From: an uncultured Dokdonia sp.
Lineage (GTDB): Bacteria; Bacteroidota; Bacteroidia; Flavobacteriales; Flavobacteriaceae
Reading direction: 5' to 3'
NCBI RefSeq assembly: GCF_947496725.1
Contig: NZ_CANMDS010000004.1
Location: forward strand, 1 to 64,000
DNA length: 64,000 bases
The notes under the pieces are model-generated. The model ran no database searches. It had not been told where the DNA came from and saw only the letters and a list, made by a program, of their open reading frames with translations. The position numbers were made by a program, and so were the translations under genes. This document shows positions 1-64,000 of the stretch, piece by piece (position 1 is the stretch's first letter; every line of letters begins with the position of its first letter).

Positions 1-20
1 GGAGAGTAGGTCGCCGCCTT
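1..20 (+). rRNA. rrf: 3' end of 5S ribosomal RNA gene (partial)
   Basis: The window opens with GGAGAGTAGGTCGCCGCC, which matches the conserved 3' end of bacterial 5S rRNA (GAGAGUAGG followed by a CGCC-type terminal helix strand). It is followed at once by an intrinsic terminator, as expected at the end of an rRNA operon. Only about 20 bases are present, so the call rests on this motif and the context. Confidence 0.8.
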
Positions 21-23
21 TTT

Positions 24-58
24 AAGCTCCAATACAGAAATGTGTTGGAGCTTTTTTT
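24..58 (+). terminator. Intrinsic terminator of the rRNA operon
   Basis: Bases 24-35 pair with 42-53 (a 12-bp stem with one wobble) across a 6-nt loop, followed by a run of seven T. It lies directly behind the 5S rRNA 3' end. Confidence 0.85.
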
Positions 59-145
59 ATACAAGAAAGTCAAGGAAAACCTCTTTAAAACTTTCATTTA
101 TTGTAATGTAAATTTCTAAGTACCGACTATAAAGTTCTTATATAT

Positions 146-153
146 TATATTTG
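146..153 (+). promoter_or_regulatory. Bacteroidota -7 element (TATATTTG)
   Basis: TATATTTG matches the TAnnTTTG consensus and lies 15 nt before the ATG at 169. No TTG is seen at the expected -33 distance. The box overlaps the upstream in-frame TTG at 151, which argues against that codon as the start of the DinB-like gene. Confidence 0.45.
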
Positions 154-168
154 GTAAAAGGGATTACT

Positions 169-678
169 ATGAGAAAGGAAATTGTACGCACAATAAACAA
201 TAATTTAGGCAATGCTATATCGCTTATAGATAGCATAACTCTTGAAACATATACAGATGCCTCTATTGGTCCTTATTATAGCAGTATAGGTTCTCATATA
301 CGTCACGCACTAGACTTTTTTGATTGTATTATAGAAGGTCTCCAATCAAATAATATTGATCTAACGGCACGAAAACGAGATGAAGTAATTTCAAAAAATC
401 CTATAGCAGCAAAGGAAAAGATAAACGCTATACAGGCGCGGTTAGTGTCTTTTATAGGAGTAAATACAGATTACCTACTTAAGGTGACAGATAACCTAGG
501 AGAGGGCAAGGAAACTATTATGTATACACTTGAGAGTATACTCGCTCAAGCAAATACACACGCAACGCATCACTATGCTATTATAAGTTATATGATGCAA
601 TCGCTAAATGTGGAGATAGAAATTCCTGGATTCGGTTACAATCCTTCTACGCCAGTACCAAAAAGAGAGGGTATATAA
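169..678 (+). CDS. DinB-like putative metalloenzyme
   Basis: A 169-residue protein with the DinB/YfiT four-helix-bundle pattern: His43 and His46 in SHIRHALDFFD, and a second cluster His131, His134, His135 in THATHHYA. In the family such histidines bind a divalent metal near one end of the bundle. Family members include damage-inducible proteins of unknown role and thiol-dependent transferases, so no reaction can be assigned. The ATG at 169 is chosen over the in-frame TTG at 151 because the TTG lies inside a probable -7 promoter box and AAAAGG precedes the ATG. The gene stands alone and converges on the small membrane-protein gene that follows. Confidence 0.75.
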   Translation: MRKEIVRTINNNLGNAISLIDSITLETYTDASIGPYYSSIGSHIRHALDFFDCIIEGLQSNNIDLTARKRDEVISKNPIAAKEKINAIQARLVSFIGVNTDYLLKVTDNLGEGKETIMYTLESILAQANTHATHHYAIISYMMQSLNVEIEIPGFGYNPSTPVPKREGI

Positions 679-705
679 TATGTTTATAGGTTGTTACTTT
701 GATAA

Positions 706-927
706 CTAATCATTAAAGAGTGCTCCCATAAGAGTCCGTATTCCTTTGAAACCAAAATAAATCGCTGCAACCAGTAGAACTATACCTATGCCTAACACAG
801 GTATAAACATCGGGTGGTCTTGGTTCTTAAACGAAGAGTTGAGAACAATAGGAGCCGTAATGAGAAGTAGTAGTGTACCGCCCATAAGCTTAACACCTTT
901 TAGTAACTTTTCTTTATTTGTGTGCAT
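706..927 (-). CDS. Small two-helix membrane protein (DUF6095-like)
   Basis: A 73-residue protein with a charged N-terminus (HTNKEKLLKG) and two predicted transmembrane helices at about residues 14-33 and 41-61, then GFKGIRTLMGALF at the C-terminus. It resembles small flavobacterial membrane proteins catalogued as DUF6095; the name is from memory of the pattern and the function is unknown. Its ATG lies 14 nt inside the end of murQ, so the two are almost certainly co-transcribed and may be translationally coupled. This links it loosely to peptidoglycan recycling at the inner membrane. Confidence 0.65.
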   Translation of the reverse strand: MHTNKEKLLKGVKLMGGTLLLLITAPIVLNSSFKNQDHPMFIPVLGIGIVLLVAAIYFGFKGIRTLMGALFND

Positions 928-1729
928 AGTTGTCTATCGCTTTACGCACGCTCCCGTGTGCTGTTAGTAATCTATTAGCCTCGTTGTAGTCTATTTTCAA
1001 GTGGTTTGCAATCATTTTTGTACCGCGATCTACTAGCTTATCATTGCTAAGCTGCATATCTACCATCTTATTACCTTTAACGTGACCCATTTTAATCATC
1101 GAAGCTGTTGAGATCATATTCAGCACAAGTTTTTGTGCTGTACCTGCTTTCATACGTGAGCTGCCAGTTACAAACTCCGGTCCTACAACTACTTCTATAG
1201 GATAAAGAGCCGTTTGCGCGAGAGGACTCCCGGCATTGCAAGTAATACAACCTGTTGTAATAGTATTTGCATTACACGCTTCAAGAGCGGCTATTACGTA
1301 AGGTGTGGTGCCAGATGCGGCAATACCTATTACAACATCGTCGCTTGTTATATTGTGTGACTTAAGGTCATTCCACCCTTGATTTGTACTATCTTCGGCA
1401 AACTCGACAGCATCTCTTATAGCTTTGTCACCACCCGCAATTATTCCTACTACTAGATCTTTACTTACACCAAATGTAGGTGGACACTCGCTGGCGTCTA
1501 CCACACCTAGTCTTCCGCTAGTGCCTGCTCCCATATAAAAAAGGCGTCCTCCTTTTTTCATTTTAAGAACAATCGCTTCTATAAGTTTTTCAATTTGAGG
1601 TAAGGCTTTTTCAACAGCAAGCGGTACCGTTTTATCTTCTTTATTGATATTAATGAGCAGCTCTGAGGTGCTCATATGTTCTAAATTGTCGTAGCGAGAA
1701 TCCGTTTCGGTTGTTTTTGTAAAAGTCAC
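914..1729 (-). CDS. murQ: N-acetylmuramic acid 6-phosphate etherase
   Basis: MurQ cleaves the D-lactyl ether of N-acetylmuramic acid 6-phosphate to give GlcNAc 6-phosphate and D-lactate during cytoplasmic cell-wall recycling. The SIS-domain signature MGAGTSGRLGVVDASECPP is present, with the catalytic Glu of DASECPP and the second acidic residue in FAEDS. GPEFVTGSSRMKAGTAQK is also typical. The open frame extends to an ATG at 1771, but the extra 14 residues do not look like the family. A GTG at 1729 gives the usual V/M-T-F-T-K-T-T-E start, so it is preferred. The 3' end overlaps the small membrane-protein gene by 14 nt. A copy of the dispersed palindrome lies upstream at 1878. Confidence 0.93.
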   Translation of the reverse strand: MTFTKTTETDSRYDNLEHMSTSELLININKEDKTVPLAVEKALPQIEKLIEAIVLKMKKGGRLFYMGAGTSGRLGVVDASECPPTFGVSKDLVVGIIAGGDKAIRDAVEFAEDSTNQGWNDLKSHNITSDDVVIGIAASGTTPYVIAALEACNANTITTGCITCNAGSPLAQTALYPIEVVVGPEFVTGSSRMKAGTAQKLVLNMISTASMIKMGHVKGNKMVDMQLSNDKLVDRGTKMIANHLKIDYNEANRLLTAHGSVRKAIDNYAHK

Positions 1730-1877
1730 AGTAGGAAATTGGTTTTTACAAAAATAGGTATAATGCCCCACAAGAACATTTGTTATTAAGTTTATGCATA
1801 TACATTTTACTCAGAGTTTGATACGTCAAGTATTTAATTTTGCTAATTGTTATTAGCATCATAAGGGGTGTGATTAC

Positions 1878-1891
1878 GCTTTCGCGAAAGC
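1878..1891. repeat. Dispersed palindrome GCTTTCGCGAAAGC, intergenic
   Basis: A perfect 14-bp copy in the divergent region between murQ and the coiled-coil gene, flanked by TTA on the left and TTAA on the right. Confidence 0.95.
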
Positions 1892-1970
1892 TTAAAAAAG
1901 AAAATTTGTCATTAAAAAAGTATTGATTTACTATCACAAATTGTGACTTTTAAATTTTAACGACTATCCA

Positions 1971-2001
1971 TTGCACGGCTATTTTTCAAATGTTAACTTT
2001 G
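1971..2001 (+). promoter_or_regulatory. Bacteroidota-type promoter for the zapA operon
   Basis: TTG at 1971-1973, a 20-nt spacer and TAACTTTG at 1994-2001 match the flavobacterial consensus TTG-N17-23-TAnnTTTG at both elements. It lies 25 nt upstream of the ATG at 2027. Confidence 0.7.
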
Positions 2002-2026
2002 TGTTACGTAGAAATGCAGATGTTTT

Positions 2027-2317
2027 ATGAGTAGTCTTTCTGAAGTTGTAGATTCTCTTGAGTACAAAATCGCTGCTTTGTTGAAACAATACAAAGATGT
2101 GAAGCAAACACGGGTAGAACTGGAAACAGAACTTACCGCATTGCAACAAGAAAATCTAAAACTAAAAGAGGTGTTAGAAAATCGTGAGCAGAAGATAAAG
2201 ACTCTCAAAACCGCAAATGCATTACTAGGCAGTAACGATTATAAAAGGGAAACCAAACTAAAGATAAACTCTTTAGTGCGTGAGATAGATGCTTGTATTG
2301 CATCGCTTGCAGAATAA
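2027..2317 (+). CDS. Coiled-coil protein upstream of zapA
   Basis: A 96-residue, highly charged protein that is nearly all predicted coiled coil between about residues 8 and 70, with heptad-like Leu/Ile spacing and no membrane segment. It ends with INSLVREIDACIASL. It is followed 6 nt later by zapA and shares its promoter. Its size, composition and position recall ZapB-type cell-division coiled coils, but sequence homology to ZapB cannot be claimed. A partner role with ZapA at the FtsZ ring is inferred from context only. Confidence 0.75.
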   Translation: MSSLSEVVDSLEYKIAALLKQYKDVKQTRVELETELTALQQENLKLKEVLENREQKIKTLKTANALLGSNDYKRETKLKINSLVREIDACIASLAE

Positions 2318-2323
2318 TAAATT

Positions 2324-2614
2324 ATGGCAGACAAGCTCAAAATCAAGTTGTCTATAGCAGATCGTGTATACCCACTCACGATTCATCCATCTCAAGAAGA
2401 GGGATTGCGTAAAGCAACAAAAGAGATTGAGGCAATGGTCAAGCAATTTGAGCAAAGCTATGCCGTTAGAGATAAACAGGATGTACTCGCAATGTGTGCA
2501 CTTCAATTTGCATCTCAGGTTACCCAAAAAACTATAAGTGAAGACTCTCTAAGTGAGGAAACTGCGGCTAGATTACAAAAGCTGGCAGACCTCCTTGATG
2601 ATAGTTTGTCATAA
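2324..2614 (+). CDS. zapA: Cell division protein ZapA
   Basis: A 96-residue protein of the usual ZapA length, with the N-terminal beta-rich head (KLKIKLSIADRVYPL) followed by EEGLRKATKEIEAMVKQF and a C-terminal coiled coil. ZapA binds FtsZ and cross-links protofilaments at midcell. The gene follows a coiled-coil protein by 6 nt, and a structured RNA and RNase Y come next. The zapA - 6S RNA neighbourhood is also known from gammaproteobacteria. Confidence 0.9.
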   Translation: MADKLKIKLSIADRVYPLTIHPSQEEGLRKATKEIEAMVKQFEQSYAVRDKQDVLAMCALQFASQVTQKTISEDSLSEETAARLQKLADLLDDSLS

Positions 2615-2708
2615 CGTTCTTTACATACAACAGCATATTACTGCCTGCATTGATTATTATTTTGATAAACTCAACAGTTATTTTTTATAAAGAGTGACTC
2701 TAAGTTGT

Positions 2709-2826
2709 AAAAGCACGCCGTTACTAGACTTGTTCTAGGTAGACGGAACCTTGATCAGCTTTATAGCTCTAATCCTTACTATTAGGAGTTTATACGAAAT
2801 GCACTATCAATGTGGGCTTTTTTTAT
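2709..2826 (+). ncRNA. ssrS: Probable 6S-like (6S-Flavo / SsrS) RNA
   Basis: The 300-nt gap between zapA and rny holds a compact fold of about 118 nt. AAAAGCAC at 2709-2716 pairs with GTGGGCTTTT at 2812-2821 (two unpaired bases), closing two internal hairpins at 2718-2746 (11 pairs) and 2767-2788. The 3' strand ends in a T-tract. Length and the position directly after zapA fit the flavobacterial 6S RNA, which sequesters RNA polymerase in stationary phase. The family call rests on structure and context, without a covariance-model search. The rest of the gap (2827-2914) holds only two short hairpins. Confidence 0.6.
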
Positions 2827-2914
2827 ATCTCATCGCGAGATAGTGAGGCTTAAAAGCCTTAACAATCAACCATCAGTAGCGCCTGTAAAGGCATTATAAT
2901 ATTAAGTCAAAATT

Positions 2915-4480
2915 ATGGAACATAACGCACTCTTGTTTATAGTAGGTGTGATTGCTCTTGCACTAGGATTTCTTATTGCAAAAATGTTAGAACGTAACAA
3001 TGCATCACAAATCATTAAACGCGCAAAGAAAAGTGCTCAGGGCATCTTAAAAGAAGCTAAGTCTGAGGGCGAGTCTATCAAAAAAGACAAAATACTTCAA
3101 GCCAAAGAAAAATTTATCGAGCTTAAAGCAGAGCACGAAAAAGTAATCCTAGGAAGAGATAAAAAAATGAACGATGCAGAGAAGCGCACTCGTGATAAAG
3201 AATCTCAAGTAAGTGGTGAGCTCTCGCGAAATAAAAAATTAAATCAATCTCTTGAAGATAGAATTAAAGATTACGATAAGCGTTTAGAATACGTTGATAA
3301 GAAAAAGGCCGAAGCTGAAAAAATGCACCAGAGTACGGTGCAGCAACTTGAGGTAATCTCAGGACTTTCTGCCGAAGAAGCAAAAAGTCAACTTGTAACT
3401 ACTCTGAAAGATCAAGCCAAGGCAGATGCTATGAAGCACGTGCAAACTTCTATCGAAGAGGCAAAAATGACTGCAGAGCAAGAGGCCAAAAAGATTATCA
3501 TTAATACCATACAACGCATAGGAACAGAGGAAGCAGTTGAAAACTGTGTATCTGTTTTTAACCTTGAAAGTGACGATGTAAAAGGTAGAATTATAGGTAG
3601 AGAAGGTCGTAATATACGTGCTATTGAAGCAGCAACGGGTGTTGAGATTATTGTAGATGATACTCCTGAGGCAATTATACTTTCTTGTTTTGACAGTGTG
3701 CGTCGTGAGGTGGCTCGTTTATCATTACACAAACTTGTAACAGATGGTCGTATACACCCAGCAAGAATTGAAGAAGTTGTACAGAAAACAACGAGACAAA
3801 TTGAGCAAGAGATTGTAGAAGTAGGAAAGCGCACAGTAATCGACTTAGGAATACACGGTTTACACCCAGAGCTTATTAAAGCAGTAGGGCGTATGAAGTA
3901 CCGTTCTTCTTATGGTCAAAACCTACTACAACACAGTAGAGAAGTTGCAAAACTTTGTAGTGTGATGGCAGCAGAGTTGGGCGTAAACGCAAAACTTGCT
4001 CGTAGAGCTGGACTTCTGCACGATATAGGTAAAGTGCCAGATACAGAGACAGAAACACCACACGCAATCTTAGGAATGCAATGGGCAGAGAAGTATGGAG
4101 AGAAGCCAGACGTGTGTAATGCCATAGGTGCTCACCACGATGAGATTGAGATGACAAGTTTGCTTTCTCCTATTGTACAGGTTTGTGATGCTATAAGTGG
4201 AGCGAGACCAGGTGCACGCCGTCAGGTATTAGATTCATACATACAACGTCTTAAGGATCTTGAGGAAATAGCTTTTGGATTCCAAGGTGTGAAGAAGGCT
4301 TATGCTATTCAAGCAGGACGTGAACTACGTGTTATTGTAGAGAGTGAGAAGGTTAATGATGATAAAGCTTCATCACTATCTTTTGAAATTTCTCAAAAAA
4401 TTCAAACAGATATGACCTACCCAGGTCAAGTAAAAGTTACCGTAATACGAGAGACCAGAGCGGTCAATATTGCAAAGTAA
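2915..4480 (+). CDS. rny: Ribonuclease Y
   Basis: A 521-residue membrane-anchored endoribonuclease that starts bulk mRNA decay. One N-terminal transmembrane helix (about 6-24) is followed by a long charged coiled coil (about 30-200). The KH RNA-binding domain contains [15 protein letters not shown] at about 224-238, and the HD hydrolase domain contains LLHDIGK at about 366-372 and GAHHDE downstream. Order and length match the family exactly. The gene is preceded by the 6S-like RNA and ends in a strong hairpin terminator. Confidence 0.96.
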
Positions 4481-4506
4481 CTGTAAGATTTAGTTATTAT
4501 TTTTAT

Positions 4507-4545
4507 AAAGAGGCTAGCGCATTATGCGCTAGCCTCTTTTGTTTT
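4507..4545 (+). terminator. Intrinsic terminator after rny
   Basis: A perfect 15-bp stem (4507-4521 with 4525-4539) and a 3-nt loop, followed by TTTTGTTTT. It isolates rny from the arginine regulatory region. Confidence 0.9.
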
Positions 4546-4583
4546 AAACCCCTTATGTTGACTATTTCATAATCTAAAAGGCA

Positions 4584-4657
4584 TTAAATAAGATTCTTGT
4601 AGTAAAGTCTAAAAATCTTATTTAATTATATAAAAAAGATAGTTTTTATATAATTAA
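4584..4657. promoter_or_regulatory. Two overlapping AT-rich inverted repeats upstream of the arginine promoter
   Basis: Inverted repeat A pairs 4584-4595 with 4614-4625 (12 bp perfect, 18-nt spacer). Inverted repeat B pairs 4622-4636 with 4643-4657 (15 bp perfect, 6-nt spacer). The inner arms share 4 nt. They end 13 nt before the -33 TTG of the arginine promoter. This suggests an operator, perhaps for an ArgR-type regulator, but no recognised ARG box is claimed. Confidence 0.5.
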
Positions 4658-4670
4658 TACTAAAAGTGCA

Positions 4671-4699
4671 TTGCTAGCTCAAATAAGTTGCTACCTTTG
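4671..4699 (+). promoter_or_regulatory. Bacteroidota-type promoter of the arginine operon
   Basis: TTG at 4671-4673, an 18-nt spacer and TACCTTTG at 4692-4699 match TTG-N17-23-TAnnTTTG. The predicted start of transcription, around 4704, leaves a very short untranslated region before the leader ORF at 4710. Confidence 0.75.
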
Positions 4700-4709
4700 A
4701 GCCATTAGT

Positions 4710-4820
4710 ATGAATAGAATAATTGCACATATCTCAAATAGCCTTACAGCACTTCTTGCTGCAAGACCTGCTATGCAATTACTTCCTGTTCCTGTACGAC
4801 GCTTCCGCCGCCGCCCGTAA
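4710..4820 (+). CDS. Arginine-rich leader peptide of the arg operon
   Basis: An ATG-initiated 36-codon ORF lies between the promoter and the first arg gene. Its last eight residues are VRRFRRRP, encoded GTA CGA CGC TTC CGC CGC CGC CCG and then TAA. Thus five of the last seven sense codons are Arg; two more Arg codons (AGA) sit at positions 3 and 19. This composition and position are those of an attenuator leader peptide, where ribosome pausing senses charged tRNA-Arg. Conservation has not been checked. The antisense 69-codon frame here is judged spurious. Confidence 0.7.
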   Translation: MNRIIAHISNSLTALLAARPAMQLLPVPVRRFRRRP

Positions 4821-4866
4821 GGGTAGCTCATTAATGAGGGATGGTAGGTGAGTCCTATCCCGTTTT
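4821..4866 (+). promoter_or_regulatory. Putative transcription attenuator with alternative hairpins
   Basis: Hairpin T pairs 4839-4848 with 4854-4861 (eight pairs, a 2-nt bulge and a 5-nt loop) and is followed by GTTTT, like a modest terminator. The same 3' arm (4855-4861) can instead pair with GGGTAG at 4821-4826, directly after the leader stop codon. A ribosome at the stop would mask 4821-4826 and favour T. One stalled at the Arg codons (from 4797) would leave it free. The pairings are visible; the mechanism is inferred. Confidence 0.5.
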
Positions 4867-4919
4867 CCACAAAAGGAACCGTCACATTTTCAATATACAT
4901 TTTAACTTAAATCATCGCT

Positions 4920-5537
4920 ATGCAAATTGTTGTAGCCACGATTTCGCACACACCATATGCTCAGATTATCTGTGATACCATCGCAGAGTCATCTAAGGTA
5001 CGTGGTACAGGAATCGCTCGTAGAACTCCAGAATATGTCATCTCAAAGATGGAAGCAGGTAATGCTGTCATCGCTTTAGAGGGAGACGTTTTTGCGGGCT
5101 TCTGTTATATAGAAGCCTGGGGACACGAAAAATTTATTGCCAACTCTGGACTTATTGTTCACCCAGACTTCAGAGGACAGGGACTTGCCAAAAAAATTAA
5201 AGGAGAGATATTTACGCTTTCGCGAAAGCGTTATCCAGATGCAAAAATCTTCGGAATCACTACGGGTTTAGCCGTGATGAAGATTAATAGTGACCTTGGT
5301 TATAAACCCGTCACGTTTTCTGAACTCACAACAGATGAAAGCTTCTGGAAAGGTTGCCAGACCTGCAAGAACTTTGACGTGCTCACACGTACAGAGCAAA
5401 AGATGTGCTTATGCACGGGGATGCTCTATGACCCATCAAAAGAATCAAAATCCACAGAAAAAAATACTGTAAAAGCACCTGTTTTTAACAGGCTGAAACA
5501 AATAAAGGAAAAGCTATTCCTTAAAAAAAATAAGTAA
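4920..5537 (+). CDS. GNAT acetyltransferase, first gene of the arginine operon
   Basis: A 205-residue protein with a GNAT fold: the acetyl-CoA loop HPDFRGQGLAKK is at about 81-92. Residues 100-103 (LSRK) are encoded by a copy of the dispersed palindrome. The C-terminal part has Cys146, Cys149, Cys163 and Cys165, a CxxC...CxC arrangement unusual for GNATs, possibly metal binding. The operon contains a deacylase (argE) and no argJ, so it needs an N-acylglutamate synthase. This GNAT is the natural candidate, by context only. The stop overlaps the argG start (TAATG). Confidence 0.8.
   Translation: MQIVVATISHTPYAQIICDTIAESSKVRGTGIARRTPEYVISKMEAGNAVIALEGDVFAGFCYIEAWGHEKFIANSGLIVHPDFRGQGLAKKIKGEIFTLSRKRYPDAKIFGITTGLAVMKINSDLGYKPVTFSELTTDESFWKGCQTCKNFDVLTRTEQKMCLCTGMLYDPSKESKSTEKNTVKAPVFNRLKQIKEKLFLKKNK
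5216..5229. repeat. Dispersed palindrome in the arg-operon GNAT gene (LSRK frame)
   Basis: A perfect 14-bp copy within the gene, read as Leu-Ser-Arg-Lys at residues 100-103. Confidence 0.95.
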
Positions 5538-6718
5538 TGAAAAAATTAATCTTAGCATACTCAGGAGGACTCGATACGAGCTATTGTGTAAAATATTTTA
5601 CTGCAGAAATGGGATATGAAGTGCACGCTGTAAGTGTAAATACAGGTGGATTTACAGATCAAGAAATCGCAAATAATAAAGAGAAAGCGCTTGCACTAGG
5701 AGCTACATCATATACAAACATAGATGCCATAGCTACCTTTTATGATACGGTGGTAAAGTATCTCATTTTTGGTAATGTACTTAAGAACAACAGTTACCCA
5801 CTTTCTGTAAGTGCAGAGCGTATCGTGCAAGCCATAGAGATTGCAAAATTTGCCAAAGCTCAAAATGCAAATGCTATTGCTCACGGTAGTACGGGTGCAG
5901 GTAACGATCAGGTGCGTTTTGATATGACGTTCCAGACTATTGTGCCAGAGTTAGAAATAATAACGCCGATAAGAGATCAAACGCTTTCGCGAAAGCAAGA
6001 AATCGATTACTTACAGAGTCACGGTATTTCTTGGTCTTGGGAGAAAGCTCAATACTCAATAAATCAAGGTTTATGGGGTACAAGTGTAGGAGGTGCTCAA
6101 ACCCTAACCTCACATCAAACACTGCCTCAGGATGCATATCCTAGTCAGCTAGAGGCTAGCGATTCTCAAACCTTAAAAATTGGATTTACACAAGGGGAAC
6201 CTACTTCGCTTAATGGAAAGCAAGGTTCACCAGTGGAGATTATAGAGCAACTAGAAGACATCGCAAGCAAGTATGCCATAGGTCGCGGGATGCACGTGGG
6301 AGACACCATTATTGGTATAAAGGGAAGAGTAGGTTTTGAAGCTGCAGCTCCTATAATTATACTAGAAGCACATCGTACTCTTGAGAAACACACACTTTCA
6401 AAATGGCAATTACAACACAAAGAAAACATCGCGTTGTGGTATGGAACTCACTTACACGAGGGATTATACCTAGAGCCTGTAATGAGAGATTTTGAAGCTT
6501 TTTTACAGAGCAGCCAGAATACGGTGACTGGAGAAGTAGAAGTAGTATTACATCCATATAGATTTGATGTAGTAGGCATCACATCAGATTATGATCTTAT
6601 GCAATCTAAGGTAGCGAGTTACGGAGAAGAAAACCAAGGCTGGACCGCCGCCGAAGCTAAAGGATTTATAAAAATACTAGGTAACCAGTCTAGAATTATA
6701 GCAAACCAAAACAAATGA
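5537..6718 (+). CDS. argG: Argininosuccinate synthase
   Basis: A 393-residue cytoplasmic enzyme joining citrulline and aspartate with ATP to form argininosuccinate. The N-terminal PP-loop AYSGGLDTS (residues 7-15) is diagnostic, and AHGSTGAGNDQVRFDMTF is the citrulline/aspartate-binding segment. Length matches the family. Residues from about 150 (LSRK) are encoded by a dispersed palindrome copy. The gene overlaps its neighbours by 1 nt upstream and 4 nt (ATGA) downstream, so translation is probably coupled. Confidence 0.96.
   Translation: MKKLILAYSGGLDTSYCVKYFTAEMGYEVHAVSVNTGGFTDQEIANNKEKALALGATSYTNIDAIATFYDTVVKYLIFGNVLKNNSYPLSVSAERIVQAIEIAKFAKAQNANAIAHGSTGAGNDQVRFDMTFQTIVPELEIITPIRDQTLSRKQEIDYLQSHGISWSWEKAQYSINQGLWGTSVGGAQTLTSHQTLPQDAYPSQLEASDSQTLKIGFTQGEPTSLNGKQGSPVEIIEQLEDIASKYAIGRGMHVGDTIIGIKGRVGFEAAAPIIILEAHRTLEKHTLSKWQLQHKENIALWYGTHLHEGLYLEPVMRDFEAFLQSSQNTVTGEVEVVLHPYRFDVVGITSDYDLMQSKVASYGEENQGWTAAEAKGFIKILGNQSRIIANQNK
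5983..5996. repeat. Dispersed palindrome in argG (LSRK frame)
   Basis: A perfect 14-bp copy in argG, read Leu-Ser-Arg-Lys within RDQTLSRKQE. Confidence 0.95.
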
Positions 6719-7689
6719 AAAAAATAGGAATCATAGGTGGTGCAGGTTATACTGCTGGGGAGCTCATTAGACTGCTTATTCATCACCCAGAAGTGCAGAT
6801 AGATTTTATATACAGCACAAGTAATGCGGGTAATGCAGTAGGGATTGTTCATCAAGATCTTGCTCACGTAGACCTTAGTTTTACAAGTAAAGTAAATAGT
6901 GAGGTAGATGTAGTTTTCTTATGCTTGGGTCATGGTAATTCTGGCGAATTCTTGAGAAATCATACATTTTCTGATGCTACAAAGGTTGTTGACCTGAGTA
7001 ATGAATTTAGACTTAAAAATGATATCTTTTTTCAAGATCGAGTTTTTGTATACGGACTTCCAGAAATCAATAAAGAGGAAATAAAAAACGCGCAGAATAT
7101 TGCAAATCCAGGCTGTTTTGCAACTGCTATTCAGCTTGCGTTATTGCCGCTTGCGAGCGCTTCTTTACTTAGCCAAGATGTGCATATTAATGCCGTTACA
7201 GGTGCTACGGGAGCGGGAGTAAAACCAAGTGCTACTACGCATTTTGGGTGGAGAGATAATAACTTCTCACACTATAAGGCTTTTAATCATCAGCATCTTG
7301 GGGAGATAGGAGAGTCTGTCGTTCAGCTGCAAGAGAGTTTTAACAGCGAACTTCATTTCATTCCGCAGCGTGGTAATTTTTCTAGAGGAATTTTTGCAAC
7401 TGCCTACACATTTTATGAGGGTACGATTGAAGAGGCATATGCCCTTTATGAGGATTTTTATAAGGACTCCGCTTTCGCGAAAGCGGTAAGAGCACCTTTA
7501 CATCTCAAACAAGTGGTAAATACCAACTACTGCTTTATACACTTAGAAAAACACGGCAATAAATTATTAATCACGAGTGTGATTGATAACCTCCTAAAGG
7601 GTGCAAGTGGTCAAGCTGTAGAAAATATGAATCTAATGTTTGGTTGGGCTCAAGATACTGGTCTCCATCTCAAGGCAAGTTATTTCTAA
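6715..7689 (+). CDS. argC: N-acetyl-gamma-glutamyl-phosphate reductase
   Basis: A 324-residue NADPH-dependent enzyme reducing N-acylglutamyl phosphate to the semialdehyde. It has the Rossmann start IGIIGGAGYTAGELIRLL, the catalytic Cys (about residue 134) in NPGCFATA, and GATGAGVKPSATTHF. Residues 253-257 (AFAKA) come from a dispersed palindrome, in a region between the conserved SRGIF and LKQVVNTNYC blocks. The start overlaps argG by 4 nt, and proC follows after 18 nt. Confidence 0.95.
   Translation: MKKIGIIGGAGYTAGELIRLLIHHPEVQIDFIYSTSNAGNAVGIVHQDLAHVDLSFTSKVNSEVDVVFLCLGHGNSGEFLRNHTFSDATKVVDLSNEFRLKNDIFFQDRVFVYGLPEINKEEIKNAQNIANPGCFATAIQLALLPLASASLLSQDVHINAVTGATGAGVKPSATTHFGWRDNNFSHYKAFNHQHLGEIGESVVQLQESFNSELHFIPQRGNFSRGIFATAYTFYEGTIEEAYALYEDFYKDSAFAKAVRAPLHLKQVVNTNYCFIHLEKHGNKLLITSVIDNLLKGASGQAVENMNLMFGWAQDTGLHLKASYF
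7471..7484. repeat. Dispersed palindrome in argC (AFAKA frame)
   Basis: A perfect 14-bp copy, read Ala-Phe-Ala-Lys-Ala at residues 253-257. Confidence 0.95.
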
Positions 7690-7707
7690 TAGTTAAGATA
7701 TAGACAT

Positions 7708-8496
7708 ATGAAAATAGCAATCATTGGAACGGGGAATTTAGGTCTTGCCATCGCAAAAGGACTCATCACAAATAATGCGGTGACTAGCTTATATCTTACT
7801 AAAAGAGATATTTCGAGTATCGAAAAATGGGATGCCTACAAGGAAGTAACAACTACGAGTGACAATCGTGAAGCGGTTACAAAAAGTGATATTCTCATTT
7901 TTGCAGTACAGCCAGGTCACTTTGCAGGTATACTTGAAGATATTAAAGAATTACTTACAGAAAAACATATTATCATCTCTACAATCACAGGTTTCAAAGT
8001 GCCACAAATCGCTGAAATTGTAGGAGATCATCAATTTATTATACGCGCAATGCCCAACACCGCTATTGCTGTAGGTCAAAGTATGACCTGTTTATGTAGT
8101 AATACAGCAGGCGAAAAGCGCATTGCCATAGCCGAAGCCATTTTTAATAAGCTAGGCACCAGTCTTATTATTCCAGAAGGACAAATGCAAGCTGCTACGG
8201 TAATCTGTGCGAGCGGTATTGCTTTCTGGATGCGATTGATAAGAGCAACTACGCAGGGAGCCATACAGCTAGGTTTTGACGCAAAAGAAGCGCAAGAACT
8301 TGCTATGCAAACCTGTTTAGGAGCTGCCACGCTCGTTATTAAATCTGGAAACCACCCAGAAGCAGAAATTGATAAGGTAACTACGCCAAAAGGTTGTACC
8401 ATAGAAGGTCTCAATGAGATGGAACATTCAGGTCTAAGCTCTTCTCTCATAAAGGGAATCGTGGCTAGTTATCAAAAAATTAATAGCATCTCATAG
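7708..8496 (+). CDS. proC: Pyrroline-5-carboxylate reductase
   Basis: A 262-residue NAD(P)H-dependent enzyme making proline from 1-pyrroline-5-carboxylate. It has the Rossmann motif IGTGNLGLAIAKGL at residues 5-18, IIRAMPNTAIAVGQSMT in the middle, and a C-terminal dimerisation region with TTPKGCTIEGLNEME, the conserved substrate-binding block. Its place inside an arginine operon joins the two glutamate-derived pathways. It lies 18 nt after argC and 18 nt before argD, so it is part of the transcript. Confidence 0.94.
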   Translation: MKIAIIGTGNLGLAIAKGLITNNAVTSLYLTKRDISSIEKWDAYKEVTTTSDNREAVTKSDILIFAVQPGHFAGILEDIKELLTEKHIIISTITGFKVPQIAEIVGDHQFIIRAMPNTAIAVGQSMTCLCSNTAGEKRIAIAEAIFNKLGTSLIIPEGQMQAATVICASGIAFWMRLIRATTQGAIQLGFDAKEAQELAMQTCLGAATLVIKSGNHPEAEIDKVTTPKGCTIEGLNEMEHSGLSSSLIKGIVASYQKINSIS

Positions 8497-8514
8497 TGCT
8501 TAAAAATAAAGAAT

Positions 8515-9639
8515 ATGAAATTATTTGATGTATATCCGCTTTATGATGTTGCTCCTGTTAAGGCAGAGGGATGCTATGTGTATGATCAAAGTGGTCAAGA
8601 GTATCTTGATTTATATGGCGGTCACGCGGTGATCTCTATAGGTCACGGGCATCCTCATTATATAGAGAAATTAAAAACGCAGATGGATGCCATAGGGTTT
8701 TATTCTAATGCAGTTCAGAATCCGCTGCAGTTGGAGGTTGCTCAGAAGTTAGGAGCACTTTCTGGCTGTGAGGATTATGATTTGTTTTTCTGTAATTCTG
8801 GCGCAGAGGCAAATGAGAATGGATTAAAACTAGCGTCATTTGACACAGGTAAAAGTCGTGTGGTAGCGTTTAAAAATAGCTTTCACGGGAGAACTTCTGC
8901 CGCCGTAGCAGCTACCGATAATCCTAGTATTGTTGCACCTATAAATGCACAACACAAAGTATCCATACTTGATCTGGGCAATACAGAGCAACTAGAGGAA
9001 ACTTTGCAACAAGGAGATTGCTGTGCTGTGATTTTAGAATTTATACAAGGTGTAGGAGGTTTAGATCAATCTACAGAGGTGTTTTATCAAGATGTTGCCG
9101 CGCTTTGTAAAAAGTATGATGTAAAACTCATTGCAGACGAGGTGCAATCTGGTTTTGGGAGATCTGGCGATTTCTTTGCTTTTCAGAAATATAATATCAC
9201 GCCAGACATTATCACTATTGCAAAAGGAATGGGTAACGGGTTTCCCGTGGGCGGTGTGCTGGTGCATCACTCTATTGAGGCGCGTTATGGGATGCTGGGC
9301 ACGACCTTTGGCGGTAATCATCTTGCTTGCGCTGCTACACTTGCAGTTCTCGAGGTGATTGAAAAGGAGCATTTGATGGCACACGCAAAGGAAATGGAAA
9401 CCTACTTTAGGGAGAAAGCACTTGCTTTTGGCAATCGGGTGACTGTAAAAGGTCGCGGACTAATGCTAGGGCTAGACTTAGGCTACGATGTAGGAGCATT
9501 ACGCAAAAAACTCATCTACGAGTACCACATTTTTACGGGAGGGGCAAAAAACAAACACGTGCTCAGAATACTTCCACCACTTACGATTCAAAAACCACAG
9601 ATAGATTTACTATTTGAAGCATTACACAAGGAGTTATGA
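8515..9639 (+). CDS. argD: N-acetyl/N-succinylornithine aminotransferase
   Basis: A 374-residue class III PLP-dependent aminotransferase converting the N-acylglutamate semialdehyde to N-acylornithine. The motifs are FCNSGAEANENGLKLA, FHGRTSAAVAAT, the cofactor aspartate region LIADEVQSGFGRSG, and the PLP lysine in ITIAKGMGNGFPVGG. FGGNHLACAA closes the active site. Whether the acyl group is acetyl or succinyl is not decidable from sequence alone. The 3' end overlaps the carbamoyltransferase by 4 nt (ATGA). Confidence 0.93.
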   Translation: MKLFDVYPLYDVAPVKAEGCYVYDQSGQEYLDLYGGHAVISIGHGHPHYIEKLKTQMDAIGFYSNAVQNPLQLEVAQKLGALSGCEDYDLFFCNSGAEANENGLKLASFDTGKSRVVAFKNSFHGRTSAAVAATDNPSIVAPINAQHKVSILDLGNTEQLEETLQQGDCCAVILEFIQGVGGLDQSTEVFYQDVAALCKKYDVKLIADEVQSGFGRSGDFFAFQKYNITPDIITIAKGMGNGFPVGGVLVHHSIEARYGMLGTTFGGNHLACAATLAVLEVIEKEHLMAHAKEMETYFREKALAFGNRVTVKGRGLMLGLDLGYDVGALRKKLIYEYHIFTGGAKNKHVLRILPPLTIQKPQIDLLFEALHKEL

Positions 9640-10601
9640 AGAACTACATATCTATAAATGATATTCCTAATTTAGAAATGGCGATTAAAGAAGCGCTGTA
9701 TATGAAGGAATATCCGTACGCTTTCGCGAAAGCGGGAAAACAAAAAACCTTAGGTCTTCTATTTTTTAACTCAAGCTTACGTACAAGATTGAGCACAGAA
9801 AAGGCTGCCAAAAACCTTGGAATGGAGACGATGACACTCAATGTAAACAGTGATAGCTGGCAACTAGAGTTTGAAGATGGTACTGTGATGGATGGCACAA
9901 AAGCAGAGCACATTAAAGAGGCTGCGCAGGTGTTATCGCAATATTGTGATGTACTTGCCGTGAGAGCTTTTCCAGGGCTGGTAGATAAAAGTCAAGATGA
10001 GCTAGAGGTTGTACTTTCTGCATTTATGCAATATGGGAGTGTGCCGGTTGTAAATCTAGAAAGCAGTACGGCGCACCCGCTACAAGGCTTTACAGATGCA
10101 ATCACGATTTACGAACTCACCGAAAGTCTACGTGCAGCAAATAAAAAGCCTAATGTTGTGTTGACCTGGGCGCCACACCCTAAAGCATTGCCACACGCAG
10201 TTGCAAACTCATTTGTCCAGACTATGCAAAAGGCAAATGTGAATTTCACAATTACTAATCCAGAGGGTTATGATCTTAACCCAGAGATACGTGGTGAAGT
10301 ACCTGTGATTCATAACCAGAAAGAAGCCTTTGCAAATGCCGATATCATTTATGTAAAAAACTGGAGCAGCTATGAAGATTATGGTAAGGTGCAATCGCAA
10401 GACAGTAACTGGATGATTAATGCCGAAAAACTTAAGGGAACTAATCAAGCCAAAGTAATGCATTGCCTACCTGTGCGCCGTAACGTTGTCATTGCAGATG
10501 ATGTGCTAGACACCGAGTCAAGCGCTGTAATCCAGCAAGCTGGTAATAGAACGTGGGCTGCACAATGGGTGCTTAAAAAGATACTCGACAATGATGAATA
10601 A
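9636..10601 (+). CDS. argF: N-acylornithine carbamoyltransferase (ArgF' type)
   Basis: A 321-residue transcarbamylase. The carbamoyl-phosphate site is NSSLRTRLSTEKAA at about 45-58, followed by HPLQGFTDA and MHCLPVRRN. Bacteroidota use N-succinyl- or N-acetylornithine here, and the MHCLPVRRN end and the co-located deacylase fit that variant rather than plain ornithine carbamoyltransferase. The precise acyl group is unresolved. Residues 29-33 (AFAKA) are encoded by a dispersed palindrome. It overlaps argD by 4 nt and argB by 11 nt. Confidence 0.9.
   Translation: MKNYISINDIPNLEMAIKEALYMKEYPYAFAKAGKQKTLGLLFFNSSLRTRLSTEKAAKNLGMETMTLNVNSDSWQLEFEDGTVMDGTKAEHIKEAAQVLSQYCDVLAVRAFPGLVDKSQDELEVVLSAFMQYGSVPVVNLESSTAHPLQGFTDAITIYELTESLRAANKKPNVVLTWAPHPKALPHAVANSFVQTMQKANVNFTITNPEGYDLNPEIRGEVPVIHNQKEAFANADIIYVKNWSSYEDYGKVQSQDSNWMINAEKLKGTNQAKVMHCLPVRRNVVIADDVLDTESSAVIQQAGNRTWAAQWVLKKILDNDE
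9720..9733. repeat. Dispersed palindrome in the carbamoyltransferase gene (AFAKA frame)
   Basis: A perfect 14-bp copy, read Ala-Phe-Ala-Lys-Ala at residues 29-33. Confidence 0.95.
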
Positions 10602-11376
10602 ACAGCAACTTACCGTAGTGAAAATAGGTGGAGACATTGTAGATTATGATGAACTACTCACTTCATTTTACACGCATTTTAAGGCAATTTCTGGTCCAGC
10701 TATTATCATACACGGTGGAGGAAATAAAGCATCTACTTTACAAGAGCAGCTGGGTTCTGTCCCGGTAAAAGTAGACGGGAGAAGGGTTACAGATGAGGCC
10801 ACGCTAGAGGTTGTGACAATGGTGTATGCCGGACTTCTCAATAAGAAACTTGTCGCTGGCCTGCAGGCAAAAGGTAAAAACACCATAGGACTTTCTGGAG
10901 CAGATGGAGATGCCGTGAGAGCGCATAAACGCGAAGTGATTACGGTAGATTATGGTTTTGTAGGGGATATAGATAGAGTAAATGTGAGTTTTATAAATGA
11001 CCTCCTTTCTGACGGTAAAGTGCCTGTATTTTCTGCAATTACGCACGATGGTAATGGGCAATTACTCAACACCAATGCAGATACACTCGCTGCCAAAATT
11101 GCGGTAGCAATGAGCTCTTTATATAACGTTCAGTTGTTTTATTGTTTTACAAAACCAGGTGTCCTTGAAGATGTAAATAATGATGAATCGATAGTAACGC
11201 GCATAGATAAAGGGCTTTATAAAGAGATGAAAACAGCGGGACAAATATTTGAAGGTATGATTCCTAAACTAGATACTGCTTTTGAGGCGCTCGATCAAGG
11301 CGTTATGAGAGTACATTTGGGCGAGGTTGATGTACTGAGCGATAACACTATAAAACACACGACACTATGTCTTTAA
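10591..11376 (+). CDS. argB: N-acetylglutamate kinase
   Basis: A 261-residue amino-acid kinase-fold enzyme that phosphorylates N-acylglutamate. It has the N-terminal KIGGDIVDY, the phosphate-binding IHGGGNKAS, GLSGADGDAVRA, and the C-terminal GMIPKLDTAFEAL. It lacks the N-terminal extension seen in hexameric, arginine-inhibited kinases, so feedback inhibition may be absent; this is inference. The start is ATG 10591 or the adjacent ATG 10594. It overlaps the genes on both sides, by 11 nt upstream and 10 nt downstream. Confidence 0.92.
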   Translation: MMNKQQLTVVKIGGDIVDYDELLTSFYTHFKAISGPAIIIHGGGNKASTLQEQLGSVPVKVDGRRVTDEATLEVVTMVYAGLLNKKLVAGLQAKGKNTIGLSGADGDAVRAHKREVITVDYGFVGDIDRVNVSFINDLLSDGKVPVFSAITHDGNGQLLNTNADTLAAKIAVAMSSLYNVQLFYCFTKPGVLEDVNNDESIVTRIDKGLYKEMKTAGQIFEGMIPKLDTAFEALDQGVMRVHLGEVDVLSDNTIKHTTLCL

Positions 11377-12437
11377 AAACTCAAATTGATAGCGCCGTAG
11401 CATTGCTGCAATCACTCATTGAGACACAAAGTTTTTCTAGCGAAGAAGACGGCACAGCTTTACTTATCATAAACTGGTTAGAGGAGGAGGGGATTACGCT
11501 TTCGCGAAAGCGTAACAACATCTACGCATTTAATAAACATTATGACGCATCAAAACCGTTATTGCTTCTCAACTCCCACCACGATACGGTTAAGCCAAAT
11601 AAAGGATACACAAGAGATCCTTATAATGCCGAAATCAAGGACGGGAAATTGTACGGTCTAGGCAGTAATGATGCAGGTGCAAGTCTTGTAGGATTGCTTA
11701 CTGCGTTTGTTCATTTTTATGAGCGTGAGGGTATGTCTCATAATATTGTAATTGTAGCTTCTGCTGAAGAAGAGTCAAGTGGTCCAAATGGTCTTAATAG
11801 TATGCTTGCGCATCTACCAGAAATAGATGTTGCCATAGTAGGCGAGCCTACACTTATGAACCTCGCCATTGCCGAAAAAGGTTTGGTTGTTTTTGATGCA
11901 GTAGTAAAAGGAACGGCAGGTCACGCAGCTCATATAAAGGAGAATATGGCTATTTATAATGTGATAGAAACCTTGCAGTGGTTTGAAAATATAACTTTTG
12001 ATAAAGTGTCTGATACGCTGGGTGCAACTAAGGTTACAGTTACTCAAATTAATGCGGGTAGTCAACATAATGTAGTGCCTAGTCAGGTAGAACTCGTTAT
12101 AGATGTGAGAGTTAATGAACATTACAGCAATCAAGAAATCGCCGATTATATGGCGGCAAATGTGCCGTGTGACACAATACAGCCACGGTCATTGCGGCTA
12201 AATAGTTCGCGTATCCCAAAAGAGCACAAGCTTGTAAAAGCTGGAATTGCATTAGGCAGAGAAACCTACGGTTCGCCTACCTTATCTGATCAAGCCTGCT
12301 TGTCTTGTCCATCTTTAAAGCTAGGTATAGGTGACAGCACACGCTCTCATATGGCAGATGAGTTTGTTTACGTACACGAGATAGAGCAGGGGATAGCATT
12401 ATACATCGAGCTCTTAGAAAAATTTTTAACCGCATAA
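11367..12437 (+). CDS. argE: N-acylornithine/N-acylcitrulline deacylase (M20 family)
   Basis: A 356-residue M20 metallopeptidase. Zinc-binding and catalytic motifs are NSHHDTVKP, GLGSNDAGASLVGLL and AEEESSGPNG, followed by VGEPT and, after the dimerisation insert, a C-terminal His region. After an N-acylornithine carbamoyltransferase the expected substrate is N-acylcitrulline, which is deacylated to citrulline for ArgG. Residues 45-48 (LSRK) are encoded by a dispersed palindrome. It overlaps argB by 10 nt. Confidence 0.88.
   Translation: MSLKTQIDSAVALLQSLIETQSFSSEEDGTALLIINWLEEEGITLSRKRNNIYAFNKHYDASKPLLLLNSHHDTVKPNKGYTRDPYNAEIKDGKLYGLGSNDAGASLVGLLTAFVHFYEREGMSHNIVIVASAEEESSGPNGLNSMLAHLPEIDVAIVGEPTLMNLAIAEKGLVVFDAVVKGTAGHAAHIKENMAIYNVIETLQWFENITFDKVSDTLGATKVTVTQINAGSQHNVVPSQVELVIDVRVNEHYSNQEIADYMAANVPCDTIQPRSLRLNSSRIPKEHKLVKAGIALGRETYGSPTLSDQACLSCPSLKLGIGDSTRSHMADEFVYVHEIEQGIALYIELLEKFLTA
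11498..11511. repeat. Dispersed palindrome in argE (LSRK frame)
   Basis: A perfect copy whose flanks extend the dyad symmetry to 22 bp (11494-11515). It is read Leu-Ser-Arg-Lys at residues 45-48. Confidence 0.95.
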
Positions 12438-12491
12438 ATAATAAAGGTTGTTGCAATAGTCTGAATAGCATAACCTACTAATAAGATACCT

Positions 12492-13775
12492 ATGAAACTT
12501 TGGGAAAAAGGAATACCAACAGATCAAAAAATAGAAGCATTTACGGTGGGTAATGATCGTGAGATTGATATCCATATTGCTAAGTATGATTTGCTAGCCA
12601 GCAAGGCACACGCAACGATGCTCGCATCTGTAGGCTTGCTTACACAAGAGGAGAGCGAGCAGTTAAATAAGCAATTAGACCTTATGCTCAAGCAAGAGCA
12701 GGAGGGGACATTTGTTATAGAAGCAGATTTTGAAGATGTACATTCTAAGATAGAAAGTGACCTTGTAAAAGCACTGGGAGATACGGGTAAAAAAATACAC
12801 ACAGCGAGATCTCGTAATGACCAAGTTCTTGTGGCGTTAAACCTTTATTTTAAAGCAGAGTTATCTCAAATAACTGAAGGCGTAGAGAAGTTGTTTACGA
12901 CACTTCTAAAACTTGCAGAGGCGCATAAGAACACCTTACTACCTGGATATACACACCTTCAAGTGGCAATGCCATCATCATTTGGGCTTTGGTTTTCTGC
13001 CTATGCGGAGTTACTTATAGATGATCTTTACTTACTCAAAGCAGCGCAGAAGGTCGTAGATCAAAATCCGCTGGGGAGTGCAGCTGGATATGGATCTAGT
13101 TTTCCTATCGATAGAGAGATGACTACCGCGCAACTTCAATTTGCCGATTTGAAATATAACGTAATTGCAGCTCAACTCTCAAGAGGGAAATCTGAGCGTA
13201 CGGTAACACAAGCTGTAGCAAATATTGCAAATACTTTGAGTCGTTTTGCAATGGATGTATGTTTGTACTGTTCTCAAAATTTTGGGTTCATTAAATTTCC
13301 AGATGCACTTACTACGGGGAGTAGTATAATGCCGCACAAAAAGAATCCAGATGTTTTTGAATTGCTTCGTGGTAAGTGCAATCAGTTGCAAGCGATCCCT
13401 CAAGAAATGATTATGATTACAAATAATTTACCAAGTGGTTACCATAGAGATTACCAGTTACTCAAAGAAAATGCTATCAAGTCTGTTGAGGATCTCAAAG
13501 TAGTGCTAGATATTTTTGAGTTCTCTATTGCGCAGGTGCAAGTGCAGGATGTTAATCTAGGTGATGAGAAGTATCAACACCTTTTTACAGTAGATGCTAT
13601 TAATGACCTTGTAACTTCTGGAGTACCTTTTAGAGAAGCATATAAGCAAATAGGTGAGCAGGTAGAAAATGGTTCTTTTAAAGCAGGAAACACAAAAGAG
13701 CACTCACACTTAGGAAGTATACATAACCTAGGTCTAGATAAGATACAAGCCAAATTTGACAAGGCGGTATCTTAA
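12492..13775 (+). CDS. argH: Argininosuccinate lyase
   Basis: A 427-residue fumarase/aspartase-superfamily enzyme that splits argininosuccinate into arginine and fumarate, the last step of the pathway. It has the substrate-binding TARSRNDQV and GYTHLQVAMPSSFG and the family signature GSSIMPHKKNPDVFE with the catalytic Ser. The length is slightly short of the usual 455-465 residues. It follows argE by 54 nt and ends the operon. No intrinsic terminator was found behind it. Confidence 0.95.
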   Translation: MKLWEKGIPTDQKIEAFTVGNDREIDIHIAKYDLLASKAHATMLASVGLLTQEESEQLNKQLDLMLKQEQEGTFVIEADFEDVHSKIESDLVKALGDTGKKIHTARSRNDQVLVALNLYFKAELSQITEGVEKLFTTLLKLAEAHKNTLLPGYTHLQVAMPSSFGLWFSAYAELLIDDLYLLKAAQKVVDQNPLGSAAGYGSSFPIDREMTTAQLQFADLKYNVIAAQLSRGKSERTVTQAVANIANTLSRFAMDVCLYCSQNFGFIKFPDALTTGSSIMPHKKNPDVFELLRGKCNQLQAIPQEMIMITNNLPSGYHRDYQLLKENAIKSVEDLKVVLDIFEFSIAQVQVQDVNLGDEKYQHLFTVDAINDLVTSGVPFREAYKQIGEQVENGSFKAGNTKEHSHLGSIHNLGLDKIQAKFDKAVS

Positions 13776-13832
13776 TGAGTATGGAAGACTTAAGACACAA
13801 AATGAGCTTGTGTAAAATAGTATCTTCGCACT

Positions 13833-14114
13833 ATGAGTAGCATTAAAACCTTTTTGCGTTCATTACTAGAAATAGTAGAAAACGTATATGAAAACTCTCG
13901 CAAGGCAAGTAGAAAACGCACTTGGCATCAGCACGTAGTCCCCTATGAAGGGGACTGGGCTGTAAGGCGCGAGGGTAACAAGCGTATCACTTCTAAGCAT
14001 CAAAAGCAGAGTACTGCCATACGCAAAGCGAAGAGTATTGCACGTAAACGAAAGGCAGATGTGATTATACACCGTGCCGGCGGTGGAATACGCGAGCGTA
14101 TAAGCTACGACTAG
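13833..14114 (+). CDS. DUF2188 domain protein
   Basis: A 93-residue basic protein. The C-terminal half (about 30-93) matches the DUF2188 pattern: HVVPYEGDWAVRREGNKR, ITSKHQKQSTAIRKAKSIA, DVIIHRAGGGIRERISYD. DUF2188 proteins are small and of unknown function, found in bacteria and archaea. The N-terminal 30 residues form a basic amphipathic stretch. It begins 57 nt after argH and may be read through from that operon. It converges on a lipoprotein gene. Confidence 0.85.
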   Translation: MSSIKTFLRSLLEIVENVYENSRKASRKRTWHQHVVPYEGDWAVRREGNKRITSKHQKQSTAIRKAKSIARKRKADVIIHRAGGGIRERISYD

Positions 14115-14213
14115 AATAGCTATTTTTTATACAAATCAACCTTAGAAACATCTATGCTTGCATTTTGTAATGAAGCGATGCAAAACTCGCGGTAGGTAAA
14201 GCAAATGATAAGA

Positions 14214-14249
14214 GAATAAAAAAATCCCATCAATCTATTGATGGGATTT
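14214..14249 (-). terminator. Intrinsic terminator behind the lipoprotein gene
   Basis: A perfect 12-bp stem (14222-14233 with 14238-14249) and a 4-nt loop. On the minus strand it is followed by seven T. The plus-strand side has only a weaker, delayed T-run, so it may act in both directions. Confidence 0.8.
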
Positions 14250-14277
14250 AAAGTTTTTAATGAGTAGAACTACATCT

Positions 14278-15174
14278 CTATTCTATCAAAGCTACATTTT
14301 CAGGAATATCAAAATAGCTGTTTTCTATATCTTTTTTAAATGTAATATCAGATACATCAATAGTTGTGATATGCTCGCCAGCTTTTTCATCTTCGGTAAG
14401 CCAGTGGGTTTTGTATCCTGTGGCAAACTCTATACCGTCTACCGTAGTTGTTCCCTCTACAGTCATTAACTTTTCTGGTAGGTGACCACCATCTGCAAAG
14501 TATTTAGGGTAAGAGACAATGTAGCGTATTACCGCTAGTTTGTGATTATCTTTCCCAAAATAAAGCACATAGTAATCATCTGGAGCATCTCCCGTTCCTG
14601 CTGCAAAAGTTACTTTAATAGCGTCATAAGTGGTGTTGTTATGAGTCTTATCTGCAAGTTTTTCAAGATTAACACCTTCACCATCTAGTATAAACGGTTG
14701 TGCTAGAAAGTAGTAAGGGGTAAGCGCCCAGAAGCGCATATCAAAAGGAAAAGCGGTAGAGTCCTTAACTTTTTTCCAAGCTTTCTCACCCGTCCACCCA
14801 AACTCTTGAGAGCGATCCTCTACGTGTTGATGACGAGCCTTATTACTCCAAGTATCAATGGTTTGATAAGTGTTACGACGTGTGCTCCCATCTTCAGGTT
14901 TATAGTCAAAATGAAAAGAAAGCGGTCCATTTTTAAAATAAGTATCCAGTCCGCCGTGTGCTTCCATCGCTTGCCATACTATTTTTCCGGCATCTGTTTT
15001 ATTAAGTCTAGCTTGTGCTTCACCTACACGTTTCTCAATCCACGAGTCTGGCTTTACAGCAAGTTCTGGATTTATAGCTACCTCGTTAGATGTTGTCGTG
15101 GTTTTAGTTTTTGTTTCTTGGCAAGACACACAGGCAAGTATTGCAATACCTAATGCGAGAATCATTTTCTTCAT
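14278..15174 (-). CDS. Lipoprotein of unknown function (DUF6503-like)
   Basis: A 298-residue protein with a lipoprotein signal peptide: hydrophobic MILALGIAILACVSC with the lipobox Cys near residue 19, then a Thr/Lys-rich linker. The mature part starts with KIVWQAMEAHGGLDTY and is rich in beta strands and aromatic residues. The AHGG motif and overall pattern resemble flavobacterial proteins grouped as DUF6503; this is a tentative match. The substrate is unknown. It lies downstream of leuB on the same strand, 156 nt away, with a dispersed palindrome between them, so it is probably a separate unit. Confidence 0.7.
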   Translation of the reverse strand: MKKMILALGIAILACVSCQETKTKTTTTSNEVAINPELAVKPDSWIEKRVGEAQARLNKTDAGKIVWQAMEAHGGLDTYFKNGPLSFHFDYKPEDGSTRRNTYQTIDTWSNKARHQHVEDRSQEFGWTGEKAWKKVKDSTAFPFDMRFWALTPYYFLAQPFILDGEGVNLEKLADKTHNNTTYDAIKVTFAAGTGDAPDDYYVLYFGKDNHKLAVIRYIVSYPKYFADGGHLPEKLMTVEGTTTVDGIEFATGYKTHWLTEDEKAGEHITTIDVSDITFKKDIENSYFDIPENVALIE

Positions 15175-15291
15175 CTTCGAAATATGTTGGTTAGTAAAGC
15201 AAGTTTGGTCTATTTCTATTCTTCTAACTTACATAGCAGTGTATTAAATAAATGCTAAAACATCATAGAGATGAAATAAGAGTGGAATTAC

Positions 15292-15305
15292 GCTTTCGCG
15301 AAAGC
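15292..15305. repeat. Dispersed palindrome, intergenic, 22-bp dyad
   Basis: A perfect core between leuB and the lipoprotein gene. Flanking TTAC/GTAA extend the symmetry to 22 bp (15288-15309). Confidence 0.95.
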
Positions 15306-15329
15306 GTAACTCTTACAACTAAAGTCTTA

Positions 15330-16445
15330 TTAAATAATCGTGCTCTGTCCTGCGTGAATGTTTTTAAAATTACGGTTTGTGTCCTCTGGGTTTAAGATAT
15401 AGTCTGCAATAAAATCACCCACTTTTGAAGTGCTTAACGGGTTTTCTGGTTTGAGATCTTCTGTTGTAAAACCTAGTTCTAAAGATTTTTCTACTGCGGT
15501 TTCTATACTAGCAGCCTCATCTTGAAGCCCTAGATGTCTCAATAACATCGCAGCAGATAAGATAGAAGCCAGCGGATTTGCAATTCCCTTGCCAGTAGCT
15601 TGCGGGTAAGAGCCGTGTATAGGCTCAAAAAGTGCATTTTCTGTACCTACAGAGGCAGAAGCTAGAAGTCCTATAGAACCACCTATCACACTTGCCTCAT
15701 CAGAAATAATATCACCAAACAAGTTTTCTGTCAAAATCACGTCAAACTGCTTTGGGTTTAAAATCATTTGCATCGCTGCATTGTCTACAAAGAGAAAATC
15801 TACCGCTACATCTGGATATCCTTTTGCTATCTCAGTTACTGTTTTTCTCCACAGCCTTGACGTTTCTAGCACGTTTGCTTTATCTACGAGCGTCAATTTT
15901 TTTCGTCTGTTTTGAGCCTCTTTAAAGGCTAGATGTGCCATTCTTGTAATTTCTTTTACAGAATATGAGCAACCGTCTGAGGCTACTTGACCATCATCAC
16001 TAAGGTGTTTCTCACCAAAATAGATACCACCTGTGAGTTCGCGATAGATAGACATATCTGCGCCAGAAATGATCTCTCTTTTAAGAGGTGAATTATCTAT
16101 AAGTTGCTCGTAAGCTTTTACTGGGCGTACGTTACAAAATAGTCCTAGTGACTTACGAAGTCTCAAAAGGCCTTGTTCTGGGCGAACTTTTGCTGTAGGG
16201 TCGTTATCATATTTGGGATCACCAATGGCCCCAAACAGTATAGCGTCAGATGCCTCGCAAATATCTAGTGTTTCCTCAGGAAGCGGATTGCCTGTCGCGT
16301 CTATGGCGCAAGCACCCATCATTGCTTCTGTATATGTAAAGTGATGTCCGTATTCGTCTGCTACTGCCTCTAGGGCTTTTTTTGCTTGAGCAGTAACTTC
16401 TGGTCCTATCCCGTCTCCAGGTATGATTGCAATATTAAAATCCAT
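15330..16445 (-). CDS. leuB: 3-isopropylmalate dehydrogenase
   Basis: A 371-residue NAD-dependent dehydrogenase oxidising and decarboxylating 3-isopropylmalate to 2-oxoisocaproate. It has IIPGDGIGPEV at the start, the substrate-binding arginines around RPEQGLLRLRKSL, LVDKANVLETSRLWR with the catalytic Lys, and ENLFGDIISDEAS with the metal-binding aspartates. It is the last gene of a leuACDB cluster and lies 77 nt after leuD. Confidence 0.95.
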   Translation of the reverse strand: MDFNIAIIPGDGIGPEVTAQAKKALEAVADEYGHHFTYTEAMMGACAIDATGNPLPEETLDICEASDAILFGAIGDPKYDNDPTAKVRPEQGLLRLRKSLGLFCNVRPVKAYEQLIDNSPLKREIISGADMSIYRELTGGIYFGEKHLSDDGQVASDGCSYSVKEITRMAHLAFKEAQNRRKKLTLVDKANVLETSRLWRKTVTEIAKGYPDVAVDFLFVDNAAMQMILNPKQFDVILTENLFGDIISDEASVIGGSIGLLASASVGTENALFEPIHGSYPQATGKGIANPLASILSAAMLLRHLGLQDEAASIETAVEKSLELGFTTEDLKPENPLSTSKVGDFIADYILNPEDTNRNFKNIHAGQSTII

Positions 16446-16522
16446 AGTGTGTGTTTGAATTATGTACTAAATCCCCGCCTTAGTAGGCGAGGATCTGGTA
16501 ACCATTTATATATTGTGTTCTA

Positions 16523-17113
16523 TTAAAACACCATTCGTTCTTTTTCAAAGGCCTCTATTTCGGCCTTTTTACTTAGTAGAAAGTCGATATCATCATATCC
16601 ATTAATCATACAAACCTTCTTGTAAGGATCTATTTCAAATTCCGCTTTCGCGAAAGCGGTCTCAACTACCTGATTTTCTAGATCTATTGTAATAGGTAAC
16701 TCAGGGTTTGCTTCTATACCTGCTAGTAATTCCTTAAGATACTCCGGCGTCACCTGAATGGGAAGTAAGCCGTTGTTAAGTGCATTACCTTTAAAAATAT
16801 CTGCAAAAAAACTTGAGATCACGACCTTAAACCCATATCCTACAATTGCCCAAGCAGCGTGCTCACGGCTAGACCCACAACCAAAGTTATCTCCAGCTAC
16901 CAGAATTTTTGCTCCAGCATATTGTGGTTTATTAATAGGGAAATCTGCATCCAGCGTTCCATCTTTTTTAAAGCGCCAGTCTCTAAAAACGTTATCACCA
17001 AATCCTTTTTTATCTGTCGCCTTCAGGAAGCGCGCAGGGATAATCTGGTCTGTATCTATATTTTCTATAGGTAGCGGTACCGCTGTGCTTATGAGTTTTG
17101 TAAATTTTTCCAT
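16523..17113 (-). CDS. leuD: 3-isopropylmalate dehydratase small subunit
   Basis: A 196-residue aconitase swivel-domain subunit that pairs with LeuC to isomerise 2- to 3-isopropylmalate. [12 protein letters not shown] and [13 protein letters not shown] are the family signatures. Residues 153-157 (AFAKA), near the C-terminal domain, come from a dispersed palindrome. The start codon overlaps the leuC stop (TAATG), a 1-nt overlap consistent with coupled, equimolar translation. Confidence 0.95.
16644..16657. repeat. Dispersed palindrome in leuD (AFAKA frame)
   Basis: A perfect 14-bp copy, read Ala-Phe-Ala-Lys-Ala at residues 153-157. Confidence 0.95.
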
Positions 17114-18498
17114 TAGGCTACAGCTTCTTTTGTGACGTCTACTATTTTACCAGCAATTGCGGTTGCAGCAGCGACTAGGGGGGATGCAAGAATCGTCCTT
17201 GCGCCTTGTCCCTGGCGACCTTCAAAATTTCTATTTGAGGTAGAAACACAGTACTCTCCAGCGGGAATTTTATCATCATTCATCGCTAGACAGGCTGAAC
17301 AGCCAGGCTGCCGTAAGGCAAACCCAGCCTCTTCAAACACCTCTTTAAGCCCCTCTTCTTCGAGTTGCTTTGCTACTTGTTGTGAGCCAGGTACGAGCCA
17401 GGCGTTCACATTTGCAGCTTTATGTTTTCCGCGCACGTATGATGCGGCTATTCTAAAATCTTCTATTCTTGAGTTTGTACAACTTCCTAAAAACACATAA
17501 TTAATCGGCGTGTCTAGTAATTGTGCTCCACCCTTAAAATTCATATACTCCAGCGCTTTCTCAAAGGTCATATCGCCTTTCTCGGGTATGGCGCCGTTTA
17601 TTTTTATTCCCATTCCTGGGTTTGTGCCGTAGGTGAGCATAGGCGCTATATCTTCGGCATCAAAGTGATATTCTTTGTCAAAAGTGGCATCTTGATCTGT
17701 AGGAAGTGTTTTCCAATAGGATACCGCTTTCGCGAAAGCGTCACCCTGCGGAGCAAATTTGCGTCCTTCTACATAATCAAAAGTGGTTTGATCTGGGGCA
17801 ATCATTCCGCCACGAGCACCCATCTCGATACTCATATTACAAACCGTCATACGGCCTTCCATACTCATCTCCTCAAAAACATTACCCGCATACTCACAGA
17901 AGTAACCTGTACCGGCATTAGTGCCAATTTTTGAAATGATGTACAAAATCACATCCTTAGGAGAAACGTGTGGTGCAAGTGTTCCATTTACAGAAACGCG
18001 TAAGCTTTTAGGCTTGTTAAGTAACAAGCTCTGACTCGCAAATACTTGTCCCACCTGGCTCGTCCCGATACCAAAGGCAATAGTGCCAAAAGCTCCGTGC
18101 GTCGAGGTGTGACTATCGCCACAAACCATAGTCATACCTGGTTGTGTAATGCCCAGTTCTGGTGCCATCACGTGTACAATACCATTGTACTTGTGACCTA
18201 AACCATAAAGGGTGATGTTGTGTTTCTCACAGTTTTCTGTGAGTTGTTGTAATTGCTTGCGAGACATCTCATCTCTAATAGGTAAATGCTGATCTTGAGT
18301 TGGGGTATTATGATCTGCCGTGGCAACTATTTGATCTGGACGCGCTACAGCAATGCCACGTTCCTCAAGCTCATTAAATGCCTGCGGACTGGTCACTTCG
18401 TGTATCAAGTGCTTATCAATATATAAGATTTGGGGTCCGTTATCTACCGTGTCTACCACGTGTGCATCCCAGACTTTATCAAATAGTGTTTTTCCCAT
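17113..18498 (-). CDS. leuC: 3-isopropylmalate dehydratase large subunit
   Basis: A 461-residue aconitase-family subunit carrying a [4Fe-4S] cluster. The three cluster cysteines are in [14 protein letters not shown] and [25 protein letters not shown] is the substrate-binding loop. Residues 254-258 (AFAKA) are encoded by a dispersed palindrome in the variable stretch before SYWKTLP. It lies 50 nt after leuA and overlaps leuD by 1 nt. Confidence 0.96.
17726..17739. repeat. Dispersed palindrome in leuC (AFAKA frame)
   Basis: A perfect 14-bp copy, read Ala-Phe-Ala-Lys-Ala at residues 254-258. Confidence 0.95.
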
Positions 18499-18548
18499 TG
18501 TTATGTATGCTCTCGTAAATTACGTGTGTAATTATGATTTTTTATAAG

Positions 18549-19730
18549 TTATGCTACGGCTCCAGCTTTGCATTGTATGTGTTGCATAATCATATGTATG
18601 TCGTTGTCTTTTACTTCCTTTTGTCTATCTGCCACATTAAGAAACTGCTCATAAGCAGCATCTAGTTGAAGTTTTGTTAGTTCGTATCCTACTTTTTTTG
18701 ATCTGTAGGCGAGTGCTGCTCTACCGCTTCTTGCTGTAAGCACGATAGATGTCTCGTTTACTCCCACATCTTTAGGATTCATAATCTCGTAGGTCTCTCT
18801 ATTTTTAATCATACCATCCTGATGGATTCCTGAACTGTGCGCAAAGGCATTTGCACCTACAATCGCTTTGTTAGGTTGTACAACCATTCCCATCTTATCG
18901 CTCACCATACGGCTCGTGTCAAAAAGGAGTTGGGTATTTATATCTGTATGAAGATTAAGTGTGGGGTGTTGTTTAAGAATCATTACTACTTCCTCTAGCG
19001 AGGTGTTACCAGCACGCTCTCCTATACCGTTTATGGTACATTCTATCTGTCTTGCTCCGTTTATCACACCTGCAATACTGTTTGCAGTGGCTAGACCAAG
19101 GTCATTGTGACAGTGGCAAGAGAGGGTTACATTTTCTATACCCTTCACATTTTCACGTAAGTATTTAATTTTTGCTCCATACTCTTCAGGTAAACAATAT
19201 CCTGTAGTGTCTGGAATATTAAGAACGGTTGCCCCAGCTGCGATTACTTGCTCAAGCACCTTTGCAAGAAATGCATTATCTGTACGACCCGCATCTTCTG
19301 CATAGAACTCTACATCATCAACAAAATTTTTCGCGTAAGCGGTTGCTTTTACAGCGCGCTCTATAATCTGCTCCGGAGTGGCGTTAAATTTATACTTCAT
19401 ATGCGACTCGCTGGTACCTATACCAGTATGTATTCTAGGTCTAACGGCATATTTTAAAGCTTGTGCGGCAACCTTAATATCTTTCTCTACTGCGCGAGTG
19501 AGACCACATACGGTTGCGTTTTTTACAAGTTTTGAAATCTCCTCTACAGAGCTAAAATCTCCAGGAGAGGAAATAGGAAAACCGGCTTCTATAACATCTA
19601 CGCCTAAAACATCTAGACGCTCTGCTATAGAGAGTTTTTCTTTTTTGTCTAGTTTACAACCAGGTACCTGCTCTCCATCACGAAGAGTCGTGTCAAAAAT
19701 CTGAACTTTGTCGTTTTGCATAGCTTTCAT
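18549..19730 (-). CDS. leuA: 2-isopropylmalate synthase (short form)
   Basis: A 393-residue enzyme condensing 2-oxoisovalerate and acetyl-CoA, the first committed step to leucine. The TIM barrel has [12 protein letters not shown] and the metal-binding [13 protein letters not shown], followed by [12 protein letters not shown] and the linker subdomain HSSGIHQDG. It stops at about 393 residues, whereas E. coli-type LeuA has about 520. The C-terminal leucine-binding regulatory domain is therefore missing, and allosteric control by leucine is not expected. The start is ATG 19730 or the in-frame ATG at 19721. It heads the leuACDB cluster and is divergent from the gene at 19840. Confidence 0.92.
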
Positions 19731-19839
19731 TTCTACACGAATTTATACCTTGCTTATTCTTTGTGAATCTTTCAAATGAGAGGTCTTACGATATCAAGGT
19801 TAATTTTAGTCTAATCAAATAACTGTATTTCAATTAGTT

Positions 19840-21402
19840 ATGAGAAAAATCATTACAACGCTTAATGATCATAATGACTCTTTATTTATTTTAATAAAGT
19901 CATTATCTAAGAGTGAAAAGCGACAGTTCAAGCTGTACGTAGGCCGACTAGTGGGAAATAGCGAGGCAAAATTTTTACAACTTTTTGAATTTTTAGACAA
20001 AGAGAAAACATACAATGAGGCTGCTATTTTAAAGTCTGGAATTGTTACCAAAACACAACTATCTAACCTCAAAGCGCATCTTTATAGACAACTTTTAATA
20101 AGCCTGCGGCTTACGCCTGCACATCAAAATATACGTGTGCAAATACGAGAGCAGCTAGACTTTGCAACCATACTATATCAAAAAGGGTTGTATAAGCAAA
20201 GCCTTAAAATTCTAGATAAAGCTAAAAGTATGGCACTAGAGAATGAGGAGAAAAATGTTGCATACGAGATTGTAGAGCTAGAAAAAATCATAGAAACCCA
20301 GTATATCACTAGAAGTATAGCTACGCGCGCAGATGAGCTTGCTGTGCAGGCCAAAAGCCTGAGTGAGCAAAACGTGATGGCGAGTAAGTTATCTAACTTG
20401 TCGCTGCAACTTTATAGCATTATGCTCAAGACTGGCTATGTAAAAAGTGATAAGGAAAAGCAAGAGCTCACAGATTACTTTGATGGGCACTTGCCTAATT
20501 ATGATTACGACTTGCTCAATTTTAGAGAGAAGATGTGGTTGTATAAAGCGCATCTTTGGTACAGTTTTCTTATTCAAGATTTTCTTTCTTGTTATAAGTA
20601 TGCAGATCGCTATGTACGCTTATTTGATGAGAACCCTTTAATGATAAAACAGAATCCTGTTTTTTATCTCAAAGGCATACATTATTTGCTAGAGTCATTA
20701 TTTTACCTCAAACACGAGTCAAAATTTAGAGAAGCGCTAGAGAAGCTCACCACGGTAAAGGAAAATCCTAATTTCCCTAAAGGTGATAATCTGGATACAC
20801 TCCTGTTTTTATATACGAGTAGTAACCGCTTTAATCATCGCTTTATGATAGGCGAGTTTAAAGATGGTGAAGATCTCGTTAAGGAGGTGCTCACTGGATT
20901 AAAATCACCTAAATACCGTATAGATGAGCATCACGTGATGATCTTTTATTACAAGATGGCGAGTCTATATTTTGGGGCGGGTGATAACATAAAATGTATC
21001 GAGTACTGCCAGAAAATCATAAATAACCACAGCCTTAAGAGCCGTGAAGATTTAATGTGCTTCTCACGTATTCTTAATCTCATCGCTCATTATGAGGCTG
21101 GCAAAGATTACCATCTTGAGTCATTGTTAAGAAGCACCTATAAGTTTCTTATTAAGATGGATGATATGCACGAGGTGCAAAAGGAGATGATTAAATTTGT
21201 GCGCAACCTGGGAGATATCTACCCTCACGAACTTAAAGCCGAGTTTAAAAAACTTCACAGTACGCTCAAGCAATACGAAGACGATCCGTATGAGCGCAGA
21301 GCCTTCTTATATCTAGATGTGTTGTCTTGGCTAGAGAGTAAGATAGAAAACAGACCCGTTGCAGATGTGATTAAAGAAAAAGCGCAAAAATTAATAAGGT
21401 AA
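19840..21402 (+). CDS. Conserved alpha-helical protein of unknown function
   Basis: A 520-residue protein that is almost wholly alpha-helical, with no signal peptide or membrane segment. Helical-hairpin units of 30-40 residues recur (for example QKGLYKQSLKILDKAKSMAL and AGDNIKCIEYCQKIIN), suggesting a TPR-like solenoid. The N-terminus (LIKSLSKSEKRQFKLYVGR) is basic. I do not recognise a named family, but such proteins are common single genes in Flavobacteriaceae. It is divergent from leuA with 109 nt between the starts and is followed by an EamA transporter after 46 nt. Confidence 0.75.
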   Translation: MRKIITTLNDHNDSLFILIKSLSKSEKRQFKLYVGRLVGNSEAKFLQLFEFLDKEKTYNEAAILKSGIVTKTQLSNLKAHLYRQLLISLRLTPAHQNIRVQIREQLDFATILYQKGLYKQSLKILDKAKSMALENEEKNVAYEIVELEKIIETQYITRSIATRADELAVQAKSLSEQNVMASKLSNLSLQLYSIMLKTGYVKSDKEKQELTDYFDGHLPNYDYDLLNFREKMWLYKAHLWYSFLIQDFLSCYKYADRYVRLFDENPLMIKQNPVFYLKGIHYLLESLFYLKHESKFREALEKLTTVKENPNFPKGDNLDTLLFLYTSSNRFNHRFMIGEFKDGEDLVKEVLTGLKSPKYRIDEHHVMIFYYKMASLYFGAGDNIKCIEYCQKIINNHSLKSREDLMCFSRILNLIAHYEAGKDYHLESLLRSTYKFLIKMDDMHEVQKEMIKFVRNLGDIYPHELKAEFKKLHSTLKQYEDDPYERRAFLYLDVLSWLESKIENRPVADVIKEKAQKLIR

Positions 21403-21448
21403 TCTTCTACTTTATCTTTTTACAACATACATACCCTAACACTATTTA

Positions 21449-22309
21449 ATGTCAAATAACACCACCCGCCATATATTAGAAATTAACCTAGCTATGCTTT
21501 TTGTAAGCACCTCGGGAGTACTGGGTAGATACATCGATTTGCCTCCAGCCGTAACCATCGGTATACGCTCATTTCTTGCAATGTTACTACTGGGATTATT
21601 TGTAAAGTGGAAAGGTTTTTCTTTTACGCTTGCGCGAAAAGATATACTCGCAATTGCGCTATCTGGAGTTTTTATGGGGTTGCACTGGATTACCTATTTC
21701 TACTCATTACAATTGTCTAACGTGGCGATAGGGATGTTATCATTATTTACATATCCAGTAATGACAAGCTTACTCGAGCCTGTGTTTTTAAAAACACAGT
21801 TTTCAAAAATGCACTTGCTACTAGGGGTACTTGTCTTGATAGGTATTTACTTTCTTGCGCCTTCTTTTGATACAGAAAACGACTACTTCCTTGCGATATT
21901 AATAGGTTTACTGTCGGCATTATGTTTTGCAATACGTAACCTCTTGGTAAAAACAAAAATAGGCTCCTACAACGGGTCTGTAGTGATGTGGTATCAAACG
22001 CTGGTGATAGCAATAATGCTTATACCTGCATATTTCATTTTTGATGCCGAAGGATTTGTAAAAGAGCTTCCTTATATAGGGATGCTTGCCCTTATAACTA
22101 CTGCTTTGGGACACACGATGTTTCTCTTTAGTATTAAAAGATTTTCTGTGACGGCTGCTAGTTTAATGGGAAGCGTACAACCTATTTACGGAATCATCCT
22201 TGGTATTATTTTTCTTAACGAAATACCTGGGTGGCGTACCGTTTTGGGAGGTTCTCTTATTTTATTTAGTGTAGTGGTAGAGAGTTTAAGAGCGTCTCGA
22301 AATAAGTAG
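21449..22309 (+). CDS. EamA/DMT-family permease
   Basis: A 286-residue polytopic membrane protein with about ten transmembrane helices in two EamA repeats. The first repeat includes FMGLHWITYFYSLQLSNVAIG; the second has MGSVQPIYGIILGIIFLNE, both typical of the drug/metabolite transporter superfamily. These export amino acids, metabolites or drugs; the substrate cannot be predicted here. Near TLARKD (about residue 60) the DNA has a 3-mismatch relic of the dispersed palindrome. It converges on the pseudouridine synthase gene with a 7-nt gap and no visible terminator. Confidence 0.88.
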   Translation: MSNNTTRHILEINLAMLFVSTSGVLGRYIDLPPAVTIGIRSFLAMLLLGLFVKWKGFSFTLARKDILAIALSGVFMGLHWITYFYSLQLSNVAIGMLSLFTYPVMTSLLEPVFLKTQFSKMHLLLGVLVLIGIYFLAPSFDTENDYFLAILIGLLSALCFAIRNLLVKTKIGSYNGSVVMWYQTLVIAIMLIPAYFIFDAEGFVKELPYIGMLALITTALGHTMFLFSIKRFSVTAASLMGSVQPIYGIILGIIFLNEIPGWRTVLGGSLILFSVVVESLRASRNK

Positions 22310-22316
22310 GAAATCC

Positions 22317-23006
22317 CTAATTACAGGCCTTCCACACAGCATCTCCTTCGGGCACTTGAGCTACAAAGGTCATTTCTTCCTTTTTTACCGGGTGGGGGAG
22401 GGTAAGCTTTCGCGAAAGCAAACTTATACTACCATCAGCATTACTGCGGTCAAAACCATATTTAAGATCTCCCTTTATAGGGCAACCTATGGCGGTAAGC
22501 TGGGCGCGTATCTGGTGATGTCTCCCAGTGTGTAGGTCTATCTCAAGAAGATAAAATGTTTTAAGCTTTTTAATCACTCTGTAATCTAGAATAGCCTTTT
22601 TACTGTCTGGTACCTCGTGTTTGTGAGCGTAGCTTTTGTTTTGTTTTGGGTTGCGTTTTAAAAAGTGTGTAAGCGTGCCACTCTCTGCCGGAGGCGGGTT
22701 TTTTACAAGTGCCCAGTATGTTTTTTTAGTCTGTCGCTCAGAAAACATCTTGTTAAGACGTGGTAACGCCTTGCTGGTACGGGCAAAAATAACAATGCCA
22801 GAAGTAGGTCTGTCTAGTCTGTGTACCACACCTAGATAAACCGCTCCTGGCTTATTATATTTTACGGCAATGTATTTTTTTACAACTTCGCTCAGTGGCA
22901 AGTCTCCCGTTTTATCTCCCTGAACAATATCACCACTACGTTTGTTAACCACAATAATGTGGTTGTCTTCATATATAACGTTGAGGTTTTCTGGCGTAGA
23001 GTGCAT
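22317..23006 (-). CDS. RluA-family RNA pseudouridine synthase
   Basis: A 229-residue enzyme isomerising uridine to pseudouridine in rRNA or tRNA. The catalytic motif is VVHRLDRPTSGIVIFARTSK with the essential Asp in HRLDRPTSG. LHTGRHHQIRAQL and GDLKYGFDR are the downstream family blocks. There is no S4 domain. Residues 197-200 (LSRK) are encoded by a dispersed palindrome. The target site is unknown. It lies 35 nt downstream of panB with another palindrome in the gap. Confidence 0.9.
   Translation of the reverse strand: MHSTPENLNVIYEDNHIIVVNKRSGDIVQGDKTGDLPLSEVVKKYIAVKYNKPGAVYLGVVHRLDRPTSGIVIFARTSKALPRLNKMFSERQTKKTYWALVKNPPPAESGTLTHFLKRNPKQNKSYAHKHEVPDSKKAILDYRVIKKLKTFYLLEIDLHTGRHHQIRAQLTAIGCPIKGDLKYGFDRSNADGSISLLSRKLTLPHPVKKEEMTFVAQVPEGDAVWKACN
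22406..22419. repeat. Dispersed palindrome in the RluA-family gene (LSRK frame)
   Basis: A perfect 14-bp copy, read Leu-Ser-Arg-Lys at residues 197-200. It lies only about 0.6 kb from the next copy, the closest pair in the window. Confidence 0.95.
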
Positions 23007-23020
23007 TGTGGGTGGTTACC

Positions 23021-23034
23021 GCTTTCGCGAAAGC
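23021..23034. repeat. Dispersed palindrome, intergenic panB - pseudouridine synthase
   Basis: A perfect copy filling most of the 34-nt gap between the panB stop and the start of the next co-directional gene. In the transcript it could form a 7-bp stem with the loop CGCG. Confidence 0.95.
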
Positions 23035-23040
23035 GTACTA

Positions 23041-23859
23041 TTAATACTGCTCATCTTCATTAGGAAAGTCCTGTGATTTTACGTCTGCGCTGTACTTCTC
23101 AAAAGCAGAGGTCATCTCAGTATGCATATCTAGATAACGACGTAAAAATCGTGGGTTGAACTCGTGAGTCATACCCAGCATATCGTGTGTTACTAGTACC
23201 TGACCATCTACGCCACCACCAGCGCCTATACCTATAACAGGGATTGTTAAACTGTCTGCAACCTCCTTTGCAAGTTGTGCGGGCACTTTTTCAAGCACAA
23301 GGGCAAAACAACCTGCTTTTTGAAGCATAAGGGCATCTTCTTTAAGTTTTTGAGCTTCTTCTTCTTCCTTAGCTCGTACTGTATATGTACCAAATTTATA
23401 GATACTTTGTGGCGTAAGTCCTAGGTGACCCATTACCGGGATACCTGCGTTAAGGATACGCTTTATACTTTCTTTTACTTCTTTACCACCTTCAAGTTTT
23501 ATAGAGTGACCTCCAGATTCTTTCATAATACGTATGGCAGATCTTAGTGCTTCTTTAGGGTCACTTTGATAACTACCAAAAGGTAGATCTACAACTACTA
23601 GCGCGCGGTTTGCCGCTCTTACAACAGAAGAGGCGTGGTAAATCATCTGGTCTAGAGTGATAGGTAATGTAGTCTCGTGACCAGCCATCACATTTGATGC
23701 ACTATCACCTACAAGAATCACATCTATACCTGCACCATCTACAATTTGAGCCATTGTATAATCATAGGCTGTGAGCATTGATATTTTCTCTCCTCGAGAT
23801 TTCATCTCAGTAAGAGACTTTACGGTTACTCTTTTGTATTCTTTTTTGGCTGTAGACAT
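23041..23859 (-). CDS. panB: 3-methyl-2-oxobutanoate hydroxymethyltransferase
   Basis: A 272-residue enzyme that adds a hydroxymethyl group from 5,10-methylene-THF to 2-oxoisovalerate, the first step of pantothenate synthesis. It has [38 protein letters not shown], the Mg-binding Asp and Glu positions ([17 protein letters not shown]) and [16 protein letters not shown]. Length and motif order are standard. A -7 box lies upstream at 23879. Confidence 0.95.
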
Positions 23860-23878
23860 TTGTTTATTTTTTCTGTTA

Positions 23879-23886
23879 CAAAAGTA
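23879..23886 (-). promoter_or_regulatory. Bacteroidota -7 element for panB (TACTTTTG)
   Basis: TACTTTTG on the minus strand, 19 nt before the panB ATG, matches TAnnTTTG. No TTG at the -33 distance. Confidence 0.4.
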
Positions 23887-23919
23887 GTAAATTAGATACC
23901 TATGTGTTAAACATTATAG

Positions 23920-24429
23920 ATGCGACTCAAATATCTTTTTATTCCTATGATTGCGGTGTTCTTATTATTTGCCTTTGTAAAGGCAGATAAAGATTACTAC
24001 AGGACTGCAAATCAAGATGTTTATAGTGAGAAAGTTGTAAAGGAGGTGGTGCAAACTTTTTTTGAAGGCTTTCATACGCAAGACTCAATTTTAATAAAAA
24101 AAGTAGTGCATCCAGATGTAATGATGCAATCTATAGGAAAGGGAGAGCTAGGTGAGGTACAACTGAGCAAGCAAGATTTTAGCGGATTTTTAAAGTCTAT
24201 TTGTAGTATACCTGCGAGTACAACTTTTGAAGAGCGTATAGATAGCTATGAGATAAAAATGGATGGCAAGATGGCAAATGTCTGGACGCCATATTCATTT
24301 TACATAAATGGCAGTCTAAGTCATTGCGGGACTAATAGCTTCCAGCTTTTTAAGCGCAACGGTGTCTGGAAGATATTTTATATAGTAGACACTCGTGATC
24401 GTGAGGGCTGTGGTGAGAAGCGAGGGTAG
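23920..24429 (+). CDS. NTF2-like (SnoaL/DUF4440-type) exported protein
   Basis: A 169-residue protein with an N-terminal signal peptide or anchor (YLFIPMIAVFLLFAFVKA). The mature part has the NTF2-like pattern: helix VVKEVVQTFFEGFHTQDSILIKKVVHPDVMMQS, then beta strands ending VWTPYSFYINGSLSHCGTNSFQLFKRNGVWKI (given here as family pattern). Such domains bind small ligands or act as weak isomerases; no catalytic set is evident. A single Cys in SHCG and one near the C-terminus could form a disulphide. It is divergent from panB and convergent with the next gene. Confidence 0.7.
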   Translation: MRLKYLFIPMIAVFLLFAFVKADKDYYRTANQDVYSEKVVKEVVQTFFEGFHTQDSILIKKVVHPDVMMQSIGKGELGEVQLSKQDFSGFLKSICSIPASTTFEERIDSYEIKMDGKMANVWTPYSFYINGSLSHCGTNSFQLFKRNGVWKIFYIVDTRDREGCGEKRG

Positions 24430-24442
24430 CGATAGGAGCTCT

Positions 24443-25192
24443 CTAGTCTAGCTTGTAAATTAATCTAAAATCCATATTAAACTCAACACCGGTAGAGAAT
24501 CCCTCATCACGTCGCGGATTTGTATCATTAAATAAAAAGTTGTCTTCAAAATCAAATCCTCTAAAGCTTGGATTTTCGATATTACTATATCTGTTATCCT
24601 TAAAACGAACACCTAGCCCAAAGTTTACACGGAGCATAAGTTTATTTGATAATCTAGTGTACTCTCCAAAGTTTACTAAAACCCCATTTTTTACACGTTG
24701 ATAGTCTGCACGGTCAAAAGCTATGAGCTCTACGGTGCCGTTTGCATCATTTACAGGATTAAACGTGTCAAAAAGGAGTGTTTCTTTACTGTTTATGTAA
24801 AACAACTCTAGCCCTATATAATTTGTGTATTTTTCTCCTTTGCCTATAAAGTAAAGTACTTCTGGACGTATTTCATAAAGGCTATAATTGTTTGAGTCTT
24901 CATTTGTGTAAGGTAAGCCTTGAAAACCTACTCCCAGGCTACCTCCCACAGACCAGTGACTGTTAAGAGATCTCGTGTACCCTACATTTATTCTAGGAAA
25001 AGGTGTGATAGGACTTACTAAACTAAGACTCACATATGATTTTACAGGTACTCTTGAGATACTATCCCTGCGCTCAATTTTTTTTATTCGTTTTTCTACG
25101 CGTATTGCTTTCTTTTCTTCACGGGTGGTCTGTGCCTGTAGGTTTTGAAAACAACATAAAATGATAACGAGGGCAGTTGTAGTAATTCTCAT
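24443..25192 (-). CDS. Outer-membrane beta-barrel-like protein
   Basis: A 249-residue protein with a Sec signal peptide ending at about NLQAQ, followed by a lysine/arginine-rich helix (REEKKAIRVEKRIKKIERR). The rest alternates polar and aromatic residues as in a small beta-barrel: SYVSLSLVSPITPFPRINVGYTR, then paired strands to the end. It closes with DFRLIYKLD, close to the terminal-strand pattern used by the BAM machinery. No named family is recognised; a porin-like or OmpA-type barrel is likely. It stands alone between convergent and co-directional neighbours. Confidence 0.6.
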   Translation of the reverse strand: MRITTTALVIILCCFQNLQAQTTREEKKAIRVEKRIKKIERRDSISRVPVKSYVSLSLVSPITPFPRINVGYTRSLNSHWSVGGSLGVGFQGLPYTNEDSNNYSLYEIRPEVLYFIGKGEKYTNYIGLELFYINSKETLLFDTFNPVNDANGTVELIAFDRADYQRVKNGVLVNFGEYTRLSNKLMLRVNFGLGVRFKDNRYSNIENPSFRGFDFEDNFLFNDTNPRRDEGFSTGVEFNMDFRLIYKLD

Positions 25193-25271
25193 TTAAGGTA
25201 GGATTTAGTGAGGATTCTATATCAAGATACATTCTCTATCAGAAGGTTGCGTGATAAGTGGCTTTATATTT

Positions 25272-26708
25272 TTAACAATCTGACATTGCAACATTTATCG
25301 CAAGGCCACCTTCTGAGGTTTCTTTGTATTTTGTATTCATATCTTGTGCTGTTTGCCACATCGTCTCTATGACTTTATCTAGTGGGACTTTGGCATTTGC
25401 AGCATCTGCATCTAGTGCCATCTCACAGGCATTAATTGCTTTTATAGCTCCCATTGCATTACGCTCTATACAAGGTATCTGTACAAGACCGCCTATAGGG
25501 TCACAGGTAAGACCTAAGTGATGTTCCATTGCAATCTCTGCAGCCATAAGAACTTGCTCTGGAGTACCGCCCATAAGCTCTGTAAGACCCGCTGCTGCCA
25601 TAGCACTAGAGACTCCTATTTCTGCTTGACATCCACCCATTGCGGCAGAGATGGTTGCTCCTTTTTTAAAGAGGCTGCCTACCTCTCCAGCTACAAGTAA
25701 GAACCTTTTAATATCTTCAAAATTTGCATCGTGATTTTCTATAACGATGTAGTACATAAGCACAGATGGGATTACGCCTGCACTCCCGTTAGTAGGAGCG
25801 GTCACGACACGTCCTAGAGATGCATTTACCTCATTTACTGCCAGAGCAAAGCAGGATACCCATTTTAATATTTCGCGAAAGCGTACTTCTTGCCCACGTA
25901 TAGCTTCTATCCACTCGTACTTATCTGTGTATGTTGTGTTTTTTTGTAAGCGTAAGTGCGTGTCAAAAGCGCGTCTTCTCACATTGAGACCACCCGGGAG
26001 CGTTCCCTCAGTGTGACAGCCTGTGTACATAGAGTCAAGCATTACATCCCAAATCTGTCTAAAACGCTCATCAATCTCCTCTTGAGTATTGAGGTACAAT
26101 TCATTTTCTAAAATAATTTCAGAAATGGACTTGCCTTCTTGCTTACAGAATTTAAGTAATTCGGTTGCTTTTTCTATAGGCCTAGGGAAACATTCAAAGG
26201 CTATCTTCTTGCGCTGTGCTCTCTTTCTTTCTTTTTGAATTACAAAACCACCGCCTATGGAGTAGTACACCTCTCTTACTTTTTTGCCGTTTGTAAGTGT
26301 TGCTGTAAAGCGTATTCCGTTAGGGTGAAAAGGGAGAAATTTTCTATTAAAAATAATATCCTCTTCTGGGTCAAAACTAAAGGTGAGTGACCCATCTAGC
26401 TCTAACCTTCTAAAGAGTTTTATGTGTTCTACCGTAGTCGGGATGTCTTCTATACTGCAGGTCGTAGGGTCTGCACCCGTAAGTCCCATAATAACGGCAA
26501 CATCTGTGGCGTGCCCCTTACCGGTGAGAGATAATGAGCCGTAGAGGTCTACTTTTAAACTCTCCATAAGCTCAAAGTTACCTTTGGTCTTAAGTTTTTC
26601 AATAAATCTAATGGCCGCTCTCCACGGTCCTAGCGTATGAGAACTAGAAGGTCCCACACCTATTTTAAGCATATCAAAAACAGAAATAGCCTCTATTTGC
26701 TTGTTCAT
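25272..26708 (-). CDS. sdaA: L-serine dehydratase (iron-sulphur, single chain)
   Basis: A 478-residue enzyme deaminating L-serine to pyruvate with a [4Fe-4S] cluster. The beta domain is N-terminal (GPSSSHTLGPW at residues 17-27) and the alpha domain C-terminal, with APTNGSAGVIPSVL, MGGCQAEIGVSSAMAAAG and CDPIGGLVQIPCIERN holding the cluster cysteines. This is the fused one-chain form. The VRFREI stretch is encoded by a 2-mismatch relic of the dispersed palindrome at 25869. The start overlaps the upstream GNAT gene by 4 nt (ATGA). Confidence 0.94.
   Translation of the reverse strand: MNKQIEAISVFDMLKIGVGPSSSHTLGPWRAAIRFIEKLKTKGNFELMESLKVDLYGSLSLTGKGHATDVAVIMGLTGADPTTCSIEDIPTTVEHIKLFRRLELDGSLTFSFDPEEDIIFNRKFLPFHPNGIRFTATLTNGKKVREVYYSIGGGFVIQKERKRAQRKKIAFECFPRPIEKATELLKFCKQEGKSISEIILENELYLNTQEEIDERFRQIWDVMLDSMYTGCHTEGTLPGGLNVRRRAFDTHLRLQKNTTYTDKYEWIEAIRGQEVRFREILKWVSCFALAVNEVNASLGRVVTAPTNGSAGVIPSVLMYYIVIENHDANFEDIKRFLLVAGEVGSLFKKGATISAAMGGCQAEIGVSSAMAAAGLTELMGGTPEQVLMAAEIAMEHHLGLTCDPIGGLVQIPCIERNAMGAIKAINACEMALDADAANAKVPLDKVIETMWQTAQDMNTKYKETSEGGLAINVAMSDC
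25869..25882. repeat. Degenerate dispersed palindrome in sdaA
   Basis: TATTTCGCGAAAGC differs from the core at the first two positions. It is the only near copy read in the third frame (Phe-Arg-Glu). Confidence 0.6.
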
Positions 26709-27214
26709 AGATCAAGTCGCATTATATAATCGGTTTGAATCTCTGCAATCATATCATAATCGTGAGTGCCTACTATCTTAAAACCGTGTCTTTTATAAAA
26801 TTTTATGGCCTCTGGATTTTCTTCCCAAACGCCCAGCCAAATGTAGTTTTTTTCTAACTCCTTTGCTTTAGAAATCGAAAATTCTATAAGCTCGCTTCCG
26901 TAGCCTTTTCCTAAGTAGGGGATATCTATGTAGATACGTTCTACTTCTAATCCATTTTCTTCTTGAAATTCTGTTTGGACGTTACCTGTATTGAGTTTTA
27001 AATAGCCTAGAATTTCCTCTTGGTCTTTGTAAAAATACCAGTATGAATCTGGGTTAGATAGTTGTTTGTTGAGGTTCGCTTTCGCGAAAGCGTCTTCATA
27101 ATACCTCTCAATCACACCAGGTGCATTTTTTGAAGCAAAAGCTGCCGAGTATGTGCGTATAGCAAGATCACGTAGGGTAGCAAGATCGTTTAATGTGATA
27201 GGAGTGAGACGCAT
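26705..27214 (-). CDS. GNAT-family N-acetyltransferase
   Basis: A 169-residue GNAT protein. The acetyl-CoA-binding segment reads VERIYIDIPYLGKGYGSELIEFSI, with the RxxGxG/A-type loop relaxed to YLGKGYG. WLGVWEENPEAIKFYKRHGF is the typical C-terminal block of this subgroup. The acceptor is unknown. Residues 42-46 (AFAKA) are encoded by a dispersed palindrome. It overlaps sdaA by 4 nt and follows a CPBP-type gene by 6 nt, so the three form one unit. Confidence 0.88.
   Translation of the reverse strand: MRLTPITLNDLATLRDLAIRTYSAAFASKNAPGVIERYYEDAFAKANLNKQLSNPDSYWYFYKDQEEILGYLKLNTGNVQTEFQEENGLEVERIYIDIPYLGKGYGSELIEFSISKAKELEKNYIWLGVWEENPEAIKFYKRHGFKIVGTHDYDMIAEIQTDYIMRLDL
27078..27091. repeat. 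Dispersed palindrome in a GNAT gene (AFAKA frame)
   Basis: A perfect 14-bp copy, read Ala-Phe-Ala-Lys-Ala at residues 42-46. Confidence 0.95.
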
Positions 27215-27220
27215 ACTGAT

Positions 27221-27745
27221 CTAGCTTGTTGTGGTGCGAGAAATAATTAAAATAATGATTACAAAACCGTTATTCATCGCGTGAAGTCCCATAGGCCAAA
27301 CGATGTTTTCATTTTTGATTTTAAGTAATCCCATCATAAATCCTGAAATTATTCTAGGTATAATAAGCGCAATAAGCGCTGCATTAAGGACAAAGGTGTC
27401 TACATAATTATTAATATGTACCATACCAAAAAGTAGCGAACTCACAACAAGAACAACCGTAGAATGTCCTGATAAGAAGTTGCGTATTTTGAGGGTGCTT
27501 TGCTCGGATATAAGCTGTTTAAGAATCGTAAACACGGTAAATAAGAATACGGCTATAAACCCAAGTTTTACAGCCCAATGCACATCTGTAGGTATAAATT
27601 TATTTGAGTAAAAAAGTGGCCAGGAGCATAAAAGCAATATCACATCTGCGTGAGAAGGTTTTATAAGCGTGCGGAACATCATCTCCTCGATAATGGGAGC
27701 AAATATTACCGCGAGTACAAATAACTTAAGCGGGTTGTCTTGCAA
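27221..27745 (-). CDS. CPBP-family intramembrane protease-like protein, start uncertain
   Basis: A membrane protein with the CPBP (ABI/Rce1) glutamate pair in FAPIIEEMMFRTL and the later FGMVHINNY and GLHAMNNGF histidine/asparagine motifs. These are the catalytic positions of Type II CAAX-type proteases. From TTG 27745 it has 174 residues. However, the frame stays open upstream to 27892, after a TAG at 27893-27895, and encodes a plausible extra transmembrane helix (YLYLWALYIVFFIAFGIV). That segment has no ATG, GTG or TTG. The gene may use a rare start, have lost its start, or be mis-sequenced here. Confidence 0.65.
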   Translation of the reverse strand: MQDNPLKLFVLAVIFAPIIEEMMFRTLIKPSHADVILLLCSWPLFYSNKFIPTDVHWAVKLGFIAVFLFTVFTILKQLISEQSTLKIRNFLSGHSTVVLVVSSLLFGMVHINNYVDTFVLNAALIALIIPRIISGFMMGLLKIKNENIVWPMGLHAMNNGFVIIILIISRTTTS

Positions 27746-27932
27746 GAGTTCCTTTAAGAAACTTTGCTCATATTGCTCTTCAAATAGGTCTGGAAACTGA
27801 GTTTTTACAATGCCAAATGCAATGAAAAATACGATGTATAACGCCCAGAGATAGAGGTAATACCTTACGAGATTTGAGGTCTTATTGATAAGCTAGTTTT
27901 TGAGTAAAGTGATTTTTATTGAGAGAATAAAG

Positions 27933-28955
27933 TTACTCAATACTTCGCACTTTTTGCTCCCATTTCCAAGCGCTTGCTAGCATATCATCTAGACTACTTT
28001 TTGCAGTCCAGCCTAGCTCTTGATTTGCTAGTGTGGTATCTGCATATGCGGCAACTACGTCACCAGGTCTTCTAGCTACAATTTTGTAATTTAATTTTTT
28101 ACCAGAAACGTTTTCAAAAGAAGTGATAACATCCATCACAGAGCTACCGGTACCAGTACCTATATTAAAGACCTCGTAGTTAGATTTATTCTTGTTATTG
28201 AGTAAGCGCTCCAGAGCTACGACGTGCGCTTTTGCTAGATCTACTACGTGTATATAATCGCGTATGGCTGTGCCGTCTGGAGTAGGGTAGTCGTTGCCAT
28301 AAACAGATAGCTCTTCTCTAAGTCCTATAGCCGTCTGAGTGATATAGGGAACAAGATTTGCTGGTACGCCCAGCGGTAATTCACCTATATGTGCAGAAGG
28401 ATGCGCTCCTATGGGATTAAAGTATCTTAATGCTATCGCCTTTAGTTCTGGCATTATTGAGCAGGTATCTCTTATAATCTCTTCACCTATCTGCTTTGTA
28501 TTTCCATATGGAGAGGCTGCTGGTTTAACGGGTGCGCTTTCGGTTATAGGTAACTCGTCTGCCTGCCCATAAACGGTACACGAAGAGCTGAAAATGAATG
28601 TAGGAAGCTCAAGTTTTTTAAGTTGTTGTAGTATGTATGTAAGTGTCCCTATATTATTTTCATAATACAGAAGCGGGTTTTTTACACTCTCACCCACCGC
28701 CTTTGAAGCGGCAAAATGAATTACTCCACCTATATCTGTGTGTTTATTGAAAAAATCTTCAACAAGCTTTTTCTCACGTAGGTCAAAAATTTCTAAAGCT
28801 GGCTCTATACCAGTTATAGCAGTTATACCCGCAAGCACCTCTTGAGAAGCATTAGAACAGTCGTCTATAATAATAACATCGTAGCCTTTAGCTTGTAGCT
28901 CTACAACGGTATGAGAACCTATAAACCCTAATCCGCCGGTGACTAATATTTTCAT
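27933..28955 (-). CDS. galE: UDP-glucose 4-epimerase
   Basis: A 340-residue extended SDR enzyme interconverting UDP-glucose and UDP-galactose. The NAD motif is TGGLGFIGSHT, and catalysis uses the SSSCTVYG serine region and YGNTK (Tyr-x3-Lys). RYFNPIGAHPSAHIGE is the typical substrate block of GalE. A sodium/solute symporter gene lies upstream on the same strand with a dispersed palindrome in the gap, so a role in sugar use is plausible but not proven. Confidence 0.95.
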   Translation of the reverse strand: MKILVTGGLGFIGSHTVVELQAKGYDVIIIDDCSNASQEVLAGITAITGIEPALEIFDLREKKLVEDFFNKHTDIGGVIHFAASKAVGESVKNPLLYYENNIGTLTYILQQLKKLELPTFIFSSSCTVYGQADELPITESAPVKPAASPYGNTKQIGEEIIRDTCSIMPELKAIALRYFNPIGAHPSAHIGELPLGVPANLVPYITQTAIGLREELSVYGNDYPTPDGTAIRDYIHVVDLAKAHVVALERLLNNKNKSNYEVFNIGTGTGSSVMDVITSFENVSGKKLNYKIVARRPGDVVAAYADTTLANQELGWTAKSSLDDMLASAWKWEQKVRSIE

Positions 28956-28976
28956 AGTGGTGCGTGTTCTTTTTTT

Positions 28977-28990
28977 GCTTTCGCGAAAGC
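28977..28990. repeat. Dispersed palindrome, intergenic symporter - galE
   Basis: A perfect copy in the 50-nt gap between the symporter stop and the galE start, both minus strand. Confidence 0.95.
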
Positions 28991-29005
28991 GTACTCAACC
29001 CTTTT

Positions 29006-30649
29006 TTAAAAAATGAAATACGTGCTCAATACAAGTAACACGATACAAAGACCTACAATCCAAGCATATTTCCAAGGTGTTGTGTCTATAGCTTCTGTTT
29101 GTTTTGGGACGTAGATATCTTGTTTTGGCTTTATCATACCTACAACTACCATTATAAGAATATTTACTACAAATAGAATACCCATCACGTGTAAAAAGTG
29201 AGGAAAAGCCTCTGCTTCTATAATTGCTAATTCTCCAGCGTCTGTAATTCCATTTGCAGCAGCTTCGGTAAGAGCATTTTCTTGAAAGATAGGGCGGAGG
29301 TACATACTTATTAAGTACATAATCACTCCTGCAATCATCACGATTTTTGCTCCTATTGCTGGCACTCGTTTACTCACAATACCTACTAATACTACAGAAA
29401 GTATAGGTACACTTAAACTACCTAGTGCTTGTTGTATATAATCAAATAATCCATCTGGCGCGTTTGCAATAAAAGGAGCTATAATCATAGCTACAATCGC
29501 AAGACCAAGTCCAAATATTTTACCTGCTTTTACCGCTTTATGCTCTGATGCGTCGCGATTAAAAAACTTCTTGTATAAGTCAAAACCAAACAGTGTAGCA
29601 CTACTATTTAATAAGCTATTAAATGAGCTTAATACCGCTCCAAAAAGTACGGCTGCAAAGAAGCCTACTAGGGCAGGTGGTAATACTTCTTTTACAAGAA
29701 CAGGGTACGCCTTATCTGCAGATTCTAAGTTTTCACCAAAAAGGTGCCACGCAATAATACCTGGCAGTACTACTATCACAGGTATTAAGAACTTTACAAA
29801 TGCTGCGAGCATCATCCCTTTTTGCCCTTCTTTAAGGCTCTTTGCGCCAAAAACACGTTGCAAAATCGCTTGGTTAGTACCCCAGTAATAAATCTGAGCA
29901 ATCATCATCCCAGTAAAAATAGTTCCAAAAGGAATAGAAGAGGTTACATCACCTGTTACATCAAATTTATCTTGATTTTCTGTCCATAGCTCGTTGAGTC
30001 CATCACCTACATTACCGTCACCTATAAGCTTAAGTCCAAAATAAGGGATTAACAAACCACCTATCAAGAGGCCTATTGCATTTACAAGGTCAGATACGGC
30101 TACAGCTTTAAGCCCTCCAAATATGGCATAAACAATACCTATAAGCCCTATGGTCCATACACATACCATTATGGTAGCAGCGTCAGACAGGCCTAGTAAT
30201 TCTGGTAAGTCAAACATTGTACTAAATGCGATAGACCCAGAGTAGAGTATAGTAGGAAGGAGAACTACCCCAAAGGCTAGTAAGAATAAGATCGAGAGTA
30301 TGGCTTTTGTGTTTTCGTCAAAGCGTTCTTCTATAAATTCTGGTATCGTCGTGATACCTTTGTGCATATATTTTGGTAAAAAATAAACAGCCGTTACAAC
30401 CATCGCAATGGCTGCTAGCGTCTCCCAGGCCATTACTAAGATACCCTCAGAAAATGCTTGACCATTGAGACCTACTATTTGCTCTGCAGAGAGGTTTGTA
30501 AGTAGTAAAGACCCTGCTATGGTAAGTGCTCCTAAGCTTCTTCCTCCCAGGTAGTATCCGTCTGCACTTTTTTCGTCTGTGCCGCGGGTTTTCCACCAGG
30601 CGTATCCTGCTACTAGCAATGTAAATCCAAGAAATGAAATGAGTCCCAT
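29006..30649 (-). CDS. Sodium/solute symporter (SSS family)
   Basis: A 547-residue inner-membrane transporter with about 14 transmembrane helices. SLLLTNLSAEQIVGLNG in the second helix and the block GGLKAVAVSDLVNAIGL are SSS signatures, as is FGAVLSSFNSLLNSSATLFGFDLY, which contains the sodium-binding Ser/Ser pair. Overall it resembles SGLT-type sugar symporters (vSGLT, YidK). Its neighbour galE would suit galactose, but the substrate is not determined. The gene precedes galE on the same strand. Confidence 0.88.
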   Translation of the reverse strand: MGLISFLGFTLLVAGYAWWKTRGTDEKSADGYYLGGRSLGALTIAGSLLLTNLSAEQIVGLNGQAFSEGILVMAWETLAAIAMVVTAVYFLPKYMHKGITTIPEFIEERFDENTKAILSILFLLAFGVVLLPTILYSGSIAFSTMFDLPELLGLSDAATIMVCVWTIGLIGIVYAIFGGLKAVAVSDLVNAIGLLIGGLLIPYFGLKLIGDGNVGDGLNELWTENQDKFDVTGDVTSSIPFGTIFTGMMIAQIYYWGTNQAILQRVFGAKSLKEGQKGMMLAAFVKFLIPVIVVLPGIIAWHLFGENLESADKAYPVLVKEVLPPALVGFFAAVLFGAVLSSFNSLLNSSATLFGFDLYKKFFNRDASEHKAVKAGKIFGLGLAIVAMIIAPFIANAPDGLFDYIQQALGSLSVPILSVVLVGIVSKRVPAIGAKIVMIAGVIMYLISMYLRPIFQENALTEAAANGITDAGELAIIEAEAFPHFLHVMGILFVVNILIMVVVGMIKPKQDIYVPKQTEAIDTTPWKYAWIVGLCIVLLVLSTYFIF

Positions 30650-30755
30650 ATGGTTAAATATTTATTAGTCTAGGGTCTAAAATATGACTTTTTAATAGAA
30701 TACTAGCACTTCTATTGCGAACCTTGTTACTATAACGTTTGCGTGTTTTTATTAC

Positions 30756-30769
30756 GCTTTCGCGAAAGC
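30756..30769. repeat. Dispersed palindrome, intergenic glpK-glpD fusion - symporter
   Basis: A perfect copy in the 182-nt gap between two minus-strand genes, with a TTA flank on the left only. Confidence 0.95.
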
Positions 30770-30831
30770 GGTCTCCTCACCATCTGTATAATTCTCATTA
30801 TGAATAGTTCGTAACGATGAGGTGCAGTTTT

Positions 30832-33800
30832 TTACTCAAACTCACTTTCATAATAAGCACTTGCATCTTGTAGTAAGAGATCGAGGTACTGGTTTTCTTT
30901 TGCCACACGAGCTTCGTCCCACCCTAGGTATAGGATCATATCTTCTTGTACAAGATCACGATAAAGATGCACAGAATGGATGTCAAAGTAGAGTCTACCC
31001 GTACGCCTCACAAAAAAGTCCGAAAGGCTGTTAGTCATCTCGTGGTGTACACTGTACCATACCTCTGCTCTTAAAAGTCGCTCTTCTGGATTGTCATTTA
31101 AGAAGTAACTCATCTTTGAGATTATGGTATCACTTTGCTTACCATAAGTGGTGGCGAGGTACCAACTCTGGTAGGAGTCTATGATACCCGCTGTCTCAAG
31201 TTGTTTTGCAATAGTGACTTGGTAAGCGTCTACCTCTTCGGTATTTGATAATGGAGTAGCAGTGAGGGGTATCTTATCTGTATACGAGGTGACGAGGTGA
31301 CTTTTTTTCTTTTCTGGGATATCTTTAAGTACTCTATCTATTACACGTTGCGCCATCTTGCGGTATCCCGTAAGCTTACCACCAGCTATAGATATAAGAC
31401 CCGTGTCTGAAACAAAAATCTCATCCTTTCTACTTAACTCAGATGGGTCTTTGCCATCTTCGTGTATAAGAGGGCGTAAGCCTGCCCAGTTTGACTCAAT
31501 GTCATCTATTTTGAGTTGCAGGTCTGGAAACATATTATTTGTAGCGTCTAGTAAATATGTAGCGTCTGCCTGTGTAGCAACCACTCTATTGAGATTGCCA
31601 CTGTAATTTGTGTCTGTAGTACCTACATAGGTTGACCTGCCACGTGGAATGGCAAAAATCATACGTCCATCTGGCACGTCAAAATAGATAGACTGTGTAA
31701 GCGGGAAACGCTCTCTAGAGAAAACGATATGTACTCCTTTTGTAAGGTGTAGGTGCTTACTGTTCATAGAGTGATCTTTTTTTCTTAATAGATCTACCCA
31801 GGGACCTGCCGCAGAGACATAGTTTTGTGCTTTAAGTTTAAATGACTTATCGTTATTGTGATCATAGCAGTGTAGGCTTTTGATTTTACCTTTTGCATCA
31901 TACTTAAAAGAGGTCATCTCACAATAATTAATTATGGTGGCACCAAAGCTTGCAGCTTTCTTAAGAAGTTCTACCGTAAGACGCGCATCATCTGTGCGAT
32001 ACTCTGCATAGTAACCACCACCTATGAGATCTTTGGTATTAAGTAAGGGTTCTCGTGATGCAGTCTCTTCTGCGCTTAACATTTTGCGTTTATCATCTCC
32101 CTCTACATTTGCAAGAAAATCATATACTTTAAGCCCTATTGCGGTCATCATCTTACCGTAAGTTCCTCCTTCTATGAGTGGTAATAACATCTTTTCTGGA
32201 ACTACGAGGTGAGGGGCAAGAGTGTGCACAATAGCACGCTCACTACCTGATTCTTTTACAAGGCCTATTTCCATTTGTTTTAGGTAGCGCAAGCCGCCGT
32301 GTATGAGCTTTGTAGATTTATTACTTGTTCCTGATGCAAAATCATTTTTTTCTATAAGGCATACTTTCATCCCTCGTGAGGATGCGTCTAGTGCAATACC
32401 AGCCCCGGTAACGCCACCACCTATGATGATGAGGTCAAATTTTTCTTGCTGCGCTCGTTGTAATTGTCTTTGCCTATCAAGTACAGAAAACCTAAGTGGT
32501 GTGTCTTCTTGTGTAGCTAGCATTTGGTTTGTAGTGCTCTTTGTTCTTGCGACAGCATTTTTCCAACCGGTATATATTTTTGATCGCTCATATTGAGTGA
32601 TTTTAGGTTCAAAGATGGTGTCTACTTGGCGTATCTTGACAATGTCTTTTTTGTTCCAAATACCAGACTGTATGCCTGCAAGAAAGGCTGCGCCTAGCGC
32701 TGTTACTTCGAGCATTTTTGGGCGGTCTACTTGTACGTTAAGTAAGTCAGACTGAAACTGCATTAGGTAATTATTTGCCGTAGCTCCCCCATCTACTCTA
32801 AGGGTTTTCATTTGCTTGCCAGAGTCTTCTATCATTGCATCAAGTACATCTCTAGTTTGATATGCAATGGCATCTACAGTAGCCTTTATAATATCATTTT
32901 TTGTGGAGTCTAGTGTGAGACCATATATGGCTCCCTTTGCGTCCATATCCCAGTGCGGAGCGCCTAGCCCTGCAAATGCGGGTACGAGGTAGAGATCATC
33001 TGTAGCTGGGGTGTTTACACAGATGCTTTCTGTGTCTTGAGCGTGGTCTATAACATCTAGTTTATCACGTAACCACTGTACAGAAGCACCTCCAGCAAAG
33101 ATGGATCCCTCTAGTGCATATTTTACTTTGCCATCCGGTAAACTTGCACAGAGGGTAGTGAGTAATCCATTTTTAGATTTAAATGGTTTCTTTCCCGTAT
33201 TCATAAGGACAAAACAACCGGTACCGTAAGTATTTTTTGCCACACCAGATTTGTACCCTCCTTGACCAAAAAGAGAGGCCTGCTGGTCTCCAGCAACACC
33301 ACTTATAGGAATACTCGTACCATCTATTGTAATCTCGCCAAAATGTGATGCAGAGTTCTTTACCTGTGGTAACATTGAGGTAGGTATGGTAAGTGCATCA
33401 AGTAGTTTTTTATCCCACTCTAGATTTATAATATTGTAGAGCATCGTGCGGCTCGCGTTAGAGTGATCTGTAGCGTGTACCTTGCCATTTGTGAACTTCC
33501 AAATAAGCCAGGTGTCTATGGTTCCAAAAAGGAGGTCACCTTGTGCTGCTTTATTAGACGCGTTTGGTACGTTGTCTAAAATCCATTTTACCTTTGTGCC
33601 AGAAAAGTAAGAGTCTATGATGAGCCCAGTATTCTTACGCACATACTCGTCTAGGTTTTTTGATTTGAGTTGCTCACATATAGTTTTTGTACGCTTGTCT
33701 AGCCAAACGATAGCATTATAAACAGGTTCTCCAGTATTTTTATCCCAGACTACGGTGGTCTCTCGCTGGTTTGTGATACCTATAGCAGCAATTTCTTCCG

Positions 33801-34011
33801 CACTAATATCAGAAGTTGATATGACTTCTTTAAACACAGCTTTTTGGGCTTCATAAATTTCAAGAGGGTCGTGTTCAACCCAGCCGTGTTGTGGGTAGTG
33901 TTGTTTGAGTTCTCTTTGAGCAATATTCTTTATAGTACCCTTATTGTCAAAAATGATAGCTCGTGTGCTGGTGGTACCTTGGTCAAAGGCAACAATATAT
34001 TTCTTATCCAT
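30832..34011 (-). CDS. Glycerol kinase / glycerol-3-phosphate dehydrogenase fusion
   Basis: One uninterrupted 1059-residue frame encodes two complete enzymes. Residues 1 to about 495 are glycerol kinase: FDQGTTSTRAIIFD, NAIVWLDKRT, GVAGDQQASLFGQ and RVDGGATANNYLMQFQSD. After a linker of about 30 residues, from about 530 on, comes FAD-dependent glycerol-3-phosphate dehydrogenase: DLIIIGGGVTGAGIALDASSRG, KLIHGGLRYLKQ and the C-terminal DUF-type domain. The product would turn glycerol into dihydroxyacetone phosphate. No stop is seen at the junction. An internal ATG at 32523 (in the linker) could also give a separate 563-residue dehydrogenase. No glpF is adjacent. Confidence 0.93.
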   Translation of the reverse strand: MDKKYIVAFDQGTTSTRAIIFDNKGTIKNIAQRELKQHYPQHGWVEHDPLEIYEAQKAVFKEVISTSDISAEEIAAIGITNQRETTVVWDKNTGEPVYNAIVWLDKRTKTICEQLKSKNLDEYVRKNTGLIIDSYFSGTKVKWILDNVPNASNKAAQGDLLFGTIDTWLIWKFTNGKVHATDHSNASRTMLYNIINLEWDKKLLDALTIPTSMLPQVKNSASHFGEITIDGTSIPISGVAGDQQASLFGQGGYKSGVAKNTYGTGCFVLMNTGKKPFKSKNGLLTTLCASLPDGKVKYALEGSIFAGGASVQWLRDKLDVIDHAQDTESICVNTPATDDLYLVPAFAGLGAPHWDMDAKGAIYGLTLDSTKNDIIKATVDAIAYQTRDVLDAMIEDSGKQMKTLRVDGGATANNYLMQFQSDLLNVQVDRPKMLEVTALGAAFLAGIQSGIWNKKDIVKIRQVDTIFEPKITQYERSKIYTGWKNAVARTKSTTNQMLATQEDTPLRFSVLDRQRQLQRAQQEKFDLIIIGGGVTGAGIALDASSRGMKVCLIEKNDFASGTSNKSTKLIHGGLRYLKQMEIGLVKESGSERAIVHTLAPHLVVPEKMLLPLIEGGTYGKMMTAIGLKVYDFLANVEGDDKRKMLSAEETASREPLLNTKDLIGGGYYAEYRTDDARLTVELLKKAASFGATIINYCEMTSFKYDAKGKIKSLHCYDHNNDKSFKLKAQNYVSAAGPWVDLLRKKDHSMNSKHLHLTKGVHIVFSRERFPLTQSIYFDVPDGRMIFAIPRGRSTYVGTTDTNYSGNLNRVVATQADATYLLDATNNMFPDLQLKIDDIESNWAGLRPLIHEDGKDPSELSRKDEIFVSDTGLISIAGGKLTGYRKMAQRVIDRVLKDIPEKKKSHLVTSYTDKIPLTATPLSNTEEVDAYQVTIAKQLETAGIIDSYQSWYLATTYGKQSDTIISKMSYFLNDNPEERLLRAEVWYSVHHEMTNSLSDFFVRRTGRLYFDIHSVHLYRDLVQEDMILYLGWDEARVAKENQYLDLLLQDASAYYESEFE

Positions 34012-34101
34012 ACTTTAAAAACCTTACGTGTACGTGGCTTTTAAAGTTAAGGTATTAACGGCAGTTCTTAAAACATCACAGCCTTATGTATAAAGCAATA
34101 G

Positions 34102-35376
34102 TTAAGAGGCGAGAATATCTAAGATCCGCTCCATTTTCATACCTCGCGATCCTTTTATAAGTACTGTTGTGTCTGCTGGTATTTGTTTTGAGTACGCTTT
34201 CGCGAAAGCGTCATAACTCCCATAAACTTTTTGCTTAGGGTGAGGAGAAGAAGTCCCAAAATCTGGGCCTATCGCATATACTTGTGAGATGTTAAGATTA
34301 TGTGCAAGGTCTAAAATGGCTTGATGTTCTGTTTTTGAGGTTTCCCCCACTTCAAACATATCTCCCATAAACGCAATTGTGTTTGTACCTGTGGCTTGCA
34401 GGTTTTTTAATGCAGCAGCCATACTTGTCGGGTTTGCATTGTAAGCGTCTAGTATAATCTTGTAAGTGTCTTTGTCAATAATTTGTGATCTATTATTTGA
34501 CGGCACATATTTTTCTATACCATTTTTGATGTGGGTAAATGGCACATCAAAGTGATTGCCCATAGCCATAGCAACAGCAATGTTTGAGAAGTTATATGTA
34601 CCTATGAGATTACTTATAATCGTGGTTTCACCTACAGTAATCTTTAAGTTACCTGAGCCATCTTCTAGATATACTGGGTACTCGCTTTGTGATGAGCCAA
34701 AGGTCTTTGAAACAATATTTGCAGACTGTCGTACTTGAATCTCATCTTGATCATTTATAAAGACGAGTTCATTGTTTTCTCGTAGGTAATTATAAAGTTC
34801 ACTTTTACCTTTTATCACACCTTCAAAACCTCCAAAGCCTTCTAGATGAGCTTTGCCAAAGTTTGTGATATAACCAAAATTAGGTTGTGCAATCTCACAC
34901 AGCATTTTTATCTCCCCTTGATGATTTGCGCCCATCTCTACGATACCTATTTCTGTGCTTGCATCCATAGTGAGTAAGGTGAGTGGTACCCCTATGTGGT
35001 TGTTTAGATTACCTTTTGTGGCAATAACGTTATACTGCTCAGATAGCACGGCATAAATAAGTTCTTTTGTAGTGGTTTTTCCGTTACTACCTGTGATTCC
35101 TATGATGGGTAAGTCTAGGTAGTTGCGGTGATAATTTGCAAGTTGCTGTAAGGTGCCTAGTACATCATCTACCAGTACTGTTCTATCTGTTACATATTCT
35201 TTTTGATCTATAATTGCAAGAGAAGCGCCAGATGTAAGAGCTTGTTGTGCAAATTTATTTCCGTTAAAGTTTTCGCCTTTGAGCGCAAAATAAATTTGGT
35301 TTTCTTTAAGGCTTCTTGTGTCTGTGCAAACACCATTACTATTTAAAAAGTGAAAATGTAACTCTGCTATAGTCAT
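34102..35376 (-). CDS. murF: UDP-N-acetylmuramoyl-tripeptide--D-alanyl-D-alanine ligase
   Basis: A 424-residue Mur ligase that adds D-Ala-D-Ala to UDP-MurNAc-tripeptide, the last cytoplasmic step of peptidoglycan precursor synthesis. The ATP loop is GITGSNGKTTTKE, with EMGANHQGEIKML, and the C-terminal DAYNANPTSMAAAL and GDMFEVGE are MurF-specific. It is slightly shorter than E. coli MurF (452). Residues 390-394 (AFAKA) are encoded by a dispersed palindrome. It lies behind gldJ, separated by a terminator. Confidence 0.95.
   Translation of the reverse strand: MTIAELHFHFLNSNGVCTDTRSLKENQIYFALKGENFNGNKFAQQALTSGASLAIIDQKEYVTDRTVLVDDVLGTLQQLANYHRNYLDLPIIGITGSNGKTTTKELIYAVLSEQYNVIATKGNLNNHIGVPLTLLTMDASTEIGIVEMGANHQGEIKMLCEIAQPNFGYITNFGKAHLEGFGGFEGVIKGKSELYNYLRENNELVFINDQDEIQVRQSANIVSKTFGSSQSEYPVYLEDGSGNLKITVGETTIISNLIGTYNFSNIAVAMAMGNHFDVPFTHIKNGIEKYVPSNNRSQIIDKDTYKIILDAYNANPTSMAAALKNLQATGTNTIAFMGDMFEVGETSKTEHQAILDLAHNLNISQVYAIGPDFGTSSPHPKQKVYGSYDAFAKAYSKQIPADTTVLIKGSRGMKMERILDILAS
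34196..34209. repeat. Dispersed palindrome in murF (AFAKA frame)
   Basis: A perfect 14-bp copy, read Ala-Phe-Ala-Lys-Ala at residues 390-394. Confidence 0.95.
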
Positions 35377-35396
35377 ATCTAGTAAAATATTATATC

Positions 35397-35426
35397 AAAA
35401 AAGCCCTCACGAGAGAGGGCTTTTTT
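35397..35426 (-). terminator. Intrinsic terminator behind gldJ
   Basis: A perfect 12-bp stem (35397-35408 with 35415-35426), 6-nt loop, GC-rich centre and T6 at the end on either strand. It lies 20 nt downstream of the gldJ stop. Confidence 0.85.
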
Positions 35427-35445
35427 ATGTATGTAATTAAGAGTA

Positions 35446-37122
35446 TTATCTAGCTCTCTTTCCTGTTTTTGATTTTGAACCTACACGAGACATCGCACAA
35501 CGGAAACCAATATCATCTGTTGCCATACCTTGTGGTAAGAAACGGCGCTGTGCTGGATCTAGCCAGTATGCTCTATCTCTCCAAGACCCTCCTTTGTAAA
35601 CGCGCACTTCGTCGTTTATTAAAGAAGTTCTGTTATTAGAATCATCATAACGGCGCTCTACACTACCTGCGCTGTCTTGCTCAACTCTGTGTTGTGGTGA
35701 GTTGTACATCTTCTTGTTAGAGTCTGGATTTTCTGCATCATCATTAAACGATTCAAAATATCTTGTAGACCTTCTGTCACCATCTCTAAAGTTACGGTTA
35801 TCACTAGTTGAAAATTGAGTTCTTAAGTAAGTCTCATCTTCATCTACTGGTACTTGTAAAATTTCTCCTGGTAAGTCTCTAGCTACGATACTTCCATTTG
35901 CAAGGGTGTCATATACAATAGAGTCTGTTGTAACCACTTTTACTTTTCCATCTTCTCCTATAGCGTTTTTGGTATAAACGTTACCACGGTAATAGTTAAA
36001 GTCGTTAAACTCATCATCTACTATAGGTCTATAAACATCTGCTACCCACTCAGACACGTTACCAGCCATATCGTAAAGACCAAAGTCATTAGGCTCATAG
36101 CTTTTTACCTCTGCAGTGATATCTGCATTATCATCAGACCATCCAGATATTCCTCCGTAATCACCATCTGCTTGTTTAAAGTTTGCTAAGTGATCTCCAC
36201 GAGTACGTCTACTTGATGATCTTGTATATGATCCATCCCAAGGATATTTCTTACGACCACGATATACATTATAACTTCTTAATTCTGTAAGACCAAGAGC
36301 TGCATATTCCCACTCTGCTTCTGTAGGTAATCTGTAGTTTGGTAAAAGAACTCCGTCAGAGCGTTGTACAAATATGTTTGTACTATCGTTTTGTTTCATT
36401 CTACGCTCACTAGATCTTCCTCCACGAGCAAGACTATCACTTCCTCCATAGGTAAGTGTAGGTGCGTTAAGATATGTTTCTGTATCAAAAGTAGAACTTG
36501 CGTCTACATCAAATCTAGCGCCTCTCGCCGTAAATCCTTGCTCTTCTAATATTAATTCATTTACACGGTTAGATCTCCAGTTTGCATACTCTACAGCCTG
36601 TATCCAGCTCACACCCACCACAGGGTAGTTTGCATATGCAGGGTGGCGCAGGTAATTTTCTGTCATAGTCTCGTTAAAACCAAGACGGTTTCTCCATACC
36701 AATGTATCAGGAAGTGCTCCCTTGTAAATATTTCTATAATTTTCTTCTTCCGGAGGGAAAACCTTCTTAAGATAGTCAAGGTATTCCAGGTACATCCCAT
36801 TAGTAACCTCAGTTTCATCTATATAAAAAGATTGTACGTGTTGCTGGTTTGGAGAGTTATTCCAGTCGTGCATAACATCATCTTGTACTTTACCCATAGT
36901 AAAAGTACCTCCTTCTACAAAGACAAGTCCAGGTCCTGTAGCTTGCTCTTCGTAGTCTGTTTTAAGTTTAAAACCTCCGTTCTTACCGTCTACTTTCCAA
37001 CCAGTACCTCTAGAGGAATCTTTGTAGTCGTTTGATTTACTGCAACTTGCTACTGTGAAAGAGATCACGGCTAGCGCCAGCATTTTTAATGCAAAGTGTG
37101 GTTTCATAGGTTTTGCGTTCAT
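35446..37122 (-). CDS. gldJ: Gliding motility lipoprotein GldJ
   Basis: A 558-residue outer-membrane lipoprotein needed for gliding and type IX secretion in Bacteroidota. The signal peptide (KMLALAVISFTVASC) has the lipobox Cys near residue 27. The body is a formylglycine-generating-enzyme-like (SUMF1) domain: FVEGGTFTMG, IDETEVTNGMYLEYL, VGVSWIQAVEYANW, DMAGNVSEWVADVY, GGSWRDRAYW, IGFRCAMS. It lacks any sign of enzymatic use beyond the fold. The conserved divergence from porU-porV supports the assignment. Confidence 0.94.
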   Translation of the reverse strand: MNAKPMKPHFALKMLALAVISFTVASCSKSNDYKDSSRGTGWKVDGKNGGFKLKTDYEEQATGPGLVFVEGGTFTMGKVQDDVMHDWNNSPNQQHVQSFYIDETEVTNGMYLEYLDYLKKVFPPEEENYRNIYKGALPDTLVWRNRLGFNETMTENYLRHPAYANYPVVGVSWIQAVEYANWRSNRVNELILEEQGFTARGARFDVDASSTFDTETYLNAPTLTYGGSDSLARGGRSSERRMKQNDSTNIFVQRSDGVLLPNYRLPTEAEWEYAALGLTELRSYNVYRGRKKYPWDGSYTRSSSRRTRGDHLANFKQADGDYGGISGWSDDNADITAEVKSYEPNDFGLYDMAGNVSEWVADVYRPIVDDEFNDFNYYRGNVYTKNAIGEDGKVKVVTTDSIVYDTLANGSIVARDLPGEILQVPVDEDETYLRTQFSTSDNRNFRDGDRRSTRYFESFNDDAENPDSNKKMYNSPQHRVEQDSAGSVERRYDDSNNRTSLINDEVRVYKGGSWRDRAYWLDPAQRRFLPQGMATDDIGFRCAMSRVGSKSKTGKRAR

Positions 37123-37135
37123 TAGATTTGGGGTT

Positions 37136-37165
37136 GCAATATAGTAATAACTCGTTAAAGTGCAA
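37136..37165 (-). promoter_or_regulatory. Possible promoter of gldJ
   Basis: On the minus strand TTG (37163-37165), a 19-nt spacer and TATATTGC (37136-37143) approximate the Bacteroidota consensus, with mismatches in the last part of the -7 box. It lies 13 nt before the gldJ ATG. Confidence 0.4.
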
Positions 37166-37321
37166 GCATTTTACGACGTCGAACCCAAAAAAATATTAAC
37201 TAGTTATAGGTAACTCATTAGTAACGGCGTGATTTATTCTTTATTATTGTTATGCATAAAAAAAACATCGCTATTACTCGCGCGTTAATACTAAGCCATA
37301 CGCACTTGCGTTACCATACTA

Positions 37322-40300
37322 ATGAAATCTACCATTACCTTACTCTTTTTGCTCCTTACGGTTGCGGTTTCTTCACAAACCGAGCGACTACAAATTAAGT
37401 GGGATGAGATAGTAAAAAGTAACGCGAGCTCTACAGGTATAGAGTCTATTAATCTCTCACAAGATGGAGATGGCAACTGGGAGTATCATACTCAGTACAC
37501 GACAGGGAATGCCATTTCAGCCTCCGCTTCAAAATTAGTTAATGTACAGCTAGAGCCAGTGCCTCAAAGTTTGCTCTCTCTTATTAATAAAGATAAGCTG
37601 TCTAATAAGGTAGTTGCGACATTTACTGCTGCAAGAGCTAGAGGGGTGAATTATGCAGTCGTCACTTTTAATCCTTTTGTTAATCAAAATGGACAAGTAA
37701 AACGAGTAGTAAGTGCTGGGGTTAATTACGCTTTCGCGAAAGCGCAATCACAACCATCCTCATCCTTACCTATTACAAGCAGTGTACTTGCAACGGGTAA
37801 TTTTTATAAATTTTATGTAGAAGAAACAGGAGTGCACCGCATAAGTAGAGGTTTTATGCAAAGCCTTGGGATGAATGTAAATAACATTGATCCGTCAAAA
37901 ATAAAAGTATACGGGTATGGAGGTTCGCCATTACCATTTATCAATAGTGATAATACAGAGTTTGATTTAAGGGAGATTGCTGTACAAATAGAAGGAGGTC
38001 AAGATGGCTCTTTTGACTCAAATGATGGTGTCTTGTTTTATGGAGAAAGCACACGAACATATCACGAAGAGTTAGATACACACATTAATCCATATGCAGA
38101 CAGGTCATATTATTTTATAACCGTAGATGGTAATAATGGACAGCGCATCCAGTCGTATGTAGAGCCTGCAGGGGTGCCCTCTGTGACTTATAGTACGTAT
38201 GATGATTATGAGTTTTATGAAGAGGATGAGGTAAGTCTAGTTAAAATAGGAAGAAGGTGGTTTGGAGAGTCTTTTAGTTTTGAGAATGAGCAGTCTTTTG
38301 ATTTTGAGTTTACAAACGTAGTTCCAGGTGAGACAGCAAGCTTGCGAGTCGTGGCTGCAGCAACATCAGAGAGTTCGACGTCTTTTGATATTTCTGTAAA
38401 TGGGGCAGGTGTAGGTTCTATACCTATTTTACCTATTAATAATATCGTGCTTGCAAGGGGGGATGAGCTTGAGGTGCAAGTTCCCATTACGAGTGAAGAG
38501 GTTACGGTTACTCTTACCTATAATAATAGTGGTAATCCTTCTAGTACCGGTTATCTAGATTTTATAAGCCTAGAGGTACCGTCACAGTTAAGTGGTACAG
38601 GGGAGCAATTTAATTTTCGCAATGCAAATGCTGCTCTGGAGGCGGGTGTAGGGGCCTATGCATTTTCTAATGCTCAAGGATATTCTCAGATATGGGAGGT
38701 AACAAACCAGGCGAGTGTGCGTGCTTTACAGATAGAAGACCAGAGTGCTATTACTTTTAAAAGTAACCTTGGTACAGATAGACGTTTTGTAGCGGTACAC
38801 CCATTAGATTATTATGAGCCGCTTCGCGAGGGAGGTAGTGCTTTAGTAAATAATCAAAATTTAAAAGGCACTATATTTTTGAATAGTAGTGGTAGCTTTC
38901 AAGATGTAGACTACCTTATGATTACTGGTAACACACTCTTGTCACAAGCTGAAAGATTAGCGCAACATAATAGAAATTTTAGAGGTCTTAATGTCAAGAC
39001 GGTAACGCTTGAGGAGATATACCAAGAATTTGGCGGAGGTAAGGCAGATATTGGGGCGATACGCAATTTTGTGAGATATGTTTATGAAAACGCATCGTCT
39101 GATGCAAACAGACTCAAATACGTATGTCTTTTTGGAGATACCTCTGTAGATTATAAAAATCGTATCACAGGTAATAATAATGTAATGCCCACATATCAAA
39201 CTTTTGATAGTTTTAGTCTTGTGCGTTCTTTTATGAGTGACGATTTTTATGGCTCACTGGATCCAAATGAGGGAAGGATGCTCGCATCAGATAAATTAGA
39301 TCTGGCCGTAGGGCGCATAGTGGCAGATACACCACAACTTGCAAACACAGTAGTAGATAAAATTATTAATTATGACGCAAGAGCATCTTATGGTAGGTGG
39401 CGCAATAATTTTGTACTTGTCTCTGATGATGTAGATGAAGCATTTGAGTTTACTCAGCTGCAAGGTACACTTGACAATTTAGGAGATCAGATAAGTGTAG
39501 AGAAGCCTTTTGTAAATGTGATAAAAATACATAGTGATGCCTTTCAGCAGCAATCTTCTGCTGGTGGAGATAGGTATCCTCAAGTAAATGAAGCTATAGA
39601 AAATGCGATAGAAGTAGGTTCACTTGTAGTAACTTATCTCGGTCACGGTGGAGAAGAACTTCTAGCAGCAGAGGCTATTGTTACACAAAATGAAATCGAT
39701 AACCTTGATAATGGTGAACGATTGCCGCTTGTGGTGACAGTTACGTGTGAGTTTGGAAAATTTGATAACCCAGAGCGACCTACTGGTGGAGAAGAGCTTT
39801 TTTGGAATGCAGAAGGGGGAGCTGTAGGACTTGTTACTACAACTCGTGAGATAACAGTAACGCTTGGAGTACAATTTAATAATGCACTTGTAGAGCAACT
39901 CTATTCTTTTGGGACTAATGAAGTGCAAAGCGTAGCAGAAAACATAAGAGCTTCAAAAAACGGTATATCTGACCAGTTGAGAAGGGTAATATTCTTTGTG
40001 GGCGATCCTGCTATGAAGCTAGCTTTTCCAAAACCAGATATACAACTTAGTGCGGTAAATGATGTGCCAGTTACTGAGGAGTTACCTGTTCTTAAAGCGT
40101 TAGATCTCGTAAAAATTAATGGGCGAGTGACGACAGAATTTGGGCAAACGCTTACAAATTATACAGGCACACTAGCCGTGACATTATATGATAAACGTAT
40201 AGAGAGACAAACACTAGGTAATGACGGAGTACAGATAGGAGGTGAGCTCGCAGTAATGGATTTTACGACACTAGGAGCAATACTTTATAGAGGTCAGGCA

Positions 40301-41131
40301 TCAGTGACTAATGGTAATTTTGAATTTACATTTAGAATGCCACGAGATACAGCAATACCTTTAGGTAATGGTAGGCTTAATTTTTATGCAGAGCGACTAG
40401 GGGTTTTAGAAGACCAAGCGGGAGTAAATGAAACCATTATTATAGGAGGTCTTAATGAAGATGCTCCAGAAGATAACTTAGGGCCTACGATACGTCTCTT
40501 TATGAATGACGAAAACTTTGTAAATGGTGGTATTACAAATGACTCCCCCATCATTCTAGCAAAACTTGAAGATGAGAATGGTATAAACACTGCTAGCGGT
40601 ATAGGTCACGATATAGTTGCTATAATAGATGGTGATGAAACTAATCCCATAATTATGAATGACTTTTACGAGACCGAGGTAGATAATTTTATGAAAGGTA
40701 CAGCGGCAAGAAAAATCAGAAATTTAGAGCCGGGTCCTCACACACTTTCCTTTAAAGCTTGGGATGTTTATAATAATTCATCTACTGCAGAGTTACAATT
40801 TGTTGTTCTTGGAGATGATGAGATAGAGCTTGAGAATGTCCTTAACTACCCTAATCCATTTGTAAATTATACAGAGTTCTGGTTTAATCATAATCGTCCG
40901 TTTGAGCCTCTTGATGTTCAGGTTCAGATATTTACGGTGAGTGGTAAGGTGGTAAAAACTATAAATCAATCTGTAATGACAGAAGGATTCTTATCTCGAG
41001 ATATCACTTGGGATGGTCTTGATGATTTTGGACAAGCAATAGGAAAAGGTGTCTACATCTATAAGATAACCGTAAAATCTACGTTAACAAACAAGCGAGT
41101 GGAGAAAATCGAGAAGCTTGTGATCTTATAA
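37322..41131 (+). CDS. porU: Type IX secretion system sortase PorU
   Basis: A 1269-residue surface protease of the gingipain (C25) family that removes C-terminal sorting domains from T9SS cargo and attaches them. A signal peptide (ITLLFLLLTVAVSSQ) starts the protein. Catalytic His775 lies in YLGHGGEELL and Cys809 in VTVTCEFGKFD. The C-terminal part has an Ig-like region and an YPNPFVNYTEF / GKGVYIYKITV segment resembling a T9SS C-terminal domain. Residues 137-141 (AFAKA) come from a dispersed palindrome in the N-terminal domain. porV follows 46 nt later. Confidence 0.95.
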   Translation: MKSTITLLFLLLTVAVSSQTERLQIKWDEIVKSNASSTGIESINLSQDGDGNWEYHTQYTTGNAISASASKLVNVQLEPVPQSLLSLINKDKLSNKVVATFTAARARGVNYAVVTFNPFVNQNGQVKRVVSAGVNYAFAKAQSQPSSSLPITSSVLATGNFYKFYVEETGVHRISRGFMQSLGMNVNNIDPSKIKVYGYGGSPLPFINSDNTEFDLREIAVQIEGGQDGSFDSNDGVLFYGESTRTYHEELDTHINPYADRSYYFITVDGNNGQRIQSYVEPAGVPSVTYSTYDDYEFYEEDEVSLVKIGRRWFGESFSFENEQSFDFEFTNVVPGETASLRVVAAATSESSTSFDISVNGAGVGSIPILPINNIVLARGDELEVQVPITSEEVTVTLTYNNSGNPSSTGYLDFISLEVPSQLSGTGEQFNFRNANAALEAGVGAYAFSNAQGYSQIWEVTNQASVRALQIEDQSAITFKSNLGTDRRFVAVHPLDYYEPLREGGSALVNNQNLKGTIFLNSSGSFQDVDYLMITGNTLLSQAERLAQHNRNFRGLNVKTVTLEEIYQEFGGGKADIGAIRNFVRYVYENASSDANRLKYVCLFGDTSVDYKNRITGNNNVMPTYQTFDSFSLVRSFMSDDFYGSLDPNEGRMLASDKLDLAVGRIVADTPQLANTVVDKIINYDARASYGRWRNNFVLVSDDVDEAFEFTQLQGTLDNLGDQISVEKPFVNVIKIHSDAFQQQSSAGGDRYPQVNEAIENAIEVGSLVVTYLGHGGEELLAAEAIVTQNEIDNLDNGERLPLVVTVTCEFGKFDNPERPTGGEELFWNAEGGAVGLVTTTREITVTLGVQFNNALVEQLYSFGTNEVQSVAENIRASKNGISDQLRRVIFFVGDPAMKLAFPKPDIQLSAVNDVPVTEELPVLKALDLVKINGRVTTEFGQTLTNYTGTLAVTLYDKRIERQTLGNDGVQIGGELAVMDFTTLGAILYRGQASVTNGNFEFTFRMPRDTAIPLGNGRLNFYAERLGVLEDQAGVNETIIIGGLNEDAPEDNLGPTIRLFMNDENFVNGGITNDSPIILAKLEDENGINTASGIGHDIVAIIDGDETNPIIMNDFYETEVDNFMKGTAARKIRNLEPGPHTLSFKAWDVYNNSSTAELQFVVLGDDEIELENVLNYPNPFVNYTEFWFNHNRPFEPLDVQVQIFTVSGKVVKTINQSVMTEGFLSRDITWDGLDDFGQAIGKGVYIYKITVKSTLTNKRVEKIEKLVIL
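37730..37743. repeat. Dispersed palindrome in porU (AFAKA frame)
   Basis: A perfect 14-bp copy, read Ala-Phe-Ala-Lys-Ala at residues 137-141. The next perfect copy is 5.2 kb away, the widest gap in the window. Confidence 0.95.
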
Positions 41132-41177
41132 TTATAAAAAAAATAAAAGTCTATATTTACCAAAATTACCCTTTAGT

Positions 41178-42368
41178 ATGAATAAGTTTTTATCGCTGTT
41201 AGTAGCAGCTTTTATTTTATCTAGTGCGTCTATCCAAGCACAAGATGAGCCTAATACAATTACCACTGCAGTTCCTTTTCTTGCTATTGCTGGAGACGCG
41301 CGTGCTGCAGGTATGGGAGAACAGGGAGTTGCAACGAGTCCAGATGCTTATGCTGTACAATGGAACCCAGCAAAGCTGGCCTTTCTACCAGATCAACATA
41401 ACGTGGGTATAAACTACACACCTTACTTAGGAAACCTAGTAAATGATATAGGATTGCTCCAGGCAGTCTACGCAAACCGTATTGATGACCGTAGCGCTTT
41501 TGCGGCAAGTCTACGTTATTTTAGCCTTGGTACGATTAATACAAGAACAGATGCAGCTGGCCCTGGTTTAGATATTAAGCCAAATGAATTTTCTATAGAC
41601 GCAACATATGCTCTTAAGCTAGACGATCAGTTCTCAATGGCGGTTTCTGGACGTTTTTTACAGAGTAACTTACGTATACAGCAACTTGATGAGTTTGCAG
41701 ATGCTAGTCCGGCGAGTTCTTTTGGGGTAGATATCTCAGGTTATTACCAGTCTGAAGAGCAGGTGTATAACAATTTTGATGGTAGATGGAGAGCTGGATT
41801 TAATATTTCAAACATAGGTCCCAAAGTAAGTTATGACGATGCTGGTCAAGAAAACTTTATCCCAACTAACCTAAAGTTAGGAGGAGGTTTTGATTTCATA
41901 CTAGATAGTTATAATAAAATATTTGTAGGTCTTGAGTTTAATAAATTACTCGTGCCTACACCACCTTTAAGAGGACGGGTAGATACTAATGGAGATGGAG
42001 AAATCACATCTGAAGATGATGTTGTAATTATAGCAGGTCAAGATGATGATGTAAACTTCTTCTCAGGTATTTTTCAATCTTTTGGAGATGCGCCAGATGG
42101 ATTTAGTGAAGAGTTAAAGGAAGTGACGTGGTCGCTTGCAACAGAGTATACGTATAATGATGTGTTTGCCTTAAGAGCAGGATACTTTAATGAGAGTGAT
42201 ATTAAAGGAGCGCGTAAATTTGCAACACTAGGAGCTGGGTTTGAGTTTAACTCAATAGACCTAGACCTATCTTATCTATTTTCTACAGGATCTGTAAGAA
42301 GTCCTTTAGAAAACACACTTCGTTTTGGACTTACGTTTACTTTTGGCGAAGAGTACGACGAGTACTAG
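41178..42368 (+). CDS. porV: Type IX secretion system outer-membrane protein PorV
   Basis: A 396-residue outer-membrane beta-barrel (also called LptO) that shuttles cargo from the translocon to PorU. Signal peptide FLSLLVAAFILSSASIQAQ is followed by the PorV/PorQ signature PFLAIAGDARAAGMGEQGVATSPDAY (family block, residues about 33-58) and WNPAKLAF. Beta strands run to LRFGLTFTFGEEY at the end. A loop around residue 272 has DTNGDGEITSEDD, an EF-hand-like calcium pattern. It follows porU, the standard partner order. Confidence 0.94.
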   Translation: MNKFLSLLVAAFILSSASIQAQDEPNTITTAVPFLAIAGDARAAGMGEQGVATSPDAYAVQWNPAKLAFLPDQHNVGINYTPYLGNLVNDIGLLQAVYANRIDDRSAFAASLRYFSLGTINTRTDAAGPGLDIKPNEFSIDATYALKLDDQFSMAVSGRFLQSNLRIQQLDEFADASPASSFGVDISGYYQSEEQVYNNFDGRWRAGFNISNIGPKVSYDDAGQENFIPTNLKLGGGFDFILDSYNKIFVGLEFNKLLVPTPPLRGRVDTNGDGEITSEDDVVIIAGQDDDVNFFSGIFQSFGDAPDGFSEELKEVTWSLATEYTYNDVFALRAGYFNESDIKGARKFATLGAGFEFNSIDLDLSYLFSTGSVRSPLENTLRFGLTFTFGEEYDEY

Positions 42369-42401
42369 AATTAAGACATTCGCTTAAAGCGAAATAACTT
42401 T

Positions 42402-42884
42402 ATGGAAAAAATAAAAATCGAATCGTTTCTTGATGTGTATTCCTCTAAGGATGAGCTTCCAGAAGCGATTTCTTCTTTAATGGATGCAGCATTTGCTGCT
42501 AGAGAGCAAGCCTATGCTCCATATTCTAACTTCTTAGTGGGTGCCGCTATTCTCCTTGATAATGGAGAGGTTGTTACAGGTAATAATCAAGAGAATGCCT
42601 GTTATCCTGCTGGTCTATGTGCAGAACGTACAGCCATTTTTTATGCCTCATCGCAGTACCCAGATGCAAAGATGCTCACAATGGCAATTACCGCCCGTGC
42701 GCGAGATAAAGAAACTACAGATCCGATACCGCCGTGTGGTGTGTGCAGGCAAGCTATTGCAGAGTATGAGATTAAGCAAGCGGCGCCTATTGAGCTTTAT
42801 TTTATGGGAGAAAAGGGCAAGGTGGTTAAGAGTGCATCTTTAGAAAACATACTTCCGCTACTATTTACTTCAAAGTATCTATAA
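42402..42884 (+). CDS. cdd: Cytidine deaminase
   Basis: A 160-residue homotetrameric-type zinc enzyme deaminating cytidine and deoxycytidine for pyrimidine salvage. Zinc ligands and catalytic Glu are in LCAERTAIFYA and PPCGVCRQAI. It is about 20-30 residues longer at the N-terminus than B. subtilis Cdd. It follows porV by 33 nt on the same strand, so it may be read through from that transcript. Confidence 0.94.
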   Translation: MEKIKIESFLDVYSSKDELPEAISSLMDAAFAAREQAYAPYSNFLVGAAILLDNGEVVTGNNQENACYPAGLCAERTAIFYASSQYPDAKMLTMAITARARDKETTDPIPPCGVCRQAIAEYEIKQAAPIELYFMGEKGKVVKSASLENILPLLFTSKYL

Positions 42885-42926
42885 TAGGTTTATTAGTAAA
42901 ACCTAGGTTGCGATGCGTATGATTAC

Positions 42927-42940
42927 GCTTTCGCGAAAGC
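42927..42940. repeat. Dispersed palindrome, intergenic cdd - pdhA, 22-bp dyad
   Basis: A perfect core with TTAC/GTAA flanks extending symmetry to 22 bp (42923-42944). In RNA it could form an 8-11 bp stem followed by AAAA. Confidence 0.95.
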
Positions 42941-43020
42941 GTAAAAAGGCAACTATTTATTACGAAAGCGATTGCGTAATTTTTCCTCTCTTACAGTTTT
43001 TACATATTCCTTTAAATCGT

Positions 43021-43028
43021 TATTTTTG
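43021..43028 (+). promoter_or_regulatory. Bacteroidota -7 element for pdhA (TATTTTTG)
   Basis: TATTTTTG matches TAnnTTTG and lies 39 nt before the ATG. No TTG at the -33 distance. Confidence 0.45.
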
Positions 43029-43067
43029 TTATTCGCCTAAAAATGGGTGGCATTTATACGCTTTTAA

Positions 43068-44066
43068 ATGAAAAAAATCACGAAGGAAACCTACCTTAAT
43101 TGGTACGAAGAGATGCTCTTCTGGCGCAAGTTTGAAGACAAGCTAGCTCAAGTATATATTCAGCAAAAAGTACGTGGCTTTCTACACCTGTATAATGGGC
43201 AAGAAGCAATACTAGCAGGATCACTACACGCAATGGATTTATCTAAGGATAAAATTATTACTGCATACCGTAATCACGTGCAACCTATCGGGATGGGAGT
43301 AGACCCAAAGCGAGTAATGGCAGAGCTTTATGGTAAAGGAACTGGGACCTCACAAGGTCTTGGAGGTTCTATGCACATATTCTCTAGAGAAAAAGGATTT
43401 TACGGAGGTCACGGTATCGTAGGGGGGCAAATCCCACTAGGTGCAGGAATGGCTTTTGGAGATAAATATAATAAGACAGGTGCGGTGACACTTTGCTATT
43501 TTGGAGACGGAGCAGCAAGACAAGGTTCACTACACGAGACGTTTAATATGGCAATGCTCTGGAAACTTCCAGTAGTATTTTGTGTAGAAAATAATGGGTA
43601 CGCAATGGGAACTTCTGTTGCACGTACTGCAAACCACGAAGATATCTGGAAACTAGGTTTAGGATATGAGATGCCTTGTGGACCTGTAGATGCGATGAAT
43701 CCAGTTGCCGTAGCCGAAGCGATGGACGAAGCTATCGAGAGAGCTCGCCGTGGTGATGGACCTACATTTTTAGAGCTAAAAACATACCGTTATAGAGGTC
43801 ACTCTATGTCTGACGCACAACACTATCGTACAAAAGACGAGGTAGCAGAGTATCAAAAAATAGATCCTATTACTCAGGTAAAAGAGGTTCTTCTTAAAGA
43901 AGGTTATGCAACCCAAGAGGAGATAGATGAAATGGGTAAAAACGTTAAGAAACGCGTTGCAGAGTGTGAGAAGTTTGCAGAAGAAAGCCCATTCCCAGAT
44001 GTAAATGTTATGTACGACGTAGTGTACGATCAAGAAGATTATCCATTCATACCTCATAGATTATAA
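43068..44066 (+). CDS. pdhA: Pyruvate dehydrogenase E1 component, alpha subunit
   Basis: A 332-residue thiamine-diphosphate-dependent subunit decarboxylating pyruvate. The TPP motif is GDGAARQGSLHETFNMA ... VENNGYAMGTS, with GGSMHIFSREKGFYGGHGIVG upstream and the phosphorylation-loop equivalent YRYRGHSMSDAQHYRTK. This is the alpha chain of the two-chain form, so a separate beta-subunit gene must lie outside the window. The E2 gene follows 3 nt later. Confidence 0.95.
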   Translation: MKKITKETYLNWYEEMLFWRKFEDKLAQVYIQQKVRGFLHLYNGQEAILAGSLHAMDLSKDKIITAYRNHVQPIGMGVDPKRVMAELYGKGTGTSQGLGGSMHIFSREKGFYGGHGIVGGQIPLGAGMAFGDKYNKTGAVTLCYFGDGAARQGSLHETFNMAMLWKLPVVFCVENNGYAMGTSVARTANHEDIWKLGLGYEMPCGPVDAMNPVAVAEAMDEAIERARRGDGPTFLELKTYRYRGHSMSDAQHYRTKDEVAEYQKIDPITQVKEVLLKEGYATQEEIDEMGKNVKKRVAECEKFAEESPFPDVNVMYDVVYDQEDYPFIPHRL

Positions 44067-44069
44067 GTT

Positions 44070-45716
44070 ATGGCAGAAGTAATAAATATGCCGCGTCTGA
44101 GCGACACGATGGAAGAAGGAACAGTCGCTACCTGGTTAAAAAGCGTAGGTGACAAGGTAGAAGAAGGAGACATACTAGCAGAGATCGAGACAGATAAAGC
44201 TACAATGGAGTTTGAGTCTTTTAACGAGGGTGTTTTATTACACATCGGGATAGAAGAGGGGCAAACTGCAAAGGTAGATACCCTACTTGCTATTATAGGT
44301 GAAGAAGGAGAAGACATCTCAGGACTGCTTAATGGTGACGCTTCCGCGAAAGAAGAAGAAACTGCAACTTCAGATTCTAGTGATTCAGAAGATAACGCAG
44401 AGGCAACAACCGAAGATGATACTCAAGAAGATACATCTAGCGATGTGCCAGAAGGAGTTATTGTAGTAACAATGCCTAGACTCTCAGACACAATGGAAGA
44501 GGGAACTGTAGCTACCTGGCTTAAAAGCGTAGGTGATATGGTAGAAGAGGGCGATATTCTTGCAGAGATAGAAACAGATAAGGCTACAATGGAGTTTGAG
44601 TCTTTTCAATCTGGAACGCTATTACATATAGGTATCAATGAAGGTGAAACTGCAAAGGTAGATGCCTTACTCGCTATCATAGGCCCAGAAGGGACAGATG
44701 TCTCTGGAGTTATAAAAAGTGGTGGAGTACCTGCAAAATCTGCACCTAAAAAAGAAGAAAAGAAAGAGGAGGAAAAAGAAGCGCCAAAAGCTTCAAAAGA
44801 AAATACAACCAGTGCGCCTAAGGCTGCTGCTCCAGCAAAAGCAACTACAACTACTAGCACAAGCGGAGGACGTATTTTTGCGTCACCTCTAGCAAAGAAA
44901 ATAGCAGAAGAGAAAGGTATAAACCTTGCTCAAGTAAAAGGGACTGGAGAAAACGGTCGTATTGTAAAGAGTGATGTTGAGAACTTCACACCTTCTACAA
45001 GCGGTTCTGTGCAGCAGTTCGTTGCAACCGGAGAAGAAAGCTTTGAAGAGATAGAAAACTCTCAAATGCGTAAAGCGATTGCTCGTGGTCTTGGTAAATC
45101 TAAGTTTACAGCACCTCATTATTACCTGAATGTTGAGTTCAATATGGAGAATATGATGAGTTTCCGTAAGCAGTTTAACACACAGCCAGATACAAAGGTT
45201 TCTTTTAATGATATGATCATTAAAGCAACTTCTATTGCGCTTAAGCAACATCCTCAGGTAAACTCTCAATGGTTTGATGATAAGATGCGTCTTAACCACC
45301 ACGTGCACATAGGTGTAGCTGTGGCTGTACCAGATGGACTTGTTGTACCTGTAGTAGAGTTTGCAAATGAGAAGTCATTACAGCAAATTAATGCAGAGGT
45401 AAAGACACTAGCTGGTAAAGCGCGTGACAAGAAACTTACCATTCCAGAGATGGAAGGTTCTACTTTTACGATATCTAACCTTGGTATGTTTGGAATAACA
45501 GATTTTACGTCTATTATTAACCAGCCTAACTCGGCAATATTATCTGTAGGAGCTATTGTAGAGAAGCCAGTTGTGAAGAATGGTCAACTTGCAGTAGGTC
45601 ACACGATGAAGCTTACGCTTGCTTGTGATCACCGCACAGTAGATGGTGCGACAGGAGCACAGTTCTTACAAACACTTAAAACATATATTGAGAATCCTGT
45701 ACTTATGCTTGCATAG
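44070..45716 (+). CDS. pdhC: Pyruvate dehydrogenase E2 (dihydrolipoamide acetyltransferase)
   Basis: A 548-residue core enzyme passing acetyl groups to CoA. Two lipoyl domains (about 1-80 and 130-210) are nearly identical and both carry the lipoylation site EIETDKATMEFESF. An acidic linker joins them, and a Lys/Ala-rich linker leads to the E1/E3-binding domain (RIFASPLAKKIAEEKG). The C-terminal catalytic domain ends with CDHRTVDGATGAQFL. The first linker contains a degenerate palindrome copy at 44340. It is translated directly after pdhA. Confidence 0.95.
   Translation: MAEVINMPRLSDTMEEGTVATWLKSVGDKVEEGDILAEIETDKATMEFESFNEGVLLHIGIEEGQTAKVDTLLAIIGEEGEDISGLLNGDASAKEEETATSDSSDSEDNAEATTEDDTQEDTSSDVPEGVIVVTMPRLSDTMEEGTVATWLKSVGDMVEEGDILAEIETDKATMEFESFQSGTLLHIGINEGETAKVDALLAIIGPEGTDVSGVIKSGGVPAKSAPKKEEKKEEEKEAPKASKENTTSAPKAAAPAKATTTTSTSGGRIFASPLAKKIAEEKGINLAQVKGTGENGRIVKSDVENFTPSTSGSVQQFVATGEESFEEIENSQMRKAIARGLGKSKFTAPHYYLNVEFNMENMMSFRKQFNTQPDTKVSFNDMIIKATSIALKQHPQVNSQWFDDKMRLNHHVHIGVAVAVPDGLVVPVVEFANEKSLQQINAEVKTLAGKARDKKLTIPEMEGSTFTISNLGMFGITDFTSIINQPNSAILSVGAIVEKPVVKNGQLAVGHTMKLTLACDHRTVDGATGAQFLQTLKTYIENPVLMLA
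44340..44353. repeat. Degenerate dispersed palindrome in pdhC
   Basis: GCTTCCGCGAAAGA differs from the core at two positions. It is read Ala-Ser-Ala-Lys, the AFAKA frame with Phe changed to Ser, in the linker after the first lipoyl domain. Confidence 0.6.
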
Positions 45717-45737
45717 GCACACAGTAATTATAAATGT

Positions 45738-45767
45738 ATAAACCCACGCATCTGCGTGGGTTTTTTT
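45738..45767 (+). terminator. Intrinsic terminator behind pdhC
   Basis: An 11-bp GC-rich stem (45740-45750 with 45753-45763) with a 2-nt loop, followed by T-rich sequence. It ends just before the M28 peptidase start. Confidence 0.9.
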
Positions 45768-45779
45768 ATCTTTAGCTTT

Positions 45780-46790
45780 ATGAGAAAATTTGTAGTAATA
45801 AGCACAGCGGTACTACTTGCCGCTTGTAATTCAGGAGCACCATTAGTGGGTGTTAAGGGTGAGAATGTACCAGAGGTAAAAGCGTCTAGCCCTACTCAGG
45901 TAACGATGGTGATGCCAGACATCAAGAAGATGAAATCTGTAGAAAACACGATGACCTTTTTAGCATCAGATGAGTTGCAAGGCCGTGATACCGGTAGTGA
46001 AGGTATAGAGATGGCCGCTCAGTTTATAGAAGCTCGCTTTAAAGATACAGGGGTAAAACCGTATTATAATACCTATCGAGATAATTTTGAAGCAAAGGGG
46101 CGTGATGCTTATAATATTGTAGGAGTGCTTGACGGTACAGATCCTGCGCTTAAAGATGAGGTTATTGTTATAGGTGCTCATTACGACCACATAGGTAATA
46201 GTAAAGCTGTAGATGGTGATGTAATTGCAAATGGAGCAAATGATAACGCAGCAGGTACAACCGCAGTCCTGGCACTTGCAGATCATTTTGCTAAGACAAT
46301 GAACAATAAACGAACACTCGTATTTGCATTATTTTCGGCAGAAGAAAAAGGACTGTTGGGTTCTAAGCATCTTGCTAAAGAAATGAAAGCCGCAAACACT
46401 GCTGTCTATATGGTTTTTAATATAGAGATGATAGGAGTGCCTATGGTAGGTAAAGATCACACAGTGTATGCATCAGGCTATGAGATGTCTAATTTTCCTG
46501 AGGTGTTTAATAAATACGCAGGATCTAAGGTGGTAGGCTTTTTACCAAAGGCTAAAGAGTTTAACTTATTTATGCGTAGCGATAACTACCCATTCTTCTT
46601 AGAATTTGGTGTTCCGGCACATACGATTTCTTCTTTTGACTTCACAAACTTTGATCATTACCACGGTGTAAATGATGAGGTAGAAGAGATGGATATCGCT
46701 TTTATGGAAAAAGCCATAAAACAATTTATACCAGGTCTAGAGGGACTGGCAAATAGCAAGACTCAAGAAGTAAAGGTTGTAAAGCAATAG
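45780..46790 (+). CDS. M28-family zinc aminopeptidase, lipoprotein
   Basis: A 336-residue peptidase. The start at 45780 gives a lipoprotein signal peptide (KFVVISTAVLLAAC); an earlier in-frame ATG would run through the terminator. Zinc ligands are in IGAHYDHIG, GANDNAAGTTAVLALA and FSAEEKGLLGS, and the last His is in DFTNFDHYHGVNDEVE. It probably sits on the outer or inner membrane and degrades peptides; the substrate is unknown. It follows the PDH operon but has its own unit. Confidence 0.9.
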   Translation: MRKFVVISTAVLLAACNSGAPLVGVKGENVPEVKASSPTQVTMVMPDIKKMKSVENTMTFLASDELQGRDTGSEGIEMAAQFIEARFKDTGVKPYYNTYRDNFEAKGRDAYNIVGVLDGTDPALKDEVIVIGAHYDHIGNSKAVDGDVIANGANDNAAGTTAVLALADHFAKTMNNKRTLVFALFSAEEKGLLGSKHLAKEMKAANTAVYMVFNIEMIGVPMVGKDHTVYASGYEMSNFPEVFNKYAGSKVVGFLPKAKEFNLFMRSDNYPFFLEFGVPAHTISSFDFTNFDHYHGVNDEVEEMDIAFMEKAIKQFIPGLEGLANSKTQEVKVVKQ

Positions 46791-46812
46791 CAAAGAGTAG
46801 ACAAGACAGGTT

Positions 46813-47493
46813 ATGAAAAGAGTTATTATTACCGGTACAAGTAGAGGTATAGGTTTTGAGCTGGCAAAGCAGTTTGCAAAGGAGGGGCATCAGGTACTTG
46901 CGCTTTCGCGAAAGCATAAAAGTTGTGCAGATCTTAATCTACAAAATCTTACCGCATTTCCTTTTGATATTACAAATCAAGATGATTTTCAAAAAGTTGT
47001 AGACTTTATAGAGAGCGATTGGGAAGGTGTCGATATCTTAATTAATAATGCAGGTGCATTATTAAACAAACCATTTGCAGAGACTACCATTGCAGATTTT
47101 GAACAAGTGTATCGTGTCAACGTTTTTGGTGTAGCAGAGATGACTCGTGTAGTGCTGCCTTATATGAGCAAGGGAAGCCACGTGGTGACTGTATCAAGTA
47201 TGGGAGGAATACAAGGGAGTATGAAATTCCCGGGTCTGGCGGCTTATAGCTCAAGTAAAGGAGCAGTTATCACCTGGAACGAACTTCTGGCAGAAGAGTA
47301 TAAAGAAAGCGGTATTGCTTTTAATGTGCTAGCTCTAGGAGCTGTACAAACAGAGATGCTAGAAGAAGCATTTCCGGGTTATGAGGCACCACTTAGTGCA
47401 GTGCAAATGGCAGATTATCTTTATGACTTCTCTCGTAAGGGCAATGCTTTTTATAACGGTAAAACACTGCAAGTCTCTGCAAGTACACCTTAA
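46813..47493 (+). CDS. Short-chain dehydrogenase/reductase
   Basis: A 226-residue classical SDR. The cofactor motif is TGTSRGIGFELAKQ, NNAG is present in ILINNAGALLN, and catalysis uses VSSMGG with AYSSSKGAV (Tyr-x3-Lys). Residues 31-34 (LSRK) directly after the second beta strand come from a dispersed palindrome, close to the residues that select NADP over NAD. The substrate is unknown. A SprT-like gene follows after 3 nt. Confidence 0.9.
   Translation: MKRVIITGTSRGIGFELAKQFAKEGHQVLALSRKHKSCADLNLQNLTAFPFDITNQDDFQKVVDFIESDWEGVDILINNAGALLNKPFAETTIADFEQVYRVNVFGVAEMTRVVLPYMSKGSHVVTVSSMGGIQGSMKFPGLAAYSSSKGAVITWNELLAEEYKESGIAFNVLALGAVQTEMLEEAFPGYEAPLSAVQMADYLYDFSRKGNAFYNGKTLQVSASTP
46902..46915. 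repeat. Dispersed palindrome in an SDR gene (LSRK frame)
   Basis: A perfect 14-bp copy, read Leu-Ser-Arg-Lys at residues 31-34. Confidence 0.95.
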
Positions 47494-47496
47494 TGT

Positions 47497-48093
47497 ATGG
47501 TTGAAACCTTAAAAAAATACATTCCGGAGCGGGCAGCACCACCTGTTTTTGAACTTATAAAAGAACACGGAGTGTATCTTAAAATTGTAAATGAGCGACT
47601 TACCAGGCACGGAGATTATAGAATATTACCAGACGGGCAACACCAGATTACCGTTAATGTAAGCCTTAACAAATACAGGTTTCTCGTCACGCTAGTACAC
47701 GAGATAGCACATCTCGTTGCGTTTAAAAAATACGGTAGGCGTATAAAACCCCACGGGAAAGAGTGGAAGCATACCTTCCAGCACCTTATGTTACCCTTTA
47801 TACGGCCAGAGATATTTCCTCAAGATTTATTGCCTTATCTCGCAAGACATTTTAAAAACCCAAAGGCAAGTAGTGATACAGATGCACATCTTTCTGTAGC
47901 TTTAAAAATGTACGACCCACCGTCTGATAAAAATTATATATTTGAAATACCTACAGGAAGCACCTTTAGAATCCAAAATGGAAAAATTTTTCAGAAAGGA
48001 AATAAAAGAGTTAAAAGGTATGAGTGTGTGGAAGTTGCAACCGGAAAAGTGTATCTTTTTCAACCTAATGCAGAGGTAGAACAATTAAAATAA
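47497..48093 (+). CDS. SprT-like zinc metallopeptidase
   Basis: A 198-residue protein with the SprT/WSS1-type motif VTLVHEIAHLVAFKKYG (HExxH) and a third potential ligand in KPHGKEWKHTF. The C-terminal half has beta strands and ends YECVEVATGKVYLFQPN, resembling the SprT C-terminal region but without the usual zinc-ribbon cysteines. Family members in eukaryotes clear DNA-protein crosslinks; the bacterial role is unclear. It is part of the SDR-SprT-manC-DUF389 run. Confidence 0.82.
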   Translation: MVETLKKYIPERAAPPVFELIKEHGVYLKIVNERLTRHGDYRILPDGQHQITVNVSLNKYRFLVTLVHEIAHLVAFKKYGRRIKPHGKEWKHTFQHLMLPFIRPEIFPQDLLPYLARHFKNPKASSDTDAHLSVALKMYDPPSDKNYIFEIPTGSTFRIQNGKIFQKGNKRVKRYECVEVATGKVYLFQPNAEVEQLK

Positions 48094-48101
48094 ACAGAAG
48101 T

Positions 48102-49187
48102 ATGAAAGACAATAAAAACTATTATGCCCTTCTTATGGCAGGAGGTGTAGGTTCTAGGTTTTGGCCTGTAAGTACGCAATCTTTCCCAAAGCAGTTTCAC
48201 GATATGCTAGGTACGGGAGAAACTTTATTGCAAAAAACATTTAAGCGTCTTTCAAAGCTTGTTCCAGAAGAGCAAATACTTGTGCTTACTAATGTAGATT
48301 ATAACGATCTCGTAAAAGAGCAATTACCACAAATCGCACAAAAAAATATTGTGCTAGAGTCTGCAATGCGCAACACGGCTCCTTGTATTTTACTTTCGGC
48401 ACTTAAGGTAGAAAAGGAAAATCCAGATGCAGTGATGATTGTAGCGCCTAGTGATGCTTGGATTGAAGATGAAGATGCCTTTGTAGGTGATTTACAAAAA
48501 GCCTTTGATGCGGCAGAGAAGGAAGAGGCTATTGTAACTTTGGGTATACAGCCCGCATTTCCTAACACGGGGTACGGTTATATAAATTATGATAAGAGTG
48601 ATAACGCTTTCGCGAAAGCGGTAAAACGTTTTACAGAAAAACCAGATTACCCTACTGCCAAAGAATTTGTAGCCAGCGGAGAATACCTCTGGAATGCCGG
48701 AATGTTTATCTGGAGTGTAGCAACTGTGGTAAATAGTTTTAAAGAGTTTTTGCCAGAGATGTATGCGCTATTTAATAAAGGGAATGCTGTTTATAACCTA
48801 CCAGAGGAACAAGCTTTTATAGATGAAGAGTATCCTAAGGCAGAAAATATAAGTATAGATTTTGGCGTGATGGAAAAACATCAAAATGTGAAGGTCGTCC
48901 CAGCTACTTTTGACTGGAATGATTTAGGTACTTGGGGGTCACTATATGATAAAATGCAAGGTGATTCTGGTGAAGATGCCGTAGTAAATGCTCGTATAAT
49001 TGCAACAAACACATCGGGGAATATTATAAGAACTGCTAGTGATAAAGTGGTAGTTGTAGACGGACTTAAAGACTACATTATCGTCGAAAAAGAAGATGTT
49101 CTCGTTATTGTGCCAAAAAGTAAGGAGCAAGACATCAAGGAGATTCGTAATGAGGTACAATCAAAATTTGGTAATAATTTAGGATAG
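48102..49187 (+). CDS. manC: Mannose-1-phosphate guanylyltransferase
   Basis: A 361-residue nucleotidyltransferase making GDP-mannose. The GTP-binding signature is MAGGVGSRFWPVSTQSFPKQF, and FTEKPD and WNAGMFIW are the sugar-phosphate-binding blocks. It lacks the phosphomannose-isomerase domain of bifunctional ManC. Residues 169-173 (AFAKA) are encoded by a dispersed palindrome between the conserved YGYI and FTEKP motifs. Its stop overlaps the next start (TAGTG). Confidence 0.94.
   Translation: MKDNKNYYALLMAGGVGSRFWPVSTQSFPKQFHDMLGTGETLLQKTFKRLSKLVPEEQILVLTNVDYNDLVKEQLPQIAQKNIVLESAMRNTAPCILLSALKVEKENPDAVMIVAPSDAWIEDEDAFVGDLQKAFDAAEKEEAIVTLGIQPAFPNTGYGYINYDKSDNAFAKAVKRFTEKPDYPTAKEFVASGEYLWNAGMFIWSVATVVNSFKEFLPEMYALFNKGNAVYNLPEEQAFIDEEYPKAENISIDFGVMEKHQNVKVVPATFDWNDLGTWGSLYDKMQGDSGEDAVVNARIIATNTSGNIIRTASDKVVVVDGLKDYIIVEKEDVLVIVPKSKEQDIKEIRNEVQSKFGNNLG
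48606..48619. repeat. Dispersed palindrome in manC (AFAKA frame)
   Basis: A perfect 14-bp copy, read Ala-Phe-Ala-Lys-Ala at residues 169-173. Confidence 0.95.
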
Positions 49188-50677
49188 TGGAAAATAAAGA
49201 TAATATAGGGGCAAATCCTGACCCAAAGCCTAGCGAGTTAGATATAAATCCTAAAGAAGATATGCGCGATGAGGCGCAGAGTGTCTGGGAGTCTATAAAG
49301 CAATTTTTAAACGATCTTCTTGATATACGAGAAGACACAGATCGCTCTACTACGGTAGAGGCGATACGTAAGGATATCCCTTTTAAGGGACACAATGCGT
49401 GGATTCTTATATTCTCCATTTTTGTGGCGAGTATAGGTCTTAACGTGAGTAGTACGGCAGTAGTGATAGGAGCGATGCTTATAAGTCCGCTTATGGGACC
49501 TATTGTAGGTGTAGGACTTTCTATCGCTATAAACGATGCGCTTATGATGAAGCGCTCGTTTGTAAACCTTGCTGTTATGATTGTACTTAGTGTGCTCACG
49601 GCAACCCTATATTTTAGTTTATCACCAGTAAAGGAAGAAACTCCAGAGCTTATGGCTCGTACTTGGCCTACTATACTTGATGTGTTTATAGCCATCTTTG
49701 GTGGTCTTGCACTTATTGTGGCAAAGACTAAGTCTGGTACAATTGCCAGTGTGATTTTTGGTGTAGCAATTGCAACGGCACTTATGCCACCTTTATGTAC
49801 TGTAGGGTATGGATTATCACAATCTATTATAGGTAACAGTGAGGGGCTTTACTGGGCGCTTGGGGCGATGTATTTGTTCTCTATAAATGCTGTGTTTATA
49901 GCGCTAGCAACATTTACAGTATCAAAGCTTCTCAAATTCCCTCTTGTAAAATATGCAAATCAAAAAAGGAGAAAGCGCACCACGCGTATGGCTACGCTCA
50001 TAGCAGTACTTGTTTTAGTACCTAGTGTGTGGACTTTCTTAAGACTGCTCAATCAGCAAATTTTTATCACAAAAGCAAAAGCTTTTGTGACGAATACGAT
50101 TAAGTATGAAGGTGCAGAGATTGTAAAAGAAACTGATGACGCCGAGAAAAAACGAATAGATGTCTACCTTATAGGGAGTCTGGTACCTCAAAATATTATA
50201 GATAGGTGGGAAGATGAATTTAAAAAAACAGAGGACTGTGAGAACTGTACGCTCGTAGTACACCAAGGAGCAGATCAAAGCGGAGAGCTAGCCGCTAGAT
50301 TGAGTACAGAGGTGCGTTCTGGAATCTTAGAAGATCTTTATGTAAAAAATCAAGAAGCAATGAGCTCAAAAGATGAGCAAATAAGATTGCTAGAAAATGA
50401 GGTAACACAACTTAGAAGCACTGCCTTGCCATTTGCATCTATGCGTAATGAAGCTAAGATTAATTATGATGGGCTTAAACGTTTTGGGTATGCGACTGAG
50501 ATTACTACAGACTTTAGTGGTGCTATAGATACACTCACCGTCGTGCGTGTGATGTGGGCAGATAGTTTATCTCAAGAGGTAAGATCAAGACAAGAACAAA
50601 AAATGGGTCTCTGGATTAAAGAACGTTTTACGCTAGATACTGTGGTGGTAAGTGGTAATGTTGAGGTAAGAAAGTAA
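49187..50677 (+). CDS. DUF389 membrane protein
   Basis: A 496-residue protein with the DUF389 (TIGR00341-like) membrane block: VIGAMLISPLMGPIVGVGL, then several helices including FGVAIATALMPPLCTVGYGL. There are about five to six transmembrane segments between residues 70 and 290. The soluble C-terminal 200 residues include a coiled coil (EQIRLLENEVTQLRS). Function is unknown. The start is GTG at 49187, overlapping the manC stop by 1 nt. The soluble N-terminal 70 residues are acidic and Asp/Pro-rich. Confidence 0.85.
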   Translation: MENKDNIGANPDPKPSELDINPKEDMRDEAQSVWESIKQFLNDLLDIREDTDRSTTVEAIRKDIPFKGHNAWILIFSIFVASIGLNVSSTAVVIGAMLISPLMGPIVGVGLSIAINDALMMKRSFVNLAVMIVLSVLTATLYFSLSPVKEETPELMARTWPTILDVFIAIFGGLALIVAKTKSGTIASVIFGVAIATALMPPLCTVGYGLSQSIIGNSEGLYWALGAMYLFSINAVFIALATFTVSKLLKFPLVKYANQKRRKRTTRMATLIAVLVLVPSVWTFLRLLNQQIFITKAKAFVTNTIKYEGAEIVKETDDAEKKRIDVYLIGSLVPQNIIDRWEDEFKKTEDCENCTLVVHQGADQSGELAARLSTEVRSGILEDLYVKNQEAMSSKDEQIRLLENEVTQLRSTALPFASMRNEAKINYDGLKRFGYATEITTDFSGAIDTLTVVRVMWADSLSQEVRSRQEQKMGLWIKERFTLDTVVVSGNVEVRK

Positions 50678-50739
50678 ACGGAAAGTGTGGCTCGTCGCCA
50701 TTACTGAAATGGGTTTTGTGCTATTAGTAGTTTGATTAC

Positions 50740-50753
50740 GCTTTCGCGAAAGC
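50740..50753. repeat. Dispersed palindrome, intergenic between convergent genes
   Basis: A perfect core in the 91-nt gap between the ends of the DUF389 gene (plus) and mlaF-like gene (minus). No other terminator is seen here. Confidence 0.95.
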
Positions 50754-50768
50754 GCTATTAAAACCTTT

Positions 50769-51530
50769 CTACTTTGCGTTTTGAGCTTCTCTCACCATTT
50801 TAAACAGGTTAGAAGAGTAAACAAAGTTTGTCACATCTTTATTATCTGTTTTAAAAATCTCGTGACGCGTTCCTTCCCAAGCGAGATGTCCTTTTTGTAA
50901 ATACACAATGTGATCACCTATCTCCATCACAGAGTTCATATCGTGGGTGTTTATGATTGTGGTAATATCATATTCTATAGTAATCTCACGTATAAGATTA
51001 TCTATCACCGTTGCCGTATTTGGATCAAGACCAGAGTTGGGCTCATCACAAAAAAGATATTTAGGATTGTTTACAATAGCGCGGGCTATGGCAACACGTT
51101 TTTGCATTCCTCCAGAAATTTCTGAGGGAAGTTTATGGTTTGCATTTTCGAGATTTACACGCTGTATCACTTCATTTGCTCTGGCGATGCGTTCCTTTTT
51201 TTTCATTTTGGTAAACATCTTGAGCGGGAAAGCGATGTTCTCTTCTACCGTCATAGAATCAAAGAGGGCGCTCCCTTGAAAAACCATCCCTATTTGCTCT
51301 CTGAGGTCACGTTGCTGCTCTTCATTAAGGTCTGAGTATGCATTGCCATTATATATAATCTGGCCGCTATCTGGCTTGTGAAGACCTAGCATTGTTTTTA
51401 AGAAAACCGTTTTTCCAGATCCAGACTGACCAATGATTAGGTTAGTTTGACCTGGTTTAAATGTGGTAGAGAATCCTTTAAGAACCTCAACATCTCCAAA
51501 ACCTTTGCGTATGTTTTTTACCTCTATCAT
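50769..51530 (-). CDS. ABC transporter ATP-binding protein (MlaF-like)
   Basis: A 253-residue ATPase. Walker A is GQSGSGKTVFLKT, the signature is SGGMQKRVAIARAI, and Walker B is YLFCDEPNSGLDP, followed by the H-loop NTHDMNS. The GGMQKR signature and pairing with an MlaE-type permease mark the phospholipid/lipid-transport (Mce) subfamily. Gene start abuts the permease stop. No MlaD/Mce gene follows in the window, so the substrate-binding part must lie elsewhere. Confidence 0.92.
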   Translation of the reverse strand: MIEVKNIRKGFGDVEVLKGFSTTFKPGQTNLIIGQSGSGKTVFLKTMLGLHKPDSGQIIYNGNAYSDLNEEQQRDLREQIGMVFQGSALFDSMTVEENIAFPLKMFTKMKKKERIARANEVIQRVNLENANHKLPSEISGGMQKRVAIARAIVNNPKYLFCDEPNSGLDPNTATVIDNLIREITIEYDITTIINTHDMNSVMEIGDHIVYLQKGHLAWEGTRHEIFKTDNKDVTNFVYSSNLFKMVREAQNAK

Positions 51531-52268
51531 CTAGCTTAGTAATAATTGAGTTACTATAAAGTTTACAAGGATAATGGCAACACTAGTCCATACAAAGGAT
51601 GTTGTACTCGCCTTACCTACCTCTAGTGCTCCTCCTCTCATAAAATACCCGTGATATGAGGGTATGGTTGCTAGTAAAAAGGCAAAAAGGAATGTCTTGA
51701 AAAAGGCATAAAATAATTGAAATGGTATAAAGTCTTCTTGTAGCCCAGATAAAAAGGCATCATTTGAGGTAAAGCCTCCGTAAACCGCAGCGGTATATGC
51801 ACCTATAATACCTAAGAACATTGCTATTGCTATCACAAATGGATATACAAGCATTGCAACGATTTTAGGAAATATGAGGTAGTTAAGAGAGTTGATGCCC
51901 ATAACCTCTAGGGCATCTATCTGCTCTGTTACACGCATTGTACCTATACTAGAGGTAATAAAAGATCCTACTTTACCTGCCATAATTATAGAGATAAATG
52001 TAGGAGCAAATTCTAGTATAACAGACTGTCTGGCTGCAAACCCTATAAGTGACTTTGGGATAAGAGGATTATTAAGGTTAAGCGCTGTCTGTATAGCAAC
52101 TACACCTCCCACAAAGAAAGATATGAATGCTACAATACCTAGAGACCCTATAATAAGGTCGTCTATTTCTTTAAAAATAAGATCACTTAACACTCGACCC
52201 TTAGTAGGTTTTACAAAGGTGTCTTTGATCATTATAAAGTACGCTCCTATAGAGTGTAGGTATGACAT
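51531..52268 (-). CDS. MlaE-family lipid ABC permease
   Basis: A 245-residue integral membrane protein with about five helices. The MlaE/Ycf63 signature is visible: SFFVGGVVAIQTALNL, EFAPTFISIIMAGKVGSFITSSIGTM (block about residues 80-105) and RVTEQIDALEVMGINSLNYLIFPK. With the adjacent ATPase it forms the inner-membrane part of an intermembrane lipid transporter that keeps outer-membrane asymmetry. Direction and substrate are inferred from the family. Confidence 0.92.
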   Translation of the reverse strand: MSYLHSIGAYFIMIKDTFVKPTKGRVLSDLIFKEIDDLIIGSLGIVAFISFFVGGVVAIQTALNLNNPLIPKSLIGFAARQSVILEFAPTFISIIMAGKVGSFITSSIGTMRVTEQIDALEVMGINSLNYLIFPKIVAMLVYPFVIAIAMFLGIIGAYTAAVYGGFTSNDAFLSGLQEDFIPFQLFYAFFKTFLFAFLLATIPSYHGYFMRGGALEVGKASTTSFVWTSVAIILVNFIVTQLLLS

Positions 52269-52342
52269 TGAAGTTATTTAGAAAGCTAAAGTAGGGATTT
52301 ATCAGTATGTTAAAATAGTATTTAAGATACCTTTATGAATAC

Positions 52343-53434
52343 CTACTCTTTAATAAGGGCTTTAATCTTACTGTAAATTGCCGTATTTTCATAAATACCC
52401 ATAAACTCTGCAGCGCCTGGTCCATAAGCAAAAACAGGTACCATAGTGGCACTGTGACCACCAGTAGAAAATGAAGGGTTTATTTTATTATAGTCTCCCT
52501 CATCAGATGCGAGGGTAAAGCCTCCCGTCTCGTGATCTGCAGTTACAACTACAAGTGTATTTCCATCTTTTGCAGCATAGTCAAGTACTTGACCTATTAC
52601 AGTATCAAAATCTATGAGTTCGCTCACTAGATATTCTCCATCGTTATTATGACCACCCCAATCTACTTGAGATCCTTCTACCATTAAGAAAAAACCTTCT
52701 TTGTTTTTTGAGAGTCTTTTTATTCCGAGTTTTGTAGCGTCATAGAGAAAAGAACCTCTGCCTTCTAGTACTTTAGGCATCCCAGAGCCTGCTAGTAAAA
52801 AGCCGTATTTTTTTGAGGCTTTCATTTTAAGTGAAGGGTCAAGACGATCTAAGTACATCTCATATCCAGAACCTTCTAGTGCAGCAACGAGGTTGTTGCC
52901 ATCTTCTCTGTTTTCAAAAAACTTACGCCCTCCACCGGCAAAAAAGTCTACACCAGAGGTAACGAGGTCTTGAGCAATCTCAAGTTCCATTTTTCTATAT
53001 TTCTGGTGCGCATAAAAACTGGCAGGCGTCGCGTGAGTAATGGTTGAGGTTGCTATAACACCAGTTGCAAAATTTCTTTTCTCCAGGTCTTCAAGTATAG
53101 TGGGTACGGCTATGGTATCTGTGTTAACACCTATAGCTCCATTGTATGTTTTTACTCCTGCCGAAAATGCAGTTGCTCCAGCTGCAGAGTCTGTTATAAG
53201 GTCACTGGCAGATGAGGTTTTAATAAGCCCTATGTGTTTAAATCTATCATAGTTAGACGGCTGTGAGTTATAAAACTGACTTGAAGAGATCTGACTTAAA
53301 CCAGTTCCGTCTGCTATCATAAGGATAACATTTTTTGGTTTTTTGTTTTGTGCGGTTGTCTTTACAGATGCGCAAGAAATAGTAAGCCCAATAAGGCAAA
53401 GAGAAAGATATTGTGTAAAAGAGGTAAACTTCAT
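52343..53434 (-). CDS. Alkaline phosphatase
   Basis: A 363-residue exported phosphomonoesterase. It has a lipoprotein-like signal peptide (LCLIGLTISC). Metal ligands and nucleophile are in MIADGTGLSQIS, DSAAGATAFSAGVKTYNGAIG (Ser after Asp is the nucleophile), SQVDWGGHNNDG and VTADHETGGF. The last His is in STGGHSATMVPVFAYGPGA. It is a member of the PhoA superfamily and likely works in the periplasm or at the outer membrane to release phosphate. It stands as a single gene. Confidence 0.93.
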   Translation of the reverse strand: MKFTSFTQYLSLCLIGLTISCASVKTTAQNKKPKNVILMIADGTGLSQISSSQFYNSQPSNYDRFKHIGLIKTSSASDLITDSAAGATAFSAGVKTYNGAIGVNTDTIAVPTILEDLEKRNFATGVIATSTITHATPASFYAHQKYRKMELEIAQDLVTSGVDFFAGGGRKFFENREDGNNLVAALEGSGYEMYLDRLDPSLKMKASKKYGFLLAGSGMPKVLEGRGSFLYDATKLGIKRLSKNKEGFFLMVEGSQVDWGGHNNDGEYLVSELIDFDTVIGQVLDYAAKDGNTLVVVTADHETGGFTLASDEGDYNKINPSFSTGGHSATMVPVFAYGPGAAEFMGIYENTAIYSKIKALIKE

Positions 53435-53498
53435 TATTAGTCAATTTTTGTAAAAGTAGTTAATGTCTACGGTACTGTTTTAAAGAAAAAGTTAAGAA

Positions 53499-54350
53499 TT
53501 AGAGCCCTAGCTTTTTTCTTATGCCAGCCCAGCGGGTAGTTCTTATAAAATCACCCTCCTGTGGAGTCACGAGGTATTCTTTTTTTGCAGCTTTTGCTTT
53601 AAGATAGCCACTTAGGTAGTCTTTGAGCAATTTTATATTACCTTTTCTTTTGGCGAGTTTGCTAGAAGCTATAAGTGTTAGTGTAAGTCCGTAGCGCATA
53701 CCATAAAACGCTTCGCCTTGCTTGTATTGTGCACTTTTATTGTATGTATTTCCGGTAGGTTTAAGATGTTTTACGTGCAGGGTGTCATCTGTGTGAATCT
53801 CCCATTTATGATATTTTGCAAGTAGCTCATCTATAGTGTCCCATCCCATAGCTTTCTTTATGCCACCTATATCTTTAAAACAAGCTTTGCGGTATGCCTT
53901 GAGTGCACCTCTTATGTGATCTTTATTTGTGAGGTTTTCTAGCTCCCAGTTTCCGTCTTTTTCAATGTAACAGAAACCGCCTGCCATTCCAATAGCATTG
54001 TTTTTTGTAAAAGCATTATTTACTTTTTCTAAGTAGTTGTGCGGGAAAATGAGATCTGCATCATACTTGCAAATCACATCATACTCATCATCTATGCTTT
54101 CAAAACCTTTGTAAAAAGCGTTTATGACTTTGCTTCCTGGTAGGTGCTTGTCGCTACTTGTGGTGTTGAGTAGGTGTATGTATGAGTGCGCTTTCGCGAA
54201 AGCGGAAACAATCTCGGCACTATTATCTGTGCTTTGGTCATTTACGACTACCACTTTTTTAGGAAGATGCGTTTGCGCTACCAAAGATGCAAGCGTCTGA
54301 CCAATAAAAGCCGACTCATTGTGACAAGGGATGACAATATAAAAATCCAT
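53499..54350 (-). CDS. GT2-family glycosyltransferase
   Basis: A 283-residue GT-A enzyme: VIPCHNESAFIGQTL, VVNDQSTDNS and the metal-binding DxD-type CKYDADLIFP. There is no transmembrane helix, so it acts at the inner face of the membrane or in the cytosol. Residues 50-54 (AFAKA) come from a dispersed palindrome in the loop after the second strand. It follows a methyltransferase gene by 1 nt. The glycan target is unknown. Confidence 0.9.
   Translation of the reverse strand: MDFYIVIPCHNESAFIGQTLASLVAQTHLPKKVVVVNDQSTDNSAEIVSAFAKAHSYIHLLNTTSSDKHLPGSKVINAFYKGFESIDDEYDVICKYDADLIFPHNYLEKVNNAFTKNNAIGMAGGFCYIEKDGNWELENLTNKDHIRGALKAYRKACFKDIGGIKKAMGWDTIDELLAKYHKWEIHTDDTLHVKHLKPTGNTYNKSAQYKQGEAFYGMRYGLTLTLIASSKLAKRKGNIKLLKDYLSGYLKAKAAKKEYLVTPQEGDFIRTTRWAGIRKKLGL
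54190..54203. repeat. Dispersed palindrome in a GT2 gene (AFAKA frame)
   Basis: A perfect 14-bp copy, read Ala-Phe-Ala-Lys-Ala at residues 50-54. Confidence 0.95.
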
Positions 54351-54351
54351 C

Positions 54352-54873
54352 TTACTTGCGAGTGGCGTAAATCAAATAATATCGAGGCGTAAAGAGACGT
54401 AGCAATGGGCGGAAGCCTAGCTTTTTTACGGGATTAGTAAACTTCTCACGCTTTTGTATCTCCCATCCAGCTTTTTCAAATAACCAGTCAAACTGCCAGT
54501 CTTCAAACTCGTGATAATGTCTGTCCCACATATCTGTTTTAGATCTATAGGCTGGAGAGAACCATAATTTGAGAGGCACGCTCGCCACTATCTTATTTGC
54601 TTTTATGTCTTGCAATACGGTAAAAGGAGAGAGTAGGTGTTCAAAAATCTCAAAAGCCGTAACGACCTCTGCATCTGCATTTTTTACTGCTGTGGTGTCT
54701 AGATCTAAGTCTTCGCCAGTTGTGTTTTGTACGTTGTAACCTTCACGCTCCATATATGTTACAAAGGGATTACGCACGCCCAAGTCAAGTATGCTCTGGT
54801 CTGTACTTACCACATCTTTTAAAAAATGTAGCGTGTGCTTATAGCGCTTGTTTGGAAACGTGTTTTCGTACAA
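54352..54873 (-). CDS. Class I SAM-dependent methyltransferase-like protein
   Basis: A 173-residue protein with a methyltransferase fold. SILDLGVRNPFVTYMEREGY resembles the SAM-binding loop with acidic end, VVTAFEIFEHLLSP is the typical post-strand-4 motif, and VPLKLWFSP follows. It is short, lacking some of the usual C-terminal strands. The adjacent GT2 gene (1-nt gap) suggests joint action on a cell-surface or secondary glycan, but this is inference. Confidence 0.78.
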   Translation of the reverse strand: MYENTFPNKRYKHTLHFLKDVVSTDQSILDLGVRNPFVTYMEREGYNVQNTTGEDLDLDTTAVKNADAEVVTAFEIFEHLLSPFTVLQDIKANKIVASVPLKLWFSPAYRSKTDMWDRHYHEFEDWQFDWLFEKAGWEIQKREKFTNPVKKLGFRPLLRLFTPRYYLIYATRK

Positions 54874-54912
54874 GAATAATTTATTAAATGGTTAGGCTTG
54901 ATAACTTCTTTA

Positions 54913-54920
54913 CAAAAGTA
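54913..54920 (-). promoter_or_regulatory. Bacteroidota -7 element (TACTTTTG)
   Basis: TACTTTTG on the minus strand, 39 nt before the methyltransferase ATG. No matching -33 TTG. Confidence 0.35.
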
Positions 54921-54928
54921 AAGATTGT

Positions 54929-55987
54929 CTAGTAACGATAAATCATCGCATTGATATTCATCCCTGCACCTACACTTGCAAAAATAACAACATCACCTTT
55001 GTTAATCTCGTGATTTTTTAGCGCGCCTTGACGTACAAGGTCAAAAACGGTAGGTACTGTAGCAACTGAGCTGTTACCTAGTTTATTTATACTCATAGGC
55101 ATAATGTGCTCTGGCATTTCTAAATCGTGTAGTTTGTAAAAACGACTTACGATAGCTTCGTCCATTTTCTCATTTGCCTGATGGATAAATATTTTCTTTA
55201 CCTCGTCAATGCTACATCCGCTTTTTTCTAAACAAGACTTCATAGCCTGAGGAACTTGTGTAAGGGCAAAGTTGTAGATCTTACGACCGTACATCTTGAT
55301 GTATTTTGTGTCTTGGTTTGCTTCTGTGTTATATGAAGAGCCATTAAAGAGGAAATAAGCTTCATCATATGTAAATGTTGCCGTTTCAAAAGCAAGTATA
55401 CCTGTGTCGCTGTCATCTTCTTCTATAACAGTTGCACCTGCACCATCACTGTATATCATACTATCGCGGTCGTTATCATCTACAACACGAGAGAGCATCT
55501 CAGTACCTATAACGAGACATTTTTTTGCCATACCGGCTTTAATAAAAGCCTGGGCTTGTATAACTCCTTCTATCCAACCTGGACATCCAAAGAGGATATC
55601 ATAAGCCACACATTTAGGGTTTTGTATACGTAAGTTGTGTTTTATACGCGATGCAAGGCTAGGTACAATATCACTAAAGTTTGAACCTTTTTGCACATCA
55701 CCATAATTATGAGCACAGATGATATAGTCTAGTGTTTCTGGATCAATACCAGCGTCTTTAATAGCTTTCTCTGCTGCTTTTGAGCCCATATCTGAAGACT
55801 TCATCTCACTAGGAGCATAGCGTCTTTCTTCAATTCCTGTGATGGCCTTAAATTTTTCTATAATAACTCCATTTTCTGAGGTTATTGCAGAGCCGTCCAT
55901 ATTCAAAAATGTATGATCTTTAAACTGGTCGTTTTTTTGAATCACGTCAGGTATAAAACTGCCTAAACCTGTAATTTTAATTGCCAT
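54929..55987 (-). CDS. 3-oxoacyl-ACP synthase III-like ketosynthase
   Basis: A 352-residue thiolase-fold enzyme with the KAS III triad: Cys in DILFGCPGWIEG, His in IFIHQANEKM and Asn in NKLGNSSVATVP. The N-terminus GLGSFIPDVIQKND and ITGIEERRYAP are typical. It is longer than FabH (about 320) and belongs to a Bacteroidota group whose substrate is not clear. It could initiate fatty-acid or other acyl chain synthesis. No acyl-carrier protein is adjacent. Confidence 0.88.
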   Translation of the reverse strand: MAIKITGLGSFIPDVIQKNDQFKDHTFLNMDGSAITSENGVIIEKFKAITGIEERRYAPSEMKSSDMGSKAAEKAIKDAGIDPETLDYIICAHNYGDVQKGSNFSDIVPSLASRIKHNLRIQNPKCVAYDILFGCPGWIEGVIQAQAFIKAGMAKKCLVIGTEMLSRVVDDNDRDSMIYSDGAGATVIEEDDSDTGILAFETATFTYDEAYFLFNGSSYNTEANQDTKYIKMYGRKIYNFALTQVPQAMKSCLEKSGCSIDEVKKIFIHQANEKMDEAIVSRFYKLHDLEMPEHIMPMSINKLGNSSVATVPTVFDLVRQGALKNHEINKGDVVIFASVGAGMNINAMIYRY

Positions 55988-56184
55988 ATAGGGTGTTTTG
56001 TAATCGGGTAAAGTTACTAAAATGTATCGGGATAGCGGTGAGGCTTTGTTAATCTGGCCTCTTTTGTGAAATCTATAATTTTTAACCTATTAAACGCCAT
56101 TTACAGCGAGTTATGATACGCACTTACACTATCATTGATATATTGTTAATTTTAAATAATGTTTTGTACTTTTTCTTATAATAT

Positions 56185-56216
56185 AAATGGTCTAAAGCAT
56201 ACGCTTTAGACCATTT
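56185..56216 (-). terminator. Hairpin behind gcvP
   Basis: A perfect 14-bp stem (56185-56198 with 56203-56216) and a 4-nt loop, 23 nt downstream of the gcvP stop. The following minus-strand T content is modest. Nothing else is seen in the 252-nt gap 55988-56239. Confidence 0.65.
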
Positions 56217-56239
56217 CATTAATAGATTAGATAGAAGTG

Positions 56240-59089
56240 TTATGCTTCCATATATTCTTCTATAGGCGCACACGTACATATTAAATTACGGTCACCATAT
56301 GCATCATCTACACGACGTACAGTAGGCCAGAATTTATTTTCGGCAACGTAGCTTAGTGGGTATGCTGCTTGCTCTCTACTGTATGTAAAGTCCCAAGTAT
56401 CTGCCGTGAGCATTGCTAGGGTGTGAGGAGCGTTTTTCATTATATGATTAGGCTCATCTGCCGTAGCTGTTTCTATCTCTTTTCTTATTGATAACATAGC
56501 ATCACAAAAACGATCTAGCTCTTCTCTGCTTTCACTTTCTGTAGGCTCTATCATAATAGTTCCTGCAACAGGAAATGATACTGTAGGTGCGTGAAAACCA
56601 TAGTCCATAAGTCGCTTTGCAATATCTGTCACTTCAATACCATTTGCTTTAAAAGGGCGGCAGTCTATAATCATCTCGTGAGCTGCGCGACCGCGTTCTC
56701 CTACATAAAGACACTGGTAAGCACCATCTAGTCTTTCTTTAATATAATTTGCATTAAGGATTGCATACTCAGTAGAGTGACGCAGTCCTGGTTCACCTAG
56801 CATAGTGATATATGCATAAGATATTAAGCAAGCTAGAGCAGACCCCCAAGGAGCAGCACTTATTGCTGTAATAGCTTTATCTCCTCCGGTTGTAATAACA
56901 GGGTTAGATGGTAAAAATGGAACTAGTTGCTTTGCAACACAAATAGGTCCTACACCTGGGCCACCGCCTCCGTGAGGAATAGCAAAGGTTTTATGTAGGT
57001 TAAGGTGACACACATCTGCACCTATCGCACCTGGGTTAGTAAGGGCAACTTGTGCATTCATATTTGCACCGTCCATATATACCTGGCCGCCGTTATCGTG
57101 TATGAGTTGCGTGATTTCTTTTACAGCACTCTCATAAACACCGTGTGTAGATGGATATGTAATCATAAGTGCGGCAAGATTGTCCTTATGCTTCTCAGCC
57201 TTCTCACGTAAGTCGTCTACATCAATGTTTCCATTTTCTAGCGCTTTAGTTACCACTACTTTCATACCTGCCATTACTGCACTTGCAGGATTTGTTCCGT
57301 GTGCAGAAGATGGAATGAGGCAAATGTTTCTATGGCTGTCTCCACGAGACTCGTGGTATGCTCTTATAACCATAAGACCGGCATACTCACCTTGTGCACC
57401 AGAGTTAGGTTGTAATGAAGTGCCTGCAAAACCAGTGATTTCCGTAAGTTGATCTTCTAGTTTTTTAAGCATCGTCTGGTACCCTTCTGCTTGATCTAGT
57501 GGTGCAAATGGGTGCATATTCCCCCACTGCGGATCAGAAAGTGGTAGCATTTCAGAAGCAGCGTTAAGCTTCATCGTACAAGACCCTAAAGAGATCATTG
57601 AGTGATTTAATGATAAATCTTTACGCTCAAGTTTTTTGATGTAACGCATTAACTCTGTTTCAGAGTGGTATGTGTTAAAAACTGGAAGCGTTAAAAATGA
57701 TGTCTCACGTGCTACTGTTTCAGGTATCGCATTTCCTTCGGCTATTTCTGTTACTGTGATTGTTTCTTTTGAGTACGCTTTCGCGAAAGCGGAAATAATA
57801 TCATTTACATCTTGAAGTGTTGTTGCCTCGTGTATTGATATGGCCACTGTCTCTGCATCTGGATAGTGGAAGTTAATCTCCATCTCTTGTGCAACTGCAG
57901 CTACCTTTGCAGCATCTGCCTTAATCTGGATAGTGTCAAAGTAACTCTCGTTTACTTGATATAATCCTAATTTTTCAAGTGCATCTGCTACAGTTGCCGC
58001 AGTATTGTGTACTTTATTTGCTATATTTTTTAATCCTTCTGGACCGTGATAGACACCGTACATACCTGCCATAACTGCAAGTAGTACTTGTGCGGTACAA
58101 ATGTTTGACGTTGCTTTATCACGTTTGATGTGTTGCTCGCGTGTTTGAAGTGCCATACGTAGAGCACGCTTACCATCTGTGTCTTTTGTCACACCGATGA
58201 TACGACCCGGGATACTTCTCTTGTAAGCTTCCTTAGTTGCAAAGTATGCGGCGTGAGGACCTCCGTACCCTAGCGGAATACCAAAACGTTGTGTGGTACC
58301 TACCACTACGTCTACTCCAAACTCTCCTGGAGCACGTAGTTTTACAAGACTTAATATATCTGCAGCAACGGCTACTTTAATTTCGGCGGCATTTGCTTTT
58401 TCTACAAAGGCAGCATAATCATATACTTTTCCAGATACTCCTGGGTATTGTAAAATAGCCCCAAAGTATTCACTAGAAAAGTCAAAGTCTTCGTGCTTAC
58501 CTACTACAAGTTCTATTCCTATAGGAGTAGAGCGTGTTTGTAGTAATGACAGCGTTTGTGGTAATATCTCTTCAGATACAAAAAACTTGTGTACACCTTC
58601 CTTCTTTTGTGCACGACTACGTACAGAAAATAAGAGTGCCATAGCCTCTGCAGCGGCTGTTGCCTCATCAAGTAGGGAAGCATTTGCAAGCTCCATACCC
58701 GTAAGGTCTGTAATCATAGTCTGGTAGTTGAGCAAAGCTTCAAGTCTTCCTTGTGCAATCTCTGCTTGGTACGGTGTATATGCCGTATACCATCCTGGAT
58801 TTTCTAAAATATTACGCTGTATGACTGCAGGTGTAATTGCTTGATTATACCCTAGACCTATAAATGATCTGTATACTTTGTTTTTGTTAGAAAGTGCAGT
58901 AATGTGAGCAGCAAACTCGTGCTCACTTATGGCTGGATCTAATGATAATGGATTGTCGAGTCTGATGTTATCTGGAATGGTCTCAAAAATGAGTTGTTCC
59001 ATAGTCTCAACTCCTACGGTTTTAAGCATCTCTGGGAGATCACTTCTACGTGGGCCTATGTGGCGTAATGCAAACGAATCTGTATTCAT
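56240..59089 (-). CDS. gcvP: Glycine dehydrogenase (decarboxylating), P protein
   Basis: A 949-residue PLP enzyme, the single-chain form of the glycine cleavage P protein. It decarboxylates glycine and passes the aminomethyl group to lipoylated GcvH. The C-terminal half has the PLP lysine in NLHKTFAIPHGGGGPG (about residue 700), and SLGSCTMKLNAASEM and PNSGAQGEYAGL are the other active-site blocks. The N-terminal half includes GYYDTHTP-type sequence altered to NPGWYTAYTPYQ. Residues 434-438 (AFAKA), in the inter-domain region, are encoded by a dispersed palindrome. gcvH and gcvT are not nearby. Confidence 0.96.
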   Translation of the reverse strand: MNTDSFALRHIGPRRSDLPEMLKTVGVETMEQLIFETIPDNIRLDNPLSLDPAISEHEFAAHITALSNKNKVYRSFIGLGYNQAITPAVIQRNILENPGWYTAYTPYQAEIAQGRLEALLNYQTMITDLTGMELANASLLDEATAAAEAMALLFSVRSRAQKKEGVHKFFVSEEILPQTLSLLQTRSTPIGIELVVGKHEDFDFSSEYFGAILQYPGVSGKVYDYAAFVEKANAAEIKVAVAADILSLVKLRAPGEFGVDVVVGTTQRFGIPLGYGGPHAAYFATKEAYKRSIPGRIIGVTKDTDGKRALRMALQTREQHIKRDKATSNICTAQVLLAVMAGMYGVYHGPEGLKNIANKVHNTAATVADALEKLGLYQVNESYFDTIQIKADAAKVAAVAQEMEINFHYPDAETVAISIHEATTLQDVNDIISAFAKAYSKETITVTEIAEGNAIPETVARETSFLTLPVFNTYHSETELMRYIKKLERKDLSLNHSMISLGSCTMKLNAASEMLPLSDPQWGNMHPFAPLDQAEGYQTMLKKLEDQLTEITGFAGTSLQPNSGAQGEYAGLMVIRAYHESRGDSHRNICLIPSSAHGTNPASAVMAGMKVVVTKALENGNIDVDDLREKAEKHKDNLAALMITYPSTHGVYESAVKEITQLIHDNGGQVYMDGANMNAQVALTNPGAIGADVCHLNLHKTFAIPHGGGGPGVGPICVAKQLVPFLPSNPVITTGGDKAITAISAAPWGSALACLISYAYITMLGEPGLRHSTEYAILNANYIKERLDGAYQCLYVGERGRAAHEMIIDCRPFKANGIEVTDIAKRLMDYGFHAPTVSFPVAGTIMIEPTESESREELDRFCDAMLSIRKEIETATADEPNHIMKNAPHTLAMLTADTWDFTYSREQAAYPLSYVAENKFWPTVRRVDDAYGDRNLICTCAPIEEYMEA
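57777..57790. repeat. Dispersed palindrome in gcvP (AFAKA frame)
   Basis: A perfect 14-bp copy, read Ala-Phe-Ala-Lys-Ala at residues 434-438, in the region joining the two halves. Confidence 0.95.
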
Positions 59090-59113
59090 CGTATTGATTT
59101 ATTTAAGGATGCA

Positions 59114-59121
59114 CAAAAATA
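59114..59121 (-). promoter_or_regulatory. Bacteroidota -7 element for gcvP (TATTTTTG)
   Basis: TATTTTTG on the minus strand, 24 nt before the gcvP ATG. No -33 TTG at standard spacing. Confidence 0.4.
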
Positions 59122-59207
59122 ATGCAATGAAACCGATTTTTAGTACATAATTCACAATGGGAGTACTAATGTTTTCAACCATATAGGTGGCTTATTAACA
59201 GTTGTAG

Positions 59208-59215
59208 TACTTTTG
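59208..59215 (+). promoter_or_regulatory. Bacteroidota -7 element abutting a start codon (TACTTTTG)
   Basis: TACTTTTG ends 4 nt before the ATG at 59220, which would place the transcription start at or near the initiation codon (leaderless mRNA). Confidence 0.4.
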
Positions 59216-59219
59216 TCTA

Positions 59220-60071
59220 ATGCAGAGCATAAAACGTCTTTTTGATTTTTATATAAATAGTAGCACTCACGTGAGTTTATCTGTTGTAGCACTAGGGTGG
59301 ATTACCTATTTATCATTAGACATAAACGTTAATTTTGTGGTGCTAAGTTTTTTGTTTTTTAGCACTGTGACGGGATATAATTTTGTTAAATATGCCGAAA
59401 TAGCTGGTTTACATCACCGTAGTCTAGCACAATCCCTAAAAACAATCCAAATATATTCGGTTATATGTGGAGTAGGTATGCTGGTGACTTCCTTATTTAT
59501 GTCACTAGAGGTGTGGGTTGCTTGTGGCATACTGGGGCTTGTCACGCTGCTGTATGCTATCCCTTTTTTTATGCCAAAAAACACAGCTTCACTCGTAAAA
59601 GGAAATTTGCGTAGTGTAGCTGGTCTCAAGATTTTTATAATAGGTGTCGTGTGGAGTGGGGTTACGGTAATCTTGCCGGTCTTGCAAGATGGAACTATTA
59701 CTTGGGATGTAGGTGTTATATGTATACAGCGCATATTGTTTGTGCTAGCGCTTATGATCCCTTTTGAAATACGAGATATGGTTTTTGATAATCCAGCTCT
59801 TAAAACTTTGCCTCAAATAGTGGGCATAAAAAAAGCCAAAATCATTGGAGTGATTTGGCTTTTATTATGCTGTGTATTAGAATTCTTTAAAGATGAATTT
59901 AATCTTGATACCTTTTTAAGTCAGCTGTTTATTATGATGGTAACTAGTAGTTGTATCTACCTATCACAAAAACGCTCTGCAGCTACTATGTACTTTTCTT
60001 CCTTTTGGGTAGAAGGAATACCATTGTTATGGCTGTGGCTTGTACTTGTGATTAACTATTTGAGCTATTAA
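59220..60071 (+). CDS. UbiA-like polytopic membrane protein
   Basis: A 283-residue protein with about eight transmembrane helices. The segment IPFEIRDMVFDNPALKTLPQIVG resembles the second Asp-rich motif and loop of UbiA prenyltransferases (block about 180-202), while the first DxxxD position reads NFVKYAE and lacks aspartate. It may be a diverged UbiA-fold protein without the standard Mg-diphosphate site. Function is unknown. Its 3' end overlaps the zinc-finger gene on the opposite strand by 20 nt. Confidence 0.65.
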   Translation: MQSIKRLFDFYINSSTHVSLSVVALGWITYLSLDINVNFVVLSFLFFSTVTGYNFVKYAEIAGLHHRSLAQSLKTIQIYSVICGVGMLVTSLFMSLEVWVACGILGLVTLLYAIPFFMPKNTASLVKGNLRSVAGLKIFIIGVVWSGVTVILPVLQDGTITWDVGVICIQRILFVLALMIPFEIRDMVFDNPALKTLPQIVGIKKAKIIGVIWLLLCCVLEFFKDEFNLDTFLSQLFIMMVTSSCIYLSQKRSAATMYFSSFWVEGIPLLWLWLVLVINYLSY

Positions 60072-60303
60072 GCTGTTCTTGAAGGCGTTGTTTCATTACC
60101 TCTTTTTCAGAGGTACTCACCGTTTGCACGGTAGGATTATTTACAGCCTTAGTGAGTTTAGAATTTCTCATAGAGTATTTTCTACAAGCACGGCAGTAAA
60201 TAAGGTGTATATTAAGACGCACCTTTTCCATAAAAGTAGCCTCTTTATACTGGTTCTTGTCGCAAATGTGGTTAGCCTCGTGACATTCTGTTTTTAATTT
60301 CAT
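60052..60303 (-). CDS. Small zinc-finger protein, possible anti-sigma factor
   Basis: An 83-residue protein with an HxxxCxxC zinc motif in NIHLIYCRACRKYS and an upstream His/Cys (NHICD). This is the ZAS arrangement of zinc-binding anti-sigma factors. There is no transmembrane helix. It lies directly downstream of an ECF sigma gene (81-nt gap), the usual place for its regulator. Binding to that sigma factor is inferred. The 3' end overlaps the UbiA-like gene on the other strand by 20 nt. Confidence 0.7.
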   Translation of the reverse strand: MKLKTECHEANHICDKNQYKEATFMEKVRLNIHLIYCRACRKYSMRNSKLTKAVNNPTVQTVSTSEKEVMKQRLQEQLNSSNS

Positions 60304-60345
60304 TTCTTAAAATTTAGACCCTTGAGAGGGTTTCTTTTTAACTAT

Positions 60346-60372
60346 GTAATCATATTGATTACGATTTTTTTA
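60346..60372 (+). terminator. Possible plus-strand terminator hairpin
   Basis: A 7-bp stem (60346-60352 with 60356-60362), 3-nt loop, then a T-run. It could end transcripts from the UbiA-like gene that run through the antisense side of the zinc-finger gene. The stem is AT-rich, so support is weak. Confidence 0.3.
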
Positions 60373-60384
60373 TTCAGCTTGGGG

Positions 60385-60936
60385 TTATAGCCAGTCTTTT
60401 TCCATACAACTAGCCATAGCCGTTCGGGCTCTGTGTATGATCACCCAAAAATTAGACGGAGTAATATCAAATTCATTACAAATGGCTTCAGTATCAAAGT
60501 CATCTATAGTTTTCATCTTAAAAATGCGGGCTTGTTTTTCTGGCAGTTTACCTAAGCAATTAAAAATTGCTTCGCCTAGCTCTACATTTTGTATGCTATC
60601 CTCAGCAGTTTTATCAAAGGGGTCTGCTACGCGTTCTTCTAGCCAGTCACCTTCACTTTCTTCATCCTTATAATTTATACGTACTTCTGCCTTACCCTTT
60701 TTAGAGTTGCTCTTACGATAATGATCTATAATTTTACGTTTTAAGATCGAGATGAGCCAGGTGCGCTCTGTCGCCTCACCCTTAAAATTCTTCATAGATT
60801 TTAATCCCGCAAGAAATGTTTCGGAAATAAGATCTTGTGCCACTTCGCGATCATTTACACGGGCAATCGTATAGTTAAAGAGGTAGTCAGAATATTGATC
60901 TACCCACTTTGTGGGGTCAATTTGATTAGTTGCCAT
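60385..60936 (-). CDS. ECF-type RNA polymerase sigma factor
   Basis: A 183-residue sigma-70 family protein. Region 2 has DLISETFLAGLKSMKNFKGEA and TWLISILKRKIIDHYRK. Region 4 has KLPEKQARIFKMKTIDDFDTEAICNEFDITPSNFWVIIHRAR, a helix-turn-helix that reads the -35 element (block about 125-170). The zinc-finger protein downstream is the likely anti-sigma. Regulon and signal are unknown. A TATATTTG -7 box at 60974 suggests transcription by the housekeeping polymerase. Confidence 0.92.
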   Translation of the reverse strand: MATNQIDPTKWVDQYSDYLFNYTIARVNDREVAQDLISETFLAGLKSMKNFKGEATERTWLISILKRKIIDHYRKSNSKKGKAEVRINYKDEESEGDWLEERVADPFDKTAEDSIQNVELGEAIFNCLGKLPEKQARIFKMKTIDDFDTEAICNEFDITPSNFWVIIHRARTAMASCMEKDWL

Positions 60937-60973
60937 ATAATAAAGGTCGCATTTGTGGGATTTAAATAACAGC

Positions 60974-60981
60974 CAAATATA
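60974..60981 (-). promoter_or_regulatory. Bacteroidota -7 element for the ECF sigma gene (TATATTTG)
   Basis: TATATTTG on the minus strand, 37 nt before the sigma-factor ATG. No -33 TTG at standard spacing. Confidence 0.4.
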
Positions 60982-61006
60982 AAGTTTTTCTTATTGCCGT
61001 GCTTTT

Positions 61007-61483
61007 TTACGCTTTCGCGAAAGCCGAATCTCCACCGTTTTCGAGTGTGTATTTCAGATGCGCGTTCCTTTTTTTTATGAGACGAGTTAAATAATTATAG
61101 AGGACTGTTTTATCAAAAAAGTCTCCAGCAAGACCATATGGAGTTTTATATGTAATGATATCCTGCATTTTAGTGCTATCATTCTGGTCTATGAAAATGT
61201 GCTTGTGGTGGAAAGACTTAAACCTACCTTTAATCATTTCATCTACAAAGCTCGTATAGGGTTCGTACTCTGTAATAAGACTCGTGTGCGTTAACCAGAG
61301 GCCGAAATGTTTTCCTCGCCAGGTAACCGTTTCACCCTTTTTAATGCAACCAGAAGTTACACCAGCTATCGCTTTTTCTTGCGATTGATCCATAGACTGC
61401 ATATGAAAGTCTATGTTGAGCGATAGTTTAAAAACAGCCGCTACCGGAGCATTAATTATAGTTTCAAGTTGTATGGTGCTCAT
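61007..61483 (-). CDS. SRPBCC-fold protein (polyketide-cyclase/Bet v1-like)
   Basis: A 158-residue START/SRPBCC-like protein: IQLETIINAPVAAVFKLSLNID at the start, the mid-protein VTWRGKHFGLWLTHTSLI strands, and a long C-terminal helix (LYNYLTRLIKKRNAHLKYTL). Such proteins bind hydrophobic ligands; the ligand is unknown. The last five codons (AFAKA, residues 154-158) and the adjoining stop are supplied by a dispersed palindrome, so the natural domain ends before it. The gene follows the TIGR01777 gene by 5 nt. Confidence 0.78.
   Translation of the reverse strand: MSTIQLETIINAPVAAVFKLSLNIDFHMQSMDQSQEKAIAGVTSGCIKKGETVTWRGKHFGLWLTHTSLITEYEPYTSFVDEMIKGRFKSFHHKHIFIDQNDSTKMQDIITYKTPYGLAGDFFDKTVLYNYLTRLIKKRNAHLKYTLENGGDSAFAKA
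61011..61024. repeat. Dispersed palindrome forming a protein C-terminus (AFAKA frame)
   Basis: A perfect 14-bp copy. The extended right arm reads GCG TAA in this gene, so the repeat provides both the last residues and the stop codon. Confidence 0.95.
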
Positions 61484-61488
61484 AGTTA

Positions 61489-62403
61489 TTAAGCTATTAA
61501 GTTATATAGTGCTTTCTTTAATTCTGGGTGTGTAAAAGTAAATCCAGCTTTTATTAACCGTTCTGGTATCACATACCTGCTTTTAAGAAGTAATTCGGTT
61601 TCTGTTCTAATGATAAAAGCTCCTATCTCTAAAAGTGGTTTTGACGCAGGAAGACCAAAGGAAACTTTCAAAACAGATCTCATATACTTCATAAGTTCGC
61701 TATTAGTTGTGGCCATAGGGGAGACTATATTAAATGCCCCTTTTAAAGTATCGTTTTTAATTAAAAAGTCTAAGCTTCGCACAAAGTCATCTTGATGTAC
61801 CCAGCTGAATTTTTGTTTGCCATCGCCTTGTTTGCCACCTAGGCCTAATTGAGTTATTTTTTTGATAGGTTGTAGTGCTCCTCCATCCTTTCCTAAAACG
61901 ATAGAAGTACGTAGCGCAACTTTGCGAGTAAGTGGAGTATCGCTGTCAAAAAAAGCTTGCTCCCACGCCTTTGCAACTTCGACAGAAAAGCCAGTGCCTA
62001 CCTCACCATTTACCTCTGTCATAGGTGTCTCTAGCGAGTGTCTGTATATAGTAGCTGTAGATGAGTTAAGCCACACCTGCGGCGGATTGCTGCACTGAGA
62101 GATAGCCTTACCTATAATGGTTGTCGTGTCTACTCGTGAATTTAAAATTGCGTCTCTGTTCTTTTTGTGATAACGACAGTCTACAGATCTACCAGCCATA
62201 TTTATGACTACATCTGTATCTTCAAATTCGTTTTTCCATCCTGCTACATTTTTTGCATCCCACAGTACTGTACGAACATTGTTAGAAGGTGCTTTTTGCT
62301 TTCGCGAAAGCAAAACTATTTCCTCAAATTGATTTTGAAAGTGGTTAATAAGTATACTGCCTAAAAAGCCACTACCGCCAGCGATTATTAATTTTTTCAT
62401 CAT
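61489..62403 (-). CDS. TIGR01777-family epimerase (SDR39U1-like)
   Basis: A 304-residue atypical extended SDR: GGSGFLGSILINHFQ, VVINMAGRSVDCRY, and RTSIVLGKDGGALQPI, with the C-terminal DUF1731 part (FGLPASKPLLEIGAFIIRTETELLLKSR region). The typical Tyr-x3-Lys is not evident, as usual for this family, whose reaction is not known. Residues 32-35 (LSRK) are encoded by a dispersed palindrome. It is followed by the SRPBCC gene and preceded by a small membrane protein gene, all co-directional. Confidence 0.88.
   Translation of the reverse strand: MMKKLIIAGGSGFLGSILINHFQNQFEEIVLLSRKQKAPSNNVRTVLWDAKNVAGWKNEFEDTDVVINMAGRSVDCRYHKKNRDAILNSRVDTTTIIGKAISQCSNPPQVWLNSSTATIYRHSLETPMTEVNGEVGTGFSVEVAKAWEQAFFDSDTPLTRKVALRTSIVLGKDGGALQPIKKITQLGLGGKQGDGKQKFSWVHQDDFVRSLDFLIKNDTLKGAFNIVSPMATTNSELMKYMRSVLKVSFGLPASKPLLEIGAFIIRTETELLLKSRYVIPERLIKAGFTFTHPELKKALYNLIA
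62298..62311. repeat. Dispersed palindrome in the TIGR01777 gene (LSRK frame)
   Basis: A perfect 14-bp copy, read Leu-Ser-Arg-Lys at residues 32-35, right after the second beta strand as in the SDR gene at 46902. Confidence 0.95.
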
Positions 62404-62406
62404 TGC

Positions 62407-62787
62407 CTAAATTGTTTTATTTGATACGATTGATATGTCTTTTTCTTGCGAGGTAAGTGTATACTCACTCTGCTTGTATGTGAGTATTAAAAAGTAGATA
62501 CTTAGAGCAATGCCTAGTGTGATAGGAAGCCAAAACAAGAAGTCAAACGATGAGAAATAGTTTAAACATAAAAGAAGCGAAAGGCTCAAGACCGTTACAA
62601 CTCCATATATTATAAAGTACTTCTTAAGATGGGGCGCTACGTCAGACCAGCGAAATAAGAGGTACACAAAGCAACATACTTGTATGGCTCCAGTTATGGG
62701 CAGAAAAAGTAGACCGCCATAGACTGTTATAAATAAAATCGCATTAGTAATAATTAGAGTCTTGTTTATAAGGAATAGCGTTTTCAT
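62407..62787 (-). CDS. Small four-helix membrane protein of unknown function
   Basis: A 126-residue hydrophobic protein with about four transmembrane helices (around 12-30, 32-48, 57-78 and 83-105) and a polar C-terminal tail. No recognised motif. It lies 3 nt upstream of the TIGR01777 gene and about 90 nt downstream of the GbsR/MarR regulator, so it may start the TIGR01777-SRPBCC unit. A function is not proposed. Confidence 0.65.
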   Translation of the reverse strand: MKTLFLINKTLIITNAILFITVYGGLLFLPITGAIQVCCFVYLLFRWSDVAPHLKKYFIIYGVVTVLSLSLLLCLNYFSSFDFLFWLPITLGIALSIYFLILTYKQSEYTLTSQEKDISIVSNKTI

Positions 62788-62825
62788 AATATTTATATTT
62801 CAGAAATTATTGAAACTTTTAGTGA

Positions 62826-62849
62826 AATAAAAAGCACTTTCACAGTGCT
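62826..62849 (-). terminator. Intrinsic terminator behind the GbsR/MarR gene
   Basis: On the minus strand AGCACT (62844-62849) pairs with AGTGCT (62833-62838) across 5 nt, followed by a T-rich run. It lies 25 nt after the regulator stop codon. Confidence 0.65.
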
Positions 62850-62874
62850 CCTTAAATGTTGAGGTTAACAATTG

Positions 62875-63378
62875 TTACTTCATTAACTTCATAATTGTTT
62901 TTGTAATCCAGCTTTCTTTATAATCTGTAATTTTTTCTAGCATACTATCTGCTCTAGATACAAACTCATAAAGCTCTGCCGTTTTGGTCTTGAAGTGGGC
63001 AGCCTCTGTAGAGCCTGTTTCTTCTATACTACTTACTTCTTGCAAGACACGTAGCGTAGGTTTTATCTCTCTCTTGCTTCTTTCTTTGGCTATTTTTCTG
63101 GCAAGCTCATCTATATTACTTTCGGCTACAAAATACTCTCGGCGTTCACCCGTTTTATACTCTTTAAAGATAATTCCCCAGTCTATAAGTGCTCGTAGGT
63201 TCATACTCGCATTTCCTCTAGAGATATAAAGCTCGCCCATAATATCTTCCATACTTAACGCCTCTGGAGACACCATAAGTAAGGCGTGTATTTGAGCCAT
63301 TGTCTTATTAATACCCCATTGCGTACCTAGCGCTCCCCAAGTTTGTATAAACTTATTTTTTGCTTGATCAAATTCCAT
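62875..63378 (-). CDS. GbsR/MarR-family transcriptional regulator
   Basis: A 167-residue winged-helix DNA-binding protein: WGALGTQWGINKTMAQIHALL, EDIMGELYISRGNASMNLRAL (recognition helix) and GIIFKEYKTGERREYF (wing). This is the GbsR-type pattern, a MarR subgroup often tied to osmolyte or envelope genes. The C-terminal helices give dimerisation. Targets are unknown. Its promoter lies 4 nt before the ATG, implying a leaderless mRNA. It is divergent from the glycosyltransferase. Confidence 0.9.
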   Translation of the reverse strand: MEFDQAKNKFIQTWGALGTQWGINKTMAQIHALLMVSPEALSMEDIMGELYISRGNASMNLRALIDWGIIFKEYKTGERREYFVAESNIDELARKIAKERSKREIKPTLRVLQEVSSIEETGSTEAAHFKTKTAELYEFVSRADSMLEKITDYKESWITKTIMKLMK

Positions 63379-63382
63379 ACGT

Positions 63383-63411
63383 CAAATATAAGGATGTTAT
63401 TGTAATTTCAA
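63383..63411 (-). promoter_or_regulatory. Bacteroidota-type promoter of the GbsR/MarR gene
   Basis: On the minus strand TTG (63409-63411), an 18-nt spacer and TATATTTG (63383-63390) match the consensus at both elements. The -7 box ends 4 nt before the ATG. Confidence 0.7.
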
Positions 63412-63454
63412 AAATAAATGAAAGTTAAATTTTCACTGTCAGTTTTGTTATTCC

Positions 63455-63462
63455 TATTTTTG
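63455..63462 (+). promoter_or_regulatory. Bacteroidota -7 element abutting a start codon (TATTTTTG)
   Basis: TATTTTTG ends 4 nt before the ATG at 63467. No -33 TTG at standard spacing. Confidence 0.35.
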
Positions 63463-63466
63463 GATT

Positions 63467-64000
63467 ATGAATGTACTTGTAATCTCAACAGTTTGGGTAG
63501 AGCCCACTTCTTCGGCAGCAGGAAGTAGGATGTTACAGCTGCTTACTATTTTTAAAGAAAAAGGCTGGAATGTCACCTATGCAAGTACAGCCGGAACTTC
63601 TCAAAATGCAATCTCGCTAAGTGATTTTGATATTGAGACCGCAACGATACAGCTTAACGATGATTCTTTTAACGCTTTCGCGAAAGCGTACAACCCCACC
63701 ATCGTACTCTTTGATAGATTTATGGCAGAGGAGCAATTTGGCTGGCGAATAGACGAAGCGTGCCCCAATGCTCTAAAAATACTAGACACCGAAGATCTGC
63801 ACTGTCTAAGAAAAGCAAGAGCGCAAGCCGTAAAAGAAGAGCGAGTTTTTGAACCCAAGGACTTAATTTCTGATATCGCCAAAAGGGAGATAGCCTCCAT
63901 TTACAGATGTGATCTCACCTTGATGATCTCAACAGTAGAGATGGATTTGCTACAAACTTTTTTTAAAGTTCCTGCTTCATTATTGCACTATGTACCATTT
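63467..64000 (+). CDS. Glycosyltransferase, N-terminal part (cut by window end)
   Basis: The first 178 codons of a gene that continues past the window. It starts MNVLVISTVWVEPTSSAAGSR, a Rossmann-like strand and glycine-rich loop typical of GT-B enzymes, followed by MLQLLTIFKEKGW. Flavobacterial glycosyltransferases with this start are common, but without the C-terminal nucleotide-sugar domain the call is tentative. Residues 70-74 (AFAKA) are encoded by a dispersed palindrome. Divergent from the GbsR/MarR gene. Confidence 0.7.
   Translation, partial: MNVLVISTVWVEPTSSAAGSRMLQLLTIFKEKGWNVTYASTAGTSQNAISLSDFDIETATIQLNDDSFNAFAKAYNPTIVLFDRFMAEEQFGWRIDEACPNALKILDTEDLHCLRKARAQAVKEERVFEPKDLISDIAKREIASIYRCDLTLMISTVEMDLLQTFFKVPASLLHYVPF
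63674..63687. repeat. Dispersed palindrome in the partial glycosyltransferase gene (AFAKA frame)
   Basis: A perfect 14-bp copy, read Ala-Phe-Ala-Lys-Ala at residues 70-74. Confidence 0.95.

Follow-up and report, generated by a model that had tools for sequence, protein, structure and literature searches.

A two-armed palindromic element repeated throughout Dokdonia genomes, tentatively read as a self-DNA tag

The 14-bp palindrome GCTTTCGCGAAAGC is over-represented in genomes of the marine bacterium Dokdonia (Flavobacteriaceae), where its copies are evenly spaced, conserved at the DNA level, dependent on the genomic background, and not transposed. Together with the skewed sequence on either side it forms a full element of about 64 bp, larger than was reported by the sequence-only reading that first drew attention to it. 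Our best reading, offered tentatively, is that the element is a palindromic self-DNA tag of the uptake-signal kind that is not tied to type IV pili. The 14-mer was absent from the literature searched, its 10-mer core occurred there only in papers that are unrelated by title and abstract, and the main text of PMC5217627 mentions neither Dokdonia nor Krokinobacter; within that literature, outside which most subscription papers lie, our findings suggest an element new to science.

The core, its arms and its placement

The window (the whole 64,000-nt stretch of Dokdonia DNA analyzed here) contains 25 exact copies of GCTTTCGCGAAAGC, from 1878 to 63674-63687, and each of the copies originally listed was recovered. 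The 14-mer did not occur in 100 dinucleotide shuffles of the window, and the whole 3.29-Mb genome holds 905 copies, as against 0 for the reversed control, which bears out the earlier estimate that chance falls far below what is observed. Near-misses are scarce in the window (none with one mismatch, two with two, and five with three). The core is a strict two-fold palindrome, capable of forming a hairpin; across the 25 window copies the adjoining base is G in 41 of 50 half-sites, and the next is T in 28 of 50. The three copies described as having TTAC/GTAA flanks and 22-bp symmetry are those at 11498, 15292, and 42927.

Beyond these positions, each core on average has an arm of about 25 bp on both sides that is depleted of G on the strand going 3′ from it; on either strand, C is thus scarce on the 5′ side of the core and G on its 3′ side. 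Beyond their composition the arms are not inverted repeats, their sequence is not itself conserved, and the run 3′ of the core is A-rich, not T-rich. The arms are symmetric with respect to gene direction, and as the skew is the same whichever way the gene runs, the element appears to be read as DNA; a function at the RNA level was rejected on this ground. Such arms bear on the possibility of a Chi-like or other recombination or repair signal that a repair enzyme, of the RecBCD/AddAB type or another, would read in either orientation; the paucity of C on the strand leading up to the core would suit RecA loading. The strand skew that flanks the core left and right while G+C hardly changes, the enrichment of C-rich words 3′ of the core (equivalently, of G-rich words 5′ of it), and the genome-wide spread, phages included, all speak for this idea; Chi is likewise a short genome-wide signal, and the surroundings of E. 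coli Chi are strand-skewed. Known Chi sites, however, are only 5-8 bp long and not palindromic, whereas the present core is a 14-bp palindrome, evenly spaced and with exact copies kept by position, and its arms extend only about 25 bp; we consider a Chi-like role improbable.

Gaps between window copies measure 615-5197 bp, in agreement with the 0.6 to 5.2 kb first given. In a larger set of 99 gaps, the coefficient of variation of gap length is 0.46 and none is shorter than 500 bp; three Dokdonia genomes give 0.52-0.60 and the related group g10 gives 0.38, compared with 0.85-0.90 in the nulls. One genome, G178, is weaker in both respects (intergenic enrichment 2.6, spacing P 0.09). Two gaps of about 16.7 kb without a copy are mostly taken up by giant genes, 4431 and 5060 aa long. 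A comparison of density with origin and terminus, which had been proposed as a check, revealed no evident gradient in 20 stretches around one chromosome; with the even spacing and the strong DNA-level conservation, this gives good support to the earlier suggestion of a chromosome-wide address.

By count, the earlier description holds that most copies lie inside genes, with no gene having more than one: 18 of the 25 fall in 18 different ORFs and 7 between ORFs (17 and 8 when only closed ORFs of 100 aa or more are considered; the copy at 63674 sits in an ORF that passes the window end). Normalized to length, however, intergenic DNA holds about nine times as many copies as genes do, and the enrichment is 6.5-16-fold in five of six sets; in one count, 79 of 149 copies lie within genes. 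Because of the intergenic enrichment, the claimed indifference to genes is only half right. Copies in tandem gaps tend to sit close to where the upstream gene ends. Some in-gene copies encode AFAKA, and in these the element has set protein sequence. At the left of the window, the copy at 1878-1891 lies between ORFs 914-1771 (-) and 2915-4480 (+), covered by a 63-aa frame only, and those at 5216-5229 (ORF 4920-5537, +), 5983-5996 (5537-6718, +, argininosuccinate synthase), 7471-7484 (6715-7689, +), 9720-9733 (9636-10601, +), and 11498-11511 (11367-12437, +) are within genes.

Conservation at orthologous sites

Exact copies share positions across species that are about 70-80% identical, even amid diverged intergenic DNA. 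At aligned sites in four diverged relatives, core identity is 0.87-0.99, compared with 0.62-0.88 in flanking bins; the core (up to 1.00) lies above every flanking bin in its own alignment but one, a 4-bp bin in G007 that ties within 0.02. Five relatives were compared at the copy sites: the near relative G001, and G004, G005, G007, and G008. In G001, 15 of 16 copies at aligned window sites are kept, among them 15292-15305 (intergenic, between 14278-15174 (-) and 15330-16445 (-)), 17726-17739 (ORF 17113-18498, -), 22406-22419 (22317-23006, -), 23021-23034 (intergenic, 23006/23041), and 27078-27091 (26705-27214, -), while 16644-16657 (16523-17113, -) is interrupted by 24 additional bases. Present in all five relatives are the copies at 48606-48619 (ORF 48102-49187, +, coding for AFAKA), 54190-54203 (53499-54350, -), 57777-57790 (in gcvP, 56240-59089, -), and 62298-62311 (61489-62403, -). 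The copy at 37730-37743, in porU (37322-41131, +) and coding for YAFAKAQ, is present in G001 and G008 and at the same place in the maps of G004, G005, and G007.

Other sites vary more. Copies at 34196-34209 (ORF 34102-35376, -, AFAKA), 42927-42940 (intergenic, 42884/43068), and 50740-50753 (convergent gap, 50677/50769) are present in G001, G004, G005, and G007; in G008 the first is lost, the second is absent from the map, and the third has a counterpart about 11 bp off. The copy at 42927 is kept in G004, G005, and G007 despite diverged flanks. That at 46902-46915 (46813-47493, +) is present in G001, G005, and G008, with one mismatch in G004 and G007; that at 61011-61024 (3′ end of ORF 61007-61483, -) is present in G001, with a G008 copy about 14 bp off; and that at 63674-63687 (63467-64000, +, past the window end, AFAKA) is present in G005. 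The intergenic copy at 28977-28990 (28955/29006) is at the same place in the G008 map and absent from the other four, and 30756-30769 (intergenic, 30649/30832) has a G008 copy about 52 bp off and is absent from the other relatives' maps. Conversely, copies mapped in relatives are missing from the window at 33548 (all five relatives) and 59960 (three relatives). Conservation of the palindrome is strong but imperfect. Within a region about 95% identical to the near relative, a tract of about 6 kb is about 75% identical, which suggests homologous import and counts in favor of the uptake reading given below.

Since orthologous cores lack insertion gaps, 16644 in G001 excepted, the palindrome is not an inserted repeat; this contradicts the proposal of a tiny REP-like mobile element, and no transposed copies of the REP/MITE type were found, given the gapless orthology and the unconserved arm sequence. 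That a small mobile element or a transcription terminator was multiplied by copying is therefore barely credible: the many identical copies, the possible hairpin, and the tendency toward the upstream gene's 3′ end in tandem gaps fit it, but it is opposed by the orthology just described, by arms that are neither inverted repeats nor conserved in sequence, by the A-rich run after the core, and by the share of copies in genes, whose arms look alike whichever way the gene runs. Tests of intrinsic termination and of transposition gave no support to either.

Distribution and the search for a cognate protein

The sequence-only reading had called for counts in the complete genome and its relatives: all 18 genomes of the genus that were examined contain 369-905 copies, with a control count of 0. 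The genome count is far above chance, the copies do not cluster in the window, and no recent duplication accounts for them, so that none of the outcomes named beforehand as fatal to the claim has materialized. In a survey of 395 genomes of the family, only this genus and two others, g10 and g162, are dense, with one copy per 3 to 8 kb chromosome-wide; the rest contain 0-19 copies, and those that were located lie in mobile-looking islands or are scattered as apparently decaying relics. One-mismatch copies make up 7-24% of exact plus one-mismatch copies in seven dense genomes, 60-76% in three of three g126 and two of three g40 genomes, and 9 of 35 in sampled islands; g126 and g40 are relic genera, and by these shares the copies appear to depend on a host factor. 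Temperate phages carry the palindrome at up to one per 5.3 kb, and phage and island copies have arms of the same kind as chromosomal ones. Named loci of other genera yielded no other dialect, in that no 12-14-bp palindrome or 10-mer reached a comparable excess at the thresholds used; the strongest word was TGTAGCTACA in L039. Bacteroidetes LexA motifs, as given in PMC8565304, differ from the 14-mer.

Perfect palindromes with a TTTC...GAAA look are found at Noc-binding sites and parS, with a half-site spacing that differs from that of the 14-mer. Among 32 genomes, ParB_N (PF02195) has a single match in 10 of 11 dense genomes (G014 has two), and each of the 21 others has one or more; the second protein of G014 belongs to a class of about 616 aa also found in non-dense genomes, and the helix-turn-helix of dense-genome ParB is ordinary by eye in the rows inspected. 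There being no dense-specific paralogue, an extra ParB or Noc was rejected as reader, and the proposed kinship with parS/Noc sites is not upheld. The broader rival, and the main one to our preferred interpretation, is a chromosome-organizing site, in which a homodimeric cytoplasmic protein of nucleoid, segregation, occlusion, or condensin-loading type would bind the core and use the arms, the site being needed every few kilobases of resident DNA, including prophages and integrated islands. The perfect two-fold core, the even spacing with avoidance of close pairs, the lack of an evident origin-terminus gradient, and the similar arms in temperate phages and islands are consistent with such a role, which explains the phage tags at least as well as uptake does. 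Known chromosome-organizing sites, however, number in the tens, as against about 900 here; the single ParB of the dense genomes is ordinary, two gaps of about 16.7 kb have no copy, and no candidate protein was found. We regard this rival as somewhat unlikely; were it correct, no such code that we know of would come near the palindrome in density.

The suggestion of a DNA-modification target fares poorly as far as m5C enzymes are concerned: the C5-methyltransferase family PF00145, examined in 30 genomes, is present in 5 of 12 dense genomes and 9 of 18 others, and its absence from seven dense genomes, including the window's own, led us to reject a shared m5C enzyme. This bears on a HIP1-like origin, in which a DNA methyltransferase and repair would make or keep the palindrome by acting on a site inside it, for example CGCG or TCGCGA. 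HIP1 (GCGATCGC) of cyanobacteria is likewise a palindrome highly iterated genome-wide and low or replaced in some relatives, goes with methyltransferases, and has near-misses biased to the outer two positions, according to PMC4390886; 14 of 24 near-misses sampled in Dokdonia lie at the outer two positions. However, the present core is six bases longer and has skewed arms, and a 4-6-bp target leaves its length, arms, and even spacing unexplained, making this origin highly improbable.

Of 34 genomes searched, three of the 12 dense ones and three of the 22 others have the T2SSF platform family of type IV pili and T2SS; as it is missing from 9 dense genomes versus 19 of the others, a type IV pilus link was rejected, although pili may yet exist in the family, since F. 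johnsoniae is reported to have weak homologues of the type IV pilus kind (PMC7965970). A DUF5689 surface protein occurs in 33 of 34 genomes (12 of 12 dense, 21 of 22 non-dense), and in a tree of 30 such proteins (G103, G223, and G026 left out) paralogues are mixed, with no dense-only clade; a match in dense genomes is no proof of a role in competence. One copy in G400 lies about 200 bp from the DUF5689 domain, which we attribute to coincidence because only 3 of 10 fetched dense DUF5689 loci (about 3.7 kb) have a copy. Among proteins shared by unrelated motif-bearing phages, the best candidate for the cognate factor was one of about 211 aa in five phages; it matches DUF1353 (E 8e-6) in one of three tested, adjoins tail/lysis-type genes by our reading, and was dropped. 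No cognate protein or receptor emerged from the families and phage proteins searched.

A possible self-DNA tag

We return to the self-DNA tag, and infer that the element is an uptake-signal sequence for natural transformation. As in Neisseriaceae DUS and Pasteurellaceae USS, there is a genus-restricted, genome-wide excess in related species (all 18 genomes) of one copy per one to several kilobases, with orthologous exact copies more conserved than their surroundings, enrichment between genes, in-gene copies at permissive places in the protein, and shaped spacing (weaker in G178); as in USS, a specific core has compositional flanks. Neisseria DUS have a core identity of 97% versus about 85%, are in the majority intergenic, and have spacing matched to conversion fragments (PMC2397512), and USS flanking tracts contribute (PMC7811141). 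In contrast, DUS and USS are one-directional 9-12-bp motifs of another phylum, whereas here a 14-bp perfect palindrome has two symmetric arms and no ComP-like receptor is known. With T2SSF in only 3 of 12 dense genomes, we do not file the element among the DUS/USS, only as working like one.

In the mechanism we propose, the core would be bound by a putative two-fold symmetric DNA receptor on the cell surface, perhaps part of a Flavobacteriaceae competence machinery without classic homologues, and the skewed arms may aid local strand opening or orient entry, as proposed for Haemophilus USS flanking tracts. Tagged fragments would preferentially enter and then recombine, so that copies would spread, with recombination and purifying selection repairing them; a single copy on each transformable fragment would suffice, hence the even spacing. 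Where the receptor is lost, or tagged DNA finds itself in another genus, copies would decay by point mutation. Two papers offer precedents: R. columbina (Flavobacteriaceae in that paper's usage) favors its own DNA (PMC7965970), and a DUF5689 surface protein figures among the eight genes named as essential for transformation in R. anatipestifer, none of which is a pilus gene (PMC8459023). Against an uptake role stand the presence of DUF5689 in nearly all non-dense genomes, the mostly missing T2SSF, the tags carried by temperate phages, the copies missing from the window at 33548 and 59960, and the lack of a receptor among the proteins searched. It also counts against uptake that, to our knowledge, known uptake sequences are not palindromic, and that we know of no uptake or competence experiment in Dokdonia.

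More broadly, we judge it evenly balanced whether the two-armed element of about 64 bp is a new genome-wide self-recognition code of Bacteroidota, read as duplex by a putative two-fold symmetric protein, strong enough to set protein sequence, that also marks resident phages and mobile islands and that genera acquire or lose as a whole system. The genus is culturable, and for uptake and chromosome organization alike the skewed arms and the differences among dense, relic, and never-dense genera open the question to direct test. If the element is an uptake tag, Bacteroidota would have an uptake signal that works outside type IV pilus systems, and the competence machinery of flavobacteria, about which little is known, would become easier to approach.

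Abundance and even spacing in Dokdonia

The 14-bp palindrome GCTTTCGCGAAAGC is present in 25 exact copies in the window and in none of 100 dinucleotide shuffles, bearing out the sequence-only reading, which had put chance at well under one copy. Eighteen copies lie within 18 different ORFs, in line with its statement of at most one per gene, and seven lie between ORFs. We take the host to be Dokdonia (Flavobacteriaceae) because the PorU encoded in the window shares 96% identity with its counterpart in a Dokdonia MAG (L001). Extending the count to the genome and its relatives, as that reading had suggested, gave 905 copies in the window's own genome (G000; 3,291,590 bases, 121 contigs; reversed control, 0) and 369–905 copies per genome in 18 of 18 genomes of the genus.

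Copies are spaced evenly. On G000 contig 1, the first 100 sites have a mean gap of 3,246 bp (CV 0.46; maximum 7,322), and 0 of 99 gaps fall below 500 bp; all of these lie outside the exponential null. For the first 100 sites of the near relative G001 the CV is 0.74, below the null (P = 0.0006) and raised by two approximately 16.7-kb gaps, each mostly one giant frame. These neighbouring frames, L355 3426–16721 (minus strand, 4431 aa) and L356 125–15307 (minus strand, 5060 aa), hold no motif copy and fill most of the two largest gaps among those sites of the chromosome. Sampled stretches gave CVs of 0.52 (G001), 0.54 (G004), 0.60 (G008) and 0.38 (G223) against nulls of 0.85–0.90, and 0.57 against 0.76 in G178, which is not significant (P = 0.09). 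Density was compared with origin and terminus, as had been proposed: no ori–ter gradient is evident in 20 stretches around the complete G001 chromosome, which hold 3–9 copies per 20 kb, apart from a 5.75-kb stretch with 2. Under mechanical gene calls made for this analysis, copies are 9.5, 6.5, 11.2, 7.4, 16.3 and 2.6 times as dense between genes as within them in six sets (1.35 Mb in total; 323 exact and 32 one-mismatch copies).

Conservation at orthologous places and inside proteins

We compared the window with syntenic 64-kb regions of five relatives, counting only sites with a usable alignment. The share of alignable sites with the exact core at the same place is 15/16 in G001, 7/8 in G004, 9/10 in G005, 7/9 in G007 and 6/8 in G008, where G004, G005 and G007 are closely related and thus not independent. 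Intergenic cores at 42927 and 50740 persist though their flanks have diverged. As counter-cases, the window lacks copies that map to 33548 in all five relatives and to 59960 in three, and two relatives carry a single mismatch in copy 46902. Three window copies have a G008 copy mapped nearby: 30756 (approximately 52 bp away), 50740 (approximately 11 bp) and 61011 (approximately 14 bp). We read this as local replacement or small indels. Since cores are kept at orthologous places, transposition of a tiny REP-like element, as previously suggested, is not supported.

The alignments also revealed a tract of about 6 kb (27900–34100), holding copies 28977 and 30756, with approximately 75% identity to G001 between sides at approximately 95%; homologous recombination with DNA of a distant relative has probably replaced the allele here. 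Window 1–13550 has no alignment to the fetched G001 region, which is otherwise approximately 95% identical. At 30832–34011 (minus strand), one 1059-aa frame matches glycerol kinase at residues 2–495 and glycerol-3-phosphate oxidase/dehydrogenase at approximately 508–1005, an apparent GlpK–GlpD fusion.

One phase of the palindrome encodes AFAKA (37730 in porU; 63674; in Dokdonia and genus g162, the frame that follows parB). This peptide is found at 37730 in PorU of 4/4 named Dokdonia loci and in 3/4 of them at 34196, with none among the other-genus variants listed (up to 12, of 75 and 70 aligned): protein sequence follows DNA. Copy 46902 is not counted as evidence because the peptide there hardly differs from the family consensus. 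Translated by eye, a copy downstream of parB supplies the last residues of what looks like a signal-peptide start (YAFAKAQ in G000). The five Dokdonia genomes compared and the one g162 genome all have it; the compared genomes of g10 (three), g126 (two) and g7 (one) lack it at this position. The tag therefore seems to make use of protein stretches under loose constraint.

Skewed arms and distribution beyond the genus

On both sides of the core, read in the 3' direction, G makes up 1–12% of bases over approximately 25 bp, starting at about the third base; random controls have 19%. The skew has vanished by approximately 30 bp, and G+C is little changed (480 half-sites, including orthologous copies of related genomes). 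The same skew appears in G001 and the window alone (149 sites), and at genic and intergenic copies alike in Dokdonia and g10; g162 arms are weaker and shorter. We found neither an inverted repeat beyond composition nor sequence conservation in the arms. Relative to the gene strand the two arms are equal: against coding background, C upstream stands at 0.53 and G downstream at 0.51 (214 sites). They are therefore read as DNA, not mRNA. Among 24 sampled Dokdonia near-misses the arms are kept (G 0.10; 23 measured); 14 of the mismatches fall on the outer two positions, and positions 1 and 4, counted from the centre, have none.

Across 395 Flavobacteriaceae genomes (203 genera; completeness at least 90%), 89 have any copy, at least 400 copies occur only in G000 and G003 (Dokdonia), G026, G223 and G349 (g10) and G178 (g162), and the highest non-dense count is 19. 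Any copy occurs in 25 of 396 genomes of a class-level draw that took in no g10 or g162 genome; G000 is the sole dense one, the others having at most 4. A single-gene ParB tree places g162 close to g126, g7 and Dokdonia, and g10 elsewhere, implying repeated loss, or repeated spread, of the trait. Two other repeats surfaced in fetched loci: palindrome TGTAGCTACA at three places (six strand counts) in 24 kb of Winogradskyella tangerina (L039; 0.03 expected), which may be chance or another motif, and ACAACGGTCT, eight times in 20 kb of G178 (L268; 0.025 expected).

Low-copy genomes with listed positions are of two kinds. Clustered copies (G084, G261, G199, G091, G103 and others) show recurring spacings such as 933 bp; the two regions compared (G084, G091) have many genes in common, and fetched islands carry arms of the dense-genome kind, suggesting mobile islands derived from tagged hosts. 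The related islands L260–L263 (G084) and L274–L275 (G091) share the 933-bp spacing, also found in G086, G103, G153, G199, G261 and G375, and probably form one mobile-island family spreading tagged DNA between genera. G142 and G400 have mostly scattered copies, as does G363 in the part that was listed. Allowing one mismatch raises counts from 9 to 29 (G142), 6 to 23 (G296), 10 to 25 (G400), 15 to 45 (G363) and 6 to 25 (G056), with controls at 0–1; in G243, the third genome of g40, the count barely changes (2 to 3). We infer that g126 and g40 hold relics of a once-dense state.

An IMG/VR scan gave at least 120 stretches, 80 of them screened for G+C; of 28 listed as low G+C or multi-copy, 21 were followed up (four of the rest lie on the same records and three were left out). 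Ten of the 21 records hold one copy, which may be chance. Others hold 7 in 37.4 kb (G425), 5 in 27.0 kb (G421) and 4 in 30.6 kb (G413), not all records being independent (G429 repeats G425's first two places; G430 and G431 share spacing with G413). G425 carries MuA/MuB-like genes and a CI-like repressor, and G413 and G421 carry integrases; all three look temperate. Phage loci L276–L286 have 3–7 copies each, one per approximately 5–13 kb, with arms of the same kind, as in the islands. One-mismatch copies form a higher share in phage pieces (8 versus 26 exact) and sampled islands (9 versus 26) than in Dokdonia (24 versus 301).

Candidate roles of the element

Because copies are near-perfect in some genera and rotting in others, a host factor must exist. 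Its profile resembles that of uptake sequences as described in four papers (PMC2397512, PMC7811141, PMC3630211, PMC1939737): copies are dense, well conserved and even, biased towards intergenic DNA, placed in permissive parts of proteins and flanked by compositional tracts. Lacking a link to a type IV pilus receptor, the Dokdonia element is not classed with DUS/USS. In R. anatipestifer, eight genes are reported to be essential for transformation, with a DUF5689 surface protein among them and no pilus gene (PMC8459023), and R. columbina is described as preferring its own DNA (PMC7965970). DUF5689 is found in 12/12 dense genomes and T2SSF in 3/12, which makes an uptake tag possible; frames neighbouring DUF5689 in three loci gave no Pfam match. 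A site for a chromosome-organising protein fits about as well, given the perfect dyad and the motif's presence in phages, and sequence does not tell the two apart. A Chi-like signal and a methylation target are weaker candidates, intrinsic termination is not supported, and the ParB/Noc site proposed earlier found no support either.

Literature searches, mostly at title and abstract level, found neither the 14-mer as a printed string nor a description of it. We file the element under a known kind, the highly iterated genome-wide DNA signal; if it does serve uptake, a tag of this form, a palindrome with two arms and no tie to type IV pili, would be new.
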